A DNA stretch of 64,000 nt, taken from contig OX344749.2 of the NCBI GenBank assembly GCA_947034885.2, positions 8,571,501-8,635,500 on the forward strand, read 5' to 3'. Below are positions 1 through 64,000 of the stretch, piece by piece. Source of the DNA: Thuidium tamariscinum (lineage: Eukaryota > Streptophyta > Bryopsida > Hypnales > Thuidiaceae). A program made the position numbers and the translations under genes. The notes under the pieces are model-generated. The model ran no database searches. It worked only from the letters and a program-made list of their open reading frames with translations, and was not told where the DNA came from. The first letter of the stretch is position 1. Every line of letters starts with the position of its first letter.

Positions 1-3000
1 TTCCCTTAGTAGCCGAATATAAATGCCAAACCTAAAGCCACACCTTTGTACTGATATCTAAATTTAGAAACAGAATCTCGGGACCCGGCATCCTGCTTGA
101 CTCAAGACTGGAAACCACCTTGAATTGCGATTGAAATGTGACAACTCACAGCCATGAGGACAGTCGGGTGCAGAGAAAAGTTTACTGGAAGTGAAAAGCA
201 GGCTTTACCGAAGGTTATACCAAAGGAGGACGACGTCGACGACCTAACATTGCAACCGCCGACCGATCTAGAATGTTGGGAGGTTTAATTGCACAGAACC
301 CCAGGCCAAAGGTGGTCATCAATACAAAGAGCAAAGAGCTAGGTGCTGCATTCTACAGTTCCTACTCCGCAGTAGGTCATGACCCAAACGATCGGCCTTT
401 CGATAATCTCCGGCCAATTGTTGCAGCAGTTGGCACGTGCCAGAGAGAGAGACACACCAGATGGCCGGCCAGAGAGAGAGAGACGCCGGCGTTACCCCAG
501 CGCAAGCGCAAGCGCCATGTAACAACCGTAACGCCCGCAGCACGACCAAGAATGCATTCGACTCGCATTGACTCGCGCTAGAAAACTGTAAAGAAACCAA
601 GAGCTATGTCCTCGAGGTGCGCCTCTAGAAGACCAGGGTAAGTTGGTTCTTCGACATATTTGGAGAAACAACAATATCAACTCATAGCCCCGCTCATAGC
701 TTCGGGAGATTGCTAATAAGACCATCCATTCGTGCTAGGTCGATCATTCAATACATACTTACATACATCGAACTCCAACAAAACACCGACTCACCAAAAC
801 GGTTCAGTCTCTCCCGCGCGCGTCTTTACTAGAAGTCACGGTGAGAATGATGGTTTCTAGAACTGCGCGCGTTTCCCAAGCTCATCTTGCGACTCTTTTC
901 TAGGCGACGATTCCCTGCCTACCAAGATCCGCTCGAAACTTAGTCAGTCAGCCAGTCAGTAAGACAGACTGTTCGACTCCTCGGCGACAAGGGTCGAAAG
1001 GCGCGATAAAACGCCGGAGGTGCAACCCTGGAAGCTAGATATAGACAATGCAAGATGGACACTGGAAAGAAAAGAGGAGGTGCAACCCCAAACCATAACC
1101 AATAAGCCAGAAGGTCTGCGACACGACGATGACCGAATTACGAATCGCCAAGCGCGAGTCAGAAAAAGGAGGATTACAAGTCACGGGACGGAGATGGGGA
1201 AGGACCGTACTGGAAGGAGCACTTGATGACTGACTACAAGTGCCTGAAGCTACTAGTGTCCACGGGGAACCACTTCTTGGCGCTACTGCTGCTGCTGTGC
1301 AGTTACAAGGACTCACACTCCATGACCTTAGCTTCTTACCAATTCTAGCAACTGGGCTGATTGTAGCTACAAGGTCATCCCTTATCGTCTAGGCAGCGCG
1401 GGCTGCGAAGTCCGAATAGGTTGCACTTATCACGAAGTTTTCTCAAGAAAATATTACACAAAAACGCGGCACGAGAGTAATCGTGTTCCGGCACATAGGT
1501 CAGGACTGCACGCAATGCAATGCCTTGACACAGAGAAATTAAGGGAAAGCGAGAGTCTATGCGCTGATCCTACTCTACAACAACCAAAGGTTAGTATACC
1601 CGCACCAAGGCAATTGCGTATATGAAAGACCCCTGAGTTTCCAAGAACCAGAAAAATCCCGCCCAAGAATTCTTCGAAACAACAGCAACAGCAACAGCAA
1701 CCGCAACCAACCAAACGCTACGACGACGTACGACGAGCTCTTCCCAAACCTCTCCCAGAACCCCTTCACCCCCAACCTACAGGATTCCAATGCCATGGGT
1801 TCCCGTTCGCCATTCCTAGACACCACAGCACAAAAAAGAAAACACGAACATGGAAACCACAATCGACGATCGAAAGCACCCAACTTTCCATCGCCGGCCC
1901 CTGCGACGACCCTCGCTTACAGATGTGAGTGACATACCCCGATGACATCACCTGCGCCGGGCGTCGTCAACGAGACCCCGCCACCAGCAATGGGATTGCA
2001 CCGACTCCCAGCCCCCCAAATAAAGAAACGCCTCCCGCCTGCAAGAACCGATACCATCTCCCCCACTGAGTGAGCCCGCCCGCGCGCCAAGGTGGCATGT
2101 AAGTTATAAGGGTGGACCCGACCACACAGACTCGATCATCAAGAGAGACGACGGCCAGGCCAGAGATCGTCCCTTACCTGAACCCGAGTATTATAATTGT
2201 GATATAAGCTTAAGTTATGGAAGGGGAAGCAGGGCTAGCGGGGAGAGAGCCAGCCAGGGCTTGCTGCAGGCACCAGCGTGCGAACGGGAAAGTACAGAAC
2301 CAGGCTCCAAGAAGTAAAACAAACGCCGCGAAGTGCGACGCGCGAGAGGGGTTGCGGGTGATGATGATGAGGAGTGGAGCAAGCGAGCGAGGGAGAATTC
2401 CGTTACTAGACAAAAGGCAGGCTCGCAGGCACACAGGCAGCGGGCAGGCAGAACCAGGCCAGGGCTGCTGGCTGGTCTGGGTGGGGCTCCAGTTATGTAA
2501 GCTTAGCCCAGTGAGTACGATACACTTACGAACTTACAGGCTGAAGAAGTGACGAGTGATGAGAGCTTGGGAATTCAGTTCGCTGGCTGTGCCAATCCAA
2601 CGACTCATCACACGCAGGACAGGGGCCCCGTTCAGTTCCACAACGGCAGCCACACTATTTGTGACCAAGGCCGTCACCAGGCGCTGGCGCCCCTGCCAGC
2701 AGCGCCCGAAGAGAATGTTGGTGCATGGCGCTGGGGCCCAACAGGGGCTACTGTATGGGAGAGAGCTGGGGGGCAAGTCGGTAGGCCAGTCCTGGGCCTC
2801 AGTTCTGGCCGCCATGTTGGCCTGGTAGGTTCTGGAATCGGCCTGCGTGGGGGGGAGTAGTAAGTCACGACTGTACTGTACTCAGGGGAGCGTATGCGGT
2901 TTCGTATACTTTGGGGAGCCTTTTTTGTACTGAGGTTTAACTTTTTCTGTGGCTTTTTTCATTTGGTTCAGTCGCCTTGGTGGCGCATGTGTCTGACATT

Positions 3001-3199
3001 AGGGCTTCAGGGGAGGCTTGGATTCGGTGTGGCGTCTTGGGTTCTGTGAAGGGTGTCAGATGCCAGGGGAAGGAGGGAGGAAGGGAGTGCTCTGTATGCT
3101 GGGGTCGGGTTCTGGTCGTTTGGAGTAAGCAACCGTACCGGTTGGGGGATTGGGGGTGCAAACGAAGCTTAACTTAGAGGCAGTCACCCTGTGATCGAG
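1..3199. other. Gene-like 5' flank without a recognised gene
   Basis: This stretch has much more balanced base composition than the spacers further right, and it leads straight into the start of gene 1. It contains simple-sequence runs: GAGAGA tracts near 445-482, CAGT repeats near 942-965 and CAACAG repeats near 1680-1705. Several open frames of 60-110 codons exist on both strands. Their translations are low-complexity, Arg/Ser/Gly-rich, overlap each other and match no family I know. I read the region as promoter plus untranslated leader, possibly with a non-coding 5' exon, or as the flank of a neighbour to the left. No clear TATA box was identified. Confidence 0.4.
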
Positions 3200-6100
3200 A
3201 TGTCGCGGCTGGAGAAGCGGAAGGAATTGAAGAAACTGAAGAGGAAGCAGCAGCGACTGCAGGTGGCTTTGTTGAGTGCGCAGCAGGAAGAGGTGGAGCT
3301 GGATGAGGAGGCAGTGATCCGGCAAGAGCAAGAGGAGAAGGAAGCGTTGGCAAAGGAGCAGGCTAAGCACGAGGAGCAGGAGAGGCTGTGGTTGTTGCGA
3401 GAGGAAGAGGCGCGAATCGAATGGATTCGGAAACAGGAAGAAGAAGCAAAGAGAAAGGTTCGGTTTTACTTTGAGCGCCTACTGAAATTCTAGAGTCGCT
3501 TCTGGGTCTTGCGAATTAGGGTTTCTTAACCGGATTGATTCAACTGTGTGTTAATACTCTTTTTTTCCTGGGTTGGGATTGCCGTTTGCCGAGCGAATAG
3601 ATTTTTGGGCTATAGTTCGTGCAGAATTAGGGCTGCATCGTAGTTCTAGCTGCATCATCGATCCAGTGCAACGTCGAACTGCGACAAGCTTCTGGTTGAC
3701 TTTGTCAGTCAATTCTACTTTTAGCACTTTCTGATCGAATTTTAAGAGCCGCCACTGGGGATCTTGCGTATTAGGGTTGCATAAGCGAGTTTCTCAAATT
3801 GATCTCACTATGTGTTGGTACTCTTCTTTTGTGGGTCAAGATCGCTATTTGGCGAGGGAATAGATTTTTGGGGTACAGTTCGTGCTGAATTAGGGCAGTC
3901 AGTTGCATCGATTTTCGATCCAATGCAATTGTTGGAACTGCGACAAGCTTGTTGTCAATCTTGTTGGCTTTTGTTAGTGGGTTCTACTTTGAGCACTTTC
4001 TGATCGAAGTTCTGGAGCTGCTCCTGGGGATCTTGCGAATGAGGGTTACGAAACCGGATTTTCCAAGTTGTTTCAACTCTGTGCTGGTACTTTTTTTTCT
4101 AGGTTAAGATTTCTATTTGGCGAGGAAATAGATTTTGGGGCTATAGTTCGTGCAGAATTAGGGCAACGTCGTAGCTGCATCAATGTTCGATTCAATGCAA
4201 TCGTTGAACTGCGATTAGCTTCTGGGTGGTCTGTCAGTGGGTTCTACTTTCAAGATCCACTCCTAGGTATTTTGCTCTCGAGCTTCGTAAACAGGATTGC
4301 GTCTTCTCGAATTCGTTCACCTCTGGGTTTTTTCTTTTTTGGTAAGATTGGCATTTGCAGAGCGAATTGATTTTTGTGCTACAGTTTTTAGGACAACGTC
4401 ATAGTGCTTTCTTTCTTGAATGTTGGTGGGGCGATTCTTGAAATGCCCGGCTGGTTATGATCTGCAGCGCAAGGAGGAGGAGCGGAGACTCCAAGGCGAA
4501 GGCGGTGAAGATGACCTTGAGGAAGGATGGGAGTGGGTGGAGGATGGTCCTGCCGAAATTATTTGGCAAGGGAACGAGATTATTGTAAAGAAACCCCGGA
4601 AAAAAGTTCGAAAGGGCACTCATTCCGGCACCCCCCTTGCCATTGAGGTAATTTTACTTGTGTTTTGGTTGTTTTGTTTTCATTGGAGAGCGACTTTGCA
4701 GGATATTGATCATTCAAAATACGTGCTCCACGTGAAAGATTTCTAGGTCGTGGTTGACATACTGTGTATAATGTAGACTTTTTATGTGGGCAATCGTGCA
4801 CTTGGTTTAGTCGTTATCAGTGGGAACCATTTTCTTTTCTGAGTTTGACAAACCTAGAGCATCTTGGAAGATCCGTTCATACTTCTAAACGGACATGTGA
4901 ATAGGGTATAGAGCATGATCTATCCACATATGAAATATAAGTTGAGTATTTTTAGAAATTTACATGGTTGCTCGTTATTTAATTCCATTCTCTTTCATCG
5001 TTCGCAACTGGTCACATGCAGATGAATTTAATCCCTGAATGACCAGGATGCGTGGTATAAGAAGGACCAATTTGCTGGATCATATCATGGAAAATATAGT
5101 TCAGACGAATCAAATATTATTTCACGAGGATCAATGGGGCACATTGTATTTGCTGGTTAGAAATTAAATATAATTGACCGAAAGAGAGTCCCTACATGAC
5201 CTACTGAAAACTGCTAACAGACATGAGGCCTAAATGGGCTTCTTGGTCCTTTACGGGTTAGGTATGAACTATTTGAAGTCTGTTTGGAAACCAAGCAGAC
5301 ATCAATGTTTTGACCACTCTTGCTTCGATTTCAACAGGATAAGAAAATAGATGGACCAATCTCAAATCCGTTGCCTCCTCAGAACGTTGCTTTTTCGAGT
5401 TTTCAGGCTGATACTCAAGATGTTGATTTGTCAGCGAATTTTGGAACGGAGAAGGTGATATGGTTTGCAACTTCCATCGCTTCAGTTTTTTAGAAGGGCT
5501 TGATATGTGTGAGCTGTCCTAATTGGTGAGATGCTAAAATACTTTAGAAATGAAATTGCATTTGAAGCTATTCCGCGAAGGAGGCTCTTGAAATACTTCG
5601 AATTATATTGATCCAGATTCCTACTGAAGCTCTTTCACGTCGCAATGTTACAGGATCAGAGGAATTGCCCATTCTATATCAAGACCGGCGTCTGCCGTTT
5701 CGGTGTGCGGTGCAACCGCCTGCATCCGGTGTTCAATGAAGCATGTACTCTTTTGATGCGTTCCATGTATACTGGGGCTGGCCTAGCTTTGGAGCCTGTT
5801 GAAAGCCTTGAGGTTTGTGCTGGCATCAATATCCTTCTATCAGTGTCACCTCTGCTTGGAAAATTGTGTATGTGAAGCCACTGTGCTCTATTTACTGGAC
5901 AGTATCCACCATTGTTGACACTTCTGTTTATCTAAAGCGTTAATTATCTTTCATGCATTAGACTAATTATATGGATGAACCTCAGGCTCACTTCCGTTGT
6001 TGGAAACCCGAGAAATCTCCATATGTAGTTGGTCTGTTTTTCGCGTTGTGGCGTGCTTTTTGTAGTTTATTCAACCATTGTCGTTCATTTTGAATGATGG

Positions 6101-9100
6101 TAACTATTTTTCCTCAGTCTTGCTTAACTATACTTCCTCAAGGCACCAATGTATCTTCACACAAGCTTACCTTATGGAGAGGTGACGGGATGTTAAGGTG
6201 GCAGCGTGAGAAGGAGGCAGCCATATGATGTATCCTGCCTGCGGAATACTGGACTTTCTGTTGAGATAGCATTTTGGCATGGGTGTTTCCAATTACCGCT
6301 GATATTTATGGTAGAACAAATAGAAAGTTGGTGACTTCGTCAGGATGATACAATTACGCGTTTATTTGAGCCTCTAGGAAAATTGTTCTCTTGCCAATGA
6401 TTTCCTTGACACCTGTGATAGATGGTGAATTGGCATCAATTAAATGGTCAATGTTCGTGACGAGCATTTCATCCAGTGTGTGCCCTATGCTGATTGACAG
6501 TATACTGATGAGGAGGTGGTACAAGATTATGAAGAATTCTACGGCGATGTGCATTCAGAGTTCATCCAATTTGGAGAAATTGTGAATTTTAAGGTATTGG
6601 ATATGGTCCAATTAATCCATTCGAAGGATGATGTTTCCGCCCTCTATCTGATAAAGATGTTCTTTTGTATGTCTACTTGAAATGATCTAGAATTGTAATC
6701 ACTGTAACTTTTGTTGTTGGATCCATGTTGAGCAGGTATGCCGAAACAGTTCACCTCATCTGCGAGGAAATGTTTATGTACACTATGTATCACAGGAGTC
6801 GGCAATGGCTGCTTACAATCACATGAATGGACGATTTTATGCCAAGAAACAGGTATGACTTCTCTATTTCCATGGAGTTTTGAAGGGATACCTCAAGCTC
6901 AAGGCGTTATGGCAAGAATTGCACAAACTCACTGCTTGCCCTGTCCATGATTTTGCCATGCCAAATCAGTACTTTAATAATTGCTTCTCATGCAGTGCAG
7001 CGTTACTCAGCAGGTTCTTGTGCGTAGTGGACCGTAGGACTCTTACTTTTGCAATGGTTTGTTCGACATCATTTAACGCTTACTTATTTGTCTGAATTTC
7101 AGATATCTTGTGAATTTGTAGGAGTTCACAAGTGGAAGCTAGCGATTTGCGGGGAATTTATGAGGACGTATTTCAAGGTGATGTTTCATATTTTGATTGT
7201 CTGTATAGGCTGTTTCTGTTTGTCATCAGCAAAGGTTATGTTGTCCGTTCGGTTTTGATGGCGTATTCAGCAGCTTCGGGCTGTGCTCAAAGCTGGTTTG
7301 GACCCCTAATTGCCCAAATTGCCGAAAGTGGTCGCATCCATATCTAAAGGAGTTGAAAATAATCATTTAGGAAGCTTCGAAGAAGGCATTAAATGTACCA
7401 GTAGGAAGAAGAAATCATACTCTAAATTTTTGAAAGATTGTCTATCATCTCCCCAAGCGGACTTTCTGTTTTTATCTTGGTCGTTTAAGGGTTCATAAGT
7501 CACTCTGTAGGTTGACATATCGTGACATAATTGCTTGTTCTTCTCTGCAGACATGTTCTCGTGGAACTGTGTGCAATTTCTTGCATTGTTTCGAAAATCC
7601 CCACAGGGAGTATGAGTGGGCAGACACGGACAGACCAGCTCCTAGGTTCTGGCAGAGAAAGATGGCTAAGCTTTTTGGATATGCCCATGTTTCTGATGAA
7701 GAGGTTGATGAGAGATCAAGGACTCCTAGAGAATCCTCTCACGATACTGATTATATGGGAAGACACAGAGATGACAGAGAATTGGTGTATGAGAATGACC
7801 GCAAGAGAGATAGGCGTATGAGAGATTCTGCACGCGAGGATGATCAAAGAAGCGGCAGGAGTGATAGAGAACGAAAGTTTTATTATTGTGAAGATGAAAT
7901 GAAAGACCGGACAAGGAGAGGGTCATCGAAGTACAATGATCGACACAGAGAAAGGCATTCGACTGAGAAAAGTTATGATGGACAGAGGGAGAAGCATGAG
8001 AGAGACTCCATATATGATTACGATTCAGCAAGGCCTTCAAAAGAGAAAAGCTATGAGAATCGGAGGAGAGAGAAGTCTGGAAGAGATTCAATATATGATG
8101 ATGATTCAGCAAGGATTTCCATCCATGGGGGTGAACCAGGATGCATCAACGATGAGAGATGGATTGCAGGGGGTGACGACCCAGAGACAGATCACATGGT
8201 TCATCCTAGGAATCGACGAAGAGAGCGGCGCCATAAGAGTACTACAAATGACGAACACGATGATGACGATGATGCTGGTCATCCAGGTCAGTGGTGGTTT
8301 TTGGCAAGTGCCCCAACTGGTTTTTATTGACACACCACTCCGAGATTTTACATGTAAAATCGACGGGTCTTTTTAGAGTGCCGGATTTCAAAGTCTCGGT
8401 TTTTAATGTGTTCAAATCTTTCGCCTTAAACTTCGAGTCTTTCTGACATGAGTCGAGCAATTAACTTGTTTAAAATTGCCTCTGTTTCAGGTAGACATTC
8501 CCCAACCTCTGATCGTGTTGGCCACCACAGAAGCCACCGCCATCGCTCGAGAAAAAGGTCAAGAAGTCCAAGTAGCCATAGGACGCGGAAATCAAGGAGC
8601 CAGGATAGGTCGACTTCCCGTAGGGGACGCAGTCAAGATGGCCAGTACTCCAGCAGTGAGGAGCACGAAGATAAGTATTTAAAACAGGAAAGACACAGGA
8701 TAGAGAGAGCTTCGAAGGAGAGTAAGCGGCGAAGACACGGAACTGGTCATGATATCCATGATACTCAACTGGCTTCTGACATGCTTGAAAGAAGAGGAGA
8801 TGAAACTGTTGGGAACACTCGTTCTAGCGAACGCCATCCTGAAAGCGAGCATCATCAGAAAGCATCCAAAATGGTGGATATGGTGCGGTGGAAAGATGTG
8901 GAAGACACAGTTGCTGGAATGGTGAGTGATGGGAACGCTAGTGGTAGTAATCTTGTGGAACTAGAAATTCAATCGGGTCTCTCGGATGATGGCAACCTGA
9001 ACCAATATACGAATAGCAGTAGTAGCATGGGGACAGTTTTGAGCCTGGACCTTTCCACAGATCATGTCCAAAGAAGTACTTCTGAATGGCAGTCGTGGCG

Positions 9101-9158
9101 AAAAACGAAGAAGGTCAAGCTTGGGTTGAAAGAAAAACCCATGCGGCTTATAATCTGA
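3200..9158 (+). CDS. U2AF35-related splicing factor (ZRSR2/RGH3 type), CCCH-UHM-CCCH-RS protein
   Basis: Predicted exons are 3200-3457, 4468-4647, 5338-5454, 5654-5812, 6501-6593, 6736-6852, 7103-7177, 7551-8286 and 8491-9158. All introns are GT-AG; the first seven are phase 0 and the last is phase 1. The product is about 800 residues. Residues 1-100 are a charged Lys/Glu coiled coil, followed by a Trp-rich acidic patch (W107, W109, W119) and a basic run near 127-135. The first CCCH finger is C190-x8-C199-x5-C205-x3-H209. A U2AF-homology RRM spans about 217-317, with an R302-F303-Y304 loop. The second finger is C324-x10-C335-x5-C341-x3-H345, followed by the DRPAPRFW segment. The tail is an Arg/Ser/Asp/Glu-rich RS-like domain. 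Family knowledge: these nuclear proteins help recognise 3' splice sites, notably in U12-type introns; maize RGH3 and Arabidopsis C3H5 are the plant members I recall. The ATG at 3200 was chosen because an upstream in-frame GTG is not a plausible start. The splice model is by eye. Confidence 0.9.
3466..4400. repeat. Degenerate tandem repeat (~255 bp, 3-4 copies) filling intron 1 of gene 1
   Basis: The landmark GGATCTTGCG recurs near 3504, 3759 and 4027, with a decayed copy near 4266. A second landmark, GAATAGATTTTTGGG followed by AGTTCGTGC, recurs near 3596, 3856 and 4124, with a decayed copy near 4363. The period is therefore about 240-270 bp. Copies differ by many substitutions and small indels, so the array is old. 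It begins within about 10 bases of the 5' splice site and ends about 65 bases before the acceptor. It contains no conserved open frame. Confidence 0.85.
7965..8120 (+). repeat. In-frame duplication of a 26-residue block in exon 8
   Basis: Two adjacent 78-nt blocks (7965-8042 and 8043-8120) encode related 26-residue segments. Both begin EKSY and share REK, RDSIYD and DSAR. They lie at about residues 472-497 and 498-523 of the splicing factor, in the charged tail. The DNA copies are similar but not identical, so this is an established tandem duplication and not an assembly artefact. Confidence 0.85.
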
Positions 9159-12100
9159 ATGACGATTCATTTCTTGGAACAGACCGTTTGAAGACATTTT
9201 GGAAAGTGATGAAATTCAGAACACGGTCAAAACTTGAAGTGACACTACGTTTTTCTGGTTCCATTTATCAAGCATTCGGCCTGTGTGGATTGCTTCCTGA
9301 AAGTGAACCCGTGAAAGACACCAGATTGATGCGAGTTTCAAATCAGTAGTGTAATGTAATGTAACGTCTAGTTGGGTAGAGGGTTGGTATAAACTTGGAA
9401 ACTAATTTTGCCGCTTTTGATATTTGACATGCGTGCCATATCTGGGTGTGCTGTGTTTTGACTTCAAATAATGTACCGAATACATGTCTTTGTAAATAAC
9501 GTGTGTTCACATTTTACAAATAAGACATGTCTTTATACATAAGGAATGTTCACATTTTGAATTAGCAGGAATGCTCGGAAGTGATTATAGGTCAAAGATT
9601 CTGACACCCGGCACTCTTAGCCTCTGAAGTCACATTTTCCCCGCAAGGTACTGTACAAATTGGATTTTGGGTTGACTCCAATGGTCTCAATTTTTGTAGT
9701 GATGTTTTGAAACTTTTTTTTGAGAATTGGAATATATATTAGCTTTTTATAAGTACAATGTTATTTGAATTGGTGTTTGGGAGAAAAATTTATATCATCC
9801 TAAGATCAAAATGGAGTTCATTAAGTAGCACCAATTTTTTTTAAATCAAAACTAAATTTTCAAAATTTTATTTTTCATTGAAAGTGTTTTTGTCTACATG
9901 GAAAGATTTGGTGCATTATATTTGGACTAGTGACAAGAAGGTTACAAAGAAGTCTTATTTGGGTGGAATTTGAGTGGCTTATTTGAAAAATAGCTTATAA
10001 GATTCATTATTTGATACCATTCTCTCAATTTTCTTAAAAGAAAGGTTCGAAAAGGTTGAGTTCACTTTCTAGAACAATCTCACTATTGAGATTATTGTAT
10101 TCCAATTCCATCTTAGACCTACTAATGATTTAGTATTTCCTTCTATCATATACCTACTTCTACATTACCATTTTTTAAAGAAAGAAAATTACTTTTTCAT
10201 TTTTAAGAATTTGTTTAACTCAATATTGAATTCAAGTATTAGGCTTTCAATTGAAATCTTTGATATAAATTTTTTAATTCAATATTAATAGTACAAAATT
10301 TTTAAGCTTAGAAGATTGAAAACCTTTAAAACTAGTCATGCAAGGTAGAAAAAAATAGTTATTTTCACTTCAAATGGGAATATCTTGCAATCCACACAAT
10401 CAAAGTTTATACCATTTCTTACAAGACATTATTATACTATTGGTAACCTAGTGCCCACAATTAGATATGCAAATAGAACAATTTCTAAAGTTTTGTACTT
10501 TGCAATAGAAATGGCAATTTTAAGTAGAATTTGATGGAAAAAAAGGCCTTCATAGGGGTTAACCACTACATGTTACAAGTTCATTTATTTTGGTGTTGAT
10601 CTTCACTTTGGAATTGGCTTGCAACATGATTAAAACCATGAAATATTAAAATCAATGGAGTAAGAAGTCATGGAATTTTGAACTTCTACAAGTGCATCAT
10701 TTTAGTTCCATGAGTGAAGCTATATTTTAGAGGCCTTGTAGTCTATCCTTTCATCGACAATGAATCTGGACAAGATAGAAACTTTAGGGTTTGGAGGTGC
10801 AGACAAGACTTTATGTAAATGCAAGTATCTTATATGACAACAATCAAAACCATTCAAAAATTGTAAGAACAACTTGGATGAATGCCTAACTTATTAAATT
10901 ATGTTTTAAAACTTTTGGATTTTAACATATTAGATTTTGAACTATCCAACTATTTTTTCACTTTTATTAATTATTAGATAGAAAGTTTTTTAAGCTTCTA
11001 GGAAGCTACTGTACTTATTGTAAATGAAATATTTTCTTAATATAAGATATGTAGACCTAAAAATGCCCCAATCACGATTGCAACTTATAATTGCATATTG
11101 AATTTTACCGTGTTGCTATCTAGGTTTTTAATGTAGTAGAAAGTGAATAAGGACAATGCATTATTACAACCAAGAGCATTCCCTACTATTCTTCAAATGG
11201 TTTTCCAAAGAACTAGATTGAGGGTCTTACAAGTTTTGCAAAGAAATGAAAACTCCTCCTCATCACAAATAGGCCACTACTACATACCTGCATATTTCTA
11301 ATGATCACCATGCTATGTAGGCTTTCTTTTGTAACCCCTCAAAAAAAATTCTCATTATTTCCTTTTGTTGTAGAATAAGTCCTTGCACCTTTGTCCATCT
11401 TCATCTAAATCATAGCTTCAAATGCCATTCAATCATTTTGGAGGGCCACTAAACAACTTACCAAGTTGGCCATAGTGGATGCTCTAAGAGTAGAATTGGA
11501 GTTGAAAGGGTTGAAATTGTATTGAAAAGTCACAATTATATGAATCAATGACCACCACTAGATATGGTTTTTCACATCGCAAAATGTTCAAATTTAATTG
11601 TTCCACAATCTAGGGTTGCTTTTGGATTACCATATACACATGTAGAAGTTTAAGAGAGCCACATTGGCATCCAAATGGACAAAATAGTTACCTTAGAAAT
11701 AATAATAAAAAGATATTTGTTTTTCTAGAGGGAACCTATTATCTTAAGGGAAGTCACAAAAATTAGTTGTTCAAGATACATACAAATTTTTATTTATTTG
11801 TGATCCAATTACAAAAAAAATTGTCCAATAAGTTTAAAAATTGGTCATGACAAAATGAACAATAATGAGTCATCTTTACTTAAGTACATATATTGAAATT
11901 AATATCCAATTCTCTTTGCACTACTATAGACAACTAATTAAAACTATAAAGTATTGATATATTAAAATTTTAAAATGTGGAAAGCAATGGATTCCAATCA
12001 CCTTGAACACCAATGTAAACTCCAAATGCAAAGTCAAAATGGATAGTAACCTAAAGCACTATGCTTGATAAGGTCCATTTAGATAATTTTCATCAAAGTA

Positions 12101-13460
12101 ATAGATAGAATAAAAGGTAGTCTTGATGAGATCTAATTCCACAGAAGTCATGCCATTTTGTGGACTATCATGCTCTCAACACTCATGCCACAAAAACATC
12201 CAATAGTTTCTTGAATATAGGCATTGAACCCATATATACATTAGAATCAAGCATAAAATCATTTTGAATCCCTTTTATGTGATGCTTCCAATCACCTCAT
12301 TACTATTCATGTTAGGTGCTTTCATACTTGCAATACTCCAAAAATGCAATTACAAATTGACAATTTTACAATTTTGCAACTTTGATTTTCTTTTTATGAA
12401 TTATAGGCTTTATAAAATGCTTGTTCCTTTGAGAGTTTTTATTTAAGTGTTTGTTTCTCTATACTTCAAAAATTTGGTAATTTTTGAAAGTAGGAAACCT
12501 ACGATACAAATTTCTTTTATAGCCTATAACACCCAAGCAAATATGTAAATGTATTAAGAAATCAAACTTTATTCTAATAGTTTTTTTCTAAAAAACTCAC
12601 TCAACTATGGTTGAAGCAAAATAAAACACCATTTTCAACTCAAAATTTTAAAACTATTTATAAATATTTTTATATAAACAAAATATAAATTTATGAAATA
12701 GCATTATTTGCACTTTGAGTCTACAATTAGAGTTTTAAAAACTTTGATTGAATAATGTAGGGCCACATGTACAAAAATCTATTTTATACACATTTTTTTT
12801 CTATTTATTTGTCATTTAATTCACTTTTGACTTTTGAAAGGAGGTTCTTAATTTAATCCTTAAATCATTTCAATAAAAAAAATTTAATTTTTTCAAGAAA
12901 AGATATACTTTATTCATACATTAAAGTTTATATAAATCAATTTTTATGCTAAAAAATGTGCATCAAAATGAAATCTTAGTTTCAAGGCCATTGAAGTCTT
13001 TATAGAGTGAAAACACCCTATAATATGATTATTTGCTTACATTAGTCTTTATTAATCTTCAATAGTCTTTACATTGTTTCTTAATCATCCATTTTTTTCA
13101 TTGATAATTATGTATGAACTCTTGCTTGGGTATTCAAGCATTATCTTGTATGCAATAAACACACTCAAGTTGAGCCTTCCAATTATATAGATTACTTGAC
13201 AACAATATATCTTGCTATATTATTGTACATATATGTCATATTTTAGAAGTCAAATTTCAACAAATTACAACACCAAGCATATGTTGGTTCCCAATAAAAC
13301 TTTAAGGATTACCATGTGACGTATGTCATTTCTTTGAATGGCATTTTACATAGAAATTTGAAAATATTTTATCATTTTTGTGTGAAGCTTAGTTTGCACT
13401 AATTAAAGACCATTGAGGTCAAAATTAGGGGTTTGTGTTCACACCATTGCTTGTGCCATT
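9159..13460. other. 3' flank of gene 1, then AT-rich spacer
   Basis: The first 400-500 bases probably hold the 3' untranslated region; a T-rich, TGTAA-containing stretch follows the stop codon, but no canonical polyadenylation signal can be singled out. From about 9640 composition becomes strongly AT-rich with stops in all frames. An isolated AGGGGTTAACC at 10551-10561 resembles the right end of the TTAA-flanked elements described further right, but I found no partner end. The 60-codon open frame at 12264-12446 has no coding features. Confidence 0.6.
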
Positions 13461-13832
13461 GTTGAAATCTTACTTATAAGTATTAGAAACAAGTGTACAA
13501 GTGTTAGAAATAAGTGTTTATTAATGTTGAAATCTAACTTATAAATGTTAGAAACACATGTTTATTAACATTGAAATCTCACTCCACTAGTAGAAACCCC
13601 CATTTAATGTGACAAGGCCTAATTTTTCTTGATGGATTTTGCTAGGCATCAAAAGTAACAACCCGTGTTTTTATGTCAACAAAAATGTTCAACACAACAT
13701 CAATGCTAACATAAAAACACGGGTTGTTACTTTTGATGCCTAGCAAAATCCGTCAAAAAAAATTAGGCCTTGTCACATTAAACGAGGGTTTCTACTAGTG
13801 CTCATAAGTATTAGAAACAAGTGTTATGCCCA
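13461..13832. repeat. Short tandem repeat interrupted by a transposon
   Basis: Units starting (G/A)TTGAAATCT and continuing TATAAGTATTAGAAACAAGTGT occur at 13461, 13526 and 13570. The third unit is split by the 216-bp element at 13585-13800 and resumes at 13804. Removing the element and one copy of the CTC duplication restores a third unit matching the first. Confidence 0.8.
13585..13800. mobile_element. CACTA-type foldback miniature element, 216 bp
   Basis: The element begins CACTAGTAGAAACCC and ends with the inverted counterpart finishing CTACTAGTG. It is bordered on both sides by CTC, a 3-bp target duplication typical of the CACTA (En/Spm) superfamily. The two arms of about 92 bp match with roughly four differences, so nearly the whole element folds into one hairpin. 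It has no coding capacity and must have been moved by an enzyme supplied in trans. Confidence 0.92.
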
Positions 13833-14730
13833 TCATGACTCCAAAGAATCTCTAAGCAACCCAAAATTGATAAAAATTTATATCTTCAATGCCCATCTAA
13901 CTCACCTAAAGAAGACACAATAATTTCTACATAGAAAGTCTAGAAAAGTCACTTCCTACAATGAAATAACATTGAAAAGTTAAAAATTCCTAATGATGTC
14001 CCTAAGCACTCCATTATTGTCAAGTAAGAGATTGATTGTGATCCAAATATCAATCATTGAAAAAATCCGTAATGGAGTCATTCTACAACTGTCCATCATA
14101 GAATCTTCTTACTACAATGGTGTATTCTACCTTAGTTACACAACAATTTACTCTTCATCAACAATGTTCTAGATAGATAAGCATCAACTTTGGCTATCTT
14201 GAGAGAAAGTGGCATTAAAAAAATTAGAAAAGAAAGGATTTTGCAAGTTGTAAAGGATAATGGGGGGTACTAATACCCATAACTAACTACAGAGATGCTA
14301 ATTCCAATGTAGAGTAAGTAACAAATTGACTATCAAATTCTATTGGTTGTTGAAATCTTAGCTAAAATTTAATTTTTTCAAGGATTTTTTCCTATAGAGA
14401 TTTAGCTATTGAAAATTTTTAGTAGCAATGGAGCGAAATTTAGCCAGTTTTGTGAACGCTGCTGTGGGCTGGTAGCCTTGAGTGAGCCTCAGTTTCCCCG
14501 TCCAAGAAATTTGGTGCTATAGCCAGTGCCCTTGGAGCGCTGACAGGGATCAGGTGGTTTTAAATTACGGAACTTTAACATTTTTGCATACAGGGGATAA
14601 ATTCAGTAAAAGTAGGCTTTTAATTAGGGCTTGTTTCAAATTAATTAACTATGCTTGAAATATACAAGTTTTTATAAACACTATTGAAAACTTCTATATT
14701 ACTCAACTATATTTAAATAAACACAATTAT
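13801..14730. other. AT-rich spacer without a recognised gene
   Basis: Apart from the resumed repeat unit at its left end, this stretch shows only stop-rich AT sequence. A short patch of more balanced composition lies near 14450-14560, with no open frame or motif I recognise. Confidence 0.5.
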
Positions 14731-15737
14731 GGAATTGTTGCAAGAAACACTTTACATTTTTGGCTCAAAATGATCCAGATATTGCAATACTATGATTTTT
14801 GGAATAATTGTTCTTACATGAGATAAAATGTAGATAATTTTTAAAGCACTCTAAATAGTTTATGAGTAAAAATTCTAAGAGAGAGGAAATCTTTTTCTCT
14901 AAAGTTATGCTCCCCCAAAGAGAGATGGAAAATTCAAAAAAATAGATACTTTGGAATTAGATTTTAGAAAATAGTAAAAAAATATTCAAGAAAATAATAA
15001 ATTTAAATTCATTTTTTCTAATTTGAAGATGCTTGTATTTGACCATTTTTGTTTTAAAAGAAAAATTAGAATTTCTCCATGTATACAAAGGTAGTGCACT
15101 TTGAGTACATGTGAAAGGTTGACATTTTAATATTTTATGAAAATCTCCTTACAGGATTGTACAGCTATAGTAGAAGTCTTTGAATCTCAATTATCACCTT
15201 CAAATTTGCAATTTTGGGTTGGAAATAGTACAAAAATCTCTTAAAATGGCATCTAATTTTGGATAGTTCAAAAATAGTAAAGAATTTTTTAAAATTGAAA
15301 AAAAATTATCTAATGTTTGAAACTACTACATATACCTTCATTCCAAATTTCATAGCAAATAGGTCATTAGATGAAATCCAAGGCCTCCAAAGGGCCATTT
15401 CGAGACTATTCCTGAAACAAGTTCTTGAAATAGCTGGCTATTGTTAGGCCAATATTTTTTTTAAAAGAAAAGAAAAAAAGGGTCCTTAAATGTAAAAAGA
15501 AGTCAAAATTTTATATTAAATTTTTTTTTAAATAAAAATAAAAATAACGTGGCACTACCCTTGCCACATTAGATTTTTGTGATTCTCTACTTCATTGCAT
15601 TCCAAGACTACGGGAACTCACAATCTCTTACATCCCTCAAATCTTTTTTGATGATAGTTTGCAAAAGCTTTAAGCGAAAACTACTTGTTCAAGGCCAAGG
15701 GGACACAAAAAAGGACAAGTGTTTCTTGCAACAACCC
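14731..15737. mobile_element. Terminal-inverted-repeat element of the GCAAGAAACACTT family (copy 1)
   Basis: TTGTTGCAAGAAACACTT at 14735 is matched in inverted orientation at 15717-15734. The related element at 19636-20368 has the same core, which makes a shared transposon family likely. I see no clean target duplication and the left end is degenerate (GGAATTG against GGGTTG). A second repeat family lies inside at about 15368-15648. No transposase coding is visible. Confidence 0.6.
15368..15648. repeat. Dispersed ~275-bp repeat, related to 18851-19120
   Basis: The segment shares GGCCATTTCGAG at 15394, an A-rich centre, a GGGTCCT motif, a CGGGAAC block and a CCCTCAAAT end with the copy at 18851-19120. 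It lies inside the larger inverted-repeat element, so it either inserted there or was carried along. No open frame is conserved between the copies. Confidence 0.65.
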
Positions 15738-15793
15738 TATCATTCTTTAACTTAATAAAAGGATAAAGTAGTAGGCTCTTAAAGCAAGCTTTT

Positions 15794-15996
15794 CACTAGA
15801 AGAGAAAGGGGTGTTTTAAGTAGTGTCCTAGACATCACGTCTTTAAAGTAATGTCTTTTAAGTAAGGTTTTAAGTAAAATTTTACTAAAAGGACAGTCTT
15901 TTTAGTAAAATTTTACTTAAAACCTTACTTAAAAGACATTACTTTAAAGACGTGATGTCTAGGACACTAATTAAAACACCCCTTTCTCTTGTAGTG
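15794..15996. mobile_element. CACTA-type foldback miniature element, 203 bp
   Basis: The left end reads CACTAGAAGAGAAAGGGGTG and the right end is its inverted partner finishing CTTGTAGTG. Arms of about 100 bp match almost completely around a centre near 15896. The flanking triplets are TTT and TTC, so the 3-bp duplication has one mismatch or has mutated. The termini resemble those of the 13585 and 38335 elements but the interiors differ. Confidence 0.85.
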
Positions 15997-16912
15997 TTCA
16001 AAGGGTTGGACTTTTTGATGGTTTCCAGATGCTTAGAAGTATTTTCCCTTATTTTTCGTTTCAAGACAAATTGATGTAGAATCCAACACTCAAGTAGTTT
16101 TGTATTTTTTTAGTGTATATATGAATTAGTTATGAATTTCCAAAGAATTTTTCTATAGGAACCTATTTTTGATGTGTAGCCCTTCAAAACCCACACATAT
16201 GGTCTAAAAAAGAATATGCAACAAACAAAAAAGAATAGAAAACGTTCCTAAATGCAAACCTTACTAAAACTTAAATGGGAACTTGAGTTAATTATTATTT
16301 CAGATTTTTCAGCATATATAAGAAGGTAGTTGGGCTGCCAATTCATATTTCAAAAAATTTAATGAACACCTATCAATTTTGTTGGTAATGGATTCACCAT
16401 GGCTCTTAAACCAACCATTGAAAAAATATGATCCAAACCTTATTATGTTTTGACATAATCATTAGTCCATTCCCTAATCAAGACATATCCATTTCAGAGC
16501 CTTCCAGAGGACAAATTGAAGAAGAGGGTTGGTTTAAGAGCATACTACTACAACGCAAAAATTGTGGCCAAAAATCAATCTTTTAGAATGCATTCACCTT
16601 ATTGGGAATGCGTTAACCTTGAAGTGCCCCACAAGACTAAAAGTGTCCTTCCATAGTTTGGAAGTTCAATTCAAAGTGTTGTAACTTTTGCATCTAATGT
16701 CCAAAGTTAATAAAATTTGTTGAGATATCTATGTTCTCTCTTATAATTTGTGTGGTGAAAATTTCAAAGAAACCCAAGATGTACTAATTTTGTGAAAGTC
16801 ATACAAAATTCATAGGTTGAATTTGAATTCACCAAATTGCCTTTTGATGGCTACAACTTTTAGGTCAAATATCTCCTTTCTCCAATATTCATTTTCAATG
16901 TTTTAACCCCTA
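15997..16912. other. AT-rich spacer with a small inverted-repeat element
   Basis: A 15-bp inverted repeat (GCTCTTAAACCAACC) ends at 16402-16416 and 16528-16542. The TTAA inside each arm would fit a 124-bp miniature element at 16410-16533 with TTAA target duplication, but because the match continues outside TTAA this is not certain. The rest is AT-rich and non-coding. Confidence 0.5.
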
Positions 16913-16916
16913 AAAG

Positions 16917-17743
16917 CCCAAGGGGTTAGGACAAAACACAAATGTGTTATAAAATATAAGTGTTACAACTTTTTTGAAGTTAGTTACGAAGAAGATAATG
17001 TAAAGCACAAAAAGTAGAAAGTATCCATACGGTCAAAGTAAAAAATATATTTTTAGATTATTTTTAAATGAATTTTGAAGATATAACTTCAAAAATTCAC
17101 CAAAAATACAATTTTTATTTTTAGGATTTGAAATTTTTTTTGATTGGTCAAAATTGTGTTTTTTATTGATTTATAAAAAAATGCAAAATATTCAACCTCT
17201 AAAAGCCCAAGGGATTAAGACAAAATACAAATGTGTTATAAAATATAAGCTTTACAACTTTTTTGAAGTTAGCATCAAAGAAGATATTGTAAAGCACAAA
17301 AAGTAGAAAGTATACATATGATCAAAATTAAAAAAATATTTATAGATTCTCTTCAAATGAATTTTGAAGATATAACTTCAAAAATTCACCAAAAATACAA
17401 TTTCTATTTTTAGGATTTGAAATTCTTTTTGATTGGTCAAAATTGTGGGTTTTATTGATTTGTTAAAAAATAAAAAGTATTTACTAATGAGAGCATCAGT
17501 ACTTCCCCCAAATAGTAAGTTTTCCAACACTAAGCAATTTTAGACACTTTGCACTATTTCTCCTTTTTTTTTCTATAACTTTTGTTTGACCGTACTGATC
17601 TTAGTTTTGAATATCAATGTTGAAAGAAAACCCAATTTTTTCAAAACTGAAAAAAAAAAATTTGAAAAAAGTTTTTTTTTTGCCCGAAAATTCTCCCCAA
17701 AGTCAGGTAGCGACCAGAAAATGGTCGTTTGAGCGCTTAGGGG
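16917..17743. mobile_element. TTAA-flanked, piggyBac-like non-autonomous element, 827 bp
   Basis: TTAA at 16913-16916 precedes CCCCTAAAAGCCC, and the right end GCGCTTAGGGG at 17743 is followed by TTAA. The terminal match is short (CCCCTAA), so the pairing rests on orientation, TTAA on both sides and a length similar to the family's other members. The left part holds an internal tandem duplication of about 295 bp, with AAAGCCCAAGG repeated near 16923 and 17205. No transposase frame is seen. Confidence 0.65.
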
Positions 17744-18850
17744 TTAAGAGCAATTGGATTCCCTTTCCTTGGAAATCTAGTTATTGTGGTAAAAAAATTT
17801 GGTTGGTACAAATTGTTTTGAATGTTTGAGAGTCATTTGAAGTTCAAAATCCAAACACTTTTGGATCACAATGAACTTGTTTTTTCTTCATGTAGTATTC
17901 ATTTGCAATAATGTTGTTGGGAAAGTTGTGCATACTAGTCTAGTTTGTGTGATTAAAATTTCATATTAATCCAAGAAATTATAAGTGATTGAGAAGCATT
18001 TTAGTGAAAGGAGGTTTAGAATTAGGGCTTTTTTTGCAACTTTTCTTGCTATTTTGGCATTTCAATGCCATTTTGCAAACACAATTAGTCAATTGCATGA
18101 TATTTTCTTTGACTAATGTGTTTTAATGTTTGTTTGAAAGCACATTATAGTTAAAGAAAAATTTAGTTGAATAGGTTTAGAAACCAAATTTTACTTGGAA
18201 TTGTGTTGAAGGTAAATTTCAACATCCTTTTTCAACTCTAAAACATTCTAATCTTGTAATCTATGAGACCAAATGAGTCCAAATTTGATTTACAACATTT
18301 ACAATATATACACTACAAAATTATATGGTTGAAATTTCAATACTTTAGTAAAATTTAGACCTATAGCACTTCAAAAGCTATGATGTTTTTAATACCCAAA
18401 AGGCCTTAGGCATTTAGGGTTTAACCATGTATGAGGGATAAAATACCACACATACACTACAATGAATGATTGAGATTTAAGGGTTGCATAGTGTAGTTAT
18501 TTTGACTACTTGACCATTATAGAGTTGTTTTATCCCTCTCAAAGATTATGATGTAAATGCATGGTTGTGAATTTATCCTTAGGAATCAAAATGGATAAGG
18601 ATAAAAAAAATACTTCAAATGTTTCTTGCAATTATACTAGTGACACCATATTCATTAATTTCGGAGATGAAGGACCTCCCAATATAATATTATCCATTTG
18701 CAAGCTCAAAAAATCATGTGTAGTTGTATTTAATTTAGGTTAAATGAACCTTATTTCATTAGATAGAAACTGTAATTTCCATTAAAATGAGAGTTCAAGT
18801 AGAGGAAATAGAGCGACCTTGATTATAATTGTATGCATTAGAAGAAATCT
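17744..18850. other. AT-rich spacer without a recognised gene
   Basis: No supported coding region. TTAGGCATTTAGGG at 18406-18419 matches the right terminus of the TTAA family, but its left partner was not found. Confidence 0.5.
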
Positions 18851-19120
18851 GAGGGCATTATAAGGCCATTTCGAGTCTGTTCCCAAAATGGCTCCCAATG
18901 CCGCTAGCCGCTGTCAAGCCGAATTTAATCAAAAATAAAATAAAATAAAATAAAATAAAATAAAATAAATTTGGGTCCTGAAATATGAAAATAAGTCCAA
19001 ATAAAAAATAAAAAATAAAAAATTTATTACATGGTAAGGTCGCGACCACGTAGGACTCGAGTTCACAGGGCAAAAACTTCATTCTTGTAGTCCGGGAACC
19101 CACAGTCTCCTAATGCCCTC
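18851..19120. mobile_element. 270-bp element with GAGGGCATTA termini and an AAAAT microsatellite
   Basis: The left end GAGGGCATTA and right end TAATGCCCTC form a perfect 10-bp inverted repeat. The centre carries about seven AAAAT units near 18933-18968 and a second A-rich run near 18998-19020. A degenerate relative lies at 15368-15648, so this is a mobile or formerly mobile family. No clear target duplication was found. Confidence 0.65.
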
Positions 19121-19635
19121 AAATATCATATAGAGTGTATGTCTCTTCAAAAAATAAAGGTATTTCATGCAAACTTGTACCCAATGGATGTTGTTGTGTA
19201 CCTATTTGTATGCCAATGTTTTTATTAATTCATCACCCTATTAGGTTATAGTATATTGCAAGAAGTGGTACAAAAGAGTAATAGTTGTGTGATTGGAGGT
19301 CCAGGTTCGACTCCCATTGACCTCCATCTTACTAAGCCGTAGGCACTATCTTGATACTGAGCTAGACTGAGGTTGTCATTTAGAATTCACAAACAATTTT
19401 TTGTAATTCATTGCATCTTAAGTGAATGTGCTAAGGCATGATAATGGTATCCTACAAATTATAATTGAGAGTAACTCTAATACAGAGGACTTGTATAGCT
19501 TACAAACAAAAAGTGGTTATTTCACTAACCTTTTGAGTAAAATTTCACATTTTTTGGTAATTCAAAAACTATGCTTTGGAACCTTTTTTAACAACACAAA
19601 GCACACTTATCATCATTATTTAAAAATCAATAAAC
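19121..19635. other. AT-rich spacer with a tRNA B-box-like motif
   Basis: GGTTCGACTCCC near 19304 resembles the internal B-box of RNA polymerase III promoters. I could not fold a full tRNA cloverleaf around it or find a convincing A-box, so it may be a SINE relic or chance. Nothing else is recognised. Confidence 0.35.
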
Positions 19636-20368
19636 GGGTGAATGCAAGAAACACTTGTACTATTTGTTGCGTTTTACTACAATACTCATGACTTTTTTTG
19701 GAGTACTTTAAAATTAGAAAATTAATTTGAAAAAAATTTGAAAAATATGAACAATGTATAGACCTCTAAGATGAAGGTTTTCACCAAAGGAAATTGATAG
19801 AAAAATTCTCTAAGTAGGAGAATTTAAAAAGTGCCAAACCTCAAGAAAATACATACCTTCATATTTTAATTCGGTAAAAATATCAAAAATAAGTAAATAC
19901 AAAAAATAAAAAGTTTCCATGTGCAACAACTCTATGGAGATGGTCATTGACCAAAAAAACCACCAAAATAATATTTTATATGTTTCAAAATTCAAGCAGA
20001 AAGAAGCTCACTTTGTAGACTTCCACACCACATAAAAATAACTTTTTTCAAAATCCCTCACTTGGAGTGATGCAAAACTACTAGAAGACCATCTCATTCA
20101 AATTTCATCTCAAAATCATTAAAAAAAGGTACTCCTTAGTACTAAAAACTTCCAAATTGGCATTTGTGACATTTAATCACTAGTACTATTTTAGTATTAA
20201 ATTATTTTTGAAAATTATGAAAAAATTACGTAAGGTGTATGATAGTCATGAGTACCTTCTCTAGAAATCTTGAATCATTTCGAGAAAAAATGCAAAAGTT
20301 ATGGCCAAAAAACAGATCAGCACTTAGGTAGTGATGGGAAATAGTACAAGTGTTTCTTGCATTTACCC
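19636..20368. mobile_element. Terminal-inverted-repeat element of the GCAAGAAACACTT family (copy 2), 733 bp
   Basis: The left end begins GGGTGAATGCAAGAAACACT and the right end is its inverted partner with one mismatch over about 29 bases. AAAC borders both sides, a possible 4-bp target duplication. The interior is AT-rich with no transposase. Superfamily is uncertain. Confidence 0.75.
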
Positions 20369-20959
20369 AAACATAATACCTTAAGCATCCAAAAACATTT
20401 GTTTAGTATTGAAATACAAAGGCTATAAAAGAAAACTTATTGAAAATCCAAACTTGATATCAATGGAATGCAAAGCGTTTTTTTAGAAATGGTAGAATAT
20501 CCAAAGAAATTATATTATTTTGTAAGAACATGATATTACAACCACACAAACTTTAGCCTAGACCTTTGTTTACTAAAACATCATTGAACAAAGGCTCATA
20601 TACCATCCTAAGTTTTTCATTGAAAGATTTCCATCCAATTCATAAACAAAAATGCTAGACTGAAACTCAATCCATTTGAAATGCAATTTCCTAGATATTC
20701 AAAAATCAAAATGTTCTTAGTCTATTGAGTTTAGGGTAAAAACTAGTCACAAAAAAATTGAAACCAACCTACGGAATTTGACTATGAAAAGAATTTAGAT
20801 GACGTTATATATCCTCATGAAGAATTTGACTACAAAAAGAATTCATTATCCCACAAAATTGGCATATAGAACTTTAAGAATGAACAGAGCCAACCCGAAT
20901 TATTTTGATTAAGTACGAATCCACGAAAATTATAAAGAAAACAAAAATCTGTTAAAGTA
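20369..20959. other. AT-rich spacer without a recognised gene
   Basis: Stop-rich AT sequence leading into the tandem array. I see no coding region or inverted repeat in it. Confidence 0.5.
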
Positions 20960-22115
20960 TTAGTTGGAAATATTCATATCGAAGTAGGAAAAAAACTGTC
21001 AGATTAGGGGCTCATGGCAAGTCAACAATTGTATAAATGAAGAGACGGAGAGAAGTTGGATGGAAAAAACTCAACACAACCATGATCTCCTATTAAAAAA
21101 ACCATACTCAAAGAATGAAGGACCAAAAATAGAACTTTTGATTTAAGTCGACTCAACCGAAATGGCACTCTCGTCTCAAAAAACAAGTGTATAGAAACTA
21201 CTATATAGGTTGACACAACCTAAAATGCATCTCCTAACTGAATGAAGAAATGACCATCTTAATTCTTGAACTATTCTAAAAAACCTGTCAGACAAATACT
21301 AAAACTCCAATCGTTGACTAATGAGCAAAGCTCTGTGCTGGACATGAAAATTTATAAAAAGAATATGCAAAAGTCACAAAAAAAATTTCTTCAAAATACT
21401 TGAAAATTTAGATAGAGAAGTCGGCCAGAATAAACTCAATATAATCATTTTCTCCTATTTAAACAAACTACACTCAGATACCAAAGAAAATTTTCAAAGA
21501 ATGAAGGACAAAAAGAAAAACTTCCAATTTAGGTCGACTCAACCTAAATGGCACCACTGTCTAAATGAACATTTTTGCAAAAACTACTATAAATGTCAAC
21601 CAAACCTATATTGCATTTACAAACTGAATGAAGTAATGAGCATCACAATTCCCAAATACATTCTTGAAAACCTATCAAACAAATAATAATACTCCAATTG
21701 TTGACTATTAAGAAAAATTCTTAGAAGTAAATGAGAACTTCTAAAATAAAAATGCAAAAGTCACAAAAATATTTTTTATTGACAAAACATATAAAAATGC
21801 AAAGAGAGAAGTCGGACACAATAAACTCGACATGACATTTTAATCTATTTCAAAAAAACTACGATCAAATACAAAAGAAGAAATGTCAAAGAATGAAAGA
21901 CAAAAAACAGAACTTTCAATTTAGCTCAACTCAACCTAAATTGCATCCTCGTATGAATTAACAAGTGTGCAAAAACTACTATTTAGGTCAACTCAATCTA
22001 AATTGCAATTTCTAATTGAATGGAGGCATGCGCATCACAATATCCAAATACAATCTTGTCAAAAAAATAATAATTCTCCAACTGTTGAATAATAAGCAAA
22101 GTTTTGTGCACTACA
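20960..22115. repeat. Tandem array of ~388-bp units, three copies
   Basis: The marker TCAAAGAATGAA recurs at about 21108, 21494 and 21886, spacing 386 and 392 bases. Each unit also holds an AACTCAACCTAAAT-like motif and a CTCCAA(C/T)(T/C)GTTGA motif. Copies have diverged by many substitutions. The small open frames across it are not conserved between units. Confidence 0.85.
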
Positions 22116-22319
22116 TGAAAATCTATACTTGTTCTAGATGTCAACTTCCAATTCAACTGCACAGTCTAAAAAATGAAATATGGAATACTGCCATTTTAAT
22201 AAATTTGCCATTTATTGTTTCTTTTTCTTTGAAGATAGTTGATTTCTATCCTGCAAAGCAAGAAAAAAGTATACATAACTTCACAATCCCAGAGCTGCAT
22301 AGAACAAGATGGAGGTAAA

Positions 22320-22735
22320 TAATGATAGTGCCAAAAGCAAAGAGATTCCGCTTCGGGTTACTTACTTGAACCTGCACATAATCTAGCGTAGTGCAAGGCA
22401 AAACAAATATTTTTGGGAGGTGCATTCACTGAAATGATTGGGATCACACAAATTTTGGTAATTTTATCTCTTGAATTGAAATTACTATGAATTTTGAAAG
22501 GCAAAAGTTGGTCTTGACCCATGACCAACATTTAGAGTCATCCAATTCTGATCATTCAAGAACTACTTTACGGCTCATTGCTTTCTACTTTATTACTCAC
22601 TTATGTGCCATTAACTCATTGGTCCAAACCTTGAAAAAGTACAAAGACATACATTTCAAAGAGAATATGAAAATCCATTCCAATTTGGTTGGAGATAGGG
22701 TAGCCTATTGATTGTTGATGGGCGCTACCATACAC
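22320..22735. mobile_element. Degenerate relative of the 400-bp element at 29936
   Basis: The interior from about 22374 to 22700 aligns by eye with 29977-30300, sharing the TAGTGCAA-like start, TTTTGGTAATTTTATC and GAATTGAAATTACTATGAA. The outer ends only weakly match the 29936 termini, so the boundaries are approximate. The 74-codon frame inside is not preserved in the other copy. Confidence 0.6.
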
Positions 22736-22751
22736 CCTTGTTCCTAGCACA

Positions 22752-23018
22752 CCAAGTTGTTGATGATGTTGCAACACTGCAGTCAACACACATTATTTTA
22801 TAATATAAGACAGGCTCATATTATTTATATTTTGAGCACCCCAAGTTGTTGATGATGTTGCAACACTGCAGTCAACACACATTATTTTATAATATAAGAC
22901 AGGCTCATATTATTTATATTTTGACCACCCCAAGTTGTTGATGATGTTGCAACACTGCAGTCAACACACATTATTTTATAATATAAGACATGCTCATATT
23001 ATTTATATTTTGAGCACC
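22752..23018. repeat. Nearly perfect 3 x 89-bp tandem array
   Basis: Units start with CCAAGTTGTTGATGATG at 22752, 22841 and 22930. The three differ at only about two positions, so the array arose recently or is kept uniform. Each unit contains GTTGCAACACTGCAGTCAAC and an AT-only stretch. Confidence 0.95.
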
Positions 23019-24980
23019 CTGGCACAAGGGTATCTGCAGCAGTATAGTGTACTTACCCGAGTCCTTGACAGTAGATAAGGAATTTAGTACCAACACTGTA
23101 GTATTAAGATTGCATAAAATATTGCTCATAATCATCTAGCTTACAAGCGGGAGGATCCAAATGTGTGGATATGTTTTTGTTTTAGAACAAATGGAAAACC
23201 ACAGCATGAAAACGAACCGAAAAAACACAGAAAGACAGGGTGGAAATGTGTAAAAATGTTTGAGCACTGGGCATACGCCCGCAAATCCACAGTCCCACCT
23301 GGCACTCCGCACTCCATGTAGCACAAGACCGGGGGCACTTGGCTGTGAGTACAACTCATATCACGCAATGGAAGTTGACAATCATTTCAGTACTCCGCAT
23401 GTGAAGAAGAGATTTCATGGACGAAAGCCACAAATCCCCCCCAAATTCAGCAAACTTTCAATCTGGAAGGACGCTGAGGACAGAAAGTGTCCGATGGAGG
23501 ACGGACTCTAACATGCGGCTGCACCTGCCCACATACCCAATAAACAATTGACTGCTCAAAAGATTGGCGGGCTCTGTCCATGTGTTTCAAGAAAAAAAAC
23601 ACGATTGGCGGGCAGTGGACTTCAGGAACGCGAGCAATTTTGAGCCGAAGGAAAACAACGGACGAGCCTTGTTTTGTTATTGTTTTTTTAAGGAATGGGG
23701 AACCCCACGTACTGCATTGAGTGAGAACCAAATACAAGACGGCCAAGCCAGAGGCTGGACACTAAAGAGAGAAAGAGCACTTGAACAGAAAGAAAACCGG
23801 CCAACCAAACTGAGTTACAATAATAATTCTGACATTTAGCTGCGACTTGAGCAATTTTTCCGTTCCTGCGCGCCTCAAACAAGGCTCCGCAGCTTGTGGT
23901 CGCCACCTCCTCACCCAATATAACCTACCCAAACGGTCCATCCCGGCGAAATGGAACGGCCATCTATCTCCAACATTCTCCCCTGACTGGAAGGACGTGT
24001 GGTGAAAGGCGGGGTTTCAGAAACAGGCAGCATTCATGTGGTCAGGATGGCACAATGCGGTGACGGTCCATTCATGGCACCGCCAAAATCAATTGAGAGA
24101 TAGATACCAGGTGCAACTGCTGCTGACTAGGTGTTGAAGAAAATCCCATTCATTGTTTTTTTCATTGCCCACAAGCCGCTCAGGTGTGGGATTATGCACA
24201 GTCAATTCTGCATCATCTTCATGGAGAGCAATCAATCTTGGACACTCATATCTGCTTCAATTCTACACTGTGTATCTTTGGTGCACCCCTGGCACGTCGA
24301 TTTCATGATCTCCGAACGATCTGGTCACGACGGCCCTCTCTGTGGATGATATGGATTGCCAGATCCGAGGGTGGGCAAGCTAAACCAAAATGAGCTACAA
24401 TTTTTTTGTTTTTTGTTTTTACGTAATTAGACTGAAGAAGGCACCTTCACAGCAGGAAGAGAAAGGCACAAGACCAAGGGGGGAGCCTGAAGTCAGGTGA
24501 AATTACCCGACTTGGGGCGAGCAAATGTCCACTCCATCTTTCTGTGGGAATTGCAGAGTTTTGAGCGCTTGTATGTTACGCTGGGGCGCTTTTTGAAATC
24601 CATCATTTAAATGATTGTGACCACATGTACACAACCATGCCAACAGACAGAAGTCACAAAACTCGAGCCCAAGTGAGATGCTTCGCCACGAGCCAGCTAA
24701 AAGAATGTTATTGATTGGAATAATATACACGAAAATCAACCATCGGTTATCTAATTAAGTCTCAGCCTGGAAGCCCAATTGCGAGGCAAATTCCAGTTAT
24801 TTACGAGCAAAAATCAGTCAGGCCCGTGCCAGCGCTAGCTGAATGTACAAGCTCGTCAAATTCTAATGGCAGCGCAACTTTACTTTGGTACAGTACACGA
24901 ACTCCAGCACCATGATACATTGAATAAGGCCAAAGTCGAACAATGAAGATGTGATGAAATTAACGCCCGGAGGGGTATGT
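23019..24980. other. Mixed-composition region downstream of the oxidase gene
   Basis: Composition is close to balanced from about 23130 on, as expected near a gene. Open frames of 70-100 codons occur on both strands but overlap each other and show no family features. The part nearest 24980 should contain the 3' untranslated region of the oxidase. I cannot assign its polyadenylation site. Confidence 0.45.
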
Positions 24981-26997
24981 CTAGTTGTTTTGCTTCACCC
25001 ACTTGCCCTTGGAAGGAATGCCATTCTGCACCACATAGAGAATGTAATACGCCGGCGGCGCAATGTTGTTGCTGGGTGCGGCTGTCACCTGGATAGACCA
25101 CCCCGCGCCGACCTTCACGGGCACTGTGGTTTTCAACTGCAGAGATCGTTGTCCCTGCGCAAACGAGTGCGTGGTGAACGGCGCACTGTTCTGGTACACG
25201 GTCACACCTCCCACTCGCGTTGCCACATTGAACGTTACCGTGAACTCCTGATTGTATTTCAACGCCCCGGGGACGCCGGTTATCGCTGGCCTAACGGCAT
25301 TGTTGCTGCAATCCACAAACCTCAATACGTCAGTGCGTGAACAGGGACACCTCAAAATCACACATGTACGTCAGAGCAAGAATTTGGTGCAGGGAACTGA
25401 AATCTCGGAGCACGCCCTTGGCACTTGTGAAAGTGACGATTTTGAAACTCTGGCGACAGCACTCCATTTCGATGAATGGTTAGGATCGTGTCTACAGAAT
25501 TCACAGTTGGCGATGCCCCCCGACCCCCCAATTAGCTATCCCGAGGTGATTCTTACTATCCTATTGTTCAACATGTTGGTGAATGTCACGGTTTCGGAAC
25601 TCTACAGCATGCTTTTTCAATGAATAGGACCATATCCACAACATCCACAAGTAGAGAGAGGTCCAAAAAACAAATTACTCCAGAGACGGATGAGCATAGA
25701 TCCCGAGGTGATGGATATATCCCTACCCTGCGGCCAAGTATGGAGGCGAAAAGGCTTCGACGCGAAGTTCCGTAGGGAATGCGCCCGTGTAGGTGTAGAA
25801 CTGGTGCGTGTTGCTTCCAGCAACCAGAATTCTGCCATCCGTCAACGGGCTGGCCGTGGAGTGATACATCCTCGCAATGCCCGTCTTCGCTAACGTCGTG
25901 AATCGTCTCCCCGCAGCGGCATTGGGATTGTAACTGACGGGGTTAAAAACTGGCGCGCTCGCCTTCCCCCAGCCGTTGAATCCCTTCCCAGCGCCATTAA
26001 TAATTATCACCTCCCCGTTCGGAAGGTTCAGCATGTCACCCATCGTGCGCGCAAACGGCATGTCCTCCAAAGCCCATCCCGCAGTCGCCGCAGAGGCTAC
26101 AATCCTGCCACAGTTGTTGGCAGCCGCCGCGCCTACATTGTTCGTTCGTGAGGCCCCCGGCGCCGATCCTCCGCAAACCAGAATCTCCGCTTTCGCAAAT
26201 CCGGAGGCGAACGAGAGGGGTAGCAGGACTGCGGATCCGGCGGAGGGGTAGTTCCGGGGAAAGGTTCCGAGCTTGGGATAGTTTCGGACGACTTTCCCAG
26301 TGTTCCAGTTCAACTGCAAGGAGTCTGTGTTCGCGAACACGAACAAGTCGCCGTTGGGAAGCAAGAACACAAACGGATAGAGGTTGTCCGACCCGCCCAG
26401 GATGCCCAGATTGAAGGAACCTTCACCAGCCTTCCGTTTGGGGTAAAACTCATACGACGCGGTGCCACGACCGCCCATGATAATCTGCCGAATCCCACTC
26501 TGTAACAGCTGATTGGAGGAGTACCAGCGCCCCACGTTCAGATTCTCCCCGAGCTCCACCCAGTCGCAGGTGCCGCCCGCGGCACAGGGCGACAGAGTTC
26601 GTATCTTCTTATTACCCTCGAAGTCGCCGCCGGTTTGCACCAGCCTGCCGTTATCGAAGAACTGCCCCGAAGAGCACCAAGTGTCTGTGAAGATGTACAA
26701 GGGACGGACTGCGCCGTTCGCGGGGTTCAGCATCACGGAATGCGCGTAGCAGTCTGTCTTGGAGATACGCTCCAAAGGCTGGTTGCGGCAGCGGCCGTCG
26801 GGGAGCTTGATTTGGGTCGGACCCGTGTTGGTGCGGTCCAGGAGGATGACCGTGTCGAAGTGCGTCACCGCGGCGTGCATGGTCGCGATGCCGGCGTTCT
26901 GCTGAATCACCTGCCATGTGCCTTGGGCTGAGACAGGTAACAGAGCTATCCAGCTCTGTATCAGAACCAGCACAGTCACTACAATCGCCACACCCAT
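24981..26997 (-). CDS. Secreted glyoxal/galactose oxidase-type copper radical oxidase
   Basis: Two exons on the - strand, 26997-25727 and 25305-24981, joined by a 421-nt phase-2 GT-AG intron, encode 531 residues, the normal family length. Residues 1-24 form a signal peptide, so export is expected. Residues about 25-420 correspond to the glyoxal-oxidase N-terminal beta-propeller and about 428-529 to the DUF1929 C-terminal domain. The copper-radical residues all appear present: C108 (TWCSSGQ) and Y159 (GRWYSS) for the thioether cofactor, Y378-H379 (MYHSTA) and H470 (FTTHSF). Family members oxidise aldehydes or primary alcohols to produce hydrogen peroxide; the substrate cannot be read from sequence. 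Plant relatives act in the cell wall, for example in pollen and tapetum. The splice model is supported because it restores the SPPYL to RPAITG continuity of the family. Without splicing, the frame stops at 25723. Confidence 0.93.
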
Positions 26998-27209
26998 TTT
27001 TTATCTCGTCACCAGCTCTCAGAGAGAGCTAAAGAGTTTGATGCAGTCCAAATGAAAAATGCACCAAGATCAGTACACTCAGAGTCACGAGTGTTTGACG
27101 ACAGGTCGTCACCCTCGTGAAGTTGGAGTGTGAGATTGGACTGCCTTGCTTCTGAGAACTGTAGAGTGGAGCTAGAGAGGAGTGTCAGTGATCTCAGCCC
27201 ACTTGGAGC

Positions 27210-27215
27210 TTTATA
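27210..27215 (-). promoter_or_regulatory. TATA box of the oxidase gene
   Basis: On the - strand the sequence reads CGTATAAAGC, a good TATA element, 213-218 bases upstream of the start codon. Transcription would begin near 27180, giving a leader of about 180 bases. Inferred from motif and position only. Confidence 0.55.
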
Positions 27216-29933
27216 CGTGCTGGCGATGGACTTTCGGATTCGCTCGTAAGCTCAGACACTTACTCGTCGTCGGGTTCATCACCGGACTTGAACAATCAGT
27301 GGTTCCGCGTGGTTGACTTTTTAGTTTCGACCGATCCGGGAACGGCGGTTGAAGAGAAGGTACGGAGTGCGTCACGGAATCAGGAATCTAATCCACCGGG
27401 TCTGCCAGTTGGAATTTAGTAGGTGGTGGATTGTTTTTAGTAAGCATTTATATGCTATCTTTCACTAGTGGCAGCGTTTGCATGAAAATCATGCATCGGC
27501 TAAATCGTTTACCGTTGCTGCAGACGAAATTAAGATTTATGGTTTCATAGTAGTCTTATTAATTTGCTGAAACCCAAACCCAATTCAGGAGCATATGTGT
27601 CTAAGGACACTCAGCCTTCGGTTCTGTCCGGTTTATTCATTGCGAAGAATATATGGGAGCAGGTGGCAAGGCAAAGCAACTCCAAAGCCCAAGCCTGACT
27701 TATATCCAATCCAATCCATGTCCAGGCTTACAGCAAGCTGAAGTGTACCTGAAGCAACGTCGGAGTAGAAGCAATGTCTAATTAGGGCTCTACTCACACT
27801 TGTGCTTTGAACAGTCGCCGTGTTTTTCGCGGAAACTAAAGATCAGTTCGATGCTGTTTTCTATTCTTGTATTTTATTTGAATTTTTGCTGGTTTTCATC
27901 AATTAAGATGAAGGAAAAAGAGAACAAAACAAGCCGAAGCAACCCTTGTCGCAGACGTGGATGGTAGGCAGCTTGGTTGTAAGGGTGAGAGACTGGGAGC
28001 CAGCCAGCTTCCATGGCTACGGGAGCTAGCATCGCCAGAATAAAAGAATTGGTGGGTGCATCATCAAGTCTCAGTAAAGGACCGAATTACTGAAAAGATC
28101 GAGAGTGCTCCTAAGTATCTGAGTTATAATTGCTAGAGTAAGAGTTATCCAGCTTGTTGTGGCAGGCCATTCCCGCGTAATTTGTACTACGATCTCCATG
28201 GCAATTTTCGGAAACATTGAAGGTCTGTTTCAGTTCGATGCCCTTGCAATTGCACCGCATTGCAAGTTTGTAACACATTACCCAGCAGGTTAGATCATGA
28301 ACAATCTTCTGCGTCAGTTTGTTCATCAAGAACCAGTCGCGCAGGGAATACGTACGATGGATCTGAAATCCCAGTATCCAATGTCCAAGCCAAGCAGTGC
28401 CGCGTCAGATGAATCTGCCTTGCCTGGGATGCTGAATGCAGACAGTTTGCACCTTTGCAACTTGAATCATAAAACTTGGTGGTGCACCAGCTGGAAGTTG
28501 GAAATTTGGAATGTTCCTTATTTTTTCCTCAAATACGGAGAGGGTACAGCCGTACGAGGATCCGCCCTCCCGGGACGCACTTAATAGAGCACCATCAAAT
28601 TTAGCTAATCTAGCAAACCCACTTTATACCCGCGCAGAAAAATTTAGCACCCAATGTACACTCACTTGTTACGGTGTTGTCCTCACTTGTTACGGCGTTG
28701 ACGTCGCCTTTGACGCCGTTTGACCTTGCCATCGGCCGAAACTCATCACTGTAACTTCTGATAAGTTCTGACTGTCATCCAGCGAAGCTTTGTCTAATTC
28801 TGAAAAGCGCTCCCGCAGAAATCTCCGGCAGCCCTGAACCTCAAGCACGCCATCTGCAGTTTTTGTCTTGCACGCCACCTTCAGTTTTTTTGTCATCGAT
28901 CTTTGCAATCAGTGCATGCCAAATCAATCATTGTCCAAGTCAGTAGCGGAGGGGTCATTCTTCTTTCGTATCAGAAATTAGACTGATCCAGCAATATCGT
29001 ATAGTCGGAACTTTGGAATCGCCAAACACTAGTCTCGCGTAATGTAGACGGCCCATTGGTTTGCAATGCAAGCAACGCTCAACGATTGGTCAACGGCGCT
29101 GTTGACCACCCTCGAATCCTCGAACCGAAGCAACCAGTGGTCAACGGCGGTGCTCTGGTTTCTCTGTGAGCCTCATCAGTTGTAATTGGAGTTGCATATC
29201 AGACAATTAGCAGATCATACAGGAGTAGCTGATAAATCAAAACATCTATTGAGTAATAGTCATTATCTCCAACATTATCCCCTGATAGTTTTTTCCTCCA
29301 ACACTATCCCCCGAATGCCAAAAGATCTTGGATTTTGACTTTGATTTTTTTAAATCTACATATTATAACAATTTCTTCTGAATTGTAAGGTCCATAGAAT
29401 CTTAAATTAGATGTGTTATGGATCACATGGGAAAAGAAAACACAGTAATGTTCAATACGGATTCAAAGATTATAATGTTTGTTCGCAATTGGGTTTAAAA
29501 TTTGGAAATTGTTTGATGTCTTTCAATCTCTTGTTTATATGTCAAGCCTAAAATTGAAGTTCTGTGAAAACTAGGACAAAATATATGCTATCATTTATGA
29601 AAAAATTCCTCCACCCAAGTGACCCAACCCCAAAAAATTTAGCACCAAAATATGGTGCCTTTAGGGGTCAACATAGAGCTCTCTAGTTTACAGTTACCTG
29701 AACAACTTACCTGGGTGCGGTTGGTGGAGGAAACCGAATCAATTGGCAATCACTTTGCTTTTTTTTCCCTGACACAACTGACACGAGATATATCGAATGC
29801 CGAGTAAAGGAAATGCACAGGCTGTCCAGTCGCAGAGTGCGGGGTTCAGTTCCTTTTGTTATCAATGGGATTTATAATTATCACAGGTATTATTACAACC
29901 AGGGCTTGTTTTTTCATATTTGAAGAAGTGCCA
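27216..29933. other. Upstream region of the oxidase gene, no second gene recognised
   Basis: Composition is mixed up to about 29330 and AT-rich after that. CACTTGTTACGG(T/C)GTTG is repeated twice near 28668-28700. CTCCAACA(T/C)TATCCCC occurs at about 29269 and 29293, with a similar CTCCAACATTCTCCCC at 23969. Several frames of 70-95 codons (such as 28297-28584) have no recognisable domains. A GCACC/GGTGC hairpin lies at 29642-29662. Confidence 0.4.
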
Positions 29934-29935
29934 TA

Positions 29936-30335
29936 AGGTAGAACCACCCATAACCGATCATTTAAGGTATTTTAGGCATGATCTAGTGTAGTGCAAAGTA
30001 AAACAAATATTTTCAAAGGTGTAAAGATAAAAATGATGGGGATTGCAAAAACTTTGGTAATTTTATCACATGAATTGAAATTACTATGAATTTTGGGAGG
30101 CATAAAGTGTGCTTGACCAAATGCCAATCTATGGAGTCTTCTAATTTCGATCACACAAAAAAACACAGTTTTACTCACTCTTTTCTACTTTTTTGCACAC
30201 TACTTTGGAACATGTGCCATGAACTCTTAGTCCCAATTTTAAAAATGAGAAAAAAACTCATTCTAGCCTTGGTTGGAAATACGTCCATCATTAGGTTGGC
30301 TATGGGGGGCCGATTGGTTATAGGTGGTTCTACCT
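29936..30335. mobile_element. 400-bp miniature inverted-repeat element with TA duplication
   Basis: The left end AGGTAGAACCACCCATAACC and its inverted partner at the right end match over about 24 bases with few differences. TA flanks both sides (29934-29935 and 30336-30337), as in Tc1/mariner-type insertions. A diverged relative is at 22320-22735. No coding capacity. Confidence 0.8.
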
Positions 30336-30337
30336 TA

Positions 30338-30510
30338 GTGGCGATATAAAATGTTATAGTGGTGCTCCAAATTGCAACATTCATCCACTTATTGGATGTA
30401 TAGTATGGTTTTCATCCACAATCAGGTGATTTCAGCTCATTTTTTTAATTTCAAAGTTATCCAACAATTTCATCAAAAAAAATTGTAGAAAGTTTTCACT
30501 AGAAAAAGTC
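30338..30510. repeat. Dispersed repeat shared with 33343-33500
   Basis: GTGGC, TAAAATG(T/C)TATAGTGGTGCT, ACATTCATC and TATTGGA occur in the same order in both places. In both cases a transposon ends within about 15 bases to the left of the repeat. Confidence 0.65.
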
Positions 30511-31228
30511 AAGCATTGGTTGGGATGTATGAGAAGTTTGTTGTTTGCAAAAGTGCTAGGAACCTCTTTCTTCATTGTCTAAACCTTGGATACTATGGGA
30601 TTAATTGAATCATAGAAACCACTACTCAGTTGTCACAAATTGGAAATCTAATATTAGCCATTTAGCCATTCATAAAGATTTATAAATTATTTCTTTAAAA
30701 ATGTAGAAAATTAGATATGAAGAGAATGAGTGTAGTGTACACTAAGTTTTCATATTTGGAATGTGCATTAGGCAATAGAGTTAACTGTAAAGTGTGTGCA
30801 ATGACATAAAAGGGATCATAATTTGAAAAAAACTTAATATGGGAATTGGGAAGGAATTCACCTTGAAGCATCCAAACTTGATTCGATGGAAAGTTTGGTA
30901 TTGTTTTCTTTTGTTCTATTCTTAGTGAATAAATCTATTTTAAATACGCTTCAACAAATTGGGGAAACCTTTACGATAATCACTAATAATATTAATTTGG
31001 ATAAAACCTTGAAGGATAGATTGGTGACTTTCAAAATCATTCACTTTGATATTGTCCAACTCCAAGAGTACTCATTGGAAGTCAAACTACTATAGAAGAT
31101 TTCCTCTTTCCACACAAAAAATTCAAGGATAAATAATTACAATTTGACCCACATAGAAAAATACTATGTCATCCATTGGGTACAAAACGTCCATGTCAAT
31201 GCTTATGCGGGGTTAAGCTGGCAAGATA
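30511..31228. other. AT-rich spacer without a recognised gene
   Basis: The 69-codon frame at 30886-31095 has no domain features and lies in AT-rich sequence; I regard it as chance. Confidence 0.5.
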
Positions 31229-31232
31229 TTAA

Positions 31233-31496
31233 ATCCTGTAAACGAACCTGACGTGACGTAGGTAAATCAAGCCCCCCTCAGGTAAAACTTGTTTTACCAG
31301 GGGTTGATAAGAGTTTTGGGGTATATGTTTTGTTGGGTTTTTTGGTTGTATCAAGGTCCATCCTTGCTAATTTGGGGTCTCCAAATCCAAATATGAATTC
31401 AGAATTTGAAAAAAATAAATTTTGAAAAAAATTAAAAAATTCAGTGTTTATCCTGGGGTAAATTCAGCTGCGCCACGTTAGTTTCGATTACAGGAT
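31233..31496. mobile_element. 264-bp inverted-repeat element bordered by TTAA
   Basis: ATCCTGTAAACGAA at the left and its inverted partner at the right (with one change) are each bordered by TTAA (31229-31232 and 31497-31500). The termini start ATCC, not CCC, so this may be a different family from the CCCC-ended elements. The centre carries an AGGTAAAA...TTTTACC hairpin at 31280-31298. Confidence 0.65.
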
Positions 31497-32470
31497 TTAA
31501 CGCGCGCCGTTAAGCCGAGACTCCATGCCGGGACCCAGAGCAGCGTCAGACTGTGCTCCTCGGCTTGAATACCCGCAACTAATAAGTTACACGGAGTACC
31601 TTCTTCCCTCACCGAATCCCCCGAAGACTGCTGTTCGATCTCTGCGCCAGAAACTTCGGAGCTTCGAAGCGCTACGCCCGACTCCTTTGTGATTCGTCCA
31701 CCAATTATTGGATCGAATAACTGAGTCGGGAGTCCCAGAACCACGGCGTGCGAATTGAAGGGAAGCTGGAAGCTGGGATGCGAAGGATTCAGTCAATCGG
31801 CAAATGGGGGCTCATGCAACCTCCGCAGCAGCAGTTTGATTCCGAACGAGGTGGGCACTGTAGAAGAAGGCGTCAAGGCTCGTTTACACATGCGCAAGAG
31901 CAGGTCCAAAGGGACTGACCGACGGAGCCAGCATTCGCTTTTCATTTCCGCCACATGCTCAGGACTGTCAGGAGGACCAGGGTGAAGTGGGGAACTGACC
32001 TCCTCTTGAGAAAACGCTGAAATTTTTTATTTTCTGCGCATGATAAAATTTGCAAATTCTGAATTCATATGTGCAATCACAGATTCAAAATTGGATGGGA
32101 GAGGTGTACAAGCGTAACATTCAGTAGCATGTTGTGGCTTTGCTTTCCCTCTACAGTGAAGAGTGTGGTATATTCCACATCCAACAAACTCTCCATCCTC
32201 TACATGTTCACTTACTTCAGTAGTTACTCATGAAACATTGTTGGGGGGTCAAATATTCCAAACCCTCTCTATTGAGAGAAGGCAGAGCTGGCCAATGCCA
32301 CTTAATGTTATGAGGTAAATTAATCATGGTCCAAATAGAGGGCTTTTAATTTGACTTGCACCTTGAAATGATTTGGTGTGGTCAAGCAGGGGGGCAAGTT
32401 CACCCGGACCCTTAAGAGGAAAGACTTCTATTCTATAGATGTAAGGTCATCTCCAAATGAGGGCTTTTTT
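31497..32470. other. GC-rich island followed by AT-rich spacer
   Basis: From 31500 to about 31990 the composition is balanced to GC-rich, in sharp contrast with both sides. Frames exist on both strands (31478-31744 on -, 31755-31985 on +) with no recognisable domain. It may be a decayed gene fragment or captured host DNA. From 32000 on the sequence is AT-rich and featureless. Confidence 0.35.
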
Positions 32471-32474
32471 TTAA

Positions 32475-33326
32475 CCCCTTAAGGACCAACATGCTTTTTT
32501 TGGCAACATAGCAATTTTGGGCAAGTACATGTGACTAGAGATTTTCATGTTTTAGAACCAAAATTTAATAGGAGGTGTGGATGAGGAGTATCTTTAAAGC
32601 CCAACAATTTTGGTGACTTTTGACTACATGGTTGAAAAGTTATTGCACAATATGTTGTTTGTTTCCCAACTGAGGCAGTTCAGGTAGATCTGAAAAAATC
32701 ACTTTTTTTGGAAACCAAAATTTGAAATTTGTTTTATAGATTAATATATACGTGGGAAGGTTTGAATCATTCCATTTGGATTAATGAGTCAAAAGGTATG
32801 AAGAATTTTAGTTTGCAGGTAGTTATGGATTCTCTACTCCAAAATAAACTTTGAAGTCCTTTATTTTACTCAATTTTCAATATTTTAAAAATAATAATAA
32901 AAACATTGGGTGTAGATTGTTTATTAAAACATTTGAACCATTGGGATTAACATTTTTCAATTCAATAAATAAATTGTTAACAATTTGGTATTTTTCAAGC
33001 ATGTAGCCAACTTCAATTGAAGAATGAATCCAAAGAGTAACAACCATTTTGAACATTTTTTCATACAAAATTGGCCTTTTGAAGTGCAGCTGCCCGGATT
33101 TTTGCAGTGTTAAAAAAAGGATTTTTGTAACTTCAAACAGTGATATCTTGCAATCTACATAGTAAAACTTTCTAAATTTCTTCCTACATCTTTTCAAACT
33201 ATTTCACTAAAAGATTCTACGTTTACAATATTCCAAAAATGTTCTTTTACTAAATTTTGGTAGTTGTCCTAGAAATGACAATTTTGGAACAATTTTGGTG
33301 AAAACATAGTCAAAAACCTTTAGGGG
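32475..33326. mobile_element. TTAA-flanked, piggyBac-like non-autonomous element, 852 bp
   Basis: TTAA at 32471-32474 precedes CCCCTTAAGG, and CCTTTAGGGG at the right end is followed by TTAA at 33327-33330. The left half resembles the arms of the palindrome at 34560-35300, sharing GGCCCAACAATTTTTGT-like and GAGTCAAAAG blocks. There is no transposase frame, so movement would have required an enzyme from elsewhere. Confidence 0.8.
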
Positions 33327-33330
33327 TTAA

Positions 33331-34378
33331 TGAAGTGCCAATGTGGCAACGTAAAATGCTATAGTGGTGCTTTAAATTTTGACATTCATCTACATATTGG
33401 ATAGAAAATATTGCATTTGTAAATATCACATGTTGTGATTATGTTTTCATCCATAATTTGGCAATTTCATCCAAGATTTCATTATTTATAATTTGAAGTC
33501 TTTTGGTGATAACTTCACATTTTTTTGCCAATATTTAGCCAAATTAATTTTTCCTCCTAGTCCAAGGAAGAAGTACTTGGTTGTCTTCAAAAGGATATCA
33601 TAACTAGGCAATTTTGAGCTCTTCCTTGACAGCACAATTCTAACATCATTGGTTCTATGATTTGCTTATGAAAGAAGATGAATGTCACTTGGTATTGCAA
33701 ACCTCCCTCCCCCTTTTTCCTTCCAAATATTATTCAATAGAGAATGCAAAAAGCGTCTCGTAAAAGACCTCATCAAGCCCATGCTATATGGGCTAAATTT
33801 GACCAAACTTGGTTGTGTTTTCTCTACTTGCTAGCAAAATTGAAGAAAATGTTAAATGACACAGTAAAGACCCTTTGAGTTGTTACTTCTTGTAGTTGGT
33901 TAGTGGTTCTCTTGGTTCTAACCCTCTTGTAGGTCGGTTGAAAGGCCGGCCGCTTGGCCTGATTATTTTGTTTTTCTTTTCTCTCCATGCAACAGGCTTA
34001 CCCCGGGTGTTCAAAATATAGATATAGATATAGATGTATAATTCAATAATTGTAGAGGATTCTGTTTTATGTAAAGAGAACCTTAGTATCTCAAGAGATA
34101 TGAGCTTATGAATGATGTGTCCTAACTTTCTTAAAGGAAGAAGATTCCTTGTTTTAAGCCTATTTTTCTTTGAATCTTCAACAACATTTTGAAGATTTCT
34201 TTTGCAAGCGAGTCTTTTTTGTACTACTTCAAGAAACTCACTTCCTTACATATTCCCATGTTGATTTTTAGTTTTGAGATGAGGTCCTACCCCATTTCTT
34301 CCATAATTAATGAAGTAATTAGTAATCTTGAATTCTTTTTCTTTTCTTTTCTTTTTCTTCTAGAAATATATGAATGGA
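33331..34378. other. AT-rich spacer with repeat and microsatellite
   Basis: The left end carries the copy of the 30338 dispersed repeat (about 33343-33500). A GATATA microsatellite lies at 34020-34036. Nothing codes. Confidence 0.5.
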
Positions 34379-35566
34379 GGGTCCAAATGAGGTATTAGGA
34401 GCCAATTTTACCATAACCACTCCTTTTTAGGGACCATTATTGATTGTAAAACTCAAATTTTAATAGATTTGTCCTAAAAAGTCATGCCTTATGAATCATA
34501 GATGTTATAGTGTCATGTTTGAACACTTTATAGTTTATGATGTCATCTTGTTGTGTTAACCCCTAAATGCCTAAGCTGCATTTTTTGGCATTATAATTTT
34601 TTGGGGCAGCTCACTACGAATGGAGTTTTTATTTTTTTTCTTTGAAATTTTCACACAACATGTGTCCAAAGAGTAGCTTCAAGGCCCAACAATTTTTGTA
34701 ACTTTTGACTTTGTGGTTAAGAAGTTATGGCATGATATGTCATTTTGTTTGAAGTGAGGGCAGCCCGGGCAGCTGAAAAAACTTCTTTAAAAAAACTTTT
34801 TTTTCAAAAGTGAAATTTCAAATTGATTCTTTAGGTTTTTACAGACATGGAAAGCTTTGTTTCATCCCATTTGAATTAAGGAGTCAAAAGTTATGAGGAA
34901 TTTTAGTTTGCAGATAGGTATGGAGTTTTCAAATTCCATACCTACCCGCAAACTAAAATTCCTCATAACTTTTGACTCCTTAATTCAAATGGGATGAAAC
35001 AAAGCTTCCCATGTCTGTAAAAACCTAAAGAATCAATTTGAAATTTCACTTTTGAAAAAAAAGTTTTTTTAAAGAAGTTTTTTCAGCTGCCCGGGCTGCC
35101 CTCACTTCAAACAAAATGACATATCATGCCATAACTTCTTAACCACAAAGTCAAAAGTTACAAAAATTGTTGGGCCTTGAAGCTACTCTTTGGACACATG
35201 TTGTGTGAAAATTTCAAAGAAAAAAACAAACAAACTCCATTTGCAGTGAGTTGCTCAAAAAAATTATAATGCCAAAAAACGCAGCTTAGGCATTTAGGGG
35301 TTAATTAAGCACAAAAATGCACATATAACCAATCCTTTTTAGTCCTTTGTTGAATTTTAAAGTAGAAGATATAGGAACTTTTCAATTGAAATGAATGATA
35401 TTTTGTATAGAGTTGGTCATTATTGACAACCTTGAATAAATTTTTGAACTAATTTTGATGAAAATGATGATGTTTTTGAATAAACCATTTCATCAAATTT
35501 TCAAAAGGACCTCCAAAAAGACCTAAGGAATTGGCGCAAGTGGCTCCTAATACCTCATTTGGACCC
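34379..35566. mobile_element. 1188-bp element with perfect 26-bp inverted termini, host of a nested palindrome
   Basis: 34379-34404 is the exact reverse complement of 35541-35566 (starting GGGTCCAAATGAGG). The palindromic element at 34560-35300 lies inside it, so this outer element should be the older insertion or carrier. No clear target duplication was seen outside the termini, so the true ends may lie slightly elsewhere. Confidence 0.75.
34560..35300. mobile_element. TTAA-flanked 741-bp near-perfect palindrome (foldback, piggyBac-like)
   Basis: TTAA lies at 34556-34559 and 35301-35304. The left end CCCCTAAATGCCTAAGCTGC is matched exactly in inverted form at the right end. The two arms of about 365 bases are nearly identical to a centre near 34930. 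The arms match the left half of the 852-bp element at 32475, so this looks like an inverted duplication of half an element that still moved as a unit. Confidence 0.9.
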
Positions 35567-36632
35567 TAGACCATTATGGCAGAGAGGGAACCTAGTAGTT
35601 TCAAATTGCTTTTGGTTTCAAATCATGGCTTTGAATAAATGCTCTTGAAAGATAATTGTATCAAAATGAATATTACAAATTGCAATATTGTCTACAATCC
35701 TAGATCAGCTTTTAAACAAAGCATTCATTATAAAAAAGACATCCTAATTTTATTTCATTTTAAATTTTCTTTTTTAAGGTTGGAAATAGAATTATGTCAA
35801 CAACTTTAGTGTAGTAATTCAAAATTAGAGCATCTCTAACATTTTTTTAATTATACATAGCTATAACTATGACCACCATTAGATTATCTCTTTAAAAAAT
35901 GGCATCAAATATTAGCCACATGAATAGCTTTTATTGCAAAAAAAATACATGACATTATTTTCCAATTCTCCATCACATTAAGTCAACTGAATATTACTCC
36001 CTCTCTCCCGAAATAGGCATTCGAATCTCTTCCCCTTCAAAGATTAACTCTGTTTTGAATCAAAGTGCCAAAAGTTTGGGCATTCAAGAATGAATAACCC
36101 ATGTCTAAAATCTATGCAAAATTTGGAGCTTAGGGGAGTGTCATTTAGGCACCCAAAATGCAAGTTGAAAGTGAGATTTTGGACATTTTTATAATTGTTG
36201 CCGACTCCATCAATTTTATTGATTTACAAGGTTTTGGCTACAATGGGTTTATAATAAGATGTTCCCCAATCTAAATATCCAAAAATTAAAAAATTAGCCC
36301 ACTTTATGATCAACTTTTAATAGCTCCAAAGTAGGCATTAAATAAATCATTAACATTCCTAGATTAGGAGGCATTGAGCAAAAGTTGTCTCATACTACCA
36401 CTTAAAATCAAGTTTGTAAGGCCAATGAAGTGCACTTACAAATTTCCCTTGCCCCTTTACTAGTCCATTTAGTCAAACAATCACTAAATGGTCGAAATCA
36501 CAAGAAGGAACTTTTTAATGGGACATAAAATCTGCTTGATTTGGATGCTTAATGTGGGATAGAGGGAATACTTTGATTTTGGTATCAACATTGAGAAAAT
36601 TGAACCTTTTTCAATTGAAACTTGATGTAAAT
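35567..36632. other. AT-rich spacer without a recognised gene
   Basis: Stop-rich sequence on both strands; I found no inverted repeat or coding region here. Confidence 0.5.
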
Positions 36633-36636
36633 TTAA

Positions 36637-37438
36637 CCCCTAAATGCCCAAGCCTTTTCAAGTGTGTTTTGACTATGAATAAAGTGCATGGACTTGTAGT
36701 CATCCCTAGTGAAGAAAATTGATTTTTTTTCAAAATCTAACCGCACAGATGTTTAAAGAGCTTGTTTATTAGTAAGTACACAAATTTTGAGTACAAAATT
36801 GCATTGGAGTTGAGAGATTATAACGAGAGAATAGTACATTTTCTATATTTAGTATGTTGCCTTTTCCCACAATGTTTCTCAAATTTGCATATAAATTTTT
36901 GGGGGGATTTGAGGTGACATGAACAACTACAAAAAGTGTTAGCACACTAAAATGCACTTCTAAAAAACTTAATTTCACATGAAAAGCTATTAAATTCATT
37001 ACACAATCCACCTTGCAATTGTTGAAATGCAATTATTTTTATAAGTAGAAATTGAAAAAAACTCCAAATCAATAGTTATATGTTTAAATTTTCAATGGTG
37101 AATATCATGAAAACACTTTCCTCTTTCCATTGGGACCATTTTCAAAGCAAATGGATATGTACAATTTTTTAGATCTCAAATTAAGTGAAATCGCATAAAG
37201 CTAGGAAACGAAGTAAAATTGGCAAGCTTTACACTTCACTTTTAGTACATGTAGGCCTTTGAAGACCTCTCAATAATCAAATCTGTACTTTTTCCAGTGA
37301 AAAATGAAAGTTTTCAATAGTTAACCCTTAAAACTGCCCGAAATTTTTTTTAAAACGGGCACAGGAATTTAACTGCCCATTCAGAAATGAGCCTGAAATT
37401 TCAGATCGACCATATATGGTCGATGGGGCAGTTAGGGG
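36637..37438. mobile_element. TTAA-flanked, piggyBac-like element, 802 bp
   Basis: TTAA at 36633-36636 precedes CCCCTAAATGCCC, and GGGCAGTTAGGGG at the right is followed by TTAA at 37439-37442 (12 of 13 terminal bases match). An alternative reading is a 114-bp miniature element at 37325-37438, since TTAACCCTTAAAACTGCCC at 37321 also pairs with the same right end. Both could be true if one is nested in the other. Confidence 0.65.
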
Positions 37439-37442
37439 TTAA

Positions 37443-38331
37443 CCATGAAATTATATTCCCTTGTCTTGAGGGCAATCCAAGGAAAAATAAAAAAATCTTG
37501 CTTGCCTTTGAAGTGTTGTATATATTTTGTTGCTTGTCCAAAATTTATTTGGCCAAGGCATAAAAAAGTAAATAGTGCTATAACTTTGCACCCTAAATGC
37601 ATTGTTTGGCATTCCAATATGTATTAATTGTAGAAATAGGTTTAGAATGTCAAAGCATTCCCAAATAATGTTAAATTTTTTTTGATAACTTTTCTCTTTT
37701 AAAATCAAGCCCCATTGGCTTGGCTCGTAGTTTAAAGGTTAAATCACTAATATTTAATCCAACAATAAATGTCTCTCAACATGCATAAAATATTGGCCGT
37801 TAGCAAATGCTTGCATCTAAATGACCTTACATATCCTTCATTTTTTTACTTAAATTTTTCTATTAATATAATTTGTCATATAAGAAGTACTAATTTCCAT
37901 CAATAAATTTGAGTATCTTCCTTCAAAATACAGCTTTTGGTGCAAGTACAACATCAACCCTATTTTTACAATATTGTTCATTGATAATGATACACTTGCA
38001 TTCCAAATGAGTTTCTTTACTATGATTTTGGAAACGTAGTTAGAGTGAAAATCAATAATACAATGGTTATTGTATTTGAACCCTAGTAGAAGGGCTAAAA
38101 TAGATAAAAACATTGAATAGAAAAAAGATGATTGAATGAATGAAATTTTAGTTGATTCATAACATTGTTAACCAAAGATGGGGGGCCCTTTTGCTTCTCT
38201 AGCCTTCTATTGTTGAAACTTCTCAAATTATTGTACAATCAAGTACCTCAATTACTCACAATCTTTCATTTTCTAACAAGGCCAACCAAAAGCAACCTTG
38301 AAACAACCAATACCAAAAGTGACAATATAAC
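37443..38331. other. AT-rich spacer without a recognised gene
   Basis: Frames of 60-87 codons on both strands lack domains and overlap. No supported feature. Confidence 0.5.
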
Positions 38332-38334
38332 TAA

Positions 38335-39435
38335 CATTAGAAGAAAATCATGTCCGCCGCAACCGATTGATATGCAACTATGTGTCCTAAACGACTTCCT
38401 TGCAACTACAACCCTCTGTATTTGCACCAAATTTAATGTTTACACTACTATAGTCGCAAAGTAGTTGCAGGTTGAAGTTTGGATTACACGAATCTAACAA
38501 AAGAATTTATGTGATGTATTCTACATCCAAAATTCATCACACTTGTCGACATGGACCACTTTAGGTTTTGTAGAATCAAGTGTGTCAAACTACAATTGGG
38601 AATAATCTAAGTTTGACTACAATTCAACTAGAATGCAACTACTTTGCAACTAGGATGCAACTAGGATGCAACCACTTTGCAACTAGGATGCAACTACTTT
38701 ACAACTAAAATACAACTAGAAAATAATTAAATCAAGTTTTATATCAATTGTCCCATCTCAATTATCAAGAGTACCATTAGATTAAATGGATAAGAGCTAT
38801 AAATTATACCATCTTTAATAAATAAAGTTTAATATTACAATTATAATATTTCTACACTTTGTGGATTCTTACAACTTGCAAATTTCTACAATTTGTAGAC
38901 TTCTACAATTTATAGAAATCTACAAATATTTAAAATATAAGAAATTTTAAAACTTTTGAAATTTAAAGTTTTGTAAACTTGTGAAATCTATTTAATATCA
39001 ATATTTGAATTTGATAATCTAAAAAAATCTAGATCTAAAATTCTAAAATCTACAAATCATTGAGATTCAATTTCTGAAATCTACAATCATTAAGATAAAA
39101 AAATCTATAAATCTATAAATCTACAAGTTACAATCTAGTTGTAAACTAGTTGCGAAGCAATCAGAAGCTAGTTGCAAAGCAATCACAAATTAGTTGCAAA
39201 GCAGTTGCACACAAGTTGCAAGCAAGTTGCACAAAAGCAAGTTTCACGTCAGAAGACTTCATCGATGAAGTTCCATGTAGACTATCTAAGAAAAACAATA
39301 TTTTTGATTTTGCAACTAGTGTAACTTGTCCATTGCAACTGCGGGCTCCAAATTATCACCTAGTTGCAAACGTATTATGCAACTACAAAACTAGTTGCTA
39401 ACCACAGTCGCAAAAGCCCCGATTTTCTTCTAGTG
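38335..39435. mobile_element. Non-autonomous CACTA element, 1.1 kb, with subterminal repeats
   Basis: The right end reads ...CGATTTTCTTCTAGTG and the left end CATTAGAAGAAAATC, its partner with CACTA mutated to CATTA. TAA flanks both sides (38332-38334 and 39436-39438), the 3-bp duplication expected for CACTA elements. The left subterminal zone is rich in TGCAACTA and the right zone in TAGTTGCA, so copies mostly point inward in opposite orientation. In known CACTA elements such subterminal arrays bind a transposase-encoded protein. The centre is AT-rich and non-coding. Confidence 0.9.
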
Positions 39436-39438
39436 TAA

Positions 39439-40554
39439 ATCTCTTCCTAGGCATCTAGAGAGGGATTATATCTCTTCCAAGTAGGAAGTCAAGTAGGAAA
39501 GTAAACAATGTTATATTCCAAAATGAGATTCTAGTGTAAATTTAACATTTGAATAGTAGATGTTTCCATGAGCTAATTTTTTTCCACCTAAAAAAAGGCT
39601 TGCTCCTCCATTATACGGATGAAGATGCATGGCAAAGTGGGAATGAGTCCAAGGGAAGGGATTTGTCATTTGGGGCTGGTTTCCATCAGCGGGATCCAAT
39701 GCAATGCGACACTCCTTGAAACGAATTGGAAAAAATTGAATTCTGCCTACTTGCTTTAACAATTTTCAATGTCAAGCTTGAACTAGGACTACCAACTAAA
39801 ACTACCGTACAAGTAGGTCACTTTCAGAAATAACTAGAGAAAATTCAAAATTTTAAAAATTGTAGAACTACTTTTTGAAAATCTGAAAATTTTCATTGTT
39901 GTCAATTTTGAATACCCAATAATTATTCTTGAGAAAATTTAGAAAAAGTAACACATTTACACATGAATAGAAAGTTAACTCAGAATTGGAAGTATTAAGA
40001 AACTAGGGAAAACAAAGTACCAAAATCCAAGAAAAGGAAAGCAAGTGTTGAACCGTTGAAATTCCAAAATTAATTATTTTGGCAACAAGCTACCAAATTT
40101 GTCTTGCGTGTACAATATTGGTATTCTACATGCTGAAGAAGAAAGTGGATAATCCATCTAGCTAAATTGCATAGTAAGTGCCTAAAGCAACCATTTGATT
40201 ACAAATTTCAATTTTGGAAGTATTAGATCTCTTGAAATAATGTCCAATAAAATTTTCTTGAAAGATAAATGGAAGTTGCATTTGTTGAAAGTTGTATTAC
40301 AATTTTCAATATACTTGAGGAATGACTTGAGGAATCCATGAATAATGTTGTATTTTCTTTTTCCATGTCATCTCTAATAAGTCTGGTTGGAATTTGTATT
40401 CTTACAGTTCCAAAAAATTAACAAAATTGATCACAATGTTGGGTATTTGAGTTTTTGTTCAATTTAGAATAAACTCCAAGAAGTTAAAAAAAAGGCCTTT
40501 TGCATTTTGGAGTTAAAAATCATTGTTTAAAAAAAATTAGTAGGCCTTGAAGGC
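39439..40554. other. AT-rich spacer without a recognised gene
   Basis: The 83-codon frame at 39511-39762 (-) has no recognisable family features. No other structure found. Confidence 0.45.
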
Positions 40555-40558
40555 TTAA

Positions 40559-41634
40559 CCCTAGACCGCCCAAACTCCAACCAAGCATGAAGGTGATGCT
40601 CCATGACACGACTAGTTGAAATGAAATTCCAGGTGCAATCTGGAGGGATTCCAGGCACAATTGTTTGTATCAATGAGTAATATATTTTGCGCTGCAAACA
40701 TCGGTGGTTCCTCGGAAATCAAATTGAACATTTGCATGAGGAAATCATTCAAAATTGGGGTCTTTACTTCATAGAAACAATATTTTTGGAGGGTGACAAT
40801 CAGATTTTGATCGATTACAGAAGAAGAGTACCAACTTGACTATGAAACAACCCACTGATTACAAGAAAGGAGGAGAAGCCACTCAGTGGCCAAAAATTGT
40901 GAAGGGAGATTTCAAACCGCGATCACAACAAGAATTGCAAGATAGGACCTTGTGTGAGAGAAAACCAAACGAACCAAAAGCTACTTGTGCATCCAATGGG
41001 GTATAGCCAATCGACGTTCATGATGACATTGATCCCCACAGCAAATTGCTTTGAACTCGATCTACAATTTGAAAGTGAAGTCCCTGTGGATTCGTGAATT
41101 ACAAAGCCATACCATTATAGAAGAGAGTTTTACAATTCCAATTTCAAGGAGGGTGATATGAAGATGCGGAGGAGATCAAAGTGCATGTTCAAAATGAAAG
41201 AGGCTCTAAAACCTCAAGACATCTCTAATTCCTCTCCAAAAAACAAAATTCCTCATAATCCGAGGCCATGCAATCGCCAACGACGTTGCCTTCAAAAACA
41301 AAATTAGTAGAGGAGCCGTGAATCCTGAAAGAAGGAAGCTGTCTCTGCTTCAAATGTTGGAATCCAAGGCCAACGACATTCTATCGGCTTCTCCCGGTTA
41401 CTTTCTTGACAATCGCTACCAATGGACATGTCCCGTGTTTTACCTCCGCAAATTTGGACCTCTCTATTTGATGATTGCAGGCCCAAATTGCTCCAGTGAA
41501 AGCGCCATCACCTCCGTAATTTGGTCATTACCAAAAATTTCAATTCACACCCTCATAGTGGGAATCCTTGTGTTTCGTTTGAAGCTCTTCAAAATTCGCA
41601 ACGGTCGTTTTTTGTCCCCTTGGGCGATCTAGGC
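40559..41634. mobile_element. TTAA-flanked, piggyBac-like element, 1076 bp
   Basis: TTAA at 40555-40558 precedes CCCTAGACCGCCCAA, and the inverted right end differs at two of 15 bases and is followed by TTAA at 41635-41638. The interior from about 40580 to 41330 is less AT-rich than the surroundings. A 104-codon frame at 41318-41632 reads to the right end but matches no transposase I know, so it could be captured sequence or chance. Confidence 0.75.
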
Positions 41635-41638
41635 TTAA

Positions 41639-42890
41639 GTTACTTTCATTCTTCTAATATCTAATTGAATTTTCCAACTCAACCAAAGCTTGTAGAAAAT
41701 TCATCTCAATTGAGTACCATTTTGACTACAAGAACAAAAAAATGTGCTTTTTAAAATCATCCAAAAATCTCAATTGAACCATATGTGCAAAGAGGGCCTA
41801 GATTCAGAGCCAAGATTGTATTATTACTATGTACTATTTCTTTACAATGCATTGAAGCAATGTCTTTTTTGTGGCATGGAAGCATCTACATTCTTGAGAG
41901 GGGTTAAGTGCTTTAGAGCACTCAAAACATTTTCCTTGTCTCTAATACTAGGGTCTCAAGCAGGGGCCATTCAAACCAAAACTAAATGGTAAGATTTATC
42001 CTATATTTCATTTGGTAATTAGTCAATCAACTATTTATGAGATACATTTGTTGAGCAAGGGTGGAAAACCAAAGATTTGATGTCTTTTATAAAATAGAAA
42101 TGATTATTTTTTACTAATTAATTAATTTTTAATACAAATGAAGGATATTCATTACAAAAGAAATACAAATAAGGAGTGCATACATCCAAAATTGCACCTT
42201 GTCCAAAACCACCATCATTACTATGGATACATTTCAAAAATAAACATGCACATAAGTTGAATATATGATTTTCAAACATCTATAAAGAAAAATTTGACCC
42301 TTTGTAACTTTAGCAAACAACATCTACATTACCAAAAAAATTGGGTTGTTGGAAGGCTACTTCATATTAAGATGTTTAGCTATTTCCTAACTTGTTATCA
42401 AAAAGAGAGACTTCTTTTGGCAACCACTTCATCTAACTTTTGTGATTGATTCCAAGGTCGCTAACCAAACTTTGTTGCCACATGGATTTTGTTAGTATTT
42501 TGGGCAAAGATAAGGGAATAGTACATTATCTATGAGAATTTAAATTGATGAAAGGGGTCCCCTTCAAATTTGTTTGTGTAACTTCCTAAAGGCCCAAATT
42601 TTTTGTAGTCAATGTTGCATTATTTTGTGTATTGAAACCTCCTTTCATTTGCCAACAAGAAAATATGAAAATTTGACTAGTCAAATCATATTAATTGTGC
42701 ATGAGAAAAAAAAAGTGGCACTTCTGAATATCCCTACCTGAGATGTATAGCACTCTACATACAATTTGAACGTTTCTAATAATAAAAAAATTCTATTTAT
42801 TACAAATGAAACGGGACTTCATTACAGAGATCAATTTGAGCGTTTTAAGTTTTGTGAGCAAGAGTGTAATTCTCTTTCAAGAATTAAATG
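41639..42890. other. AT-rich spacer with two LINE-like 3' tails
   Basis: On the - strand, TGTAATGAA followed by CATTTGTATTAAAA (about 42170 to 42124) and TGTAATGAA followed by TTTCATTTGTAATAAA (about 42830 to 42782) resemble 3' ends of non-LTR retrotransposons. No reverse-transcriptase remnant is attached. The frame at 41744-41992 lacks domains. Confidence 0.45.
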
Positions 42891-42894
42891 TTAA

Positions 42895-43530
42895 CCCCTA
42901 AATGCCCAAAGCCTATTATGAGCTTCTTGGAATTTTCTCTAAATTGAACAAAAATCCAACATTTTGATAAGTTGAATCAATTTTTTTTGAATTGTAACCA
43001 TACAAATTCAAAGTAGACATGTTAGAGATGGCATAGGAAAAGAAAACACAACAGCGTCGCTTATGGAATGAAAGATTATAATGTTTGATCATGAAGGTGT
43101 AAAAATTGTGAAAATCTTTGAGCTCTCTTCTTGCAAGTCAAATCTAAAAAGTTGGTCACCAAAAAATATGAGGTTGAAGGGCCTAACAAGCATAACCCCA
43201 ATCAATTTATGGCTTCTCAAAATCTACTCTACAATTTTTTTAAATGAATTTTTAGTGTGATTTTTTCTCTAAGAGCTAGTGTATTAGAGGCTCATTTCCA
43301 AGAGTCCTTAACACTAAGGAATGTCAAGATTGCAATGGATACCCTTGTACTAAATCTTGAAAAGAAAAATCACAATCATTCATTTTCAAAATCGGATTAT
43401 TGATGCTGAAACTAGACTTCAAAAAGAATCTTCAAAAAATATAAACTACTAAAAATAGAAATTTGATAAGGTTTTATTTAACTTCAAAGTTTCTTCGACA
43501 CGACATTTGGGTGCCTTGGGCATTTAGGGG
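42895..43530. mobile_element. TTAA-flanked, piggyBac-like element, 636 bp
   Basis: TTAA at 42891-42894 precedes CCCCTAAATGCCCAA. The right end TTGGGCATTTAGGGG is its exact inverted partner over 15 bases and is followed by TAAA, a one-base decay of TTAA. The interior is AT-rich and non-coding. Confidence 0.82.
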
Positions 43531-44893
43531 TAAAAAAAAAAGGTCACCGGAGTCTCTGCTGCGAGCCTTTGAGCTTGCGTCAGTAAGGTAGGAGGTTCTA
43601 AAATAGAGCGGGCATTAAGAATGGAACCTATAAAAGGCATTGAAATGGACAATATGTGGTTCTTAAATGGACCTTCACATTCATTGAATAAATCAAGGAA
43701 AGATGCATTGGGAATAGTGAGAGCCAATCATTCTCCTTGCTTTTCCATCTTTTCTTTGAAGTTGCAAGTGAACCATTCATGGAGGATCTAGGGACATAAA
43801 TAGGGACCTACAACACATTTTGTTTGAAAATTCATAACTAATTCAAAAATGCTCCAAAAAATATGAAATCACTTGTGTTAGATTCCTCATCTATTTTTCT
43901 TCCTCTGAAAAATGGGCTAGAAATATTTCCGTTTGTTTAATTACATGAAAAAGGCAGATCAGCCCTTAGATGCTCCATTTCTGAGCCTTCTACCTTAGTG
44001 TGTCAGACAGGTTTTTGTCTCTCCGGTTGTCTCTCTTTCGCTTGAGGTAACAGCTCCGCGTGCACGCTTTCTTCATGTCGATGGTGCTCGTTCTGGGCAC
44101 TAACTTCGCTGTCCAGTCTGTGAATGAGGAACATGTGCTTATTATCGATATCCATCCCACTCCACCGCAAACTTGGAGGCTCCCAGTCAGCTTGGACTGT
44201 TTGTCGACGTTTGCATATATTATCTCCAACAGAACAGTACTCAGCGTTGGGTGTCAGACCTAAGTGCAAGTACATCCATACTTCAGCTCTGGGTTTCTTT
44301 TTAGTTTTTCTTTTAATACAAATGAAATAGAATTTCATTCTTCAGCTCCGTCTGGCTTTCAATACGATCTAAACACGTTACTCTTCTCCTTGCTATGAAA
44401 TTCCGTTTCATTTGTGTCAAAAAATAAACAAGTTAGACACACGTTACTTTTCTTTCGGCTTGCAGCCAGGCCTGAGGCTCTGAGCTCAGCTCGTTTACGT
44501 CAGGCGCACGGACACAAGTTCTGGTAGGGCTGGCCACCACCTTCCAACAGCTCAGCAGCTCTCTCGGCTGGCCGCGGACAGCGGGGGTGGGTTGAAGGAA
44601 TTTGAAGCTTCTTTCATCGGTGGGTGAATGGGTGGGTACGTACACTGGCAATGCAAGCGGATGAAAGCGTGTGAGAATTTCAAGAGCGGCGCGGTAGTAG
44701 TTCAACGCTGCACGTACGAACGCGCATTGCGTTCGGGCGGGCTGCATGCTGCGGCTCGCTGAGCACCCACAAATTCTCGAATGGAACAAATGCAGGGATG
44801 GTACCCACGGCAGCCATTCTGACAGTGCATGGCTGAAACGGAGTCTGCTCTGAATTCTATTTGAAACTCTGACCAGCATTAATTTTCACTCTG
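43531..44893. other. Balanced-composition island without a recognised gene
   Basis: From about 43980 composition is balanced and longer frames appear, the largest being 44433-44879 on the - strand (148 codons). Its translation is Ser/Arg/Pro-rich and fits no family I recognise. Two short AATGAAAT...CATTTGT tails, one on each strand (44295-44342 and 44392-44428), resemble the LINE-like ends at 42 kb. The region may be decayed retroelement or captured gene sequence. Confidence 0.35.
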
Positions 44894-45240
44894 TTTTTTT
44901 TTTTTTTTTTTTTGAAACAAATGAAACGAAATTCATTGCAAAGAGGTAGAATACAAACCACCAGCCCCGGGGAGCCTAACGGAGACAAGACACAAGACAA
45001 CGACAAGACGGACCCGGACTCAAGCAAACCGACCAAACTACAACGTAAACTGAGGAGCCACTTCACGGCAAAGCGCGGATGAAGGCCGCTGCAGGCGTCC
45101 GAGGATAACTGGCTTACGGAATTGTTAGCTAGACGAAGTTTTCGCCTGGACCGATCGGTTCCCAGTGTGGTTGCCCTTCCACCATGGAAGCAAATAACCC
45201 ATTCCTGCATCTCCTGCTAATGAATTTTCCCCGGAGGACG
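44894..45240 (-). mobile_element. Probable 5'-truncated non-LTR retroelement with poly(A) tail
   Basis: Twenty T at 44894-44913 would be a poly(A) tail on the - strand. Just before it in - orientation lies GCAATGAATTTCGTTTCATT, close to the other LINE-like tails nearby. A 117-codon - frame (45210-44857) runs into the tail but has no recognisable reverse-transcriptase motif. A clean target duplication was not found; AATTTTC occurs on both sides. Confidence 0.5.
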
Positions 45241-45688
45241 AGTTGTAAGTTAAGTCTGGGGTCTTCGCTTCTTGTCGATGACCTCCGACCACTCCAAGCG
45301 CCTATAGTCCAACATTCTGCCCCCCACTTTGCTTATTGAAAACCGATCGGTCATCGGTCTTTCGGAAGGTGTTCATTTAGAGGCGGAAACTCGCTCGTGC
45401 AATTTAGGGCAATGATTGGCAGTGGCAGGAGGAGTTAGTGCTGAGTGCAGATTAGTGTAATTACCGTAAGCTTAGTCTCAAATGCAGCTTAGTTTGTAAT
45501 TAACTGCAGTTCAGTGATCGAACTTCTGCAAGAATTCCTTCACAACCGACCAACTTAGCATGTAGAGTAACATTGAATTGGCGATTCAGCGAATTGGTGC
45601 GCTATCACCTCCCCTGAAGTTTGCGATCAGGGGTGAGGGTCGCTACATCGACACTGCATCCAACTTGCGCATTTGAAAAAACCCACTA
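45241..45688. other. Balanced-composition stretch without a recognised gene
   Basis: Continues the GC-balanced island to about 45690 and then changes abruptly to AT-rich. No frame, RNA gene or repeat recognised. Confidence 0.4.
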
Positions 45689-45692
45689 CGAA

Positions 45693-46544
45693 CCCTTAAA
45701 GGTCCACGCATCTAGAAAGTGGATGCTCCTTGGTCAACCTTGATTGTCACTTTCAATCAAATCATTTTTGTATTTGATGTAAGCTAAGAAAATGAAGCTT
45801 CACAAGTTCTATTTTTACTTCATTTTGAAAATTTGAAAAAATCCCCAAATAGAAAGAGTTATTGTAATTGCAAGCTTAATGTGTTAAAGTCCAAAAAATA
45901 TAGCATGTTGTTTATTTTATTCAAATTTTTTCCTTTTGAAATGAATTTTTAATTTTAATGACAAAATTAAGTTTTTCATTTGAACTTTCATTTATGGTAA
46001 GAATTCCTTATTATTTTGATACATATAATAATTGATTTAATTTTATTTTCAAATTTACCTTTCAAAAACTACAAAACTTTCATTTTTCCATCAATTTTTT
46101 TGAAAAAGACAAACTATATAGAAAATCAATTTCTTTACTAGCCAAAAATATTAGAAATTTATACATCAATTAAATAGGAGGATAAATTTGATTAAATAGA
46201 CAAATTTGAGTTCAAAGTCTTTGATGTGCTTGTTTTGGGTGTAAAAAATAAAATAACCAATTCAAAATTTTTCACACTTATTTTCATTGCTACTTGTACC
46301 TTATGCAAAAATTTCAAATAACTTGTATTATTTTTTCTATTCTTACTTATTTATTTTCAATTTTTGCATCAAAATTAATAACAATTATAATTTTCCATGA
46401 AATAAACTCAAATTTCTCAAAGAGTTATACAATTTATATTTTGAAGTAAAAAAAATATAGGATTGATAGTTGAATACAATCTACGGCTACATTTAGATTG
46501 GACATGATGTTTAATCAATAGGAAGTGGATCTAGACCTTTAGGG
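45693..46544. mobile_element. Decayed piggyBac-like element, 852 bp
   Basis: CCCTTAAAGGTCC at the left and GACCTTTAGGG at the right are inverted partners. TTAA is preserved two bases beyond the right end (46546-46549) but reads CGAA at the left. The length equals that of the 32475-33326 member, though the interior does not obviously match. This is the least certain of the series. Confidence 0.5.
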
Positions 46545-46549
46545 ATTAA

Positions 46550-47370
46550 TACATATGATGAGCAATTGGAAAGGCAAGACATTCATACTTTAGGGCATCA
46601 AGGATGAAAGGATTATCAAGTGGAAGCAAAGAGAATGAATCCTCGTATTGGGATTGGATTTTTGTACTTGTTGTCCCCTCCTATTACTTGGTGGTAGTAG
46701 AATGAACCTTCCATTTATTGCCCACATCCAAAAATTGGACAACAATTGTTTCCATTTACCAAACAATTCAACTATCAATTTAATTGCAATGGAAATAAAA
46801 TTTTGTACCACCACCCAATGACCACACATTGTACATTTTAAGGTTGCAAGGAATTATTAACTAGATTTCATCTTTATCACCTTTAAATTGCAATAACATT
46901 TGTAGGAAGAAATCTTTTTTGTTTTTAAATTTAGTTGAAAGTGAATCTTAAGACTAGATTCAATAATCATAGTAAATTCAAAGCATGCAAGTCTCTATAT
47001 TTATGTAAAAAAGGATTTGAATTTTGTCTATGTGGTCATTGGCATATTTAGTTTACATGAGTTATAAATGCTTCCTTCAAGTTGCAATTTAGAGTGTTTT
47101 AGTTTTTTATTTAAGTAAAAATAAGAAAATAAAAGTGATTGGAGGACATTTCTTGCAAGATTGGCATTACCAAAAATAAGAAGTCTTGTAGAAAATTTTG
47201 CAATGGTATTTACGATTTTATAGCAACAATTCTTAAAAGTCATCATAATGCACTTTTGGTTGTCATAGGGCTTTTGGCCTTCAATGCTAGTGTACATGCT
47301 TTTAAATTCCTTGATCTTTAAAGAACATATCCAACCTAGGGGCTAGGTTTTCAAAGAATTTCAAAATAAT
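46550..47370. other. AT-rich spacer without a recognised gene
   Basis: No supported feature; small frames on both strands overlap and have no domains. Confidence 0.5.
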
Positions 47371-48850
47371 ACTTGTTTAATGGTGGGAATTTCTAGAAAC
47401 ATCCCCATTCAGTTAATAAAATCTTGGCCAAATGAAATCCAAGATCTTAACCTAAGATATTTTGAAATTAACTCTAATCTACCTAGATATTTTGCAAATT
47501 AACCAAAAGTTATTTCGAAAATTGTCTTTCTTTAGCCCAAACATGGCTTTTTACGCAAAAAAGAGATCTTGACCAAATCCAATCTTTGATTTTCCAAGAG
47601 ATATTTCCAAAATCAGTTGTAATTAACCACAAGTAACGATTAAAAAGTCAAATTAAGAGCTGACCCTCTCTATCTTTTAGGGAACAACTTGAAACAGAAA
47701 TTCCTCTACGTCATTGTCTTCAAAAAACCCCAATTAGCCTAAAGGGCCCCTTGCCCCTCACTCCTAGACTGTTAGTGCACCCTATTTCGAATTACGGTAA
47801 CTCCAATTAAAAGTCAAAAATTTAACTTTTACGATTAGTGCATTTTGATGAATCTGTCAGGCCAAGGTCGTTAGGAATGTTTGTGAGAGCAAGGAATGTC
47901 TCCTCATTTGTGTCAATCAGACATCATTCGCTCCTGATACGCCAGTCAACCCGCCGCCAAATTATAAATTCTATTGAAATTCGATGTTGATGCCGGTTCT
48001 GGTAGTTGGGAATGTCGGAATGTCTTCAAACTTGACTGGGCACTTATTAAGCACACAAAAACCTATCCTAATTTTTAGTGAGATTTTATCGCATCATACG
48101 TAATTTCTAAGAATTTACGAACATTTTTATGTGTGATTGACTTCCCATGGAGTCAACGTGGAATTCTAGAAAATTCCGAAATAAATTGGGTAACATCTAA
48201 GGCACTCCTAGATTCTTAGTGTAAGTTCCACGCAATCTTGCATTTGTCTATTTTTAGTAATTTGGAATTACTTTGCCCAATTGGACAATTTAATTCCCGA
48301 TACCCGAAAATTTTGGACAATTGCTTGATTCTCGTTCGCTCCTGGCATGCTTCTACCCTTGGAACACCTTTTTGTAGTCTTCAATCGCAATTCCTCCATC
48401 TTCTAATTTTGACATTTCAATTTTCTAAGTTCTTCGTAAGAGTTTTACTTCTAAATTCGATTTTCTCCAAAATTGAATTTAGGCCTTGGTGAACCTTTTG
48501 GACTTATAATGGACTCTATTGGATTAGTCAGTATGCCATGTGCGTCCTTAAAAGGTTAATTTTGCACAGACAGACACTAGGACCGACTAACTTTCATTCT
48601 CACTCATCTCTCGGATTTAGTAAATATACTCTAAAGCTCACTTCTATGCCTTAGAATGATGGAAATTCTTAGAAGTAGGAATTTTTCACCTTCTAAAATG
48701 GTTTTCCATTATTTTGGTAAGAACTACTACCAAAACCCTCTTAACACTCTTTTTAGGTATTTTTCTTGTATATTTGAACTAAATTTTGCAAATTATTCGC
48801 AAAAAATGGATCCAGAGTTTCAAGTGCCATCTCGAGGGCTCACACCACAC
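47371..48850. repeat. LTR-like block, copy 1 (1.48 kb)
   Basis: This block aligns with 53490-54965 along its whole length, from TGTTTAATGGTGG (47377) to GAGGGCTCACA (48850). It begins TG and ends CA like an LTR, but no primer-binding site, polypurine tract or matching 5-bp target duplication could be confirmed. The alternative is the end of a larger tandemly duplicated unit. Similarity stops abruptly at its left edge. Confidence 0.75.
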
Positions 48851-51134
48851 TAATCCCAAAAATCGAGGTTAGTACTATTACTAATGCATGGCACATTGGG
48901 AAAAAAATCCTTTGTCACTAAGCACACTAAGCACCAAAAATGAGGTTAATATGGTTAGTGACATATTTATATTATAAAAAATATCCTTTGTCACTAATTG
49001 CACTAACCCAATTTGGACCCAAAATCCATTAGGTTTTGGCCCAAAACGCACCAAGTTTCAATTTGAAACCCACTAAGTTTTGGCTCAAAATTCACCAAAA
49101 TTTGGGCCCTAAATCCTAAAAAAAATAAAAGTGTGTTGAGGTTTACTTGAAGTCTATCTCAAGTATACATCCACACACTTTTACTTTCTTTATTGAACAT
49201 ATTATTTTTAAAATTTATTTTGCTTCTAATTCAATGAGAGGATTAAAAATGTATTTGAGGTGTGCTTGTGTGGCACTTTTACATTTTTCATTGAACACAT
49301 TATCTTTAAAATTTATTTTGCTTTACATTCAATGAGAAGATTAAAAATGTGCTTGAGGTGCGCTTGAGGTCTACTTCAAGTACAATGGGGTACCAATCAA
49401 AATGTCGTTTTCGAATTCGTAGTGAGAAAAATTTCAGTATTGCCAACTTTGAAAGCCTTCTGAGAGATCAAAATTTTTTATTTTACCATGAAATTTTTAC
49501 TATAGCATCATCTTTAAGTTGATTATATGTATGCCAAATTTCAAGGCCAAAAGATTCACCAAAAAAAATTTATTCAAAATCTACCAACATGGGTAGTGGT
49601 GAGAAACATTTCACTACTTTCAACTTTGACACCTTCCTAAGGATTGAGTTTTTTAAATTTTTCCATGAAATTTTTGTCGTGAAACAATCTCTATGTTCTT
49701 AATATGCATAAAAAATTTCAAGTTAAAAAAATTGTTTTTTAAGAAGATATTTGAAATCTCCCAACAGGTGTAGTTTTGAGAAAATTTTCACAATTGCCAA
49801 CTTTGACACCCTCCCAAGGGCTGAAAATTTGTCTATTTAACATGAAAGTTTTTGAATAAGATCAAATTTATGTTGATAATATATGTCCTAAATTTCAAGT
49901 TCAAAATACTTACCGAAAAAAAGATATTCAAAATCTCTCAACATGTGTAGTTGTGAGGTTGAGTTTTTACATTTGTGTCAAACTTTGCTCCACAAAATAA
50001 CACTATACTAAGGGCTCAAAAACTCCTCCTCACAACTACACACATTGGGAGATTTTGTATATCTTTCTTTTGGTAATTCATTTGAACTTGAAATTTGGAG
50101 TGCATATTATCAACATAAAGATGACTTCATGAAAAAATTCATAATAAGAAACCAAATTTTCAGCCCTTGGGAGGGTGTCAAAGTTGGCAATTGTGAAAAT
50201 TTTCTCAAAACTACACCTGTTGGGAGATTTCAAATATCTTCTTAAAAAACAATTTTTTTAACTTGAAATTTTTTATGCATATTAAAAACATAGAGATTGT
50301 TTCATGACAAAAATTTCGTGGAAAAATTAAAAAAACTCAATCCTTAGGAAGGTGTCAAAGTTGAAAGTAGTGAAATGTTTCTCACCACTACCCATGTTGG
50401 TAGATTTTGAATAACTTTTTTTTGGTGAATCTTTTGGCCTTGAAATTTGGCATACATATAATCAAATTAAAGATGATGCTATAGTAAAAATTTCATGATA
50501 AAATAAAAAATTTTGAGCTCTCAGAAGGCTCTCAAAGTTGACAATACTGAAAATTTTCTCACTGCGAATTCGAAAACGACATTTTGATTGGTACCCCACT
50601 GTACACTTGAAGCACACTTTTACTTTCTTCTTTAAAACATCATTTTGAATATTTATTTTCCTTCCATTTGAATGAGAGGATTCAAAATGTGTTAAGGTGT
50701 GCTTCAAATCTATCTCAAACACACCTCAAATACATATGAAGTTTGACTACTTGCTTGTATTTGACAGCTTGTTTGATTGACTACTCGGTTGTCTATTCGT
50801 CCGCCTGTCCACCCAACTAGGCAACCACTCATTCACCACTCCACTCCACTACTTCTAATCCTTATATGTATCTATATGACTGCTCATTTGATCGACTACT
50901 CAGTCGTCCGCCACTCTACTCGTGCGTTTGTCCGTTTGCGCGTCTGCTACTTCGCCCACTTTTACTTTTTTTAGGATTTAGGGCCCAAATTTCGGTGAAT
51001 TTCGAGCTGAAACTTTGTGAGTTTCGGGCCGAAACGTAATGGTTTTCAAACTGAAACTTGGTGGGTTTCGGGCCAAAACTTAATGGGTTTGGGGTCCAAA
51101 TTGGGTTAGTGCAATTAGTAACAAAGGATATTGT
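48851..51134. mobile_element. Foldback structure of ~2.1 kb with ~1-kb arms
   Basis: From 48986 to about 49965 the sequence recurs in inverted form from about 50025 to 51134, around a centre near 49993. Matching pairs include CGTTTTCGAATTCG at 49404 against 50564 and CCAATTTGGACCC at 49009 against 51090. The right arm has about 200 extra bases (50750-50960) with repeated GACTACTC(G/A)GTTGTC-like words. Each arm contains an internal ~177-bp periodicity (CAACTTTGA near 49444, 49621 and 49798). Short CACTAA-rich units at 48851-48985 precede it. No coding region. Confidence 0.85.
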
Positions 51135-53477
51135 GAGCGCTCCTAACTCCACCCTCGAGCTAAAAGTTTTTCACACGGGTCCTGTGTCTAATTGAGTTTT
51201 CTTTCTAATTGGGTAAAAAAGAAAGCCTTCCAAGCAATGAACTCTTTTAGTCACGTCTTTAAAGTGTTCTAATCTAATTTTGTGGTTATAATTCTATCTC
51301 ATTCTATTCTAAAATTCACCCAATCGATCCTACTCTATTCTAGTCTATTGAATATTATTTGTGCCTAAATTTAATTCCAAGCATTTGGTAAAAAGAAACT
51401 TAACAGTAAAACAATGAGAATGAAAATCAAATGTGAGCGGTTTACCTCCTCTGAGTAAATCTCCATGGTCCCATCGTCAAACATCATCATATGCAAATAT
51501 TCTCCTACAACCTCGCCATCGAACTCATCCCGGCTCTCCATCTAATCCATAATAATTCACACGTTGTTGGTCAATTAATCTGGTCCTGTTTTTAAAAGAA
51601 ACTAAAGTTATGTAGCGTTAATTTAATTGCGTAATTCTTTTAATTCCTAAATCCCCGGTAATTAAGAATTACTGCAATTTAACTAGTCTACCTAAATGGT
51701 TAAGGTTCTAAAGAAATCAATGGAAATCTAATAATTCACTATTCGTTGTTTTTAGTTTTCTTTAATTCTTAAAATTAATGTGATGAAATTCCCAATTGAA
51801 TTAAAATGATTTGGGTGGAAATTCCCTTCAAATCTTTTCAAATCCAATTGATTTTCGAAATTGTTTTAATTCCAATGAAATTGGTTGTCAATTTGTTTGT
51901 TTCCTTTTTGGCTTATTAGAATATTTTAATCGAAAAACTATCATCAAATCTTTTCAAATCTAATTAATTTTGAATTTGCGTTAGTTTGTAAAGAAATTAG
52001 TTGTCAATTTGTTTGTTTCCTTTTTGGCTTATTAGGCCTAATAAAACAAAACCATAAAATCCAAACCTTTTAAGAATCTAATGAAGAACTACCGACCAAA
52101 GAATGTAGAACATACTCCCTAGAATAAGTGCCAATTCAATAGTAAGATTCTAAAACAATTAGTTTAAAAAGGGGGTGGGGTCAACGTTGAGAATAAAGAA
52201 TTAGATTTCAATAGTAAGATTCTTAGGAAATTGATTTTTTAATGCCAAATCCTCCCTTAATTCTCCTAATTCCTTCCTTCCTCCTTACTTTGCTTCCGAG
52301 ATGTTTTGCAAGTTTTTGTAAGGGGAGTGGTGGCTATGGAGTTTTTAGTTTGGAAAGATGGACGAAGATTTTTGATGTTGCAATTGTTTAATTTTTGGTG
52401 AGAAATTGAAGTGAGGAGTTTAGATTTTCTCTTGTAACTCTCCTTTGATTTGACCAAAATTTAAATAATTGTAACAAAGATTTGGGTGCGAATTCTCACT
52501 TGTATAGAATGTGAGTTTTTTGGACTCCAACCCCTGGATGACCCCAACTCCCTGGTTCCCAGTTTCGGCACCCGCCCAGGCTCCCAGTTCGGCACCCGCC
52601 CAAGCCCTCAGACGGCACCCGCCCCGTATCAGGCCCCCGAGCCCCCTGCCACGTGGCCGGTGGTGGTTGGCCGGCGGGGTGAGGGGGTCTGTCCGCTGCT
52701 TGGTCTGTCCGCTGCTAGTCTTAAGTTCTGGTTTTTTCTCCTTAAATCTAAACTAAATTTTGATATCACGGAAAAACAAACTAAACTAGATAACTAACTT
52801 TTTGGGTTTTTGGTTCAAATTGAAATTAAAACTCTAATGGATGACTAAGGCCAACACTTTATCAATTCAAAGTCTCATCAATTATCTTTCCAAGACTAGA
52901 ATAGGTTGGGTATGAAGGAGAATAATCAAAGAGTGGTTTTGGAAAGATAGACTTGTTTCCCCTAATGGTTTAAGTTCAAAGCTTCGCCGTAGGGGATTGG
53001 ACGGATGGTATTTTAAGAGTTTTATTCGCAAAAGGAGGTACACATGACAGTGTTTAACCGAACTTTCACTTTAAATTCTTAAAATTTCTTAGTATTTCAA
53101 GATTTTGCCACCAAAAGGGGTACACATGACAGTGTTTAAACCGAACTTTGGTACTCGATGCTTGAAATTTCCACAGACTAGTAGTGACTAACAATGTTGA
53201 AGTTGGGTTGTTAACAACAAATGAGAAATGAGAAAATAGTTGAAGGGGCCCTAAGCCTTCAAAATTCAAATACAACAAAACAAACTTGGCCAAAGTCTTT
53301 TGGTCCAAGTGGTGTTCCGACTATGTCGGTAGCACGTGGGAAGAACAAAGTGTCGGTGCGAGAAATAAGGGTACTGGCAACCTCGAGGGGGGCCCTTATA
53401 TACCCGTGGCTGGGCCCCTCTCGGTAATTGCCGGTGAAAACACTTTGTTACTTCCTACCCTAAACTACCCTAATGTA
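51135..53477. repeat. Internal region of repeat unit 1
   Basis: Its start (GCGCTCCTAACTCCACCCT) and later GCCTTCCAAGCAATG correspond to GCGCTTGATTCCCACCCT and GCCTTCCAAACAATG in unit 2 at 55190 and 55280. A GC- and proline-codon-rich tract lies at 52510-52740, and AAAGCTTCGCCGT near 52979 matches AAAGCTTTGCCGT near 58806. TTATATACCC at 53396 resembles a TATA box. No gag, protease or polymerase frame was found, so if this is a retroelement it is non-autonomous. Confidence 0.6.
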
Positions 53478-54965
53478 ATTCCAAAATATTAGTTGTTTAA
53501 TGGTGGAAATTTTTAAAAACATCCCCATTTGGCAAACGAAATCTTGGCCAAATCAAATCCAAGATCTTAACCCAAAATATTTTGGAATTAACCCTAATTT
53601 ACGTAGATATTTTGCAAATTAATCAAAAGTTATTTTGAAAATTGTCTTTCTTTAGCCCAAAGATGGCTTTTTATGCAAGAAAGAGATCTTGACCAAATCC
53701 AATCTTTGATTTTCCAAGAGATATTTCCAAAATCACTTCTAATTAACCGCAATTAACGATTAAAAAGTCAAACTAAGAGCTGACCCTCTCTATCTTTTAG
53801 GGAACAACTCGAAACGGAAAACCGTCTACGCCATTGTCTTCAGAAGACCCCAATTAGCCTAAGGGACCCCTTACCCCTCACTCCTAGGCCATTTGCGCGC
53901 CCAAATTGGAATTACGGTAACTCCAATTAAAAGTCAAAACTCTAACTTTTAGGATTCGCGCATTTCGATGAATCTGTCAGGCCAAGGCTGTTAGGAATGT
54001 CCGTGAGAGTAAGGAATGACTCCTTATTTGCGACAATCGGACATCATTCGCTCCTGATACGCCGGTCAACCCGCCGCCAACTTGTAACTTCCAGTGAAAT
54101 TCGATGTCGATGCCGGTTTTGGTAGTTGGGAATGTCGGAATGTCTTCAAACTTGACTGGGCGCTTATTAAGCACACAAAAACCTATCCTAATTTTTAGTG
54201 ATATTTTATCGCATCATACGTAATTTCTATGATTTTACGAACATTTCTATGTGCGGTTGACTTCCCATGGAGTCAACGTGGAATTTCGGAAGAATCCTAA
54301 ATAAATTGGGTAACATCTAGGGCACTCCTAGATTCTTGGTGTAAGTCCCAAGCAACCTTGCACCTTTCTAATCTTAGCAATTTGGAATTACTTTGCCCAA
54401 TTGGACAATTTAATTCCCGATGCTTGGGAATCTTGGACAATTGTTTGATTCTTGTTTGCTCCTGGCATGCTCCTAACCTTGGAACACCTCTCTGTAGTCT
54501 TCAATCTCCAATCCTCCATCTTGTATCTCCTGAAGTTCGAATTCTCCAAATCCATTGTAGTGGTTTTACCTTTAAATCCAATTTGTTTCGAAATTGAACT
54601 TAAGCCCTGGTAACTCTCCGACGCTCGTAGTAGACTCTTTTAGCTTAGTTAGTATGTCACGTGCATCCTTAAAAGGTTGACTTTGCACAGACAATCGTTA
54701 GGACTGACTAACTCTCTATTCCTTATTTCTCTCGGAATTACTAAATCTTTACATAAACTTGCTTTGGAGACTTAGAATGATTCAAATTTCTAGTAATAGG
54801 AATTTCCCTCCTTCTAAGTTGGTTTTCTACCATTTTGGCATAGACTGACACCAAAACTCCCTCAACGCTCTTTTTATGTCTTTTTCTTGAATATTTTAAC
54901 TAATTTTCGCTATTTAATCGCGAAAAATGGACCCAAAGTCCTGAGTGCCATCTCGAGGGCTCACA
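53478..54965. repeat. LTR-like block, copy 2
   Basis: Aligns with 47371-48850 from TGTTTAATGGTGG (53489) to GAGGGCTCACA (54965), with scattered substitutions and small indels, by eye about one difference in ten. A TATA-like TTATATACC lies about 90 bases to its left. Confidence 0.75.
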
Positions 54966-55180
54966 GATATTTTTCATAATATGAATATATCACTAACCAT
55001 ATTAACCCCAATTTTGGGGCTTAGTGTGCTTAGTGACAATGTACCAATGTACCATGCATTAGTAATAGTACTAACCTTGATTTTTGGGATTAGTGTGGTT
55101 AGTCATAAAGGATTGTTTTTCCACGATATGAATATGTTACTAACTGTACTAACCCCAATTTGGGGGCTTAGTATGGTGTA
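54966..55180. repeat. Short tandem repeats of ~70-80 bp after the LTR-like block
   Basis: Degenerate units contain TTAGTGACAA or TTAGTCATAAAGGATT, an ACTAACC core and GGGATTAGTGTGG. The same family lies in inverted orientation at 48851-48985 and as a single unit at 60666-60770, each time directly after GGGCTCACA. Confidence 0.75.
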
Positions 55181-55398
55181 GGCGCTTGATTCCCACCCTT
55201 GGAATTAAGCGATCACAACCAGACTCTTTTTGCAAACTAACTCCTATGGGTGTCTAAGCATCAAATCCACTATGCCTTCCAAACAATGGATCTTTTGCTA
55301 TCCTACCTATTCTAGTGCATGAGTTGTTCGTACCTAGAACGTTCTCCCTACCCTACATTGGCTAGCCTTACTCTCTTTTAAGTGATGATTCCTTCCTA

Positions 55399-55720
55399 CT
55401 CTATGGTTACATATTTGTTCCTTCATTCTACTTCTGCATATTACGTTCTTCTACATCTCCTCTATGTATTTTGAGTTCTACTCTACGGGTATGTATTTGT
55501 TCCTTTTATCCTACTTCTACGTATTCCGTTCTTCTACATCTACTCTATGTATTTCAAGTTCTACACTATAGGTACGTATTTGTTCCTCTTATCCTACTTC
55601 TACGGATTATGTCTTTCTACTTCTACTCTATGTATTTCGGATTCTACTCTATGGGTACGTAGTTGTTCCTTCTATTCTACTTCTACATATTCCGTTCTTC
55701 TACTTCTACTCTATGTTTGT
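55399..55720. repeat. Tandem array of 83-bp units
   Basis: CTCTATGT recurs at 55460, 55543, 55626 and 55709, with a shorter first unit at 55399. Units share TTCTACTCTA, TATTTGTTCC and CCTACTTCTAC. The apparent frames at 55471-55747 only reflect this repeat; 83 is not a multiple of three. Confidence 0.88.
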
Positions 55721-57419
55721 GTATCCACTCTTTTATTTCTATGCTAATTATGGTTGTCTTTCTATTTGTGCTTGCTAATTGCCAGCCCTTAATCTTAATT
55801 AGGGCACTATCCGCTTTCCACTAATCGGTTCCTAATTGCATAAGCCACTTAATTCAAAAGAGTGAGGTTAGAAGCCCACCTCCGTCCCGTGTGTGGCCCA
55901 CGTCGGGTCCTCCTCATTCCATGCCGCCTCTATAGCTCCCTGCTAGTTGAAGTAGTTGGCCTCAATTTTCAACTCGTCTTCCTCCCCTTCAAGTTATCTC
56001 CCTAAACTACCTTTTATAATTGTACTTGACTTTAAATTAATTCCCTAAACTACCTCTAGACTAACTTCCTAAACTATTTCCTATAATTTGTAATTGATTT
56101 AGAACTAACCCCCTAAACTAATTCTATACTAACTCCCTAAACTACTTCCTATAATTTGTATTTGGTTTAGAACTACACCCCTAAACTATTTTCATACTAC
56201 CCCCTCCTAAACTACTTCTATACTAACCCCCCCTAAACTATTTCTATAATATGTGTTTTGTATAAAGGCTGGATCCCGATGCCCTGCGGCCCCTCTAGCC
56301 CACTACGGCCCCCTCAGTACCCACTGGACCCCGTATCCACGAACCCCGTTGCCATGTGGCCTCCATTGCCTTGCGGCCCCCGTGTTCTGTGGCCCCCTAA
56401 TACTCGGTGGACCCTTGATACCCGGCCGGACCCCCTGGGGGGTTCTCAAGCCCATCGGGAGGCTGGGCTCCAAATTGGGGCCTCTAGCTCCGAATTGGGG
56501 TGCTCTGGTTCCTAACTGGGGCTTGAGTTCTCACTTTTGGAATTAGTTTCTCATTCTTGGACTTGAGAAGTTGGCCTGGATATGCTAAATTTCACTCCTA
56601 ATGCGGTGTAAGGGTGCTAAAACAAGTGCTTGGGCTTAGTATTGGTTTGCCAATCTAGGGGAGAACTAATACTAGGTTGTTGAAAACTAAACGTTGGATT
56701 AATTTCCAATGTGTTGGAAACTAAACGTTGTTGCTAACTCAAGGGAAGTTACCTTTGACACCCCGTTGTCGGGTAGAGAGGAGCGCGCTTAGGGAACACG
56801 CAGGGTGCCTGGCTGCAAGTCGTTGAGTCAGTGACAAGTAATGTTGAAAACTCGAATCTTCACTCGATCTTCACTTCAATCTTCACTTCAATCTTCTATA
56901 GGCCTATCCTGTGGTGGCTCTATGGGGCCAAGGGTAAGGGTGTGTAATAAGAAACAAGGCTTCGGACGGGTAAAACGGGACAGCTAACACGAGTGACCGT
57001 CCGGATGATGGGCCCCTAAACTTCAAACCCACGATGACCAGGAAGCGCCTTTTATCGATGGGAACAACATAAAAGATCGACCATGTGGGCCATTAACCCC
57101 ACTTCGTCGCCACAAACACAAAACGGGGCTAATAACTGTCATAAGAATGACTCCATAGCCCGCAACCAAGTTTACGATGCAAAAATTGAAATAACAATTA
57201 GCCTCCAAAACCGGCTGGGAAAAACAAGAAAATCACAACGAGCCTCCAAAACCGGCTAGGAAAAACAAGCCACAAGCCACACACACGAATCTTCAATCTT
57301 CTTCCCCTTTGAGTCCCAAATCTTCAACCTTGAGTCTTGAGAACTTCTTTCACTTTCAAACTTGAAGAAATCTTAACAAGAACTAAGTAAAACTAAGTTC
57401 CATACAAGCTGCGACCTTC
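55721..57419. repeat. Internal region of repeat unit 2, left part
   Basis: CCTAAACTA-rich short repeats lie at about 55990-56240. A GC- and proline-codon-rich tract lies at 56270-56530, at the same relative place as 52510-52740 in unit 1. The frames across it (85-97 codons) are rich in Pro, Gly and Leu and look like repeat products, not genes. Further right, CCTCCAAAACCGGCT is repeated near 57202 and 57242. No retroelement enzyme was recognised. Confidence 0.55.
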
Positions 57420-57439
57420 CATCCACTGTCACAGGTGCT

Positions 57440-58210
57440 CTAGGAACTCAAATGCTAAGTGCTTTAGCAATTTAGAAAGCTAAGAGCACGAACTAATCAC
57501 TCACAAAATTTGAGCCTATTCTAAGATACTGTCCAAAAGTTATATGAGAGCAAAGTTGAAGTTCTTCTCCTTCTTTTTAAACAATCACTGCCTCTTTAAA
57601 ACTCAATAACTTTTGATTAAAAACTCCAAATACTAAGTGTGAGAGCAATTTAGAAAGCTCTCAATAACATCTATAATTTGTGAAAATATCACAATGATCT
57701 AAGATACTGTCCAAAAGTTATGAAAGGTAAAGTCTCGGCCTTCTCAAATAAGAAGGTTTAAAATTCTCCAACCTTTGATACTACATAACTTTTGCATCAC
57801 AACTCCAATTCATACAAATAAACTCAATTTGAAAAGATAAAATGATGATCTATCATGTATCAAAGTTTCAATTCCATAAAAGAAACTGACCAAAAGTTGT
57901 GGGCGTTGAAGATACGGCCTCCCTCCTTCAAGTTCAAACTCCACTCCAAAGTTTGTCACCTCATAACTTTTTGATAAAAACTCTAATCGGTAAGTGTCAT
58001 ATCTTTTTAGAAAGATACACACAAGGACAATACACCCTCCAAATCTCAAGTCAAACAAACAAGTATTACAAAAGTTATAGCTTGTTGAAGCCTCTGCCCT
58101 CTCAATGGAGATCCTTGGGTCTTCACAATTTCAAACTCTCATAACTTTTGACACTCAACTCCAAATTCAACTTGTGAACACTCTTTGGAAAGCTCTAAAC
58201 ACAAGGAATG
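57440..58210. repeat. Tandem array of ~178-bp units, about four copies
   Basis: AAAAGTT recurs at 57535, 57713, 57892 and 58070, and AACTTTT at 57608, 57787, 57965 and 58143, giving spacings of 178-179 in both series. Units also share an AACTCC-like word and a TTTAGAAAG motif. Sequence divergence between units is high while spacing is constant. Confidence 0.85.
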
Positions 58211-59939
58211 TCATGCCAGAATTTCATTACTCAATTCTTCATGCTCAATGAGCTACATCAACCCGAAATTCGGCCAAAACTCTCCAAAACACACACACAC
58301 TTCTTTCTCTCCACCCATCAACTAACCAAAAAACTCCTCTTGAAAAACTCTCCAAACTCCCCTAAGAGGAGGAAGAAGATCACTCACCAACCCTTAGTTA
58401 AGTGGGAGATGCCCAAATGGATCTCCAAACAACTATTGGCCAAAGGAAAAGAACAAGAACATAAGTTCAAGTTTACTCTCCAAAGTTAATGAAACTCAAG
58501 ATCAAACTAAAAAAATAAACTAATTCTAACTCATAATCTTATCTTCTAAACATATGGATAAAATTTAAGATTAAAATGAGATATTAAACTTCAACTAAAC
58601 TAAATGGAGGTAAAAACTAAAGTCAAAGAAGAATCCTAAGACTCTAAATCTCATGACTTCATAAAAACCCTCCAGCTCAACATTTTAGTGTTGAACTTCA
58701 AACTAGAACTTGAATTCTAAAATCTAATTTAAATACAAAATGCCTATACATTTTAAATAGTGTACATATTTACATCACGACACCGCTAAGACTTGGGGGG
58801 TTCAAAGCTTTGCCGTGAGGGTGAGGATTTTGACACGTGACTAAGACTTTTACTTTCCTAAAAACATAGGGGAGTCAAAGCTCCGCCGTCCTTATGGGAC
58901 CAATAAACCCCCGTGAACAAGAGAAGAGAGAGAAGAGGGTTTCTACATAAGCAACATACGCTCTAAGTCACCTCACTAGTTAACCCCTTGGTTCTCTCCT
59001 ACAACAATGCTCAATGACTCCACAATACACACACAAAGTTGTTCAAGATCAAATTGTATAAGTGCCACATTAACTTGGGGGGGCTCAAGTCCCCAAGGTG
59101 TAAGTTACAAGTGCCAAGGGTGTAAAAATCCTTCAAAAACTATCAAAGGCTCCTTTGGCAAAACAAGCCAAAGGAAATCCGGCATAACCTGGGCCCAATA
59201 GTATCCCCCTGAAATTGTGAAGAGTGAAAAAGAGAGAGAATGAGAAGAGAATGCCGCCCTTTTTATACCAAAAAGGGAGCCCCCCCCCTAATCTACTAAG
59301 AAAAACTAGATAAGGGAATTAAGGTGGGTTATATATGTCACCTTTTTCAAATCTAACTATGCACTTAAGATCTACGTAATTTGAATTGAGAATTCAAATC
59401 TCACCTAAACCTTACAAGAACTTGCAATCTACCTACTTTTACCTTCACAAAATCTACAAGTTCCCACATGGGAGTGGTTCCCATGTGTTCCCACCTATTT
59501 CTATTTCAAAATTCAAATTTACTTACTCTAAGCACTTGGAGCTTCCTCTACTATTTTTTTGAGGTTATACTTGCTCCCACATGTGCCCAAAGTTTTTCAC
59601 ACGTTCCCTACACGCTCCCCATGGCCATTGAGGCCCAAATTCCCTAAATTTGCATTAGGGGGCATTAAACCCCAATTCTTCCATCATGTGTTGTCCCAAA
59701 AGTTTAATTTTTGGAGTTTGACTCCGATTTGCAAACGAATTGCGCCATTGGGTCTGGAAGGCCACATTTCTTCGTAAAGATCCTCCTTTCCCCTTAAACT
59801 ATGCCCTAAATCTCAACGAAACCTAGTGTAGGCTAGGGTCAAAGTTGGGATAAATTTCCAACTTTTGAAATTTGACTTTTTTAGACCCCAATCCTTCACC
59901 AAGCTCTTAAGTAGATATAAAAGGGTAGGAATAGACCTA
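58211..59939. other. Internal region of repeat unit 2, right part
   Basis: AAAGCT(T/C)(T/C)GCCGT occurs near 58806 and 58869. CCCTTTTTATACC near 59258 is a TATA-like counterpart of 53390, followed by a C run at 59280-59289. The frames at 58208-58489, 59007-59201 and 59559-59777 have no domains. It merges without a clear boundary into the third LTR-like block. Confidence 0.45.
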
Positions 59940-60665
59940 AATTAGGCCTTAATACGATGCCGTATGCTCCCGATATACCGGTCAACTTTCAATACCGTCA
60001 TTTAAATTGCCATTTGTTGAGGGATGTCACCAATTCGGGGTCTTCTGCCTATCAATATGTCTCAAAACTTGGGGGAGTTCTCCGTTGATGTGAGACCGCC
60101 TCGCCGGATTTTTAGTGGGATTTTACTACACTTTGGAATATTCTTGTGAATTCCCACCCAAAGATTGCTGCGGTTGACCGCCTGGGAAATTATCCATAAT
60201 GCTTTGGAAAATTCCCAAACTTCGGAGGGGACCTCCCACCGGATCCTCCCAAGTGAATGTGGACTCACATCCCCACTTCGTGCGCCAAGAATTTAGGAAA
60301 ATGCCCAGTATCTGTAATTCAAGGTTAGTATTCCACTCGTATTCTCTTTGATGCTATGGGGAGTGAAAAATCTCCTTTTAGATTCTTCCATGGGGGCTTC
60401 CTAACCTAGCAAGGGCCCTTTTAGGCTTTTTACCCTAAACCTGCACATTACTATCAGATTGACGTCTGTTTGACCAAAGCAAGATCCATTTGGGATACAA
60501 ACTATCCTAAATCCCTTCTAATGACTAAATGGCGTATTGGCATGTAGGATGCCAATACCATTTTTGTCCTCTTTTATGGTTTTTATGGGCCTAACTATGC
60601 CTTGGATTGTGTAGGAATCCCCTAAAAAAAACCCGTAAGTCCCCAGTGACGAATTGGGGGCTCAC
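59940..60665. repeat. LTR-like block, copy 3 (divergent, right part)
   Basis: GATTTTTAGTGGGATTTTA near 60107, GGTCAAC near 59981 and the end GGGGGCTCACA at 60665 follow the order seen in copies 1 and 2, but divergence is much higher. The left limit cannot be set by eye. Confidence 0.5.
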
Positions 60666-60770
60666 ATGTGGTTAGTGACAAAGGATTTTTTTTTCACAAT
60701 GTGCCATGCATCAGTAATAATACTAACCTCGATTTTAGAGATTAGCGTGGTTAGTCACAAAGGAAATTGG
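60666..60770. repeat. Single CACTAA-family short repeat unit after block 3
   Basis: TGTGGTTAGTGACAAAGGA at the left and TGGTTAGTCACAAAGGA at the right enclose GCCATGCATCAGTAATAATA, matching the units at 54966-55180. Confidence 0.7.
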
Positions 60771-62428
60771 ATCCCTTCCACTAATTATTTTAGATTACGT
60801 GATTCACTGATTCCCCTCTAAGTGCTATACCAAGGGCCTGAAATTAATCTTGAATTTTCTTCAAGATTAACAAATTCAATCAATATACCAATTTCTTTTG
60901 TAGTACACTTGATGAAATCCTTGTCTATTTGTACATCTATCCATCTTTTGAATTGAAAACATGTTTCAATCATATATACACAACTTTTCATTTAAATCTC
61001 ATGCATTCATCTATATTTGGAAGGAAAATGAAAAATTTATCACAGAAGAAATTAAGAAGGTTCCTTTGATATAGCGAGTAGTAGCCTATTTTTTAGAAAT
61101 TGTAAACTCTGGCACTATCATTCCCAAAGAAAAGGTCGGGATGAACTAGGCCCCTCACTCTGCTACTTGAAGTCTCCAACTCTCTAAATAAGTCTAGGGA
61201 TGTATGTAAAACAAAAGCCCCCTCTTTCGTGCTTATCAAATTACCGCATTGCACCACCTACCTAATTTGGGGCTTCTAATTGCAAATTTGAATTCAAAAT
61301 TTCCAAATTAAATTATTTATAATAATAATAAATTCTGGCGTCTTCTTGAATGGCCAAGTAAGGGGTTAGTTCATCCCAACCAAATAAAAGGATTTGTAAT
61401 ATAACTTTAAAATCCGATGGACACTTTGGAGTCTCGGACAATACATTGTCCGCCGTCCGGTGGCCACTGTGTCCGGATGTCCGGATTTTGGACGTGATTT
61501 TGTTCCCAATGTGGCAATTTGTCAACCATGGCTGCGTAGAGAGTGTTTTTTGTAGTGGTAGAGTCGCATTGATCTAGAGCTTTGGTGAATGCGAGGGTGG
61601 TGTGGCTTTTGAATGTGTAGTTGTCGCAAAGAAGTGGTGAAGCAAGCGGTGCGGGAGAAGCCGGAACAATTGTGGTGTGAGGTGAAAGGAAGCATTTGAG
61701 GAAGAAGGGATTAGGACCTGTGTGTCAGACTAGAGCTGATTTGCAAGAGGTGTGAATTTTGTCTTTCTTTTCAAAAAAATTCAAGCAGTGGTGTCTGAGT
61801 TGTCAAAGGAAAGTAGTCTCTGAGGCAGGGTAGCAATTGTGAAAGACTGACTTCCGGAGCTTGGGTGGAGGGTGGTGGGGGTGGTCCCCGTGTGCTATTG
61901 TGGATGTAAATGGTTGCTTGAGGTTAGCATTTTAGGTTGTGACTATGACTGTAGCTACTAAGGCCAGTTTGTTAATCAGGGCTTGTTGTACAGTGACCGA
62001 ACCTTTCATTGTCTGCATTGAAGATGAGCATGCGTTGGGAAGCTTTGGTACTACATATTGACCTTTCCATTGATAGTGATTGTCAGTACTTCAAGGAAAC
62101 CTTCAGTTGGTCTCTGTGATGTCGCTTTGGTCTTCTTGCTGTTAAATCTCTTTGGGTTAGTTTTGCATCTTGTAAGCTCAGGATGGAGTTTTTAAACAGA
62201 AGATTTGTTATTGTTGTTGTTGGGGGAGAAGTGTGGAGTCTCTTTTGGAATCTCATTTTTGAAATTTTCGCACGAAGCTCAATTTGTAAGAGAAGGTCAT
62301 GTAGGGAATGAAATAATTTGAGCATCTATTCGTAGCGACTATGATGCAATTGTTGACTTGTCGTACTATGAGTCTCTATATGCCAAAGCAAGATAGGTTT
62401 AGGTTTTGAGGAATTGTATGGTTTGTCA
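60771..62428. other. Spacer with a CACTA right terminus, leading into Tnp2
   Basis: TTTTTTGTAGTG ends at 61557, the inverted form of a CACTACAAAAAA CACTA terminus; its left partner was not identified. A short GGATGTCCGGAT-rich patch lies at 61436-61490. From about 61560 to 62428 the sequence may be the 5' part of the Tnp2 element. No frame here resembles a protein. Confidence 0.45.
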
Positions 62429-64000
62429 ATGATTCCAAATATGGAGGAAGGTCATTCATCTAGTATGTTGAAGCAATGTCATTGCAATCTTTGTCGAGGT
62501 ACTAAATGGTGGCATAAGAGTACAGTGTATAGACATTTGAATGACCAAATATTACAAGATTCATCTGTGTATGTAGCAAAGGATTCTTTAGGTGTAGAGG
62601 AGGATGAGCAAATGTTAGAAGACAATGAGGTTTTTATTAAAGATGTAGAGTATATGGTTAATGACAAGGAACCTATTCACGTTGATACACTTTTGAAAGA
62701 TGTTTCGTCAACTTTGGAGGCGCTTTCTTTAGAACAAGCTATTTTTTGTCAGATTATAGACTTGCAAAGAATGTAGGATGAGGCTCATATTCCAACTGGA
62801 TTACAAGGCCAAATGTTGGAGTGTTTATTTGGGTCTCTTGAAAAGTAGCCGAGTTTGCATAGTAGTGGAAAATTAGATCACACTGGTTTATCTTTGGGAA
62901 AACTATTAACTCTTGCTGGTCCTAATTGGAGAGGTAAACTAGGAGAATATGGTGTGCCTTGTTCATGAAATAGTCTTAAAAAATTGTATTCATATTTGGG
63001 ATTAGTGGAAGCTCAACAGTGGAGACTTTGTACTGGTTCAAAAGAAGCTCCCCATCCACCAGAATTCCTAAATCCAAGTTTAGAAGATGTTTATGAAGGA
63101 TCTGATATTTTGAGATGTGTTTGTCTGCCAAGGGCTCATTCTAAGTTCAAAAGAGATTGTGCTTTTTGTTCCGAGAAGTGCCCTATTTGTAAGATGATGC
63201 GCAAAAATATTTTAGCGTTTGAACAACTTCCGTTGGGGAAGGATGTTCATTCTATCCCTGAAAAAATTGAAGAAAATTTTGATGGTAGTAAGTTCCAAGA
63301 AATTCAAGATTTTTTTAATCCTCTATCAAAGTAGGAGGCTCTTGTTATTTGTCTAAATTCTGAGTGCAGGAAAGCATACAAAGCTTTTCTTTCAAAATGC
63401 AAAATCTTGCTTGAAAATTGGGATGAAGTATTACAATGCTATGAATTTCCATGTTCAGATTGTTCTTCTCAAGTTTTTCACCCAAAGACAATGTTAAAGG
63501 TATTTTCTATGACTTGTTTTTTAATTTACTATTTGTGTCCCTTCCAATTTGTTTGGAATTGTATTTTAATACTTATATTTCTTATTGTTTTGTTTTCTGG
63601 TGTAGGGTGATCCAAGAAATGTTTACTTTATGCTCCAATGGGATGGATTTTCAGTTGCACAAACAAGCCTTAAGAATTGCTGGATAGTATATTTATCAAT
63701 TTTGAATGCTGGTAAAGAAAATCCAATTGGACCTATTCCAGTTTTGTTTATCCCTTCTAGTTTTGAGAAGTTAATTAAGCATGGAGATGGGGTATTGGCT
63801 TCTTTCTTGAAACCACTTCTCGCTGATATGGAAGAAATATTTTTGAATGGAATTGATGTAATCTATGCTTATCCAGTAGAAGCTATCAGTGAATACATTC
63901 CTTATTTGGGGGCTAATGTTACAATCAAACGAAGAGGCATGCTTGGAATTTGGACTGGAGATCATCCAACTCAATGCAAAGTTGGATGTCTAAAATTTAG
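62429..64000 (+). pseudogene. Tnp2-type transposase of a CACTA (En/Spm) element, degenerate, runs off the window
   Basis: One frame reads 62429-63499, then a GT-AG intron (63500-63605), then an open frame to the window edge. The N-terminal part has a zinc-binding-like C-x2-C...H segment (CHCNLC...TVYRHL), followed by CAFCSEKCPICKMMRKN. After the intron come the Tnp2 hallmarks QWDGFSV, NCWIVYLSIL, PLLADMEEIFLNGIDV and GIWTGDHPTQCKVG. The frame is broken by stops at 62774, 62846, 62966 and 63332; translation continues sensibly after each. Three would be CAG and one CGA before a C-to-T change. Tnp2 cuts and pastes elements ending in CACTA with 3-bp duplications, such as those at 13585 and 38335, though a link to those is inference. 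An in-frame TTG at 62414 precedes the chosen ATG. Confidence 0.88.

Follow-up and report, generated by a model that had tools for sequence, protein, structure and literature searches.

Miniature, TTAA-flanked elements that very probably belong to the piggyBac superfamily, and full-length piggyBac relatives, in the nuclear genome of the moss Thuidium tamariscinum

PiggyBac, a cut-and-paste transposon, is known above all from animals and fungi. The ends of moth piggyBac are of the CCC type, and piggyBat has a bat as its host; miniature inverted-repeat elements (MITEs) related to piggyBac reportedly occur in corals and in the ciliate Blepharisma, i.e. in other hosts, where they are taken to be miniature piggyBac derivatives. 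The closest described systems to the elements that we report here are piggyBac of Trichoplusia ni (PMC7351741, as far as the excerpted text of that paper goes) and piggyBat, with which they share the TTAA target, the DDD transposase and the C-terminal cysteine-rich domain; with the moth element they also have in common a palindrome, which lies at bp 17-33 in one of the ends. The elements in the moss differ from both in their plant host, in the 33-67% identity between lineages, in terminal repeats of the CCCCTAAnnGCCC type, in a full length of 4.9-6.3 kb and in the presence, in several families, of an additional frame, ORF1.

In plants, the available portion of a MITE review (PMC10004981) counts PiggyBac among the angiosperm MITE superfamilies, the grouping being based on ends and target; the consulted part of a survey (PMC4438587) lists piggyBac among the superfamilies present in all groups studied, and a table of the Ceratopteris draft genome holds 1230 PiggyBac entries (PMC6890710, likewise in excerpt). 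The initial annotation of the present DNA takes records of such elements in land plants to be rare; as regards rarity this is fair, but “undocumented” would be wrong, given these three sources. Our elements resemble the angiosperm MITEs and the Ceratopteris entries in being piggyBac-type elements of plants; judging by the descriptions in the excerpts of PMC10004981 and PMC6890710, they are set apart by an assignment that is tied to transposase-bearing elements with the same ends, and by very recent copies.

We have analysed a stretch of 64,000 nucleotides (“the window”), and we consider it very likely that its elements represent the piggyBac superfamily in a land-plant nuclear genome, as miniature and non-autonomous members. 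Six elements of the window have ends of the form CCC(C)T...AGGG(G) with TTAA outside, both TTAAs being intact in five of the six. Element 1 (16907..17743, minus strand, chosen so that the right end corresponds to the transposon 5' end) is a MITE with TTAA outside both ends and a 289-bp tandem duplication within its left part. Element 2 (32475..33326) is also TTAA-flanked at both ends, and its positions 33105-33286 resemble the 3' region of the full-length element PBf (63%, E 5e-9); it is 70% identical, across about 375 bp, to element 3 (34560..35300), a foldback element with TTAA at both sides, which is a near-perfect palindrome, with 96% identity between the element and its reverse complement. 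Element 4 (36637..37438) has TTAA at both sides and a left end that is an exact copy of TTAACCCCTAAATGCCCAA, and element 5 (40559..41634), with the ends CCCTAGACCGCCCAA and GCCTAGATCGCCCAA, also has TTAA at both sides. The flanks of these five had been recognised in the initial annotation, which placed the start of element 1 ten bases off, at 16917, and which rightly noted one changed base in the right end of element 5, reading GCCTAG. Element 6 (42895..43530), a member of a family of about 636 bp, the 19-bp end of which occurs 1326 times in the genome (see below), had been described as having one TTAA altered by one base, as is indeed the case: TTAA is found on the left, and the right one is mutated to TAAA.

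Element 7 (45693..46544), decayed, as in the earlier description, has recognisable CCC ends, CCCTTAAAGGTC and CCCTAAAGGTCT. Its right boundary may need to be moved: TTAA is absent directly outside 45693 and 46544, and on the right side it lies one base further out, so that the element may extend to 46545, one base of this end being altered; TTAATCCCTAA occurs there at 46539-46549 on the minus strand, with one mismatch. Further copies and ends, absent from the earlier list, occur at about 9.65-10.56, 29.37-29.67 and 40.35-40.51 kb, and an isolated right end lies at about 18.42 kb. The first of these is a decayed copy (9655..10558, left boundary approximate) with a right end of GGGG followed by TTAA, where 10289-10550 matches the PBf 3' region (61%, E 4e-11) and 9655-9718 weakly matches the PBf 5' region (E 0.005). 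The other two belong to the element 6 family: a decayed partial copy (29369..29667) with the right end TTTAGGGG followed by TCAA, of which 29369-29521 is 73% identical to 42978-43126, and a truncated copy (40346..40512, 74% identity), the end of which is flanked by TTAA at 40513-40516.

The end motif is far more frequent than expected by chance: with up to three mismatches, TTAACCCCTAAATGCCCAA occurs 12 times in the window, as compared with 0.06 times on average, and never more than once, in 100 dinucleotide shuffles. In the 363-Mb assembly, the exact 19-mer occurs 1326 times (679 + 647; 0 and 0 for the reversed control), and the 15-mer that remains when its TTAA is removed occurs 1712 times (877 + 835; reversed control 0 and 1); TTAA thus directly precedes 77% of the exact ends. 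Element 6 is 79-92% identical, end to end, to the genomic loci L004, L005, L009a, L011-L015 and L017, and whole copies of the 636-bp family show 73-94% pairwise identity in a comparison of 16 elements that includes L003, which is not a 636-bp copy; in L010, about 70 bp are missing beside one end.

As anticipated in the initial annotation, homology between the genomic copies is limited by the ends: among 12 members of the element 6 family (66 pairs; L003, L009b, L016i and L018 excluded), identity averages 97% over the 16 bp just within each end, as against 27% (at most 47%), i.e. chance level, over the 60 bp outside TTAA. Some alignments overrun the right end by 11-50 bases and the left end by up to 41, which we read as chance extension within AT-rich flanks. 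Homology between 42867-43053 and 40539-40346 also seems to cross TTAA; its flank part is an AT-rich stretch of about 24 bases, taken as chance. The predicted empty site with a single TTAA has been found for one nested copy: at the point where a MITE is inserted in L016, the relatives L015 and L009a show one TTAA, and the other four of the six relatives carry a one-base variant (TCAA in three, TTCA in one).

The full-length elements of the genome supply the link with piggyBac. A search with the piggyBac transposase profile PF13843 has given 116 scored matches among 659 candidates, all 116 above the cut-off (E 1e-70 to 6e-80), and the protein P0001 matches the solved piggyBat (E 8e-32) and the transposase of 6x67/6x68 (E 3e-25); no match to the transposase was found in phage sequences. 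The assembled plant lineages are 33-67% identical to one another, with the element length and terminal repeats given above. Six of the seven aligned elements (PBa, PBb, PBc, PBe, PBf and PBh) have a C-terminal Cys/His motif, and in PBg the longest frame ends before it. ORF1, conserved upstream of the transposase in several families, is about 100 aa long and has no Pfam match in the three cases tested. PBa has 11 copies, each of exactly 5088 bp and each flanked by TTAA at both ends; nine of these, when compared, have two variable columns over 3984 positions, with identity that stops at TTAA: one full-length family has transposed very recently. The 5' boundary of PBb is unproven, because the homology of its two copies continues through TTAACCCTAATACG, the sequence considered as its 5' end.

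The DDD catalytic residues and the DDE_Tnp_1_7 domain are present in full-length elements that share two types of MITE ends, that of element 1 and that of the 19-mer, and the piggyBac assignment of the initial annotation, with its expectation of such a transposase between the same termini, is thereby supported. At its right end, element 1 is identical over the terminal 35 bp (35/35) to the 5' ends of the full-length elements L065 and L066, which have open frames of 875 and 885 aa. A 26-mer from this end, with one free position, occurs 88 times in the genome, and at least five of the 88 lie 3.2-3.4 kb upstream of stop-free PF13843 matches, in the same orientation; one of these five or more differs at the free position, and the 35/35 identity was checked in two with an identical 26-mer. 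The second type is represented by PBf (C7:1354931-1360065), which has a transposase inside and starts with CCCCTAAATGCCCAA, the 15-bp end of the large MITE family; similarity between its ends and the nested MITE L016i spans 139 bp at one end and 301 bp at the other, in each case exactly up to the MITE termini (reversed control: 0). PBf is also the best candidate parent of the 636-bp family, with which it shares the terminal 15 bp; beyond these, it matches, among the copies compared, only one 132-bp stretch, in L014 (65%).

The links between MITEs and parents came from PBf, PBh and the copies of PBh. For PBa, PBb and PBc, comparison with the window and the MITE loci revealed no DNA similarity at the ends, and matches only to interior repeats of PBb; a single 16-residue tblastn match of this set (E 0.18 in L013; E up to 1) is taken as chance. 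For elements 3, 4, 5 and 7, the present analysis yielded no parent, element 3 being linked only through its likeness to element 2, nor did it yield a genomic relative of element 5. Seven transposases searched by tblastn gave no match at E 0.01 in the MITE loci or in the window, consistent with the earlier statement that none is encoded here; an Rfam scan of the window returned nothing.

These observations suggest how the MITEs may have spread. They retain both transposon ends, with the CCC-type terminal repeat and, in some, the palindrome at bp 17-33, and their coding interior is lost or replaced; a transposase from full-length elements elsewhere in the genome would bind these ends and excise the MITEs, probably seamlessly, and insertion at TTAA would duplicate the target. 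Movement of these particular MITEs in trans by a piggyBac transposase is what we infer, and some of them may still be mobile.

A variant of this explanation, compatible with it, is that the elements, although genuine piggyBac MITEs, are old relics whose ends are no longer served by any living transposase, and we rate it at slightly below an even chance: pairs of copies in the 636-bp family show 6-27% divergence, and the TTAAs and ends in the window are partly mutated; against this, full-length elements with the exact end of element 1 have the open frames described above, and another piggyBac family, PBa, has moved very recently, although neither point amounts to evidence of present MITE movement. 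Kolobok and Sola3 also have TTAA as their target, and the elements could on that ground belong to such a superfamily; we regard this as very improbable, given that the terminus of element 1 is identical over 35 of 35 positions to that of piggyBac elements and that PBf begins with a MITE end. Since TTAA is its own reverse complement, anatomy alone cannot tell whether the target is TTAA or the TA within it; Stowaway-like Tc1/mariner MITEs (TA target, ends ACCCC...GGGGT) would accordingly give identical filled and empty sites, and the L016 site fits either, but this origin would require T and A around TA at 1326 of 1712 ends and is scarcely credible for two end types that are common to piggyBac elements. 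Equally implausible are Tourist-like PIF/Harbinger MITEs, which occur in plants and have a 3-bp TTA/TAA target (the duplication is given in the accessible part of PMC10004981), both triplets lying within TTAA: the flanks read TTAA/TTAA rather than a 3-bp repeat, and the full-length elements with the same ends contain a piggyBac transposase. In short, regular homology past TTAA and autonomous copies of another family, either of which would speak against a piggyBac origin, did not appear; the full-length copies seen with the same ends are piggyBac.

A further likeness to piggyBac concerns the subterminal region: in the excerpted text of PMC7351741, the left end of moth piggyBac has a palindrome at bp 17-33, bound by the cysteine-rich domain. 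In element 1, the palindrome CGACCAgaaaaTGGTCG (17711..17727) occupies bp 17-33, counted from the right end, and, by analogy, is predicted to be the site bound by the cysteine-rich domain of the transposase; in element 4, the palindrome ATCGACCATATATGGTCGAT (37405..37424), with an 8-bp stem (shuffle p 0.003), occupies bp 15-34, likewise counted from the right end. In the 5' ends of six families, a joint dyad at bp 25 scores 24 out of 42 pairs, with a shuffle p of 0.0004 for this centre and of 0.0006 when any centre between 20 and 35.5 is allowed; the latter value is the fairer one, as the bp-25 centre was examined after the single-end test and the moth paper, and the six include PBb, with its unproven 5' end, which scores 1/7. 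This dyad corresponds to the cysteine-rich-domain site of the moth element, as the latter appears in the same excerpt. In single-end stem tests, the shuffle p is below 0.1 in 8 of 28 ends: four of the seven assembled 5' ends, all centred at bp 24-25, and only four of the 14 window ends, two of them centred near bp 25.

Beyond the window, the genome may hold a living native piggyBac system, a reading for which we consider the odds to be even: it would comprise six or more divergent families whose transposases look complete, including one that moved very recently (11 copies of equal length), more than 1000 exact MITE ends, and ORF1 as a lineage-specific partner or an N-terminal part of the transposase. 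In the open-licence literature on angiosperms, ferns, Selaginella and mosses, partly in excerpt, we have come across no description of a piggyBac that is native to a moss or another land plant and has been active recently, a negative result of little weight. The interest of the finding centres on the plant host and on the recent activity. As lineages of 33-67% identity share one genome, the origin of plant piggyBac, by old inheritance or by horizontal transfer, is testable; a piggyBac native to a plant, with full-length copies that are nearly identical and look intact, would supply a plant-adapted transposase, and would let masters and passengers be studied together in a natural system.

Five elements of the window are immediately flanked by TTAA on both sides, those at 16907-17743 (element 1), 32475-33326 (element 2), 34560-35300 (element 3), 36637-37438 (element 4) and 40559-41634 (element 5), as the initial annotation had held, except that it placed the start of element 1 at 16917 instead of 16907; its descriptions of element 6 (42895-43530), where one flanking TTAA is mutated to TAAA, and of a decayed seventh element at 45693-46544 are both upheld. 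With as many as three mismatches allowed, the end motif TTAACCCCTAAATGCCCAA is found 12 times in the window, where 0.06 matches would be expected, and further decayed copies or ends occur at ~9.65-10.56 kb, at about 29.37-29.67 kb and 40.35-40.51 kb, and near 18.42 kb. Elements 2 and 3 have a stretch in common at 70% identity. Element 3 is a nearly perfect palindrome of 741 bp, with 96% identity to its reverse complement; its transcript would form a long hairpin, i.e. a possible small-RNA source.

Other features of the window include three tandem units of 89 bp at 22746-23019 (97-98% identity); a glyoxal/galactose oxidase-like gene in two frames (Glyoxal_oxid_N, GO-like_E_set) on the minus strand at 24981-27000; a large inverted repeat at 49380-50604, with 473-nt arms at 96% and 279 nt between them, which overlaps 177-bp tandem units; and, at 62372-62776, a weak match, under the curated cut-off, to Transpos_assoc, a domain of CACTA-type elements.

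Our search of the genome has covered a 363-Mb assembly of 19 contigs, in which the window is C1:8571501-8635500. A PsaD protein translated from this genome matches plant PsaD in the PDB, the best entry behind one repeat protein being 8htu, from the moss Physcomitrium; a moss host is thus plausible. The exact 19-mer (TTAA plus the 15-bp end) of the 636-bp family, to which element 6 belongs, is present in 1326 copies (0 and 0 for the reversed sequence), and 1712 occurrences are counted for the 15-mer that lacks TTAA (control: 0 and 1); TTAA precedes 77% of the exact ends, against an estimated ~1% from base composition. Sixteen elements have been compared, i.e. element 6 and 15 genomic elements, drawn from 100 listed 19-mer positions and from loci of that search, and 12 copies (element 6 and 11 genomic; 66 pairs) have been used for a comparison of the flanks. 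Homology is limited to the element: the 16 bp inside each end average 97% identity, and the 60 bp outside TTAA average 27% (15-47%), no more than chance would give. Pairwise identity of whole copies is 73-94%, and the local alignments of most pairs stop at the element end or within 7 bases of it; a minority stop short, because of insertions or deletions, or continue 11-50 bases further. Two longer forms, L009b (1382 bp) and L018 (1374 bp), have extra interior that is 59% identical between them.

An empty site with a single TTAA, which had been anticipated, is found at locus L016, where a 922-bp MITE is nested within a MITE of the 636-bp family: removal of the insert with one TTAA gives the sequence carried by its relatives. 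At the insertion point, six relatives have TTAA (L015, L009a), TCAA (L011, L013 and the window copy) or TTCA (L012). The site fits a TTAA target duplicated upon insertion and, as TTAA is self-complementary, is by itself also compatible with a TA target within it. Elements are also seen end to end with one common TTAA (L035, 216/221; L032, 180/185; L005, 2132/2137), at L035 between a copy of the full-length family PBa and a neighbouring MITE end; the border TTAA of a transposon is thus reused as a target.

A profile search of the genome with PF13843 (DDE_Tnp_1_7) has returned 116 scored matches among 659 candidates, all 116 exceeding the curated cut-off. A 636-aa frame, P0001, matches two transposases of solved structure, piggyBat and 6x67/6x68, the latter presumably moth piggyBac. 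In an alignment of seven elements (PBa, PBb, PBc, PBe, PBf, PBg and PBh), whose lineages are 33-67% identical, the three aspartates and the C-terminal Cys/His motif are present in six; the longest frame of PBg stops short of the second aspartate. When 20 loci were searched more crudely with fixed patterns, the full set of three aspartates was located in 12; the alignment shows that some of the misses are broken frames (e.g. L025, PBg) and others are motif variants (of the PBe and PBf types). Divergent piggyBac families have, upstream of the transposase frame, a conserved block of ~100 aa, ORF1, that is 25-69% identical [L042 and L037 (PBa), L044 and L026 (PBc), L058 and L028 (PBe), L062 and L025 (PBg), L064 (PBh), L048 and L050-L055]; a Pfam scan of the PBa, PBe and PBg versions gave no credible match, and ORF1 was looked for in PBf and not found. 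This block may belong to the transposase as a 5' exon, or constitute an accessory protein of its own.

Two types of termini seen in the window are also found on full-length elements with a piggyBac transposase. The genome has 88 occurrences of the right-end 26-mer of element 1 with one position left free (control: 0 and 0), and at least five of these 26-mers (C2:10678402, C3:41251911, C5:9656010, C6:10580732 and C8:23459816) have a PF13843 match without internal stop 3.2-3.4 kb downstream in the same orientation; the pairs were identified by visual comparison with the list of 116 matches, with an estimated chance expectation of about 0.05. Among the three of these loci whose sequences were examined, L065 and L066 agree with the right end of element 1 in all of their first 35 bp and contain open frames, of 875 aa and 885 aa; L064 (PBh) matches that end at 86% over 44 bp. 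Similarity to element 1 fades past about 47-97 bp. For the large MITE family, the link is through PBf (C7:1354931-1360065, 5135 bp, TTAA on both sides), which starts with CCCCTAAATGCCCAAA and encodes a 774-aa transposase frame. Its 5' end matches the nested MITE of L016 over 139 bp and its 3' end over 301 bp, each match stopping exactly at the MITE terminus; the ends of PBf also match window positions 10289-10550 and element 2 (33105-33286), with no hit for these ends in the reversed-sequence control. Its similarity to the 636-bp family itself covers no more than the terminal 15 bp and, in L014, a stretch of 132 bp, and we therefore read PBf as a relative of the parent rather than the parent.

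The PBa family points to recent movement. Its copies number 11: a 31-mer from the 3' end and a 41-mer from the 5' end are each found 11 times, and all end pairs span 5096 bases, i.e. 5088 bp and two TTAAs. Nine of the 11 copies, compared over 3984 positions, have two variable columns, their identity ending at TTAA; since the flanks differ, the copies are not duplicated pieces of the assembly. Separately, the PBb copies L023/L046 (C1) and L030/L047 (C6) are 99.7% identical across all 4908 bases compared, and because this identity extends beyond the presumed 5' end, either the true element reaches further than assumed or a block has been duplicated.

The left end of moth piggyBac has a palindromic repeat, at bp 17-33, to which a dimer of the cysteine-rich domain binds (PMC7351741). 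A common dyad, centred on bp 25, is present in the 5' ends of six of our families, in which 24 pairs form out of a possible 42 (p 0.0004 by shuffling, and 0.0006 when any centre between 20 and 35.5 is allowed); its stems vary by family, e.g. GTCCCC..GGGGAC (PBf), AAGGCA..TGCCTT (PBg) and CGCCA..TGGCG (PBa). Elements 1 and 4 have CGACCA..TGGTCG at this position, and the palindrome of element 1 recurs in the full-length L065 and L066. When the ends are tested singly, the support is modest: p is below 0.1 in 8 of 28 ends, and the single-end test found no palindrome near bp 25 in 12 of the 14 window ends. We read the dyad as the predicted conserved docking site of the transposase.

PiggyBac is listed for plants in a review (PMC10004981) and a survey (PMC4438587), and a table for the fern (Ceratopteris) genome has PiggyBac entries (PMC6890710); our literature search, of partial coverage, found no report of a native, recently active plant piggyBac. 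The interest of the finding is in the host, in the link between master and passenger elements, and in the recent burst.
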